Part shown: piece by piece, positions 1 through 24,862 of the stretch | Numbering within the stretch: position 1 is the stretch's first letter | How the letters are laid out: each line of letters starts with the position of its first letter | Virus record (IMG/VR): IMGVR_UViG_3300037119_001127 | Span: 1 to 24,862 of that record | Length of the DNA stretch: 24,862 bases | Direction: 5' to 3' (one strand) | Source: a virus | Translations under genes and position numbers: made by a program | Notes under the pieces: generated by a model | What the model saw: the letters and a program-made list of their open reading frames with translations, nothing else | Told to the model about the DNA's origin: nothing | Databases searched by the model: none

Positions 1-164
1 TGGACGCACGCTCGAACGTGTGTTCGATCCCCGCGTCGCGTGCTCAGAGGATCGCGCGCGCGGCTCCAAGGAACCGCACCCGGGTGGGGGGAATCCGGCT
101 CGCGTCGCCCGGGTGGGACTCATACTGGTGACGATGCACAGGTTCCCAGCCCACCTCCACCAAA

Positions 165-176
165 GTGCATATGCAC
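165..176. promoter_or_regulatory. Palindrome GTGCATATGCAC, candidate operator
   Basis: A perfect 12-bp palindrome whose core TGCATATGCA recurs as TGCAGATGCA at 8054-8063 and TGCAAATGCA at 8132-8141, both inside the other control region. I see no good promoter directly over this copy. Role as a regulator-binding site is inference. Confidence 0.4.
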
Positions 177-207
177 CATGCCCCGAAACACGGGGTTTCA
201 ACCGAGG

Positions 208-307
208 GTTGCAGGCTTGCAACATAAGCCCCAGGCACGAATCGCAGGGTTGCAGGCTTGCAACCCTGGGCTGGAGGGTGTAGGTTGCAAGACGACAAGC
301 CTGCAAC
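208..307. repeat. Three GTTGCA/TGCAAC dyads, candidate operators or iterons
   Basis: GTTGCAGGCTTGCAAC occurs exactly at 208-223 and 249-264; the second is extended to an 11-bp-armed region by flanking AGG/CCT. A third copy lies inverted at 284-307: GTTGCAAG (284-291), 5 extra bases, then AAGCCTGCAAC (297-307). Centres are about 41 and 39 bp apart, near four helical turns, so bound proteins would sit on one face of the DNA. Copy 2 overlaps the -35 and copy 3 the -10 and start of the promoter at 258-286, which favours a repressor-operator role over a replication iteron. Confidence 0.6.
258..286 (+). promoter_or_regulatory. Candidate early promoter (TTGCAA-17-TAGGTT)
   Basis: TTGCAA (258-263), a 17-nt spacer and TAGGTT (281-286) form a sigma-70-like promoter; the -10 is identical to that of the promoter at 8123-8152. 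Transcription would begin near 293 and run into the first small gene at 331. Both boxes lie inside dyad repeats, so a repressor bound there would block it. Confidence 0.45.
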
Positions 308-315
308 ACAGGGGT

Positions 316-341
316 CTGGAGGTTCGTGAGATGGGGAAGGA
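316..341 (+). repeat. Start-site cassette, copy 1
   Basis: A 26-nt block holding a GGAGG ribosome site, the ATG at 331 and the first codons (MGK) recurs base for base at 521-546. It decides the starts of the genes at 331 and 536. Confidence 0.75.
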
Positions 342-534
342 GCAGGGACACGCGCTGATCGCTCCGAGCGAGGGCGAGCCGTGGTGCTGCCGCTGCGGCT
401 GGCAGGGCGACTGGGGACGCAGCGAGAACTACCCGCCCGGGTGGAGTCGCGCCGAAGCAAGGGACGAGTACTCGTTCCACCTCCTCGAAGTTCGCCTCGG
501 CCCGCCCTCCTCTACCGCTACTGGAGGTTCGTGA
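331..534 (+). CDS. Small Cys-rich protein, unknown function
   Basis: This 67-residue protein begins at an ATG placed ten bases after GGAGG, within a block repeated at the next gene, so the start is well supported although the frame is open upstream. Residues 19-24 read CCRCGW, a tight cysteine cluster typical of small metal-binding phage proteins; the rest is Trp-rich and polar with no membrane segment. It is the first gene of the early run and ends one base before the next ATG. I do not recognise the family. A zinc-binding accessory role is only inference from the cysteines. Confidence 0.6.
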   Translation: MGKEQGHALIAPSEGEPWCCRCGWQGDWGRSENYPPGWSRAEARDEYSFHLLEVRLGPPSSTATGGS

Positions 535-546
535 GATGGGGAAGGA
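521..546 (+). repeat. Start-site cassette, copy 2
   Basis: Identical to 316-341. Here the block also carries the last codons and TGA (532-534) of the preceding gene, showing that the same DNA is used once as leader and once as gene end plus leader. Confidence 0.75.
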
Positions 547-685
547 CAGCGACGTAGTGGAACGCGAGCCGAACTGGATGAGCGGACGCTGCGAACTCGG
601 GCTGCACCAGTGGTGCAAGACGGGCCTCCTGTGCGCCTGCGAATGCCACGCCGTCCAAATCTCATCTCCTGAAAGGGCTGGATAA
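536..685 (+). CDS. 49-residue Cys/His-rich protein, possible zinc finger
   Basis: It starts at ATG 536, with GGAGG nine bases upstream in the repeated cassette, and ends at TAA 683-685. Cysteines at 19, 27, 33, 35 and 37 with His38 give a dense Cys/His pattern (C-x7-C-x5-C-x-C-x-C-H) that could hold one zinc ion. The N-terminal MGK is shared with the preceding protein only because the start cassette is repeated; the rest is unrelated. No family recognised. It may act as a small accessory protein early in infection, but nothing in the sequence shows the target. Confidence 0.55.
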   Translation: MGKDSDVVEREPNWMSGRCELGLHQWCKTGLLCACECHAVQISSPERAG

Positions 686-688
686 CGA

Positions 689-865
689 ATGGACGAGGAC
701 GCGATCAAGGCCGAGCGCGACGAAGGACGGTGGCTGGAAGATCGGGGCCAGTGGTACGCCATCGCCGACGACCCGCCGCGGCTGGAACCCGCTGATCCGC
801 CACCCGGCTACGTGATGAGTGAGGCAACCCGTCAGGCCATCCAGAAAGCGTCGGGCCAGCCATGA
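689..865 (+). CDS. 58-residue acidic protein, unknown function
   Basis: The ATG at 689 lies three bases after the previous stop, with a weak AAAGGG ribosome site inside the end of the upstream gene. The product is hydrophilic and acidic at the start, with GRWLEDRGQWYAI as its only ordered-looking segment, followed by a Pro-rich stretch and a short helix. TGA at 863-865 overlaps the ATG of the next gene by the ATGA arrangement, implying coupled translation. No known domain is visible. Confidence 0.55.
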   Translation: MDEDAIKAERDEGRWLEDRGQWYAIADDPPRLEPADPPPGYVMSEATRQAIQKASGQP

Positions 866-1245
866 CCAAGGAACCACTGGAACTGGTGGAGGAGCTGCGC
901 GACAGAGCCAAGCGCACCGGGGCGCTGGCCGCGACCGGGAATGCCGGGTTCCGGTCAGCAAACAACCTTCGGCGCGAGTCGCACCAGTGGAGCGCCGCTG
1001 CCGACCTCATCGAACAACAGGCCCAAACCATCAACCGACTGCAAGGGCAGGTAGGGGCCGCGATTCAACTGGACCGCATCAAGGCCCAAACCATCGAGGG
1101 GCTGAGGGCTGCGCTGGCGATCACAGCAGCGGCGTATCACAGGGAAGTTCCACACCACGCCGGGACGTTCGCTTCGTGCGAATGGCCGACCTGCATGGAA
1201 GCCCGTGCCGCCCTCTCCACCAACAAGCACCAGGAAGGGGACTGA
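862..1245 (+). CDS. 127-residue helical protein with shared C-terminal tag
   Basis: Starts at ATG 862, overlapping the previous stop. Residues about 5-85 are predicted from composition to be alpha-helical and could form a coiled coil (SANNLRRESHQWSAAADLI, QAQTINRLQGQVGAAI). Later residues contain a Cys-x5-Cys pair (ASCEWPTCMEA). The last residues NKHQEGD are encoded by a repeated junction block also found at the ends of two other genes and in modified form at a third, so they reflect the DNA cassette rather than homology. Function unknown; similar small helical proteins are common in actinophage early regions. Confidence 0.65.
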   Translation: MTKEPLELVEELRDRAKRTGALAATGNAGFRSANNLRRESHQWSAAADLIEQQAQTINRLQGQVGAAIQLDRIKAQTIEGLRAALAITAAAYHREVPHHAGTFASCEWPTCMEARAALSTNKHQEGD

Positions 1246-1247
1246 TG
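1220..1247 (+). repeat. Class I gene-junction cassette, copy 1
   Basis: This 28-nt block encodes the gene end NKHQEGD, includes the AAGGGG ribosome site and overlaps stop and next start as CTGATG. It is identical to 1483-1510 and matches 25 nt of 1910-1934. Confidence 0.8.
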
Positions 1248-1508
1248 AGGACGTTCACGATGTACCGCCGCAATCGAGAGGCCGTGTCTGCCGCGCATGA
1301 GTCAGACGCCTACTCGGTGGACGGCGACGAGCCGACGCTAGAGGGTGTCGAGTTCACCGACGGCACCGTCGCAATCCGCTGGCTCACGCCGACCCGCTCG
1401 ACCGTGGTGTGGTCCTCGCTGGCGGACTTCCAAGCCGTCCACGTCGAGAGCCACCCCTCCTACGGCACGGAGATCGTGTGGGCCAACAAGCACCAGGAAG
1501 GGGACTGA
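1245..1508 (+). CDS. 87-residue hypothetical phage protein
   Basis: ATG 1245 shares its A with the preceding TGA, and AAGGGG lies eight bases upstream. The protein begins RTFTMYRRN and has alternating hydrophobic residues (GVEFTDGTVAIRWL, TVVWSSLADFQAVH), suggesting a small all-beta or alpha-beta fold with a conserved middle, a pattern I recall from uncharacterised actinophage proteins. It ends in the shared NKHQEGD tag from the repeated junction. No catalytic motif is visible and the function is unknown. Confidence 0.7.
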   Translation: MRTFTMYRRNREAVSAAHESDAYSVDGDEPTLEGVEFTDGTVAIRWLTPTRSTVVWSSLADFQAVHVESHPSYGTEIVWANKHQEGD

Positions 1509-1510
1509 TG
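1483..1510 (+). repeat. Class I gene-junction cassette, copy 2
   Basis: Identical over 28 nt to 1220-1247: end of one gene, ribosome site, and the ATG at 1508 of the next. The match to the third copy continues past the ATG into the second codon (ATGGGCG). Confidence 0.8.
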
Positions 1511-1627
1511 GGCGAGCCGAAGCCGAAGGACACGGTGCCCTGTGAGGCCTGCGGCGTGAGCATCGCCGCACCGCGTTGGTTCTGTGGCCGCTGCGCCAAG
1601 GACCGCCGAGAAGGGAGAAAGCCGTGA
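1508..1627 (+). CDS. 39-residue zinc-ribbon protein
   Basis: A very small protein with two Cys pairs, CEAC (residues 12-15) and CGRC (26-29), separated by ten residues: a minimal zinc ribbon. The C-terminus is basic (KDRREGRKP). ATG 1508 overlaps the preceding TGA in the class I junction, and TGA 1625-1627 overlaps the following GTG. Such ribbons bind nucleic acid or a protein partner; which applies here cannot be told. Confidence 0.6.
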   Translation: MGEPKPKDTVPCEACGVSIAAPRWFCGRCAKDRREGRKP

Positions 1628-1932
1628 GCGACGAAACGACGACAGCCACGACGAGCACCGCGAGGCGTACCGTCGAGGAGCAGTTGCGGGCCGCTGCCGA
1701 CCGCCTCAGCGACGACCCCGTCACGATCTCGCCGTCCGAGTTGCACGACGCGCTGAACACCGGGGCCAAGACACTTGACCTCCTCGTCCACCTGTTCTAC
1801 GTCGGGCACATCGGGCAGTGCGAATGGAACCGTCCCTACCCGACCGGAACGGAACCTCGCTGCACCTGCGGTCTGAACGAACTCCTGCACGGTGAGGCCC
1901 GACCTCAGGACAAGCACCAGGAAGGGGACTGA
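1624..1932 (+). CDS. 102-residue hypothetical protein with Cys motif
   Basis: GTG 1624 overlaps the stop of the previous gene (GTGA) and has AAGGGAG about ten bases upstream. The first 18 residues are Thr/Ser-rich and probably disordered. Residues 20-60 look helical (TVEEQLRAAADRLSDDP, SELHDALNTGAKTLDLLVHL). Cysteines follow in GQCEWN and RCTCGL, a possible metal site. It ends KHQEGD from the class I junction block. Function unknown. Confidence 0.65.
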   Translation: MSDETTTATTSTARRTVEEQLRAAADRLSDDPVTISPSELHDALNTGAKTLDLLVHLFYVGHIGQCEWNRPYPTGTEPRCTCGLNELLHGEARPQDKHQEGD

Positions 1933-1934
1933 TG
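1910..1934 (+). repeat. Class I gene-junction cassette, copy 3
   Basis: Twenty-five nt match copies 1 and 2, covering KHQEGD, the AAGGGG ribosome site and the stop/start overlap at 1932. Confidence 0.8.
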
Positions 1935-2060
1935 GGCGGGGAACAGGACGCCTACGAAGGAACACAGACGCCCGAGTGGGACAAGGTGCGGGAACTGGTC
2001 CGCCGCTGGCTGCTGGTGGAGGACCCGGACAACAAGCACCAGGAAGGGGAGGGGAAGTGA
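1932..2060 (+). CDS. 42-residue hypothetical protein with hybrid C-terminal tag
   Basis: ATG 1932 comes from the class I junction; the protein starts MGGEQDAYEG and has one amphipathic helix (EWDKVRELVRRWLLVED). Its end, NKHQEGEGK, combines the class I tag NKHQEG with the class II tag EGEGK, so this gene sits where the two junction types meet. Its stop overlaps the GTG of the next gene. No domain recognised. Confidence 0.55.
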   Translation: MGGEQDAYEGTQTPEWDKVRELVRRWLLVEDPDNKHQEGEGK

Positions 2061-2064
2061 GCCC
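2030..2064 (+). repeat. Hybrid class I/II gene-junction cassette
   Basis: The left part (2030-2050) matches the class I block; the right part (from about 2044, GGGGAGGGGAAGTGAGC) matches the class II block at 2381-2397 and 2570-2586. It looks like a recombinant of the two. Confidence 0.7.
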
Positions 2065-2395
2065 GCTATTCGACCCGCAACCACCGACGCTCGCAGTGGA
2101 CGGCAACGGCTACGTCTGGCGCGTCTACCCGCCCGGCACCCACGGCGACGAGGGCTACTTCTCGATGTGCCCGGTGAACCCGGACAACCGCCCGGTGCCC
2201 GAGCCGATCACCTACTACCACCCGCAGCCGCAGCACCTTTCGGCAGCGGTTCAAGCGTTCCTCGACTGGTACGACGGCGCGTTCGATGCAGCAGCCGATG
2301 GGCGAGCGTGGCCCGATCAGACCGAGGCCGTCGAAGTCTTGCGGTCTGCTGTCGGGGCCAATACCCCCCAACCAGAGGAAGGGGAGGGGAAGTGA
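2057..2395 (+). CDS. 112-residue hypothetical protein
   Basis: GTG 2057 overlaps the previous stop as GTGA, with GAGGGGAAG just upstream. The protein opens with a beta-like segment (PTLAVDGNGYVWRVYPPG), then YFSMCPVNPDN, and closes with a helix (LSAAVQAFLDWYDGAFDAA) and the tag EEGEGK. Its first residues VSPL also start the gene at 2580, because the class II cassette extends past the start codon. No known family or catalytic residues are visible. Confidence 0.65.
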   Translation: MSPLFDPQPPTLAVDGNGYVWRVYPPGTHGDEGYFSMCPVNPDNRPVPEPITYYHPQPQHLSAAVQAFLDWYDGAFDAAADGRAWPDQTEAVEVLRSAVGANTPQPEEGEGK

Positions 2396-2397
2396 GC
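2375..2397 (+). repeat. Class II gene-junction cassette, copy A
   Basis: Block GAGGAAGGGGAGGGGAAGTG plus AGC encodes the EEGEGK ending, a purine-rich ribosome site and the GTGA overlap at 2392. Confidence 0.75.
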
Positions 2398-2583
2398 GAC
2401 CGCCGGACCGTGCCCCTTCGTCGCTGCGACTTCTGCGGCCATGAGGGACCGGACTACACCGCCGCGTTTGGTATCGGCGACCCGCCCGAACTCCCGTCGT
2501 GGTGCGGGCAGTGCGACCCGAAGACCGCGCCCTGGAAGCGTCCCCTCCCCACCCCCCAAGGAGAGGAAGGGGAGGGGAAGTGA
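2392..2583 (+). CDS. 63-residue zinc-ribbon protein
   Basis: GTG 2392 overlaps the previous stop. Two Cys pairs, CDFC (residues 12-15) and CGQC (38-41), with a Gly/His turn after the first (CGHEGPD), make a probable zinc ribbon. The tail is Pro-rich and ends in EEGEGK from the repeated junction. It may bind nucleic acid or a host protein; the sequence does not say which. Confidence 0.6.
   Translation: MSDRRTVPLRRCDFCGHEGPDYTAAFGIGDPPELPSWCGQCDPKTAPWKRPLPTPQGEEGEGK
2554..2581 (+). repeat. Class II gene-junction cassette, copy B
   Basis: Twenty-eight nt identical to 2847-2874, encoding the last residues of the upstream gene and the ribosome site of the next. The following bases GAGCCCGCT also match the hybrid junction at 2059-2067. 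Confidence 0.8.
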
Positions 2584-2882
2584 GCCCGCTGCAAGTCCTC
2601 AATGAGCAGTGCGAGACCTGCATCTTCCGTCCGGGGAACCCGATGCACCTTCGCCCCGGCCGCGTGACCTCGATGGTGAGGGCGTGCGCTCGGGACGACA
2701 CCCACATCATCTGCCACGACACGCTCGACATCGTGACGGGAACGCGGGCCACGGAGGCGGTCTGTCGCGGCTACTACGACACGGGGCGACGCTCGCAGAT
2801 GCTTCGGATCGCGGAACGCCTCGGTGCTGTCGCCTTCGTCGCCAAACCCCAAGGAGAGGAAGGGGAGGGGAAGTCCGAGTGA
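2580..2882 (+). CDS. 100-residue Cys-rich phage protein (CxxCIFRPGN type)
   Basis: GTG 2580 overlaps the previous stop. The motif CETCIFRPGNPMHLRPGR (residues 11-28) followed by a Cys in MVRACARDD, ICHDTL and VCRGYY is a pattern I recall from widespread but uncharacterised actinophage proteins. Five cysteines and two histidines could hold zinc or an iron-sulfur cluster; that is inference. The C-terminus carries the class II tag EEGEGK plus SE, because this junction reads two codons further to its stop. No enzyme activity can be assigned. Confidence 0.7.
   Translation: MSPLQVLNEQCETCIFRPGNPMHLRPGRVTSMVRACARDDTHIICHDTLDIVTGTRATEAVCRGYYDTGRRSQMLRIAERLGAVAFVAKPQGEEGEGKSE
2847..2874 (+). repeat. 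Class II gene-junction cassette, copy C
   Basis: Identical to 2554-2581 for 28 nt, then diverges (CCGAGTGACC), so the stop/start overlap is seven bases later, at 2879-2882. Confidence 0.8.
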
Positions 2883-3292
2883 CCCGTCGCGCGTGCCAGA
2901 AGTGCCGGGAGGTCAAGGACATCAGGGAGTTCCCCCCGATCGCCGGGGCGCCTCTGTGCCGAGCTTGCGTGGGGAACCCGCCGGAGGACCGCACTCCTCC
3001 TCTTGGTGGCGGGTCTCCCACGGAGGCTCCGGCACCAGCTGGAACCGAGGCGGGGGGTGAACCGCCAACCGCGCCAAGCGGGCTGCCGACCGATCCCGGG
3101 TCATGGTCGGGTGACGCCGCGCGGGCACCTATCGACGCGGACCCCCCCGCCGCCTCCGCCGTTCTCTTGGAGGCTGCCGTGAACCGCCGCGACTACCAGA
3201 GAGCCATGAGCAAGGCGAAGACCCGGTTGGTACAGCGCCACCGGGAGGAGTTCGACAAGCTCCTCGCCGAGGAGCGGAAGGGAGAAGCATGA
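2879..3292 (+). CDS. 137-residue zinc-ribbon protein with basic helical C-terminus
   Basis: GTG 2879 overlaps the previous TGA. Residues 6-9 CQKC and 27-30 CRAC flank KDIREFPPIAGAPL, a zinc-ribbon layout seen in small phage proteins and in the N-terminal part of some HNH-associated proteins; no HNH catalytic residues are present. A Pro/Gly/Ala-rich linker (about 35-95) leads to a charged helix (RRDYQRAMSKAKTRLVQRH, then EEFDKLLAEERKGEA). Zinc ribbon plus basic helix suggests nucleic-acid binding. The stop overlaps the next ATG. Confidence 0.65.
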   Translation: MTRRACQKCREVKDIREFPPIAGAPLCRACVGNPPEDRTPPLGGGSPTEAPAPAGTEAGGEPPTAPSGLPTDPGSWSGDAARAPIDADPPAASAVLLEAAVNRRDYQRAMSKAKTRLVQRHREEFDKLLAEERKGEA

Positions 3293-3654
3293 CCACGGAA
3301 GGAATGACGTTGGACGAGATCGTGGAGGCTGCGAGGCAGCAGGCCAAGGACTCGCTTACCGAGGCAGCTGGCCGGGTCGAGGAGTGCCAGAATGAACTCG
3401 ACGCCGCAAAGGCGGAGCGCATCCTCGTCGCTCGCGCGGCCTCGAAGATGCTCGACGCCAAGGAGATCGCCGCGTACCTGGGCGTCAGCGAGTCGCTCGC
3501 CTCGTCGCTGGCCCGTGATCCTGAGGCGCCCAAGCGCACCCGCAAGGCCAAGGAGGAGGAGACGCCGAAGCCTCGCCGGGTGAAGGCCGAGGACGCTGCT
3601 GAAGGGGAGGCATCGACGGACCTGTTCGAGGGTCTCGCCGCGAACGCCTCGTAA
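3289..3654 (+). CDS. Helix-turn-helix DNA-binding protein
   Basis: ATG 3289 overlaps the previous stop (ATGA) and has AAGGGAGAAG upstream. The 121-residue product has an N-terminal coiled coil (about 10-52) and a helix-turn-helix at about 56-78 (DAKEIAAYLGVSESLASSLA), then a basic Lys/Arg tail. HTH regions of this type occur in MerR/excisionase-like regulators and small terminase subunits. As the last gene before a terminator, and far from the terminase, a regulatory role is the better guess. It is a candidate reader of the repeated DNA sites in this window, which is inference. Confidence 0.65.
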   Translation: MTTEGMTLDEIVEAARQQAKDSLTEAAGRVEECQNELDAAKAERILVARAASKMLDAKEIAAYLGVSESLASSLARDPEAPKRTRKAKEEETPKPRRVKAEDAAEGEASTDLFEGLAANAS

Positions 3655-3656
3655 GT
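3648..3656 (-). repeat. Weak CTTACG-type site over the stop codon
   Basis: CTCGTAAGT matches 7 of 9 bases of the inverted ACTTACGTC motif and includes the TAA of the HTH gene. Listed as a degenerate member only. Confidence 0.25.
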
Positions 3657-3658
3657 CA

Positions 3659-3706
3659 GAAGCCCCGGGCCACCCCAGACCCCCCGGTCTCCCGGCCCGG
3701 GGCTTC
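3659..3706 (+). terminator. Strong terminator hairpin after the early operon
   Basis: A 13-bp perfect stem, GAAGCCCCGGGCC (3659-3671) with its complement at 3694-3706, begins five bases after the HTH stop. Its loop contains a second stem, AGACC/GGTCT (3677-3681/3686-3690). The tail TCTCCTT is only moderately T-rich, as is usual in G+C-rich hosts. It separates the small-gene run from the virion genes. Confidence 0.75.
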
Positions 3707-3735
3707 TCCTTGCCCTGACCCACAGAGTGTGGTGG

Positions 3736-3744
3736 ACTTACGTC
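3736..3744 (+). repeat. ACTTACGTC site 1 (exact)
   Basis: Exact copy in the gap between the terminator and the ATG at 3746; the only strong intergenic member. Flanks make a hyphenated palindrome, GGAC-TTAC-GTCC (3734-3745). Confidence 0.6.
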
Positions 3745-3745
3745 C

Positions 3746-4483
3746 ATGAGAACTGAAGGAGCGGTCGCTGCTGCTGGGTCTCTCGGACTGACGGTCGTTC
3801 GGGGGGATGCTGTCGAGCACATCGAAGTCCCTGAGCCTTACGCCCCATCCTGGCCGCAGCGCGAGCTTTCCTTCGCGGAGATCATCGCCTTCGGCGCCCC
3901 GCAGTACGGTCTCCCGGAGCAGCTGAACCGCTGGCGCCGGAGCAACGTCAAGAACCTCTGGCGCGGCGCGAGGCGGGTCCTCGCCGCTCGCGCGCTCAAC
4001 CTCCCGACCATGTACGGCTCGCTGTTCCTCGACGTGGTCCGGGGCAGCGGGAAGGTCCAGTCCCTGGGCCTCGTCTCGATGCGGGTCGTCACCGACGCCG
4101 GGGTGGCCTACCTGACCGCCGACATGGACAACGCCTCCGGCTCCTCGGACATCTCGCTGTTCAAGTTCCACGGGTTCGGCACCGGCACCACAGCGGAGGC
4201 GGCGTCCCAGACCGGGCTGATCACCGAACTGACCACGGAGTACGTCGTCAACTCGACGCGCCCCACCGGCTCGCAGGCGCACTCGACCAACACCTACACG
4301 ACGGTCGCCACCCTGGCCCCCGACTCCGGCGGTGTCCTGGCGATCACGGAGCACGGCGTCTTCACGGCCAACGCAGCCGGGACGCTCTGGGACCGATCGA
4401 AGTTCGCAGCGGTCAACCTCGACTCCGGGAACGGTGACTCCCTGATCGCCACTTACGTCGCAACGTTCCCAGCCGGGAGCTAG
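3746..4483 (+). CDS. Putative virion structural protein
   Basis: ATG 3746 follows the terminator; there is no strong ribosome site (only GGTGG about ten bases before) and the repeat ACTTACGTC abuts the start. The 245-residue product has a basic first part (RWRRSNVKNLWRGARRVLAARAL) and a beta-rich second part with the pattern ITELTTEYVVNSTRPTG, ITEHGVFTANAAG, LWDRSKFAAVNLDSGNGDSL, ending ATYVATFPAGS. That second half is a pattern I recall from uncharacterised phage virion proteins of marine and actinobacterial podoviruses and siphoviruses. First gene of a five-gene surface module. Exact virion position unknown. Confidence 0.65.
   Translation: MRTEGAVAAAGSLGLTVVRGDAVEHIEVPEPYAPSWPQRELSFAEIIAFGAPQYGLPEQLNRWRRSNVKNLWRGARRVLAARALNLPTMYGSLFLDVVRGSGKVQSLGLVSMRVVTDAGVAYLTADMDNASGSSDISLFKFHGFGTGTTAEAASQTGLITELTTEYVVNSTRPTGSQAHSTNTYTTVATLAPDSGGVLAITEHGVFTANAAGTLWDRSKFAAVNLDSGNGDSLIATYVATFPAGS
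4451..4459 (+). repeat. ACTTACGTC site 2 (exact)
   Basis: Exact copy in frame as ACT-TAC-GTC (Thr-Tyr-Val) near the end of the gene at 3746. Confidence 0.6.
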
Positions 4484-4484
4484 C

Positions 4485-4982
4485 GTGGGGTCGCGCGTCT
4501 ATACGATCGAGTTCACGAACAAGGCTGCAACGGCTGCGATGGCCGACTTCGATTTTTTCGAACTCGACCCCGCCGCTGACAAGCCCGTCGAGATCGTCGC
4601 CATCTTCATCGGGCAGGAGACGATGGAGGGCGACACGAACGAGGACTACGTTCGCCTCGCGATCCTGCGCTTCACGGGCGGCACGTTCACCTCCGGCGGC
4701 GAGGTCTCAACCACCCCGCGCCCGCTCGACATCAACGACGGCGCCGCCTCCGGGGCCTTCGAGGCGTTCAACGCGAACGGCGGTGCGGCTTCGTCTTCCG
4801 GTACTACACACCGGATGCATTCGGACACGTTCAACATTCGCACTGGCTACCAGATCGTGTTCCCGCCGGACCTGCGACCGAGGATTGGCGGCGTGGCGAA
4901 CGAGGCGGCGGTCGTCCGCTGCGAGTCCACGCTCGATGGCACCACCAACTTCTCCGGCACGCTCTACTTCCGCGAGTTGTGA
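4485..4982 (+). CDS. Putative virion structural protein
   Basis: GTG 4485 lies two bases after the previous stop, with GGGAG upstream. The 165-residue protein is beta-rich and acidic, with VYTIEFTNKAATAAMADFDF at the start, a middle ending in TTPRPLDINDGAASGAFEAF and a closing strand FSGTLYFREL. Pfam-like catalytic motifs are absent. Its position between two other surface-type proteins and its single-domain size suit a capsid or fibre decoration subunit. Family membership was not checked. Confidence 0.6.
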   Translation: MGSRVYTIEFTNKAATAAMADFDFFELDPAADKPVEIVAIFIGQETMEGDTNEDYVRLAILRFTGGTFTSGGEVSTTPRPLDINDGAASGAFEAFNANGGAASSSGTTHRMHSDTFNIRTGYQIVFPPDLRPRIGGVANEAAVVRCESTLDGTTNFSGTLYFREL

Positions 4983-4990
4983 GGCCGTAG

Positions 4991-5749
4991 GTGGCTGCCC
5001 CCACCTATCAGGCGATCGGGACGTTCGTCGCGAACAACTCCACGCCTGCGTCCGTTCCCTGGCCTGCCCACGTTGCCGACGATATTGGCCTCCTCATCTT
5101 GGAGAACGCGAACCAAGCAGCTACGGTCTCCGGTTGGACCGAGGTCGGCGCCTCACCGAAGGGGGTCGGGTCGGCTGGCTCCTCCTCGGCGACCGGCCTC
5201 CAGCTGTTCTGGAAGCGTGCCGCCTCCGGGGCTGAGGCGAACGCCAGCGCTGCCTACACCGGGAACCATCAGATGGGCCAGATTCTCACGGTGCGCGGAG
5301 CATGGACTGGTGGTGACCCCATCGACACGTCGGCGGGGGACTCGACCGGCAGCGCGGGGACGGCTATCGTGATCCCCGGCTCCTCCACGATCACCCCCGA
5401 CTGTCTTATCGTGGCGGTTTGCTCGACCGGGCGGGACGCGGCGTCCACCACGGAGTTCGCCAACTGGGCGAACGCGAACCTCGGCTCGATCACCGAGCGC
5501 ATCGACAAGCTCGACACCACGGCGAACGGCGGCGGGTTCGGTGTGGCGACCGGGCCGTTCACCGGGCCGGGCGCCTACGGCAACACGACGGCTGACCTCG
5601 CCAACTCCTTCGACCAGTCGCACATCTCCGTGGCGATCCGCTCCACCAACCCCAAGAGCCTCGGCGTCACCCGCCGCATCCGCTCTCTCGCAGCTGCGGA
5701 CTTCGGCGCCGTCCTCGACTACGACAGCTGGGGCGGTGTTTGGCGGTGA
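4991..5749 (+). CDS. Putative fibre or virion surface protein
   Basis: GTG 4991 is eight bases after the previous TGA. This 252-residue protein starts with TYQAIGTFVANNSTPASVPW and contains TGNHQMGQILTVRGAW, AIVIPGSSTITPDCLIVAV and SHISVAIRSTNP: alternating beta strands in a jelly-roll or Ig-like layout that I recall from phage proteins next to tail-fibre genes. No signal peptide or catalytic motif. The C-terminal 25 residues are different in character and may form a docking segment. TGA overlaps the next GTG, suggesting coupled expression with the repeat protein downstream. Confidence 0.65.
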   Translation: MAAPTYQAIGTFVANNSTPASVPWPAHVADDIGLLILENANQAATVSGWTEVGASPKGVGSAGSSSATGLQLFWKRAASGAEANASAAYTGNHQMGQILTVRGAWTGGDPIDTSAGDSTGSAGTAIVIPGSSTITPDCLIVAVCSTGRDAASTTEFANWANANLGSITERIDKLDTTANGGGFGVATGPFTGPGAYGNTTADLANSFDQSHISVAIRSTNPKSLGVTRRIRSLAAADFGAVLDYDSWGGVWR

Positions 5750-6774
5750 CGTGGCGTTACCTCTCCCCGCCCAACCCACGCAAACGGTTCGCGTTCTCGA
5801 AAGCTTCCTCCGTTGTCAACAACATAAGTCTCGACGGTTCGTCCACCCCTAGCGGGGCACTGGCGAAGTCCGTGGGCAAGCCCCTGGCCGGGTCCTCGAC
5901 CTCTTCCGGCTCTCTGGTGAGGAGCGTCACCAAGGCGCTCGCCGGTTCCGTGACGCCGTCGGGCGCTCTCGCGAAGTCGGTGACCAAGGCGTTCGCTGGG
6001 TCCTCGACTCCAGCTGGCGCGCTCGCCAAGGCCGTCGGGAAGGTCCTCGCCGCGACCCTCGAACCAGATGGCGAGGTCTTCAAGGCGGTCAACAAGTTCC
6101 TGGCTGGGTCGGTTACCCCGGTCTCCGAGGGGAACGAGTGGGAGTTCATCCCCGGGGAGGGTGGAGACGAGTTCACCATCGACCTGGGCGGTAGCGTCAC
6201 CGCTACGGGTGCGCTTGCCCGTGTCGTCGGCAAGGGGCTGAGTGGGAGCGTCACCCCGACGGGGGCGCTCGCGAAGCTCTCGAACAAGGCGTTCGCCGGG
6301 TCCTCCACCCCAGCCGGGGCGATGAACCGGGCGACGACGAAGGGCTTCGCTGGCGCGGTCTCCCCCTCCGGCGTGATTACCCGCGCGGCAGTCAAGGCTC
6401 TCGCCGGGAGCGTCTCTCCTTCCGGTGCGCTCTCGCGACTTACGTCAAAGAGCTTGAGCGGGTCGGTGACGCCCAGCGGGTCGGTGTCGAAGGCGATCTC
6501 CAAAGCGTTCGCCGGGAGCGTTGTTCCCTCCGGCTCTCTCCGCAAGGCCATCGCGAAGCTCTTCGGCGGCAGCGTCACGCCGTCCGGCAGCATCTCCCTC
6601 GATCGCCCCCGCTACCTGAGCCTCAGCGGCCAGATGAACCCACGGATCGATCTCGACGCCTTTGTGGACAGCCAACTGGACCTGGGTGCGGGAGCGGACT
6701 CGCGGGTCGATCTTCCCGGCGTCTCCAGCGGTTCCATCAACCTCGGCGGAACCCACGACACAGAGGTAGGCTGA
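5746..6774 (+). CDS. 18-residue-repeat fibre-like protein
   Basis: GTG 5746 overlaps the previous stop (GTGA); a TTG at 5740 is the alternative. The product of about 342 residues has an N-terminal basic segment (PPNPRKRFAFSK) and then about thirteen 18-residue units of the form LAGSVTPSGALAKSVTKA, interrupted once by an acidic insert (SEGNEWEFIPGEGGDEFT). Conserved Gly-Ser, Pro-x-Gly and Lys/Arg positions recur in each unit. Such tandem units are known in phage structural proteins; a beta-solenoid or elongated fibre is plausible. The C-terminal 50 residues carry shorter Asp-Leu repeats (DSQLDLGAGADSRVDL). Confidence 0.7.
   Translation: MTWRYLSPPNPRKRFAFSKASSVVNNISLDGSSTPSGALAKSVGKPLAGSSTSSGSLVRSVTKALAGSVTPSGALAKSVTKAFAGSSTPAGALAKAVGKVLAATLEPDGEVFKAVNKFLAGSVTPVSEGNEWEFIPGEGGDEFTIDLGGSVTATGALARVVGKGLSGSVTPTGALAKLSNKAFAGSSTPAGAMNRATTKGFAGAVSPSGVITRAAVKALAGSVSPSGALSRLTSKSLSGSVTPSGSVSKAISKAFAGSVVPSGSLRKAIAKLFGGSVTPSGSISLDRPRYLSLSGQMNPRIDLDAFVDSQLDLGAGADSRVDLPGVSSGSINLGGTHDTEVG
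5830..6600 (+). repeat. Tandem 54-nt coding repeats
   Basis: Region encoding the 18-residue units of the fibre-like protein. Units vary in sequence but hold GS..P.G..L.K spacing; one unit is broken by an insert near 6120-6190. The DNA of the units has drifted, so the period is clearer in protein than in bases. Confidence 0.75.
6438..6446 (+). repeat. ACTTACGTC site 3 (exact)
   Basis: Exact copy inside the repeat protein, read out of frame as CGA-CTT-ACG-TCA (Arg-Leu-Thr-Ser). It uses CTT and TCA, uncommon here. Confidence 0.6.
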
Positions 6775-6778
6775 TCCC

Positions 6779-7117
6779 ATGCCGCAGAACTCACCGATCA
6801 CCCACCGGGACCAGTTCGTCGCGGGCGACGACAAGACCCTGCGGATCACGATCGACAACGACGGCAGCATCGCCGGGTGGGCGCTCTCGTTCATCTTCAA
6901 GCGGTCGCGATTCGACGCCGACGCCGACGCCCTGTTCACCAAGACGGTGGGCGACGGGGTGACGATCTCGGACGCTGTCAACGGGGTCGTGGACGTGCAG
7001 ATCGACCGCGCCGACACAGTGGACGCGGGGCCGGGGATGTCCTACTGGTACGACCTCGTTCGCACCGACACCGGCTCTTACGCGACAGAGGCATACGGCA
7101 ACGTCGTCCTGTTGTGA
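6779..7117 (+). CDS. Small Ig-like virion protein (possible baseplate/fibre N-domain type)
   Basis: ATG 6779 has GAGGTAG about ten bases upstream, at the end of the previous gene. The 112-residue product reads DQFVAGDDKTLRITIDNDG, GWALSFIFKRS, TISDAVNGVVDVQIDRAD, SYWYDLVRTDTGSYATEAYG: a beta-sandwich pattern resembling the BppU N-terminal type (DUF2479), in which a small strand-rich domain docks receptor-binding parts. That comparison is from memory of the pattern only. It is the last gene of the surface module; a promoter follows its stop directly. Confidence 0.6.
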   Translation: MPQNSPITHRDQFVAGDDKTLRITIDNDGSIAGWALSFIFKRSRFDADADALFTKTVGDGVTISDAVNGVVDVQIDRADTVDAGPGMSYWYDLVRTDTGSYATEAYGNVVLL

Positions 7118-7118
7118 C

Positions 7119-7147
7119 TTGACGTAGCGTTTGCTCGCATGTAAGTT
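7119..7147 (+). promoter_or_regulatory. Candidate promoter TTGACG-17-TAAGTT, leaderless mRNA
   Basis: TTGACG (7119-7124), exactly 17 nt, then TAAGTT (7142-7147). The GTG at 7154 lies seven bases after the -10, where transcription should start, so the mRNA would begin at or next to the start codon. Leaderless mRNAs are common in actinobacteria. No ribosome site precedes that GTG, in agreement. Confidence 0.6.
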
Positions 7148-7153
7148 CCAGCC

Positions 7154-7474
7154 GTGCCGCCGAGCAAACGCAAGGACACGGACCCCTACGAGGGAGCAGC
7201 GGAGGACGTTGTCACAGCCGCGCTTGCGTACTCCGAAGCGATGGAGGCCAAGGGCCACGTCGCCAAGGACAGCGCTGAGGCCAAGACTCTGACCACCTCG
7301 CTCAACCGGCTGAACGCTCTCAACGCCGGACGAGCCGACGTGATCGGCGCCGCGCGGGTCGCGGTTCTCGATGACCGCTCGTCCGATGCTCGCGAGTACG
7401 ACACGCTCCGCAAGGCACTCGAAGCGGACGGGCGACTGGAGACGCCGGATGCCGGAACAGACGACGCCGCCTGA
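7154..7474 (+). CDS. 106-residue helical protein, unknown function
   Basis: GTG 7154 has no ribosome site but sits seven bases after a good -10 box, so it is probably translated from a leaderless mRNA. The protein is helical and charged (AEDVVTAALAYSEAMEAKG, KTLTTSLNRLNALNAGRADV, AREYDTLRKALEADGRLE). No known motif. It is the first of three small genes before the packaging module, and its end overlaps the next gene by 26 bases. Confidence 0.65.
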   Translation: MPPSKRKDTDPYEGAAEDVVTAALAYSEAMEAKGHVAKDSAEAKTLTTSLNRLNALNAGRADVIGAARVAVLDDRSSDAREYDTLRKALEADGRLETPDAGTDDAA

Positions 7475-7766
7475 GTTCGACCCAGCGGCGTTCGCCGCCG
7501 ACAAGCTCCAGCACAACGCGGACTTCCGCATCGCGATGGAGAACCTCGTCAATGCCCGCATGGAGCTTGCGACCCTGAAGGTGTTGTACTACCTCGCGCG
7601 CGCCTCGATCCCGAACGTCGTCAAGGGCCACCCGAACCAGATCAAGGCCGACATCGATGACAAGGTCAAGCTGGTTGACGCTCTCCAGGCCATCGTAGAG
7701 GACCTGGGCGAGGACGGGGTGATCCCCCTCCCGTCACCGCTCGCGATCGCGAGTGCGGCGCCGTGA
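7449..7766 (+). CDS. 105-residue helical protein, unknown function
   Basis: ATG 7449 lies inside the end of the previous gene, with CTGGAGA seven bases upstream; the frame is open further back but this is the first start with a ribosome site. It has a Pro-rich N-terminus (MPEQTTPPEFDPAAFAADKL) followed by helices (RIAMENLVNARMELATLKVL, KADIDDKVKLVDALQAIVED). No catalytic or membrane motif. The long overlap suggests coupled translation with its neighbour. TGA overlaps the GTG of the next gene. Confidence 0.6.
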   Translation: MPEQTTPPEFDPAAFAADKLQHNADFRIAMENLVNARMELATLKVLYYLARASIPNVVKGHPNQIKADIDDKVKLVDALQAIVEDLGEDGVIPLPSPLAIASAAP

Positions 7767-8053
7767 CCTGCTCCTGGCCGAGAGGTTGCCATCAACCGGC
7801 AGCGTTCGGTCAGGAGACCTGCTACTACCACGGCAAGCTCCTCAGCGGCCTCATCGACGGTCGCGACCTGATCCAGCCCGGCCCCAAGGGAGTGCTCGCG
7901 CAAGCCGACCACGTCCGCACCCTCTCCCTCGCTGGCGCCCCTCAGTTGGTCGTCGCCCAGGCGGCGCAACCCCGCAAGGACATCCGCACATCCAAGACCG
8001 GCGGAGGCGGCGTCCCCCATGGCCGCTTGACGAGCGTGGGAATGCCGGTATAG
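7763..8053 (+). CDS. 96-residue protein with N-terminal Cys/His zinc motif
   Basis: GTG 7763 overlaps the previous stop. Residues 3-25 hold CSWPRGC, HQPAAFGQETC and YYHGK: Cys3, Cys9, Cys20 and His23 give a small zinc knuckle of the C-x5-C-x10-C-x2-H type, common in actinobacterial and actinophage proteins. The rest includes a hydrophobic stretch (LSLAGAPQLVVAQAAQ) and a Gly-rich tail. Its TAG stop is embedded in the -10 box of the promoter at 8027-8054, so the gene end and a new transcription unit overlap. Function unknown. Confidence 0.6.
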   Translation: MTCSWPRGCHQPAAFGQETCYYHGKLLSGLIDGRDLIQPGPKGVLAQADHVRTLSLAGAPQLVVAQAAQPRKDIRTSKTGGGGVPHGRLTSVGMPV

Positions 8054-8054
8054 T
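8027..8054 (+). promoter_or_regulatory. Strong sigma-70-like promoter TTGACG-16-TATAGT
   Basis: TTGACG (8027-8032), 16 nt, TATAGT (8049-8054). It overlaps the end of the gene at 7763. The predicted start near 8061 falls in the operator-like GTGCAGATGCAT (8053-8064). A terminator stands only about 26 nt further on. Confidence 0.65.
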
Positions 8055-8064
8055 GCAGATGCAT
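8053..8064. promoter_or_regulatory. TGCAGATGCA operator-like site
   Basis: GTGCAGATGCAT differs by two bases from the perfect palindrome at 165-176 and overlaps the -10 and start of the promoter at 8027-8054, the classic place for a repressor. Confidence 0.4.
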
Positions 8065-8086
8065 CCAGCAAGGTCCGTGGCTCCTA

Positions 8087-8121
8087 GGGGGCGGTTCCCA
8101 AGAACCGCCCCCCCTTCCTTT
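8087..8121 (+). terminator. Rho-independent terminator between two promoters
   Basis: An 11-bp perfect stem, GGGGGCGGTTC (8087-8097) with GAACCGCCCCC (8102-8112), a CCAA loop, then a pyrimidine tail ending TTCCTTTCTT. It would stop transcripts from the promoter at 8027 after about 55-60 nt, giving a short RNA unless read through. Confidence 0.8.
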
Positions 8122-8122
8122 C

Positions 8123-8152
8123 TTGACAGGTTGCAAATGCACATGCTAGGTT
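8123..8152 (+). promoter_or_regulatory. Promoter for the packaging/head module (TTGACA-18-TAGGTT)
   Basis: A consensus -35, TTGACA (8123-8128), an 18-nt spacer and TAGGTT (8147-8152) follow the terminator directly; the -35 overlaps its tail. The -10 equals that of the early promoter at 258-286. The spacer carries TGCAAATGCA (8132-8141). Confidence 0.65.
8131..8142. promoter_or_regulatory. TGCAAATGCA operator-like site
   Basis: TTGCAAATGCAC in the promoter spacer; third copy of TGCANATGCA. It also contains a GTTGCA half-site (8130-8135) like those of the early dyads. Confidence 0.4.
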
Positions 8153-8199
8153 TCGCCTTGGCCTCCGAACCGTTTGGGGAAGGCGGAGAGCGGGCCACG

Positions 8200-8233
8200 G
8201 CGGCACCCCTCGACCTGACCTGGGGGGTGCCGC
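8200..8233 (+). promoter_or_regulatory. Hairpin covering the ribosome site of the gene at 8238
   Basis: A 10-bp stem, GCGGCACCCC (8200-8209) with GGGGTGCCGC (8224-8233) and a 14-nt loop. The right arm includes most of the only G-rich ribosome site (GGGGGG 8222-8227) before ATG 8238, so folding would hide it. It could control translation or act as a weak attenuator. Confidence 0.5.
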
Positions 8234-8237
8234 TTCC

Positions 8238-8561
8238 ATGACCGTCCTCTCCGCCACTGAGGTCCCGACCTGCCCCGACTGCGGCGACTCCCACCTCGGT
8301 CGCTGCGGTGGCCTGACGTTCGCCCAGCGGCTCCGCTCTGTACGTCTCGACACTTCAGTCGTAGACTCCCGCTCACGGAAGAACTACTACGACTCCGAAC
8401 CGATCAAGGATATGTTCGGGGACGACTCCCAGGAGCGGTACATGGACGAGACGAAGGGCCGGGGCCACGTCGCCCGCGAGGACTTCGACAAGCTCTCCCC
8501 TGCCGACTTCGACTTCTACACCGGGGCCGACAAGGAGGAGGACGGCAACCGTGCCTTCTGA
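8238..8561 (+). CDS. 107-residue hypothetical protein, first gene of packaging module
   Basis: ATG 8238 follows the hairpin leader. The N-terminus holds CPDCGDSHLGRC (residues 12-23), a likely zinc-binding site. The rest is acidic and aromatic: GLTFAQRLRSVRLD, RKNYYDSEPIKDMFGDD, QERYMDETKGRGH, DFDFYTG. I recall similar short proteins with a FAxRLR...YYD...FGDD pattern in actinophages, uncharacterised. It lies directly before the terminase genes, overlapping the next start by 11 bases, so a link to packaging or head assembly is possible but not shown. Confidence 0.65.
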   Translation: MTVLSATEVPTCPDCGDSHLGRCGGLTFAQRLRSVRLDTSVVDSRSRKNYYDSEPIKDMFGDDSQERYMDETKGRGHVAREDFDKLSPADFDFYTGADKEEDGNRAF

Positions 8562-8988
8562 GACGCAGCGTCGGGTCGGTGTCGGGAACAAGCTCCCGGC
8601 GGTGAAGAAGGCCGAGATCGTCGGTGCTCTCGCGCAGGGGATGACCCTGAACGAGGCGGCGTCGTGGTGCGATGTGCCGAAGAACACCATCCAGGCCCTC
8701 CTCAACGACGACGAGTTCAGGGACCTGCTGAACACCGCTGAGGACATCGCGGTGAACACGATCCTCCAGGAGGTCGCCACCTCCGTTCGGCGTGGGATCA
8801 AGGAGCTTGGCCCGCGCTCGCTGGAGGTCCTCTCGGCGGCTCTCAGTGACGAGGACGGCAGGGTCCGCCTCCAGGCAGCCGGGATGGTCCTGCGCGGCTC
8901 AGGGATGATGGACGGCGGCAAGGAACTGAACATCCGGGTTGGGCTGGAGGGGCTGGTTGGGAACGACTCCCCAGCGTCCGGAGACTAA
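8551..8988 (+). CDS. Candidate terminase small subunit
   Basis: GTG 8551 has AAGGAGGAGG about twelve bases upstream. The 145-residue protein has an N-terminal helix-turn-helix (KKAEIVGALAQGMTLNEAA, then CDVPKNTIQALLNDDEFRDL) followed by a helical oligomerisation-like region and a C-terminal tail. Length, HTH and position directly before the large subunit fit a small terminase subunit, which binds the packaging start site and feeds DNA to the motor. The helical part (IKELGPRSLEVLSAALSDED, VRLQAAGMVLRG) is typical of phage TerS-like proteins. Call rests on layout, not on a family match. Confidence 0.55.
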   Translation: MPSETQRRVGVGNKLPAVKKAEIVGALAQGMTLNEAASWCDVPKNTIQALLNDDEFRDLLNTAEDIAVNTILQEVATSVRRGIKELGPRSLEVLSAALSDEDGRVRLQAAGMVLRGSGMMDGGKELNIRVGLEGLVGNDSPASGD

Positions 8989-10732
8989 GCTCCGGCGCCT
9001 CGTCAACGAGGCCAAGAAGGACCTCGCGCTCTACTGCAAGCGGGCGCTCCGCATCGTCACCAAGCAGGCGGAGCTTGTCCCCCTGGAGTTCAACTTCGCC
9101 CAGCGGTACGCCCATGAGCGGCTCTCGAAGCAGATGGCGGAGAAGGGCCGGATCAGGGCCATCGTCCTGAAGGCCCGGCAGGAGGGGATTAGCACTTATG
9201 TCGCAGCCCGCAACATGCGGCGGATCACCCTCTATCCGAACCAGAATGCCATGGTGGTGGCCGACCAGAAGGTCCGTGGGGCCACGCTGTTCGGCATCTA
9301 CGACACCTACTACCGGAACCTCCCGGACTCCTACCGCCCGACGAAGCGGTACACCGCCAAGGGCACGCAGCTGCACTTCGACACCCCGACCGGGATCGGT
9401 GGCCTCAACTCGAAGATCAACGTCGGCACGGCGAACGACAAGCAGACCGGACGCGCCGCCGCGATCCACGCCCTGCACGCCTCCGAGGTGGCGTGGTGGG
9501 ACGCCGCCGAGGACGTGTGGGTCGGCCTCGCGCAGTCGGTCCCGGACGAGGGCAGTGAGATCGTCATCGAGTCAACGGCGAACGGTGTCGGGAACTTCTT
9601 CCACGTCATGTGGCAGGAGGCCGAAGCGGGGACCAACGGCTACATCGCGATCTTCCTGCCGTGGTTCATCCATGAGGAGTACGCCATCCCGGTCTCCCCT
9701 GAGCAGGAGGAGGAGATCAGGAAGACGCTCACCCCGTGGGAGCGCACCGCCATGGACGAGGGCATCCCGTGGGAGGGCGACACCTGGGCGCTGTCGGTCC
9801 CCCAGGTCGCGTGGCGGCGCCGGAAGATCACCGAGGACTTCCGTGGCGACGAGCGTGGGTTCCGCCAGGAGTTCCCCTCGACGCCGCGTGAGGCTTTCCT
9901 CGTCAGCGGCAACTGCTTCTTCGATGAAGAGCGGCTGCTGGAGTACGAGGAGATGTCGGAGCGCCCGGTCCTGCGCGGCAACCTCGACCGGCGCGGTGAC
10001 TCGATCGGCCCGGTGCGGTCGGAGTTCGGGTGGCTCCGCATGTACCGCGCCCCCACGGCGAAGGGCCACTACGTCATCTTCGCCGACACCGCCGAGGGCA
10101 AGCAGTCCGGGACGCAGCGGGAGGTCTCCTTCACCGACCCCGACATGGAGCGCGGCGGGAGGGACTTCTGTTCGGCGGATGTCTTTGACGTGGTCTCTCG
10201 CACTTACGTCGCACAGCTGCACGGGCGCATGTCGCCGGAGACCTTCGCGGAGCAGCTGAATCTGCTGGGTCGCTACTACACGGTGGGGACCATGGACCGG
10301 GGCCGCAAGCCTGCCCTGATCGGGGTCGAGCAGAACCACTCGTCGGGGGAGAGCGTGCTGCGCTACCTGAAGGACGCGGCTTACCCCAGCCTGTACCACC
10401 ACCGGCACATCAACCGCCGGACGAACAAGGCAACGACCCTGCTGGGGTGGCGAACGACGGTCGAGAATCGCATGCCCATGCTGGACGAGTTTGCCGGTGC
10501 CCTAAGAGATAACTCGATCTCCTTGCCAAACGCTGACACAATACGAGAGTGCTACACGTTCATCCGGGACGACACGGGTCGCCCAGAGGCCCAGGAGGGT
10601 TGCCACGATGACCGGGTCATCTCGGCTGCCGGTGCCCTCCAGATGGCCCGGCACTCGCGTCCCCCGATCAAGTCCACCGTCGCGAGGGTGAAGGTCACAG
10701 ACTCCCCGACCGGCCTGATGGAGTACGTCTGA
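8957..10732 (+). CDS. terL: Terminase large subunit
   Basis: The packaging motor: an ATPase that drives DNA through the portal and a nuclease that cuts the concatemer. In the 591-residue product, residues 72-80 KARQEGIST are the Walker A-type loop, 174-182 HASEVAWWD the Walker B region with Glu177, and 205-210 ESTANG the coupling motif. The RNase H-like nuclease follows: FADTAEG with Asp377, IGVEQNHSSG with Glu458, and HDDR at 550-553. TTG 8957 is chosen because GGAGGGG lies six bases upstream; TTG 8939 is possible and overlaps TerS more. Two CTTACG-type sites lie inside (9194, 10202). Confidence 0.93.
   Translation: MGTTPQRPETKLRRLVNEAKKDLALYCKRALRIVTKQAELVPLEFNFAQRYAHERLSKQMAEKGRIRAIVLKARQEGISTYVAARNMRRITLYPNQNAMVVADQKVRGATLFGIYDTYYRNLPDSYRPTKRYTAKGTQLHFDTPTGIGGLNSKINVGTANDKQTGRAAAIHALHASEVAWWDAAEDVWVGLAQSVPDEGSEIVIESTANGVGNFFHVMWQEAEAGTNGYIAIFLPWFIHEEYAIPVSPEQEEEIRKTLTPWERTAMDEGIPWEGDTWALSVPQVAWRRRKITEDFRGDERGFRQEFPSTPREAFLVSGNCFFDEERLLEYEEMSERPVLRGNLDRRGDSIGPVRSEFGWLRMYRAPTAKGHYVIFADTAEGKQSGTQREVSFTDPDMERGGRDFCSADVFDVVSRTYVAQLHGRMSPETFAEQLNLLGRYYTVGTMDRGRKPALIGVEQNHSSGESVLRYLKDAAYPSLYHHRHINRRTNKATTLLGWRTTVENRMPMLDEFAGALRDNSISLPNADTIRECYTFIRDDTGRPEAQEGCHDDRVISAAGALQMARHSRPPIKSTVARVKVTDSPTGLMEYV
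9194..9202 (+). repeat. ACTTATGTC site 4 (8/9)
   Basis: One mismatch to ACTTACGTC, in frame as Thr-Tyr-Val just after the Walker A loop of the large terminase. Confidence 0.45.
10202..10210 (+). repeat. ACTTACGTC site 5 (exact)
   Basis: Exact copy inside the nuclease half of the large terminase, again read as Thr-Tyr-Val. The shared TCGCA after sites 4 and 5 extends the match (GTCGCA). Confidence 0.6.
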
Positions 10733-10743
10733 GGAGGCGGACC

Positions 10744-11058
10744 ATGGCGAGAGCGAAGTCAGCGGCGGCGAAGAAGTCGTCCGCGAAGAAGAAGACGAGC
10801 GGCCCGAAGTCTGGGGTGTCCACGCGGACGAAGGGTTCCCGCACCGTCCGCAGGACCACACCCCGTCCCGACATCGCGGTTCCACCCGTTGAGGAGGACA
10901 TGGCCGAGGGCAGCCCGACCACCCCGCGTCCGGCCCCGCGACCCAAGCACATCCACGCAGCCCTGCCCGTCGGCGCCGCCAGTGACCCGACGAGCTACCC
11001 GGACGGCAACGTGCCGGACGAGTTCAAGGACGAGCGGGCGAAGAAGGCGAAGAAGTAG
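10744..11058 (+). CDS. Lys-rich, histone-tail-like protein between terminase and portal
   Basis: ATG 10744 follows GAGGAGGCGG. The 104-residue protein opens with an extreme basic, low-complexity run of Ala, Lys and Ser (ARAKSAAAKKSSAKKKTSG) and TRTKGSRTVRRTTPRP, has a Pro-rich middle and ends KDERAKKAKK. The bias resembles histone H1-like tails that bind DNA without a fold. Placed between motor and portal, it might be packaged with DNA or help condense it, but no domain proves this. It could also be an internal head protein. TAG is directly followed by the portal ATG. Confidence 0.6.
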   Translation: MARAKSAAAKKSSAKKKTSGPKSGVSTRTKGSRTVRRTTPRPDIAVPPVEEDMAEGSPTTPRPAPRPKHIHAALPVGAASDPTSYPDGNVPDEFKDERAKKAKK

Positions 11059-13023
11059 ATGCCCGGGGAGGAGGCTGGCTACCCGGGACTCGACCTCTAC
11101 CCGAAGACAGAGGACGAGTACGCCAAGCTCCTCCAGTGGCTTCAGCGCGCGTTCATGGCAGCCGATCGCGCGCGGCAGGACTACTACGAGAAGTGGCGGA
11201 AGTGGTACGCGCTCCGGCGCTCCAACGTCCGCCGCACCGAGGGGGACTGGCACTCCAAGGTGTTCGTCCCCTACGCCTTCTCGATCATCGAGACGATCAC
11301 GCCGAAGCTCATCTCGCAGGTCCCTGGCTTCTTGGTGAACCCGGTCTCCCCGGAGGACGTGTTCCCCTCGAAGAACATGGAACGGATGATGAACTACTGC
11401 GGCACCAACTCGAAGCCGGACCTGTACGTCGAGTTGGTGAAGGCGTACAAGTCGGCGCTGTCCTACGGCACCGGGATCATCAAGACCTACCACCAGCGGG
11501 TGACCGCTTCGACGGTGAAGCTGGTCCCGCAGATGCAGGACATCCCCGGCCCGCCGACGATGGTGCCCGACCCCGCGACGGGCGCCCCCATGCGGAACCT
11601 CGACGGCAGCCTCGTCCTGCAACCCACCGGCTCCTTGGGGCAGGTTCCCACCGGAGAGTTCGAGCGCATGCCGATGGAGCGTGTGATCTACGACGGCCCG
11701 GCGGCGCAGTGGGTGGACGTGTTCAACTTCTGGCCCGCTCCGGAAGCAGCCGACATCGAGACCGCCCGGTATGTCGTCCATCGGACGTGGCAGGAGATGT
11801 CCCACATCAAGGCCCGGGTCAAGGAGGGGGTCTACCGCTTCCCCGACGGCATGGAGCCGGGTGACATCACCTCGCAGACCCGGGAGGAACCGCTTCAGGT
11901 CCGGCAGGACGTGCTGGGCCTTGGCACCACCGACGACTCCACCCGCAAGCCGGTCGAGCTTCTGGAGTTCTGGACCGACGACGGGCGGGTGATCACTCTT
12001 GCGAACCGCGCACACATTCTGCGCGTAAGTCTCAACCCATTCGACCATCAGGAGAAGCCGTTCGCCAGGATCGTGGACTACCTGATGGAGGGCGAGTTCT
12101 GGGGCGTCGGGGAGATCGAGGCGATCGAGGGTCTTCAGGACCTGTCGAACGCTCTGGTCAACCAGCGGCTCGACAACGTCCGGCTCCTGATGAACTCGAT
12201 GTTCGCGGTGAACATCGAGGGGATCAACGACCAGCGGGAACTGGAGATGCGCCCCGGCGGCGTCATCACCGTCACGGGCGACCGCACGCCGTCTGACGTG
12301 ATCCACCGGATCGACCTGGGCGACGTGACCTCCTCGGCCTTCGCGGAGGCGGAGCAGACCGAGAGGCTGATCGAGCGGGTCTCCGGCGTCACCGCATACA
12401 CGATGGGGATCGACTCCCCGTCGATGAACGACACGGCCACGGGCGTCGGCCTCATTCAGGAGGCCGGGAACACCAAGTTCGCGCTCAAGCTCAACCTCGC
12501 CGAGATGATGGGCCTGAAGGCCCTCGCGCGGCAGTGGGGTAGCCTGATCCAGCAGTTCACCGACGAGGAGAAGTGGGTCCGCCTCCTCGGCCCCGACGGC
12601 CAGTTCACGTTCCAGTCGATCCGGCCCGACTCGATCGCCGGAGCCATGGACTTCGACATCGAGAGCGCGTCGAGCGCACAGACCGAATCGGTGCGTAAGG
12701 AGCAGGCCATGACGCTCGCGCAGGTCGTGGCCGGGATGGCGCCGCAGGCTGTTCCCCAGCTGGTGGAGGACCTGCTGTCCGCGTTCGGGAAGAAGGACCT
12801 CGCGAGCTACCTCGGCCCTGAGGCGCAGATGCGGGCGCTGATAATGGCCCAGATGAACCAGTACATGATGCAGGGAGCACCGGCCTACGGTCAGCAGCCC
12901 GCACAGCCCGGTGCGCCTGAACCTGCCATGGCCGGTCAGCAGCCGCAGGGGCAGATGGGTACGGGGCCGGAGCAGCAGCTTCAGTCCCGGCTCAACATCC
13001 CATTCCAGCAGTCGGGGCTGTAG
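11059..13023 (+). CDS. Portal protein
   Basis: The portal ring at one capsid vertex, through which terminase packages DNA and to which the tail attaches. ATG 11059 touches the previous TAG. Residues near 65-85 read WHSKVFVPYAFSIIETITPK, a hallmark of portals of P22-like and related podoviral types, followed by ALSYGTGIIKTYHQR and, in the core, EFWGVGEIEAIEGLQDLSNA and NMRLL-type wing helices. The length, 654 residues, suits a large portal. The last 60 residues are Gln/Pro/Met-rich (YMMQGAPAYGQQPAQPG), likely flexible barrel or tail. One degenerate CTTACG site lies at 12022-12030. Confidence 0.9.
   Translation: MPGEEAGYPGLDLYPKTEDEYAKLLQWLQRAFMAADRARQDYYEKWRKWYALRRSNVRRTEGDWHSKVFVPYAFSIIETITPKLISQVPGFLVNPVSPEDVFPSKNMERMMNYCGTNSKPDLYVELVKAYKSALSYGTGIIKTYHQRVTASTVKLVPQMQDIPGPPTMVPDPATGAPMRNLDGSLVLQPTGSLGQVPTGEFERMPMERVIYDGPAAQWVDVFNFWPAPEAADIETARYVVHRTWQEMSHIKARVKEGVYRFPDGMEPGDITSQTREEPLQVRQDVLGLGTTDDSTRKPVELLEFWTDDGRVITLANRAHILRVSLNPFDHQEKPFARIVDYLMEGEFWGVGEIEAIEGLQDLSNALVNQRLDNVRLLMNSMFAVNIEGINDQRELEMRPGGVITVTGDRTPSDVIHRIDLGDVTSSAFAEAEQTERLIERVSGVTAYTMGIDSPSMNDTATGVGLIQEAGNTKFALKLNLAEMMGLKALARQWGSLIQQFTDEEKWVRLLGPDGQFTFQSIRPDSIAGAMDFDIESASSAQTESVRKEQAMTLAQVVAGMAPQAVPQLVEDLLSAFGKKDLASYLGPEAQMRALIMAQMNQYMMQGAPAYGQQPAQPGAPEPAMAGQQPQGQMGTGPEQQLQSRLNIPFQQSGL
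12022..12030 (-). repeat. Degenerate CTTACG-type site in portal gene
   Basis: CGCGTAAGT is 7 of 9 to the inverted motif; identical in reverse to ACTTACGCG at 22442-22450. Confidence 0.3.
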
Positions 13024-13397
13024 TGGAGGACTTCGTCTACGACCCCGGGGAGAACCCGCGCCACCTCACCACCGTGGAGGAGAAGCCGTGGGTCGATCCG
13101 CTCACGCTGGAGCGGGCCGAGGTCGATCTCCCTGCGGTGGGCCAGATTCTCGGATCGATGGACACGAAGGGATGGAAGCACTTCGCCGCCGCCGTGGCGG
13201 AGCGAGCCAACAAGGCGCGCAGCGAGCTTCTCAGGGGCACCGAACCGGCTCTGATCTACAGGGCGCAGGGGGTCCTTGAGACGTGCGACTGGATTCTGGG
13301 ACTCCCTGAATCTTATGCTGCGCTCCGAAACCAACTCTCGGACCTTACGAGGCAATCCGGGGTTGACGACACGGAAGGGGTGGGACAGAATGGCTGA
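13023..13397 (+). CDS. Small head-module protein, unknown function
   Basis: GTG 13023 overlaps the portal stop (TAGTG). The 124-residue product starts with an extended segment (EDFVYDPGENPRHLTTVEEK) and then helices (KHFAAAVAERANKARSELLR, YRAQGVLETCDWILGLPES). Small helical proteins between portal and scaffold are common in phages with this gene order, and may assist head assembly; no family is recognised. Its end overlaps the scaffold start by eight bases. Confidence 0.65.
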   Translation: MEDFVYDPGENPRHLTTVEEKPWVDPLTLERAEVDLPAVGQILGSMDTKGWKHFAAAVAERANKARSELLRGTEPALIYRAQGVLETCDWILGLPESYAALRNQLSDLTRQSGVDDTEGVGQNG

Positions 13398-14355
13398 CGG
13401 AGCAAACGATGGCTCCGCGTTCGGGATTGTCGAGTGGCCGGTAAGCGAACCCGCTGAGGGGCTGCCGGGAGACGAGACCGAACCGGAAGTCACGACTCCA
13501 GAGGAAGCACCGCTCGACAGCGGAGAACCTGTCGAAACCCCGGTGGAGGCTGAGGCCCCCACCGAGGAGGCAGGCGAGCCTCAGCTATACGCCGGGCGGT
13601 TCCAAAGCGTCGATGCCTTGGTGGACGGGTATCGCAACGTGGAGGCGTGGGGCACCCGCACCGCTCAGGAAGCTGCGGAGGCGAAGCGAGAGATCGCCGC
13701 CATGCAGGAGCGGTACGACGCCCAGCAGCAGCAGTACGAGCAGCTGGCTCAGATCATCCTTCAGAAGCAGGCGGAGGAGGACCCGGAGCTTGCACAGCGG
13801 CTCGCGCTGATGCAGCAGGTACAGCCCCTGGTGGATCAGGGCATCCAGCAACGGATGGCCCCGATCCAGCAGCAGCTGGAATCCCAGCGTCAGGAGGAGG
13901 CGGCGAACGCCGAGTTCCTCCAGCTGGCCCAGCAGGTCGCCGCCTTCCGCGCCGCGCACCCGGACGTGCTCCCAAACTCGCCACAGGACGTTCGGCTCTC
14001 CGAGATGGTCAAGGAGCTTGACCTCAACCCTCGGGCAGCTGGCTCCCTGGACGTTGCTTGGGAGGCGTCCCAGAACCCCCACCTCCACGCCACGCTGAAG
14101 GCCCAGCCTCACCTCATGGAGACCGACGAGGGGATGGCCGAGGCCCGATTCTGGGCACAGGCTCGCGCGCAGGCTGTCGCGGCGGCACCCGGCAACGGAG
14201 CATCGAACGGGGCCGCAGCGAGAACAGCGGCCTTTGTCGAGACCGGAGGGACCGGAGCGCCCGTCACCGGAGCGCCCGGCGCCTCCAAGGACGAGTTCGA
14301 TGAGGCCATCGCCGTGTGGCAGGAAAACCGAGGCTCCCCGCTCTTTGGGGGGTAG
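13390..14355 (+). CDS. Capsid scaffolding protein
   Basis: ATG 13390 has AAGGGG ten bases before. The 321-residue protein has an acidic, disordered first part (about 20-60, rich in Glu and Pro), then LYAGRFQSVDALVDGYRNVE, a segment typical of phage scaffolds, and a long Gln/Glu coiled coil (about 85-190) with runs such as YDAQQQQYEQLAQIILQKQ. The C-terminus is Ala/Gly-rich and ends in a basic-acidic helix (DEFDEAIAVWQENRGSP) that could contact the capsid protein. It lies directly before the major capsid gene. No protease motif is seen, so capsid maturation cleavage is not implied by this gene. Confidence 0.8.
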   Translation: MADGANDGSAFGIVEWPVSEPAEGLPGDETEPEVTTPEEAPLDSGEPVETPVEAEAPTEEAGEPQLYAGRFQSVDALVDGYRNVEAWGTRTAQEAAEAKREIAAMQERYDAQQQQYEQLAQIILQKQAEEDPELAQRLALMQQVQPLVDQGIQQRMAPIQQQLESQRQEEAANAEFLQLAQQVAAFRAAHPDVLPNSPQDVRLSEMVKELDLNPRAAGSLDVAWEASQNPHLHATLKAQPHLMETDEGMAEARFWAQARAQAVAAAPGNGASNGAAARTAAFVETGGTGAPVTGAPGASKDEFDEAIAVWQENRGSPLFGG

Positions 14356-14370
14356 GAGGAGAAGGTCGTC

Positions 14371-15549
14371 ATGGCCCAGACCGTCATCAGGGCACCGGAG
14401 AGCACTGGCAACATCCCTGCCGCGAGGCGAGTCAGGGACGTGGCGAACCGGATCGAGTACCTCGACCCGGACATCGCGCCGCTGACGCTCATCACGCAGA
14501 AGGCGCGGACCAAGACCGCGAACAACTCCACCTTCGAGTGGATCGAGAAGGACCTCGCGGCCCGCTGGGACCAGATCAACCACGCGGACTACACGAACGA
14601 GACCTCGATCGTCGTGGACAACGGCGACTACTTCTCGGTCGGCGACGTGGTGAACGTCCCGCGCACGGCGGAGAAGATGCTGGTGACGGCGGTCGATCCG
14701 ACCACCGACGAGCTGACGGTCGTGCGGTCCTACGGGCCGACGGCGATCGGCACCCTCGTCAACAACGAGGACCTCCAGATCATCGGCAACGCCTACGCGG
14801 AAGGTGCGGTGTCCGGCTCGGCCAAGAGCCACATCGAGACCTACCCGTTCAACTACACGCAGATCACGCGGACCCCGCTCCAGATCACCCGCACGGAGAT
14901 GAACTCCGAGAACTACACCGGGGCCGACCGTCCGCGCCTGCGTGCCGAGAAGAACATCGAGCACCGCCTCGACTTGGAGCGCACCGCGCTCTTCGGCGAG
15001 CGTCTGCTCGACACCTCCTCGCCGGGGACGACCGACGGCCCAGTCCGCACCACGGGTGGGGCGTTCTACTTCCTGACGGGCGCGACGAACGAGACCGACG
15101 CCGGGGGCATCCTCTCCGCCAGCGAGATGGAGAGCTTTTGCCAGGACGTGTTCCAGCACACGGGCGCCGGGAACACCCGGCTGTTCGTGGCCTCCCCGTT
15201 GCTGATCTCTGTCTTCGACCTGATCGCCCTCGGACGCATGCAGCTGGTGCCGTCCGACAAGGTGTACGGCATGACGGTGAAGCAGTGGGTCACCGGCCAC
15301 GGCACGCTCATGATCGTCAAGCACCGCCTGCTGGAGGACGGTCCCGGCGGAGTCGGGTACGGCGGCTACGGCCTCGCGCTCGACATGGACAAGTTCATGA
15401 TCCGCCCGCTCGCGAACAGCAACACCAAGCTGTACGCGGACATTCAGGAGAACGACCGCGACGGCGTCAAGGACGAGTACCTGACCGAGGCGGGGTGGCA
15501 GATCAGTTCGCCGCTCGTCCACGGCATCCTGTCCGGCGTCACGGGCTAG
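14371..15549 (+). CDS. Major capsid protein, DUF5309-like HK97 fold
   Basis: The shell subunit. ATG 14371 follows GGAGGAGAAGG. Its 392 residues start RVRDVANRIEYLDPDIAPLT with TLITQKARTKTANNSTFEW, the hallmark opening of the DUF5309 family of major capsid proteins (HK97 fold). Further on are YPFNYTQITRTPLQITRTEM (P-domain region) and a C-terminal block HGTLMIVKHRLLED, LALDMDKFMIRPLANSNTK, QENDRDGVKDEYLTEAGWQI that is conserved in that family. Long antisense and shifted frames over it are shadows. A hairpin follows its stop, consistent with its high expression. Confidence 0.9.
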   Translation: MAQTVIRAPESTGNIPAARRVRDVANRIEYLDPDIAPLTLITQKARTKTANNSTFEWIEKDLAARWDQINHADYTNETSIVVDNGDYFSVGDVVNVPRTAEKMLVTAVDPTTDELTVVRSYGPTAIGTLVNNEDLQIIGNAYAEGAVSGSAKSHIETYPFNYTQITRTPLQITRTEMNSENYTGADRPRLRAEKNIEHRLDLERTALFGERLLDTSSPGTTDGPVRTTGGAFYFLTGATNETDAGGILSASEMESFCQDVFQHTGAGNTRLFVASPLLISVFDLIALGRMQLVPSDKVYGMTVKQWVTGHGTLMIVKHRLLEDGPGGVGYGGYGLALDMDKFMIRPLANSNTKLYADIQENDRDGVKDEYLTEAGWQISSPLVHGILSGVTG

Positions 15550-15567
15550 ACCTGATCGACCGATCGA

Positions 15568-15596
15568 CCGGCCCGGGGGGTGGACCCCCGGGCCGG
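15568..15596 (+). terminator. Hairpin after the major capsid gene
   Basis: A 12-bp perfect stem, CCGGCCCGGGGG (15568-15579) with its complement at 15585-15596 and a 5-nt loop. The tail lacks a T run, so it may be a partial terminator or an mRNA-stabilising end for the abundant capsid message. Confidence 0.6.
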
Positions 15597-15604
15597 AATC
15601 GCAT

Positions 15605-15613
15605 AACGTAAGA
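15605..15613 (-). repeat. Degenerate CTTACG-type site, intergenic
   Basis: AACGTAAGA (TCTTACGTT on the minus strand), 7 of 9, lies between the capsid hairpin and the next ribosome site. Confidence 0.35.
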
Positions 15614-15641
15614 ACGGACATCCGCAGAGGAGGAGGAGAGG

Positions 15642-16199
15642 ATGCCGACCGCATTCAGCGTGGGTTTCGCAGCACAGTCCCCGGGCCGCGCGATGAGCCA
15701 GCCCCTGTTCGCGAGGGGTGACCGTCCCGGCATCGTCTACGGGGCGTTCGCGTTCTCGGACTCGTACCCCACCGGGGGCGAGGACATCTCGGAGGTCTTC
15801 GATGAGTTCCTGCTCGACGGAGACCCGCCGGAGAACTTCTTCCTCGTCGTCAGCGGGGTCGGCGGCTACCAGTTCGGGGTGGACTACTCCGACCAGAAGC
15901 TCCTCGCCTACGGAGCCACCACGGCGAGCCACAACCACACGCAGGACACCCACACCCACGACCTGAAGGTCGTCGGCGGGCAGGCCAGCGGTGAGGCTCT
16001 CCAGCACCTCGCGTCGGTCCTGGGCAAGACCGCCGCGACGAACGCCACCCTGGTGGGTGGCTCGAACAACGTGCAGGGCGTGGTCCCCACGAACCAAGCG
16101 GCCACGGGGGCCGGGGCGCTCGCGCAGATCGCGAACGCGACCGACCTGCACGTCGTGCTCGCCCGGGTGCCGTTCATGGCGTTCGGCGTCCTGACGTAG
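15642..16199 (+). CDS. Putative capsid decoration or minor head protein
   Basis: ATG 15642 follows a long purine-rich ribosome site (GAGGAGGAGGAGAGG). The 185-residue product contains GGYQFGVDYSDQKLLAYGAT and then SHNHTQDTHTHDLKVVGGQA, a His-rich stretch that could bind metal. Proteins with a GYxFxVDYxxxKLxAY motif directly after the capsid gene are familiar in phages as head decoration or head-fibre-like proteins; the assignment is from this pattern and position. The last part is Ala/Gly-rich with a closing strand (LHVVLARVPFMAFGVLT). Confidence 0.65.
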   Translation: MPTAFSVGFAAQSPGRAMSQPLFARGDRPGIVYGAFAFSDSYPTGGEDISEVFDEFLLDGDPPENFFLVVSGVGGYQFGVDYSDQKLLAYGATTASHNHTQDTHTHDLKVVGGQASGEALQHLASVLGKTAATNATLVGGSNNVQGVVPTNQAATGAGALAQIANATDLHVVLARVPFMAFGVLT

Positions 16200-16212
16200 A
16201 AGGGAGGCAGCA

Positions 16213-16644
16213 TTGCGCTTCATCCACACCTTCAGGGGGCGTGGGCGCAAGAAGTACGTCGTGCGCGCGACCCAGCAGTACACCGACGGCGGGCTGGTGC
16301 AGACCCGCTACGGCCTGTCGGCGAAGTTCGTCCGTGGCACCTGGGACTCCCTGGCCGCTCAGAAGGAGAACGGCTGGAGCGATCAGGAGCGTGAGGTGGT
16401 CGAGCGCCACCTGATGAACCACGGCGACTTCGGCAACGGGCTGTACCTCGACCCGGAGGAAGCTCGCGCGGCCTCCGGCGAGGGCCACGGTGCCGTGATC
16501 CCGACGCCGCCGACCATGCCGGGCGGGCTTCCCCAGGTCTGCATCGCGACGACCACGGGGCCGGACGGGGTCACGATGTGCGGCAAGCCAATCGAGGCCG
16601 GGTCCGACTACTGCCCCGACCACGCGAAGGCATTCGCGGCGTGA
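16213..16644 (+). CDS. 143-residue protein with C-terminal Cys/His motif
   Basis: TTG 16213 is chosen because AGGGAGG lies six bases upstream. The basic N-terminus (RFIHTFRGRGRKKYVVRATQ) precedes a helical middle and a C-terminal putative zinc site: VC, then MCGKPI, then SDYCPDHAK (C-x12-C-x10-C-x2-H), a knuckle common in actinobacterial proteins. In this position between head and adaptor genes it may be structural or a packaging accessory; no function is known. TGA overlaps the GTG of the adaptor. Confidence 0.6.
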   Translation: MRFIHTFRGRGRKKYVVRATQQYTDGGLVQTRYGLSAKFVRGTWDSLAAQKENGWSDQEREVVERHLMNHGDFGNGLYLDPEEARAASGEGHGAVIPTPPTMPGGLPQVCIATTTGPDGVTMCGKPIEAGSDYCPDHAKAFAA

Positions 16645-17288
16645 ACTTCCGAGGGCAGATCGCAGACGTGCGGAGCGTCCTGAAGGATGACCAGGGCGTG
16701 TTCATCACCGACGACGAAGTCAAGCGTTGGCTGAACGAGGCCCAGAGAGACCTCGCCGCACGTCTGCGTGTCCTCAAGAAGTCGATCTCGATGAGCGACG
16801 ACCTCGTCCCGGTCCCGCTCACTGTCGGCGCCGACTCCACCATCCCGCTGCCCGACGACTTCCTGACCGTTCATCGTTTGCTTCTTACGAACGAAGCGGT
16901 GCAGGTCAACGACGACGTGTGGGGGTCGTACACGATCCCTGGCGCGACCCCGGGCGTCACCATCTACCGCATCTTCAGCGGCAGCCTCGTCGTCTACCCG
17001 GACGCCACCGGGGACGAATACACGCTGGAGTACAACTACGCTCCGGCGGACCTTGTCGAGAACGACGACATCAGCCCGCTGCCGCTCCAGCTGCATCCGA
17101 AGATGGTGACCTACGCTCGCGCCCAGGCTCACTGGAAGGACGGCTCCTCGCTCGGAGAGACGTACTTCGCGCTGTACGAGAAGGGGCTTCCTCAGCCCTC
17201 CACGGGCGCGGAGTCCCTGCTCGCCACCCCGCTGACGCTTTCGTTCCAGCGGGGTCCGTTCGACACCGCTGACGCCGCTCACATCTGA
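16641..17288 (+). CDS. Head-tail adaptor protein
   Basis: GTG 16641 overlaps the previous stop. The 215-residue protein has the adaptor pattern of short-tailed phages: an N-terminal helix pair (TDDEVKRWLNEAQRDLAARL), a beta insertion (TIPLPDDFLTVHRLLL, YRIFSGSLVVYPDATG, DEYTLEYNYAPADLV) and C-terminal helices (LQLHPKMVTYARAQAHWKDG, ETYFALYEKGLPQP). Such proteins bind under the portal and carry the tail nozzle, as P22 gp4 and T7 gp11 do in their systems. Family relation is by pattern only. It is followed at once by two propeller genes, which fits. Confidence 0.75.
   Translation: MNFRGQIADVRSVLKDDQGVFITDDEVKRWLNEAQRDLAARLRVLKKSISMSDDLVPVPLTVGADSTIPLPDDFLTVHRLLLTNEAVQVNDDVWGSYTIPGATPGVTIYRIFSGSLVVYPDATGDEYTLEYNYAPADLVENDDISPLPLQLHPKMVTYARAQAHWKDGSSLGETYFALYEKGLPQPSTGAESLLATPLTLSFQRGPFDTADAAHI
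16883..16891 (+). repeat. Degenerate CTTACG-type site in adaptor gene
   Basis: TCTTACGAA, 6 of 9 to ACTTACGTC; kept as a weak member because it holds CTTACG in a patch of uncommon codons (TTG CTT CTT ACG). Confidence 0.2.
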
Positions 17289-17298
17289 GGAGGACGAC

Positions 17299-18825
17299 AT
17301 GCCGTTCCCCGACTACACGGACCCAAGGGAACTACAGCGGCTCGTCCTGACGTGGGAGAAGGGCCTCATGGAGGACGTGGAGCAGTCCCGCGTCCCCGTG
17401 GGCTACGCCGTCCAGCTGGAGAACTGGCGCCCCGAACCCGACGGCGGGCTGCGCGCCCGCGTGGGGTGGTCGAAGGGGTCCACCACGTCGATCCCGGCGG
17501 ACGGGGGCGGCGCCACCTACGGTACCCGGAGGATTCGCGGGATCGGCTACTGCCCGTTCACCTCGCAGCGGTACGTCGTCGGCCACGACAACGGCAACAA
17601 CCAGATCGCCCTCCTCGCGCTGCCCCGCTCGAACCTGTCAGGGGGGACGTGGGCGAGCCTCGGACTGGTGACGGCGACGAGCAACACGACGAAGTCGGTG
17701 GACTTCACGTTCGGCCTCGGCAACCTGTGGGTGACCAACCCGGGCTTCACCAAGGTCAACGCCTACGACGGCGCGAGCCTCACGTCGGTCACTGCCTCGC
17801 CAGCGAATGCGACCTGCGTCGAGTTCTGGCGCAACCGCATCTGGGCGGGCGGCGGGTCCACGGCGTACCGGGTGTACTACTCCGCGATTGACTCCGCGAC
17901 CGGCTCCACCGACTGGCCCGCCTCGAACGTCATGGACTTCGGACGGGACGACGGTGAGCAGATCGAGGACCTCGCGGTCTTCAACGACATGCTCATCGTC
18001 GGCAAGCAGAACGGGGTCTGGATCGTGGCCGGGGACAACCCCGACAACTTCCAGAAGCAGCCGATGCCCTATGTCGGCGGAACCTCCCCGGGCTGCGCGG
18101 TCGGCAAGTCGCTGCTCCCGACGCCCTACGGGCTGATCATCGTCGGCAACGAGAACGTGTGGCTCTTCGACGGCCAGCAGGCCAAGGTGATCTCGAACGC
18201 CATCGACTCCACCTTCTCGATCGCCACCACGTCTTACGTCTCAACGGCGTACATCGACCGGAAGTGCTACATCGCCGACAACGGGATCACGAACCGCATT
18301 TACGTCTTCAACGTGGAGACGCAGGCTTGGGCGGTCGAGACGCTCTCCTCGACGGCGGAGTTCCCGGGCGCCCTCATGGGCCACTTCGGGAACCTGCTGA
18401 TGGGGCCGAGTGGCGGGACGATCGGGTCGATGCTGAACTACCGCGCCCATCCCTCCTCGACCCGCATCAAGGACTACGGGGTCACCTCGGACATCGCGGA
18501 GACGTTCATCGCGAAGTCGCCGGAGCTTTGGCCCCTCGGCGCGCTGCGGCCCTCCACGCTGCGGCACATCGAGTTGATCGTCCGCCAGCGGGTGGCGACG
18601 GGGGCGATCCCCCTGGTGGTCACGCCGACGCTCGACGGGGTGGCGCAGAGCGCGATCAACGTCACGATCCCGGGAGCCACCGGCACCTACCGCTACCGGC
18701 TCGACGTGGGCTACACGGGCTACTCCCACCAGCTTCAGCTGTCCCACACGCTGGCGGCGACACAGGGGCCGATCTTCGACGTGGAGGAAACGGCGCTCCT
18801 GTTCGCCCCCGAAGGCTTCAGGTAG
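17299..18825 (+). CDS. Beta-propeller tail (nozzle-type) protein 1
   Basis: ATG 17299 follows GAGGAGGACG. The 508-residue product has the order found in podoviral tail tube or nozzle proteins: an N-terminal segment GYAVQLENWRPEPDGGLRAR, then repeated four-strand blades (RYVVGHDNGNNQIALLAL, NDMLIVGKQNGVWIVAGD, TPYGLIIVGNENVWLFDGQQ) and a C-terminal beta domain (STLRHIELIVRQRVATGAIP). P22 gp10 and T7 gp12 are functional comparators, not demonstrated homologues. It is clearly related to the next gene, sharing the RVYYS, GVWI and PTPYG motifs in the same order. It carries site 6 at 18232. Confidence 0.75.
   Translation: MPFPDYTDPRELQRLVLTWEKGLMEDVEQSRVPVGYAVQLENWRPEPDGGLRARVGWSKGSTTSIPADGGGATYGTRRIRGIGYCPFTSQRYVVGHDNGNNQIALLALPRSNLSGGTWASLGLVTATSNTTKSVDFTFGLGNLWVTNPGFTKVNAYDGASLTSVTASPANATCVEFWRNRIWAGGGSTAYRVYYSAIDSATGSTDWPASNVMDFGRDDGEQIEDLAVFNDMLIVGKQNGVWIVAGDNPDNFQKQPMPYVGGTSPGCAVGKSLLPTPYGLIIVGNENVWLFDGQQAKVISNAIDSTFSIATTSYVSTAYIDRKCYIADNGITNRIYVFNVETQAWAVETLSSTAEFPGALMGHFGNLLMGPSGGTIGSMLNYRAHPSSTRIKDYGVTSDIAETFIAKSPELWPLGALRPSTLRHIELIVRQRVATGAIPLVVTPTLDGVAQSAINVTIPGATGTYRYRLDVGYTGYSHQLQLSHTLAATQGPIFDVEETALLFAPEGFR
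18232..18240 (+). repeat. TCTTACGTC site 6 (8/9)
   Basis: One mismatch to ACTTACGTC, in frame as Ser-Tyr-Val in the first propeller gene. Confidence 0.5.
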
Positions 18826-18831
18826 GCCACG

Positions 18832-20370
18832 GTGGCTGGCGACTTCACGCCAGCTGGCAACCTCCAGCGGACGGTCCTCGACTGGTCGCGGGGGTTCTTC
18901 GCCAACCCGGAGTCGCACCTTCAGGTTCCCCAAGGCTTCGCCTCGGCACTTACGAACTGGGAGGTGGACCGGGCTGGGATGATCATGCCCCGCCCCGGCC
19001 TCACGCCCGGCAGCGGAGTGGCCGCGCTCGCCAACCCGAACACGGTGGGGATCGGCTACATCAACGGGTACTACGTCATCGTCCATCAGGGCGGGGTATC
19101 CAAGAACGTCTACTACTCTGCCGCCGCAGCGGGGTCTCCTCCGGGAGCCTGGAGCGTCGGAGAGTCGGGGGTTGGGGGGGCTGGAACGCCGGTTCTCATG
19201 GCGACCGGGAACAACTACCTTCTGTGGGGTTCCCCGGGGGACTCCGCGATCCGGTACTACAAGCCCACGGCGACCGTCGGGGCTGTGGCCGGGACGCTCC
19301 CGCTGTACCCCAACGCGATTGAGTTCTTCTCCGATCGCTTCTTCATCGGTTCCGTCCAGGGGCCGGGTGGCACGGTGCGGTACGGGCGGCTGTACTACTC
19401 CGAGGCCGGAGGAAACATCGCCGCTGAGGACTGGCCCGGTAACTTCATCGACGTGGTCGCGGACGACGGCCAGCACATCTACGGCCTCGCGGCGAACGAG
19501 GACGGCCTGTACATCGGGAAGCCGACGGGCGTCTGGCTCCTCACCGGGTCAGGTCCTTCCACGTTCGACTTGGTGAAGCTCAACGGTCCCGGTGTCCAGA
19601 TCGGAGCCGGAAGACCGATGGTCGCCACCCCCTACGGGATCGTGGTAGCGGGCCAGAAGCACGTCGCCCTGTACCGGGGCGGTGAGGCCGAGAACATCTC
19701 CAAGCAGCTGGAGTGGGGGACGCTGTTCGGGAGCGGAGGGGCCAATGTCCACATGGCCTACTCTGCCGACAAGCTCTTCATCCTCAGCGGCGGAGCCTCC
19801 TCCGGGTACGTCTACGACTTCATGACCGAGTGCTGGGCGAAGTTCGCGCTCAATGCCGGGACCTCCGCCCTGTCGAACGCTGCGATCTTCGCGCTTCCGG
19901 GGAACGCCGGGCCAGTCGTCATGGGGTTGTCGAGCAGCACCTCTGCCAATCCGATGGTCGCCCTCACCGACCTGCCGTGGGTGAACCCCGGCGCGGTGCT
20001 CGACAGCGTCGGCTCCGGGTACTTCGCGACGGCCCAGTACGCCTACACGACGGCGCCGTTCATGCCCGGTGGTGGGACTCGCCGGTTCACTCTCCGCCAT
20101 ATCGATGTGCTGTCCTTCGCGCAGGTTTCCGCCGCAGTCTCCTCGACGCTGAACTACACCGTGAAGGGGATGGACGGTTCGACTCTTACGTCAGGATCGA
20201 AGGCCATCGCCGGGGCACACAACAAGGTCACCCGGTTCCGGCTGAACCCCGGGGTCACCGACTACGCCATGTCGATCGAGTTCACCCACACGGACGGCAA
20301 CGGCCACTTCAGCCCTATCGAGATTGCCCTGCTCTGGGAGTGGGAAGGCGCCGAGGAAGGGAACGCCTAG
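18832..20370 (+). CDS. Beta-propeller tail protein 2, paralogue of its neighbour
   Basis: GTG 18832 lies six bases after the previous stop, with no strong ribosome site beyond AGGCCACG. The 512-residue protein matches the preceding one in order: GFASALTNWEVDRAGMIMPR, RLYYSEAGG, EDGLYIGKPTGVWLLTG, ATPYGIVVAGQKHVALYRGG and FTLRHIDVLSF. Sequence identity is clearly moderate, so the duplication is old. Both may form one stacked tail tube, or one ring each. It ends immediately before the deacetylase gene (TAG-GTG), in the usual position for a part that carries the spike. It contains sites at 18948 and 20184. Confidence 0.75.
   Translation: MAGDFTPAGNLQRTVLDWSRGFFANPESHLQVPQGFASALTNWEVDRAGMIMPRPGLTPGSGVAALANPNTVGIGYINGYYVIVHQGGVSKNVYYSAAAAGSPPGAWSVGESGVGGAGTPVLMATGNNYLLWGSPGDSAIRYYKPTATVGAVAGTLPLYPNAIEFFSDRFFIGSVQGPGGTVRYGRLYYSEAGGNIAAEDWPGNFIDVVADDGQHIYGLAANEDGLYIGKPTGVWLLTGSGPSTFDLVKLNGPGVQIGAGRPMVATPYGIVVAGQKHVALYRGGEAENISKQLEWGTLFGSGGANVHMAYSADKLFILSGGASSGYVYDFMTECWAKFALNAGTSALSNAAIFALPGNAGPVVMGLSSSTSANPMVALTDLPWVNPGAVLDSVGSGYFATAQYAYTTAPFMPGGGTRRFTLRHIDVLSFAQVSAAVSSTLNYTVKGMDGSTLTSGSKAIAGAHNKVTRFRLNPGVTDYAMSIEFTHTDGNGHFSPIEIALLWEWEGAEEGNA
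18948..18956 (+). repeat. Degenerate CTTACG-type site
   Basis: ACTTACGAA, 7 of 9, encodes part of Ala-Leu-Thr-Asn in the second propeller. Confidence 0.3.
20184..20192 (+). repeat. TCTTACGTC site 7 (8/9)
   Basis: One mismatch; extended match CTTACGTCAGG with site 9 at 21244. Out of frame relative to site 6 (Leu-Thr-Ser). Confidence 0.5.
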
Positions 20371-22425
20371 GTGGGCCTGAACGATGTCACCCTGAGCCTC
20401 CCGAAGAGGTTCCAGGGGCCGAACAAGCCGAACCTCATCAGGATGGCGAACACCCTGGAGCGGGCCTGGAATCGGGCGCCCAGGGGAAGCCAGCAGGTCG
20501 CGGCGAAGGGTTCGATCTGCTTCACCTTCGATGACTGCCACCCCCAGCAGATCGCCGTCCTGAACCACATGGTGGACCTGGGCCAGCGGGCGACGATCTT
20601 CGCGAACAAGGACGTGCTCGGCGACACCTTCGGGTACGCGAACACGGAGTTCGACCTCGTCATGCTCAAGCACTACAGCGACCTGGGGATGGAGATCGGC
20701 AACCACTCGTTGAACCACCTCGACATGACGGCGCTGTCGGCCTCGACCCGGGCCACGTCCCTCGACACGGTGAACAACGAACTGATCGCCGTCGGCATCC
20801 CGCAGCCGACGACGTTCGGGTATCCCTACGGCTACCGGAACGTCTTCACGGACAGGGACCTCGCGACCCGGTTCCGTATCTTCCGGTACGCCGGGATCAT
20901 GGAGTTCGACGCCCGTCAGGCGCAGGGCAACTTCAGGATCGGAGGGGTGCGGATCATCTCCGACAGCGCGTCTGTCTCCGGCCTCGGTGACTCCCTGGTT
21001 TCTGACGTAAGAGCCATGGCTCGCAAGACGCTGTCGCACCCGGTGACCTACTGCTTCTTCAACCACCTCGGCTCGACGTACACGGAGGAGGCAACCCCGG
21101 AGGAGTTCATCGACCTGCTCGACTACCTCTACGACCTGGGCATCCCTTGCATCACGATGCGCGAGGCGTTCGGCGCGATGAACATGGCGCCGAACCCCAG
21201 CTTCGAGGACGACGCCAACGATTCAGTTGGCTGGCCGTTTGAACTTACGTCAGGCCCAGGCTCCCCGACGGTGTCGATTGCGACGGTCACGCCCTACGTC
21301 GGGGGCGAGGGCGATCAGGCCCTGAAGCTCCACACGGGGAATGCCTCCGACATCGCGTACAAGGGCTACCGGCAGTCTGTGGTGGCCGGAGAGCGGTACT
21401 GGGTGTCCTGCCGGGTGTACATGGAGAACGGCCCCTCGACGCCCTCCGCCTACGCCACGGACACGTTCGCCCGCTCTGAGACCGACCAGTGGGGGACGGC
21501 CTCCGGCGGCGGAGCGTGGACGCGCCAGACCGGCACGGCAGCAGACATCGACGTTGCCTCCTCGGTCGGCACGATCCTCACCCACCCCGGGGAGACGCAC
21601 TACCTGACCCACCCGATGGACGGCGACCACCCGGAGGTGGACATCACGGTGGCGTACACCGACTCCGCCACCCCGACCGACGACGTTCTCCAGCACAGCG
21701 TCTTCCTGAAGTGGGTGGACACGACCCATTACCTCCGCGCCGCCTTCGTCTCAGGAGCGTTCGGGTACGGCGAGGTCCGGCTGTTCTTCCGCAACGGGGG
21801 TGTCGAGACCCGGGTGGACGCCCCGACCGAACCCTGGTTCCAGTCCGACGGTGACGTGACGAACGACTCGAACAACTACTACCCGAACGTGCCGGAGAAC
21901 GACACCGACAAGAGGTGGGTCCGGGTGCAGTGCGTGGACGAGTGGCCCGCTGCCGGGCAGACCACGATCCGCATGAAGTGGTGGCTCGACTCCGAGGAAG
22001 CGGAGCCGGGCTTTTGGCAGTACGTCTACGTCGATGACACCTTCTCCGGCACCTCCGGGAAGGTCGGGCTGGGAAACGTCGGAGGAGCCTCCCTCGCCGC
22101 GAACATCACCACCTCTTGGGACTCGTTCACGGTGAGCAAGTCGCAGGGCACGTCGGGCAACGGAGCGCGGCTCAAGGTGTTCGTCCTGGGGTCCAACGTC
22201 GGAGTCCTGCCGGACTTCATCTTCGACTCCCCGGTGGAGACGCCGCAGCTGGACTACAACCAGAGCACCTGGGTCCAGCTGGCGACCGATTACCCGATCA
22301 CCATGCCTGACATCGCGACGGCGATCGAGGTGCGCTGCCACCTCGAAGGTATCTCCGCCGACGCCTACTTCGACCACGTCGTCGTTGGCACGGAGAAGGG
22401 CCAGCCCGATGGCCCCTTGGGCTAG
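20371..22425 (+). CDS. Tailspike-like polysaccharide deacetylase (CE4/NodB domain)
   Basis: GTG 20371 directly follows the propeller stop. The 684-residue product has a carbohydrate esterase 4 domain at about 45-270: FTFDD with Asp54/Asp55, HSLNH (His112, His116) as the metal-binding pair, FGYPYG at 149-154, and NHLG with His232. This family removes acetyl groups from N- or O-acetylated glycans such as peptidoglycan or PNAG-type polymers. After NMAPNPSFED (271-280) comes a carbohydrate-binding-type beta domain, then DTFARSETDQWGTASGGGAW, a concanavalin-like module, and a final beta domain. No signal peptide: it is a virion part, most likely the receptor-attacking spike. Confidence 0.85.
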   Translation: MGLNDVTLSLPKRFQGPNKPNLIRMANTLERAWNRAPRGSQQVAAKGSICFTFDDCHPQQIAVLNHMVDLGQRATIFANKDVLGDTFGYANTEFDLVMLKHYSDLGMEIGNHSLNHLDMTALSASTRATSLDTVNNELIAVGIPQPTTFGYPYGYRNVFTDRDLATRFRIFRYAGIMEFDARQAQGNFRIGGVRIISDSASVSGLGDSLVSDVRAMARKTLSHPVTYCFFNHLGSTYTEEATPEEFIDLLDYLYDLGIPCITMREAFGAMNMAPNPSFEDDANDSVGWPFELTSGPGSPTVSIATVTPYVGGEGDQALKLHTGNASDIAYKGYRQSVVAGERYWVSCRVYMENGPSTPSAYATDTFARSETDQWGTASGGGAWTRQTGTAADIDVASSVGTILTHPGETHYLTHPMDGDHPEVDITVAYTDSATPTDDVLQHSVFLKWVDTTHYLRAAFVSGAFGYGEVRLFFRNGGVETRVDAPTEPWFQSDGDVTNDSNNYYPNVPENDTDKRWVRVQCVDEWPAAGQTTIRMKWWLDSEEAEPGFWQYVYVDDTFSGTSGKVGLGNVGGASLAANITTSWDSFTVSKSQGTSGNGARLKVFVLGSNVGVLPDFIFDSPVETPQLDYNQSTWVQLATDYPITMPDIATAIEVRCHLEGISADAYFDHVVVGTEKGQPDGPLG
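21004..21012 (-). repeat. TCTTACGTC site 8, inverted (8/9)
   Basis: GACGTAAGA on the + strand, read Asp-Val-Arg with uncommon GTA and AGA codons. The only strong inverted member. Confidence 0.5.
21243..21251 (+). repeat. ACTTACGTC site 9 (exact)
   Basis: Exact copy in the linker between the deacetylase domain and the binding module; out of frame as GAA-CTT-ACG-TCA. Confidence 0.6.
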
Positions 22426-22441
22426 ACAAGTGCGCTAGGCT

Positions 22442-22450
22442 ACTTACGCG
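22442..22450 (+). repeat. Degenerate CTTACG-type site, intergenic
   Basis: ACTTACGCG, 7 of 9, in the 70-base gap before the gene at 22496, which otherwise holds only the purine-rich leader. Confidence 0.35.
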
Positions 22451-22495
22451 CGGCTCCCAACTGGGGGAGGAACCGGCGATTCCATGGAGGTCTCG

Positions 22496-24121
22496 ATGGC
22501 ACGCCGCATGTCCAACAGTCCCAGCCGGGGAACGCTCCTCTCCCGCCGGAATCCTGCCAAGCCCGGCATGGGTGGATCGAACCGCCGGAACACCCCGGGC
22601 AACCAGCAGGCTCTCCAGCAGTACCTCCAGAAGGAGATGCAGGGGAAGATGGGGAACGGCGGGGGTGGCAACGGCCTGTGGGGTGGCCCCAAGCAGGGCA
22701 ACGCCAGCGGCGTCGGTGGCGCCCTTCGCGACCTGGGCTTCGACGCCCCGAAGGGTGGCTTCGGCTTCAACGCCGACCAGCAGACCGCGCTCATGGCGGA
22801 GCTTGCGCGCATCACCCAGGGCGCGCAGGGCCGTGACATCAACTACGACTGGAACGCGAGCAAGGGGATCGCCGGGAACCTCGGCCTCTTGGAGCGCCAG
22901 CTGGGGATGGACGCGCACCGCATCGCCCCGCTCGGCGCCTCGTTCGACCAGAGGCAGGGCTTCGCGAACGCTATGGGCTTCCAGGGCCAGCTGCCGCACA
23001 ACAGCGGGCCGGGTGGCCCCGGTGGGGGGCTGCCTCCCGACCCGACGATCCCGGGGTTCCCGGGGGGCCAGGGTCACCCGCGCCAGTCGCCGTGGGATCG
23101 CGGCCACGGTGGATGGGACAACCCCGATCGGCGCGACCAGTGGCCTCACCCCCAGCCCGGCCCCCAGCTTCCGGCGCAGCAGGTCCCCCCGGGGCCGATG
23201 CTCCCGGCACAGCCGGTTCCCCAGCCGATGCCGCCCTACGGGTACTCGCCCGGGAACGGCCCCCACCAGCCGCCCCAGCAGCCTCCCCCGTACAGCGAGT
23301 CCCCGGGCAACCCGGCGAACGGCTACCAGCCCCCCTCCTTCCCGGGCTACTACAGCCCCGGGAACCCGCACCAGGGCATGCCGCAGGGCGGTCAGCCTCC
23401 GCCCCAGCAGGGTCCGATGGGATCGCCTCCGGCGAGCTTCGGCCCGCCCCAGCAGTACCAGGGTCCGCCTCCGGGTTCCCAGCCGGGACCGTCGTATCAG
23501 AACCCGGGGCGCCCGGTGATGCCCCCTTTCTCGGGTGGGGCCAGTGGCCCCCCAGGTTCTAGCCCTGGCGGAGCGCCATACGGTCAGTACGACCAGCTGG
23601 ACTGGGATCGGCTGAACCTGCCGAACTGGAACCAGTTCACGAAGGGCTACTACAACGAGCTTCCGAACCAGCCGGTGTACCTGTCCGGCGCCGGGCTGGT
23701 GGAACAGCAGGCACTTATGAACCAACTCCGCAACCAGCAGGCCGCGTTTCAGGGGCAGTACGGACAGATCGCTCCCCAGTTCAACCAGGGGGCGATGAGG
23801 ATCGGCCACGACTACGAGCAGGCCCACAACGACCTTGAGGACTCGCTCTCTGGCCGGGGTATCTTCGACTCCTCGATCGCACCGCAGGAGATGCAGCTTC
23901 AGCAGGCTGGCTTCAACCGTCAGCTTCAGGACCTGACGCAGGCCGGGCAGTCCCAGGTCTCGGACCTGTACGCCGGGGCGGGGCAGAGCTTCGACCAGAC
24001 GATCCAGGCCCTTCTCGACCTGTACCGTCAGGAGGCCAACCGCGCGGCGGAGGACCCGCACGGTCCATACCCTCGTAAGAACCAGAAGCGGCGGAACCCG
24101 CCGAAGGGGGGCAAGAAGTAA
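22496..24121 (+). CDS. Pro/Gly/Gln-rich virion protein with helical C-terminus
   Basis: ATG 22496 is preferred because GGAGG lies five bases before it; ATG 22484 in the same frame is possible. About 541 residues. The basic start (RRMSNSPSRGTLLSRRNP) precedes a Gly-rich part, then a long collagen-like low-complexity middle (about 175-365) of Pro, Gly, Gln and Tyr with YSPGN and PPQQP repeats. The last 160 residues are helical (EQQALMNQLRNQQAAFQGQY, DLEDSLSGRGIFDSSIAPQE). The RGIxxSS pattern is common in uncharacterised phage virion proteins. It may be an internal virion or ejection protein; this is inference. Stop overlaps the next ATG (TAATG). Confidence 0.65.
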   Translation: MARRMSNSPSRGTLLSRRNPAKPGMGGSNRRNTPGNQQALQQYLQKEMQGKMGNGGGGNGLWGGPKQGNASGVGGALRDLGFDAPKGGFGFNADQQTALMAELARITQGAQGRDINYDWNASKGIAGNLGLLERQLGMDAHRIAPLGASFDQRQGFANAMGFQGQLPHNSGPGGPGGGLPPDPTIPGFPGGQGHPRQSPWDRGHGGWDNPDRRDQWPHPQPGPQLPAQQVPPGPMLPAQPVPQPMPPYGYSPGNGPHQPPQQPPPYSESPGNPANGYQPPSFPGYYSPGNPHQGMPQGGQPPPQQGPMGSPPASFGPPQQYQGPPPGSQPGPSYQNPGRPVMPPFSGGASGPPGSSPGGAPYGQYDQLDWDRLNLPNWNQFTKGYYNELPNQPVYLSGAGLVEQQALMNQLRNQQAAFQGQYGQIAPQFNQGAMRIGHDYEQAHNDLEDSLSGRGIFDSSIAPQEMQLQQAGFNRQLQDLTQAGQSQVSDLYAGAGQSFDQTIQALLDLYRQEANRAAEDPHGPYPRKNQKRRNPPKGGKK

Positions 24122-24862
24122 TGCCTCGCCGGAACACCACCACGAAGAAGACCGAGACCGAGACGAAGACGACCCGGCGCAACAAGAAGAAGGTGCCGCA
24201 GTTCAACGTCCGCGCCCGGCAGAACGTCATGGCCTCGATCCACCCGCAGCTGGCCGGGATCAAGCAGGCCATGCTCCGCGCCAAGGGCATCTACGGCCAG
24301 GAGGCCCAGTCGCTGAAGGGTCTTCCCAACTCCTACGGGCGCAACTCCGGGGGCATCCTGGGGAACCTCAAGGACGCTCTCGGCGCGTTCGGTGGCACCA
24401 GCGGCGGGGTGTTCGGTGAGAATCAGGCAGCGGGCCAGACGATGGACGCAGGGGCACAAGGAATCCTCGGCCTCCTCGGTGCGGGTCAGCAGTCAGACCT
24501 CGGCGCCGTCACGGCGGCGCGGGCCGCTGCGGCCATGCAGGGCCGCGAGACCCAGCAGGACCTCATCGGCCAGCGACTGGACCTGCTCTCGGGCGTCCCC
24601 GCCCAGTCCCTCGCGGAGGCCAACACTCTGCGCGAGGGCTATTACGAGCGCCAGCTGGCGAACCGCCAGTTCGAGTTGAACAAGCATCAGGTGATGGCGG
24701 ACATCGCCAACAACAAGGCCCTTCAGGACTACCTCCAGAACGTGCTCGGCGACTCGTTGCTGAACCCGACGAACCCTCGCGGCCCCGGAAATGGACCGTT
24801 CGGGACCGTGCCCGGTGGAGGACCGGCTGGTGGAGGAGGGGTTGGTCCGAACACGCCCGGTG
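24121..24862 (+). CDS. Partial virion protein, helical with Gly-rich end
   Basis: ATG 24121 overlaps the previous stop; the frame stays open to the window edge, so the C-terminus is missing (247 complete codons seen). The basic, Thr/Lys-rich N-terminus (RRNTTTKKTETETKTTRRNK) precedes helices (QLAGIKQAMLRAKGIYGQEA, DLGAVTAARAAAAMQGRETQ, YYERQLANRQFELNKHQVMA) and then a Gly/Pro run. The similarity in style to the preceding gene (basic start, Gln-rich helices, low-complexity Gly/Pro) suggests a pair of internal virion or tail proteins. No known family recognised. Confidence 0.6.
   Translation, partial: MPRRNTTTKKTETETKTTRRNKKKVPQFNVRARQNVMASIHPQLAGIKQAMLRAKGIYGQEAQSLKGLPNSYGRNSGGILGNLKDALGAFGGTSGGVFGENQAAGQTMDAGAQGILGLLGAGQQSDLGAVTAARAAAAMQGRETQQDLIGQRLDLLSGVPAQSLAEANTLREGYYERQLANRQFELNKHQVMADIANNKALQDYLQNVLGDSLLNPTNPRGPGNGPFGTVPGGGPAGGGGVGPNTPG

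Follow-up and report, generated by a model that had tools for sequence, protein, structure and literature searches.

Small genes are gained and lost in large numbers by phages, and how this occurs is a long-standing question. Boundaries in mosaic phage genomes are mostly without a repeat, and gene gain or loss is usually ascribed to illegitimate recombination (PMC3029335). A C-terminus shared through recombination at the gene end has been described for gp67 and gp68 of Island3, a mycobacteriophage of cluster I (PMC3029335), and direct repeats of 17 bp and 29 bp flank Corndog gene 14 and LRRHood genes 43-46 (PMC4351075, PMC3029335). Start-associated sequences are conserved at ribosome sites in cluster K and in the Microbacterium phages of cluster EF, and a possible service in recombination was suggested by their authors (PMC3203893, PMC7302621); the cluster K sites are mostly located in intergenic gaps of more than 50 bp (PMC3203893). 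As cited in PMC4503421, the PeSLs of T4-type phages (Arbiol 2010, Comeau 2014) combine a promoter with a stem-loop.

Junction blocks in the small-gene run

The window, that is, the whole stretch of DNA analysed, comes from an uncultured phage and is the complete virus record IMGVR_UViG_3300037119_001127 (24,862 bases, 66.7% G+C). A run of 13 small genes (a to m), most of which overlap by a few bases, occupies its left end (331-3654). The large terminase is encoded at 8939-10732, and matches to SU10 families were obtained for the portal (11059-13023) and major capsid (14371-15549) proteins; these SU10-type proteins co-occur in the same genome with small genes whose relatives sit in actinobacteriophages. 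The host of the phage is likely actinobacterial, because homologues of gene e are present in mycobacteriophages and Streptomyces phages. The gene at 5740-6774 is made of 54-nt (18-residue) repeats resembling G-S-x-x-P-S-G-x-L-x-K, and the protein encoded at 20371-22425, among tail or structural genes, has a polysaccharide deacetylase domain (PF01522) close to the N-terminus and a long region C-terminal to this domain. The leader ahead of the first small gene (205-310) holds repeated GGGTTGCAGGCTTGCAAC motifs, partly palindromic, and an exact 19-nt pair at 205 and 246; the motifs could be operator sites or a terminator.

Within 862-2060, the class I block CCAACAAGCACCAGGAAGGGGACTGATG, or 24-29 nt of it, is present on the plus strand at three gene junctions. 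Copy 1 (1220-1247) lies between gene d (862-1245, 127 aa) and gene e (1245-1508, 87 aa), copy 2 (1483-1514) between gene e and gene f (1508-1627, 39 aa, zinc-ribbon-like with four cysteines), and copy 3 (1910-1938) between gene g (1624-1932, 102 aa) and gene h (1932-2060, 42 aa). Copy 1 comprises the last codons (T)NKHQEGD, a purine-rich ribosome site, and a TGATG stop/start overlap, and the same TGATG overlap is found at each of the three junctions. Genes d to h, like gene k, are encoded on the plus strand, and the upstream ORFs d, e, and g end with TNKHQEGD, ANKHQEGD, and QDKHQEGD, respectively. Gene e belongs to the phrog_21173 family (Catdawg gp26, Comrade gp86), and no relatives of gene d were found in phage records or IMG/VR. 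The sequence-only reading had reported reuse of the block at 1220, 1483, and 1910, which was borne out by exact repeats: the 28 nt of CCAACAAGCACCAGGAAGGGGACTGATG recur at 1220 and 1483 and the 29 nt of ACAAGCACCAGGAAGGGGACTGATGGGCG at 1486 and 1910, so that copies 2 and 3 share 29 nt that reach into the start of the following gene.

A 19-mer common to the class I copies occurs four times in the window and 0 times on the opposite strand. The 17-mer core, with up to 3 mismatches allowed, was found at the same four sites only, against 0.1 expected in shuffles. The earlier list of three class I sites stands but omitted a fourth, hybrid copy (2030-2062, plus strand) between gene h and gene i. The left half of this block is class I (CAACAAGCACCAGGAAGGGGA) and its right half is class II (AGGAAGGGGAGGGGAAGTGAGC), with a 10-nt core, AGGAAGGGGA, at 2041-2050 common to both halves; gene h ends with DNKHQEGEGK. 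Class II blocks follow on the same strand at the i/j (2363-2397, tail PEEGEGK), j/k (2551-2590, tail GEEGEGK), and k/l (2844-2881, tail GEEGEGKSE, with 6 additional bases before the stop codon) junctions, where gene k (2580-2882, 100 aa) matches phrog_5443 at residues 6-87. A class A start block, CTGGAGGTTCGTGAGATGGGGAAGGA, is located at 316-341 and repeated at 521-546, both on the plus strand. The upstream half of the first copy lies in the leader before gene a, a stretch that, judged from its sequence, is apparently non-coding, and that of the second encodes the end of gene a (TGGS and the stop codon), with the start of gene b next.

Region 1-3700 contains 46 repeated 18-mers; Markov resamples had 0, and permutation of codons within genes gave a mean of 2 and a maximum of 4. 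These repeat statistics exclude a chance origin of the window blocks. The window shows identical junction DNA between genes without a clear relationship, and we considered whether whole genes had been duplicated in tandem and had then diverged, leaving only the junctions alike. The genes are indeed small and adjacent, and weak cysteine-motif similarity was detected between genes j and l (z 4.4) and between genes b and f (z 3.8). However, the tag-bearing genes d, e, g, and h do not exceed z 3 among themselves, only the pair g/j reaching 3.0, and the gene e family has relatives of its own outside the window. Furthermore, divergence of genes past recognition with 28 junction bases unchanged is implausible without other forces, and we judge this origin very unlikely.

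Outside relatives and the C-terminal tag

Relatives of gene e are encoded at 73 IMG/VR loci, with matches extending to about W79. Past this residue, the tails are all unlike the tag, which is present in 0 of the 73; for example, Catdawg gp26 ends with TEVHW-DDGHVERL, compared with TEIVW-ANKHQEGD in the window. The first base of class I copy 2 is the second of codon 80, the codon next to that of W79, which is the last conserved residue of the family. The phrog_5443 match of gene k extends to residue 87, and the class II block of this gene starts at about codon 89; homologues of gene k at the loci L007 and L008 are without the EEGEGK tail. Homology to families outside the window thus stops at the block in gene e and no more than a few residues away from it in gene k.

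Five of the codons concerned (AAC, AAG, CAC, CAG, and GAC) make up 90-98% of their codon families in the window genome, and the only unusual tag codons are GAA (19%) and GGG (34%), which form the purine-rich ribosome site. Because the tag codons are the usual ones of the genome, identical synonymous codons alone are no proof of DNA-level conservation in the window. More telling than the codons are the extension of the class I repeat into the next gene (ATGGGCG), its match across a D/N difference (GAC/AAC), the hybrid block, and the class A block. Since all class I copies share one frame and the tag codons are genome-preferred, the window taken alone is compatible with selection at the protein level.

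No DNA relatives of the window genome, near or distant, were found in phage records. In IMG/VR, the exact class I 19-mer had no match and a degenerate 17-mer matched 9 stretches, 0 of them at a gene end; genome contigs had no match to a 22-mer of the block. As a point against cassette exchange at the window blocks, no relative of the window genome shows a gain or loss of a cassette there. The nearest relatives, L005 and L022, have 46-48% TerL identity to the window phage; junction repeats of the window kind were not found in the TerL relatives L005, L006, and L022. Among candidates for junction blocks elsewhere, the repeats of L104 and L105 were rejected as a repeated protein stretch (EREACAK) and those of L100 as a repeat coding for N-termini (MKITK..QLKQIIKEE), the copies of which differ synonymously. 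In L105, tandem small genes at 5100-6260 carry the EREACAK stretch and have similar ends (IRARG..K before the stop codon).

Gene exchange at the block of a second phage group

A scan of the loci analysed for repeats at gene starts led to a second, separate group of uncultured phages, the first contig of which, L051 (29% TerL identity), has ten copies of CTCRGTRACGAAGGAGGGG within 3.2 kb upstream of the terminase. The block of this group, CTCAGTAACGAAGGAGGGG, was counted 10 times in L051 and 9 times each in L178 and L182, and is less frequent in L176, L177, L179, L180, and L181. Arrays of the block with the gene end LSNEGG(G/D)DG are located at L051:1-3200, in L178, and at L182:4086-5740, and more than 20 gene ends of the group read LSNEGG(G/D)DG or a close variant. 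Matches in 15 bacterial contigs are chance hits in single copies.

Unrelated L051 genes end with LSNEGG(G/D), among them a DNA methyltransferase, whose phrog_363 match extends to residue 269 of 279, and a protein that matches phrog_419 as far as residue 92 of 100; in both, homology stops where the tag begins. The L051 copy at 479 comes after a gene read in another frame (ending RRPQ), and at L051 1931, L176 11002, and L182 4855 the gene stop precedes the block. Because three copies lie after a stop codon and one after a gene in another frame, the conserved unit in this group is DNA. The sequence-only reading had placed conservation in the DNA block and not in the protein, and these copies support that proposal. 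In this group, the unit is the DNA junction, with the tag as a by-product.

The same reading had allowed the tag a role in the proteins. A peptide serving as a functional tag, for example in degradation or targeting, and kept by selection would fit the four of four window class I copies and the majority of second-group copies that are in the tag frame. However, homologues of genes e and k are without the tag, some second-group copies are out of frame or past the stop codon, one class A copy has an apparently non-coding upstream half, and the peptides differ between the window and the second group. A role for the tag was thus not borne out, and we regard it as highly improbable.

Genes shared within the second group have 87-100% DNA identity and different neighbours between contigs, and homology drops to background at the block. 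In the EPI cassette, present in L176, L177, L178, and L182, identity per 30-nt segment is 87-100% past the block and 95-100% in the block, compared with 10-45% more than 20 nt upstream of it; a GCCGCC extension lies within the nearest 20 nt upstream. In the pair L051:80/L178:1765, the 78 nt leading up to the block are 100% identical, past which identity falls to 38, 23, and 15%. The break is likewise downstream at the block in L051:2633/L182:4086 and L181:12770/L182:5714, and on the upstream side in L051:2296/L182:4086 and L176:10694/L182:4553. The pair L176:11002/L182:4855 was excluded, since its spacers differ in length and put the ungapped comparison out of register. Furthermore, two cassettes are in reversed order in L176 and L182. 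The L051 gene at 2296-2632 consists of the start of one L182 gene and the end of the adjacent one, joined at an internal similarity; because of this internal crossover, the blocks are not the sole exchange points in the group.

Whether gene gains and losses break exactly at such blocks was the check proposed for related phages in the sequence-only reading; it gave a positive outcome in the second group, which is separate and has another block sequence. The further proposal that small genes are cassettes swapped at their junctions is supported in that group by the homology breaks at the block and the changed neighbours, and in the window indirectly, by the hybrid block and by the gene e homology ending beside the block.

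The second-group contigs are, like the window, metagenome assemblies, and assemblers can be misled by repeats. Against chance or an assembly artefact stand the 17-mer shuffles and 18-mer resamples, the presence of the second-group block in contigs from four metagenome ids, as found by a pattern scan, and the exact agreement of L177 and L180, from two metagenome ids, over the stretch compared. We give this explanation practically no weight.

Probable reusable junctions and their precedents

Taken together, these findings make it probable that the block is a reusable gene junction at which small genes are exchanged as cassettes, the tag being a by-product. The block holds the last codons of the preceding gene, a ribosome site, and the overlapping stop/start with the following gene, and whole small genes would be swapped whenever any two copies crossed over, whether both lay in the same genome or in two genomes sharing a cell. 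Because every copy has the same phase, both reading frames would be kept, and the incoming gene would be given a working ribosome site. The common C-terminal peptide would be the translation of the junction, and several unrelated small genes would end alike because one short piece of DNA is reused at each junction. We infer that the window array was built by the same process as in the second group and that general or phage recombinases perform the exchange. That the blocks are instead dedicated sites, at which a phage recombinase swaps single-gene cassettes and a private junction per lineage acts as a compatibility code, seems to us quite improbable.

Alternatively, the block may have been kept as a good element for translation initiation or coupling, its identity maintained by selection or gene conversion and exchange being incidental. 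A purine-rich ribosome site at the stop/start overlap ends every block (class II contains GGAGG, class A GGAGGT, and the second-group block AAGGAGGGG), and the start-associated sequences of clusters K and EF are conserved at ribosome sites (PMC3203893, PMC7302621). However, conservation also covers about 15 nt ahead of the ribosome site that do not pair with 16S rRNA, the Shine-Dalgarno match of class I is only AGGA, weaker than in other genes of the window, and the block RNA folds no better than shuffles. This explanation also leaves the homology between genomes that stops at the block unaccounted for. We consider it unlikely as an alternative to the reusable junction, with which a translational role is compatible as a second role.

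For annotation, a common C-terminus of small phage proteins need not imply common descent or function. Multi-copy in-frame junction blocks are present in each of two phage groups whose block sequences are unrelated, and natural contigs of the second group allow the exchange of genes to be followed to the block.

The comparison with start-associated sequences of cluster K, drawn in the sequence-only reading, held for position only. Those sequences are likewise specific to a genome group, in which many small non-structural genes have them at the ribosome site, and the window blocks are also placed at ribosome sites, directly ahead of start codons. In contrast, start-associated sequences are 13 bp long, have no coding half, and lie mostly in gaps of more than 50 bp, whereas overlapping genes flank the class I, hybrid, and class II junctions; the 13-bp cluster K motif GGGATAGGAGCCC, with up to 2 mismatches, had no match in the window. 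The PeSLs resemble the blocks as repeated junction elements mediating gene shuffling, but, as cited in PMC4503421, they have an early promoter and a stem-loop, neither of which was found at the window blocks; a scan for one promoter type, sigma-70-like, found none in 1-3800.

Island3, Corndog gene 14, and LRRHood are closer precedents than the cluster K sequences. The adjacent Island3 genes 67 and 68 have their last 18 residues and about 50 bp in common (PMC3029335), the common end seen in the sequence being LAHVR-D/E-VAGRK-x-RRR, and in the cases of Corndog gene 14 and LRRHood genes 43-46, relatives have one copy of the junction repeat, and two copies enclose the added gene or genes. Repeats at gene ends or junctions are likewise found in the window, and relatives differing in gene content at the repeat are seen in the second group, with another block. 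Unlike the window, Island3 has two copies only, from a single gene gain or loss, and no array, and Corndog and LRRHood have one insertion each, without a multi-gene array carrying a common tag. Our limited literature search found no description of multi-copy arrays of a coding junction block. Junction repeats for single gene gain or loss are thus already published, whereas multi-copy coding arrays look new.

What the first reader, a model, noticed from the sequence alone, without database searches (positions are those of the whole stretch)
3736..21251. Dispersed 9-mer WCTTACGTC kept at DNA level through the structural genes
Five exact ACTTACGTC (3736, 4451, 6438, 10202, 21243) and four one-mismatch copies (9194, 18232, 20184, 21004 inverted) occur, plus weaker CTTACG members. 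For a sequence of about two-thirds G+C I estimate well under one exact copy by chance on both strands. Copies lie in different reading frames (Thr-Tyr-Val, Leu-Thr-Ser, Asp-Val-Arg), so protein homology does not explain them, and they force uncommon codons (CTT, TCA, GTA, AGA). Eight of nine strong copies point the same way. None lies in the early operon. Stoperator-like repressor sites of cluster A mycobacteriophages are the nearest known analogue; partition, packaging or modification sites are alternatives.
Basis: partly seen in the sequence, partly recalled or inferred. Interest (0 to 1): 0.75.

Follow-up and report, generated by a model that had tools for sequence, protein, structure and literature searches.

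The report
Dispersed 9-base site in a podovirus
A fragment of an uncultured virus of bacteria carries the same nine-letter DNA word, WCTTACGTC, eight times where about one-tenth of a copy is expected, and its placement looks more like the single-strand cut sites of a few known phages than like repressor sites.

Summary
WCTTACGTC occurs 8 times in 24,862 bp (7 forward, 1 reverse) against 0.12 expected. CTTACGTC is the most over-represented 8-mer when codons are shuffled synonymously, even with codon-junction dinucleotides kept; none of 300 shuffled genomes gives so extreme a word. The site is sharp (single substitutions near chance) and lies in two sense frames, antisense and one intergenic gap.

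The one-way orientation is what coding constraint alone predicts (null about 9:1; observed 6:1). Absence from the early operon is not significant (p = 0.27). Stoperator-like placement is rejected: 1 of 8 copies is at a gene boundary, against 24 of 27 Bxb1 sites under the same test.

The window is a podovirus from a lineage whose relatives partly carry integrases. 85 related loci (10 with similar G+C) show no such set of copies. The best analogue is the intragenic 9-bp nick sites of phage tf, which the same scans recover. I favour a nick-type recognition site at 0.33. The nickase, the nicks and strict one-strandedness are unproven.

The parts
3736..3744 (+). ACTTACGTC, the only intergenic copy, between a terminator-like hairpin and the start codon at 3746
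4451..4459 (+). ACTTACGTC inside gene 3746-4483 (frame T-Y-V)
6438..6446 (+). ACTTACGTC inside gene 5740-6774 (frame L-T-S)
9194..9202 (+). ACTTATGTC, one-mismatch copy in the large terminase gene; encodes S-T-Y-V-A-A-R, of which T-Y-V is kept in two of four relatives, so protein constraint may explain the amino acids here
10202..10210 (+). ACTTACGTC in the large terminase gene (frame T-Y-V); the T-Y residues are not shared by the relatives aligned
18232..18240 (+). TCTTACGTC inside gene 17299-18825 (frame S-Y-V)
20184..20192 (+). TCTTACGTC inside gene 18832-20370 (frame L-T-S)
21004..21012 (-). TCTTACGTC on the reverse strand inside gene 20371-22425 (sense codons GAC GTA AGA, D-V-R)
21243..21251 (+). 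ACTTACGTC inside gene 20371-22425 (frame L-T-S)
8939..10732 (+). large terminase subunit gene
   Evidence: PHROG phrog_2, E 1e-20
11059..13023 (+). portal protein gene, podovirus type
   Evidence: PHROG phrog_1216, E 3e-47
14371..15549 (+). major capsid protein gene
   Evidence: PHROG phrog_1328, E 5e-28

Best explanation
WCTTACGTC is a real recognition site for a sequence-specific DNA-acting protein, kept at scattered places along this podovirus genome regardless of gene structure. Shown: it is over-represented beyond base composition, codon usage and codon-junction effects, sharply defined, mostly intragenic and specific to this phage among the relatives examined. Inferred: a nicking endonuclease of the phage or its host recognises it and leaves localized single-strand interruptions in the virion DNA, as in phages tf, Rembedalsseter and the phiKMV group; those nicks would be sealed early in infection and remade late. 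By analogy with tf the cut would fall after the fourth base (WCTT/ACGTC), but nothing here tests that.
For: Unbiased enrichment under four nulls. Same length (9 bp) and class (non-palindromic, sharp, dispersed, mostly inside coding sequence) as tf TACT/RTGMC and Rembedalsseter WACTRTGAC, both mapped to nicks (PMC3517423, PMC11780129). Positive controls: the same word scan returns TACTGTGAC as the top 9-mer of tf (11 forward, 0 reverse) and TACTATGAC in LUZ24. Disregard of gene boundaries: 1/8 near a boundary here and 5/14 in tf, against 24/27 in Bxb1; in the tf group 88% of motifs lie in coding sequence, close to coding density. The window's portal protein is a distant relative of tf's (22.7% identity, E 4e-6).
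Against: One of eight copies is on the other strand, while all 14 tf sites are on one strand; the 6:1 coding ratio is what codon constraint predicts without any strand-specific function. Letter similarity to the tf motif is within chance (P about 0.2 in fixed register, 0.6 over shifts and strands). No nickase gene was identified; a large part of the genome is probably missing, and an HNH search of the window was negative. The same word scan does not recover the phiKMV nick motif. The relatives lack the site.
Confidence: 0.33

Rival explanations
1. A dispersed binding site of a phage DNA-binding protein, either a repressor that silences a prophage (stoperator-like) or a nucleoid, segregation or packaging protein; binding, not cutting, is the function.
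For: Integrase genes in three of six related records (G006, G009, G001) suggest a partly temperate lineage. Weak HTH-like matches in early proteins 3289-3654 and 2580-2882. One copy sits between a terminator-like hairpin and the first late gene. TTACGT is shared with the main Bxb1 site GTTACGTGTCAAG.
Against: Placement is unlike stoperators (1/8 against 24/27 at boundaries). The site is 8-9 bp and lacks the ...TCAAG half common to cluster A sites. It is very sharp for a transcription-factor site. A different dyad, GTTGCAGGCTTGCAAC, lies at 205-307 upstream of the early genes and is a likelier operator.
Confidence: 0.22
2. A host-directed sequence such as a recombination (Chi-like) or replication or segregation motif that the phage has accumulated because of host machinery.
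For: Short, sharp, non-palindromic, dispersed and orientation-tolerant within coding limits.
Against: Host unknown. The one genome-linked relative (a Chloroflexi MAG contig, possibly mis-binned) lies in an assembly with only 3 copies in 3.5 Mb. Relatives of similar G+C lack the site.
Confidence: 0.15
3. An RNA-level element: a mRNA motif CUUACGUC read by an RNA-binding protein or small RNA.
For: Seven of eight copies are in the sense strand of the structural operon.
Against: One copy is antisense; the sense bias is explained by coding constraint; local accessibility is average (0.47 against 0.49 control); no Rfam match in the window.
Confidence: 0.05
4. A statistical fluke, or an unmodelled codon-context preference of this genome.
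For: The word was picked out after reading the sequence; a few other words (AGGAAGGG, CAGCTGGC, CAAGCTCC) are also extreme under the codon null.
Against: It is the top 8-mer of the whole scan with 0/300 shuffled genomes as extreme, even with junction dinucleotides kept; copies fall in two sense frames, antisense and a non-coding gap, unlike the in-frame words of L025 (mostly V-D-D/E) and L094 (A-D-V).
Confidence: 0.1

Closest known systems
Localized single-strand interruption (nick) sites of Pseudomonas phage tf, the LUZ24 group and phage Rembedalsseter (TACT/RTGMC, WACTRTGAC)
   Same: 9-bp, sharp, non-palindromic, roughly 8-14 copies, scattered mostly inside coding sequence, podovirus with a distantly related portal protein
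   Different: Different letters (similarity within chance); one of eight copies here is on the opposite strand; nicks and nickase not shown; this lineage partly carries integrases
Nick sites of phiKMV-like phages (CGACxxxxxCCTA/CTCCGG) and T5 (R/GCGCRGG)
   Same: Dispersed site-specific DNA marks in phage genomes
   Different: Unrelated, longer or different consensus; neither tested pattern is enriched here
Stoperators of cluster A mycobacteriophages (Bxb1 GTTACG..TCAAG)
   Same: Short asymmetric repeated site over the genome; shares TTACGT with the main Bxb1 variant
   Different: 13 bp with a TCAAG half, 24 of 27 at gene boundaries or intergenic in Bxb1, oriented with transcription; here 8-9 bp and 1 of 8
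Chi sites
   Same: Short sharp non-palindromic words
   Different: Defined by host RecBCD-type recognition; host unknown here

Membership tests
Podoviral localized nick sites (tf/LUZ24 type) | Short sharp word strongly over-represented in the phage genome | tested here: met
   control tf recovered
Podoviral localized nick sites (tf/LUZ24 type) | All sites on one strand | tested here: not met
   7 forward, 1 reverse; tf 14 forward, 0 reverse
Podoviral localized nick sites (tf/LUZ24 type) | Consensus TACTRTGMC / WACTRTGAC | tested here: not met
   No copy in the window; WCTTACGTC similarity within chance
Podoviral localized nick sites (tf/LUZ24 type) | Single-strand breaks at the sites in virion DNA | not testable with these tools
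   Needs virion DNA or native long reads
Podoviral localized nick sites (tf/LUZ24 type) | Sites largely ignore gene boundaries | tested here: met
   1/8 near a boundary, genome fraction 0.09
Cluster A stoperators | Sites at gene boundaries or short intergenic gaps | tested here: not met
   1/8 here (p = 0.51) against 24/27 in Bxb1 (p = 1e-17)
Cluster A stoperators | 13-bp asymmetric site with a ...TCAAG half | tested here: not met
   Conservation stops after base 9, except a weak A at position 12; cluster A words
Cluster A stoperators | Oriented with transcription | tested here: inconclusive
   7:1, but codon constraint alone predicts about 9:1 in coding sequence
Cluster A stoperators | Cognate two-domain immunity repressor | not testable with these tools
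   Genome incomplete; only weak sub-threshold HTH matches in the window
T7-type phage RNA polymerase promoters | Single-subunit RNA polymerase gene in the lineage | tested here: inconclusive
   PF00940 not found in the window or six related records, but no control genome rang either
Chi-like host motif | Enriched in the host genome | not tested
   Host unknown

The most novel reading that the evidence does not exclude
A previously undescribed kind of dispersed genome mark: an orientation-tolerant, sharp 9-bp site maintained across the structural genes of a podovirus from a partly integrase-bearing lineage, read by a phage- or host-encoded DNA protein that is neither a tf-type nickase nor a cluster A-type repressor.
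Probability: 0.25. Interest if true: 0.65.

Novelty: new variant of a known kind. Interest (0 to 1): 0.45.

Why it matters
Localized nicks in phage DNA have been known for about 50 years without a known function, and few phage groups are known to carry them (PMC11780129). A new, unrelated 9-bp word with nick-like placement in an uncultured high-G+C podovirus would widen that set, and it shows that such sites can be found from sequence alone by a codon-aware word scan of the kind that recovers tf's motif. The boundary-placement test offers a simple way to separate stoperator-type from nick-type repeats in uncultured phages.

Tried and rejected
Protein homology as the cause: rejected by codon-preserving shuffles and by several reading frames. 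Strand bias as evidence of function: rejected, since the codon null predicts it. Early-operon avoidance and clustering: not significant. RNA-level motif: no accessibility difference, no Rfam family. T7-type promoters: no RNA_pol match, though the search had no positive control. Letter similarity to the tf motif: within chance. Relatives' own top words: G004 words cluster at 25-27 kb, apparently a repetitive tail-type gene; G001 a 12-bp tandem array; G006 TGACGCAGA mostly clustered at 29-31 kb; L025 and L094 in-frame or near in-frame codon words. Searches with no hits: phages by DNA, plasmids, viral contigs with portal, capsid and tail proteins as single queries. RedRock, Bxb1 and Alma served as stoperator controls after several other accessions were not held.

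Full report
What the window is. The window is a 24,862-bp virus record, 66.7% G+C, all main genes on the + strand. PHROG and Pfam matches identify a small terminase (8551-8988), large terminase (8939-10732), portal (11059-13023), major capsid (14371-15549) and other virion genes, and a structural-region protein with a polysaccharide deacetylase domain (20371-22425). The portal and capsid types are those of podoviruses; matches among named phages are distant (portal about 22-23%, capsid about 23-29% identity). It is probably less than two-thirds of a genome: related records with a similar gene set reach 42-46 kb (G004, G006, G009, G011).

Observation. WCTTACGTC has 8 exact copies, 7 forward and 1 reverse, against 0.12 in dinucleotide shuffles. 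To remove selection of the word after the fact I scanned all words: CTTACGTC is the top 8-mer (8 against 0.28) and ACTTACGTC the top 9-mer (5 against 0.04) over both strands. I then shuffled synonymous codons across 37 genes. Counting only words wholly in shuffled codons, CTTACGTC has 7 copies against about 0.4 and is again the most extreme 8-mer; none of 300 shuffled genomes yields any word so extreme, with or without codon-junction dinucleotides kept. The intergenic copy at 3736 is extra. In an earlier run of the shuffle the fixed copy at 3736 inflated the null mean to 1.1, and one version mis-ranked the word for the same reason; one search corrects this.

Shape of the site. Position 1 is A or T in all eight (G/C never), positions 2-9 are invariant, and flanks carry almost no further signal. 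Single-substitution variants of positions 2-9 total 3 copies against 4.7 expected; the two that clearly exceed expectation are C>T changes, one copy each.

The codon null itself expects about nine-tenths of coding copies on the + strand (0.35-0.37 forward, 0.03-0.05 reverse), so 6:1 says nothing about strand-specific function. No copy in the first 3.7 kb has probability 0.27 by chance, and the 8-kb gap 0.39. The rare codons are real: ACT, TCA, GTA and AGA are each under 5% of their amino acid's codons. The one-mismatch copy at 9194 lies in a conserved terminase stretch (S-T-Y-V-A-A-R), so its amino acids may be protein-driven; at 10202 the T-Y residues are not shared by the aligned relatives.

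Relatives. Portal, capsid and terminase searches gave 85 distinct related loci (958 kb; 52 of at least 9 kb; 10 above 60% G+C). The closest share 42-54% protein identity. WCTTACGTC is absent from seven whole related virus records, from all ten high-G+C loci, and never exceeds four copies in any other virus record searched whole, where lower G+C makes chance copies commoner. Apart from the window, only two loci passed the filter for an extreme dispersed word, and both look like codon words: L025 CGTCGATGA mostly encodes V-D-D/E and L094 GCTGATGTC fits A-D-V at every copy. The window is therefore unusual in its family, and the set of sites is not inherited from the common ancestor of these relatives, or has turned over. 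No relative is close enough to test conservation site by site.

Comparing with known kinds. Three cluster A phages and three nicked or nick-candidate podoviruses were run through the same scans. tf and LUZ24 give their 9-bp nick words as top 9-mers; phiKMV's longer, gapped motif is not recovered. Bxb1, Alma and RedRock give words belonging to elements ending in TCAAG. The sharpest contrast is placement: 24 of 27 Bxb1 sites lie within 15 bp of a gene boundary or between genes (genome fraction 0.14, p = 1e-17), 5 of 14 in tf, and 1 of 8 here (fraction 0.09, p = 0.51). In 61 tf-type phages 88% of nick motifs lie in coding sequence, close to coding density (PMC11780129), whereas stoperators are described as lying in promoters and short intergenic spaces and oriented with transcription (PMC9283540, PMC6550527). 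On length, sharpness and placement the window resembles the nick class; on strict one-strandedness and on letters it does not meet it. The letter resemblance to WACTRTGMC (5 of 9 in register) is within chance, and so may be the TTACGT shared with Bxb1.

Mechanism. I commit to a recognition site for a sequence-specific DNA-acting enzyme, most likely a nicking endonuclease, at 0.33. Shown: non-random, DNA-level, sharp, boundary-blind, phage-specific. Inferred: the protein, the cut and its timing. Integrase genes in three of six related records keep a prophage-silencing protein possible (0.22 with other binding proteins), but placement and a better operator candidate upstream of the early genes (GTTGCAGGCTTGCAAC, 205-307) speak against it.

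Limits. The genome is incomplete, the host unknown, no close relative was found, and no physical evidence of nicks is available. The RNA polymerase search had no positive control. Gene starts are my own calls from open reading frames, so boundary distances are approximate.

Noticed in passing
window 199-307: Two identical copies of AGGGTTGCAGGCTTGCAAC (205, 246) plus a related inverted arm at 283-307, upstream of the early genes: a likely operator array for a dimeric repressor.
   Followed up: partly
window 1480-2882: Gene junctions of the early operon carry repeated cassettes (AACAAGCACCAGGAAGGGGACTGATG; GAGAGGAAGGGGAGGGGAAGTGAG) that place a ribosome-binding site in the end of one gene before the next start; AGGAAGGGGA has 7 forward copies.
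   Followed up: partly
window 8138-8168: Sigma-70-like promoter TTGACA-N18-TAGGTT overlapping GGTTGCAAATGCAC, similar to the dyads at 205-307, upstream of the terminase operon (by eye).
   Followed up: no
window 3658-3712: Long G+C-rich hairpin (AGCCCCGGGCC...GGCCCGGGGCTT) between the early operon and the first late gene, just before the intergenic WCTTACGTC copy.
   Followed up: partly
window 20371-22425: Protein in the virion gene region with a polysaccharide deacetylase domain (PF01522, E 8.5e-12), possibly a capsule- or wall-modifying tail part.
   Followed up: no
L019 (G001 23658-23850): Tandem array of about 16 units of a 12-bp repeat (CGGTGCGGTCGA-like) near the end of a related contig.
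   Followed up: no
L016 (G006 29251-30814): Five spaced copies of TGACGCAGAA-like followed by ...TTCC(G/A)CG, probably a regulatory element of that relative.
   Followed up: no
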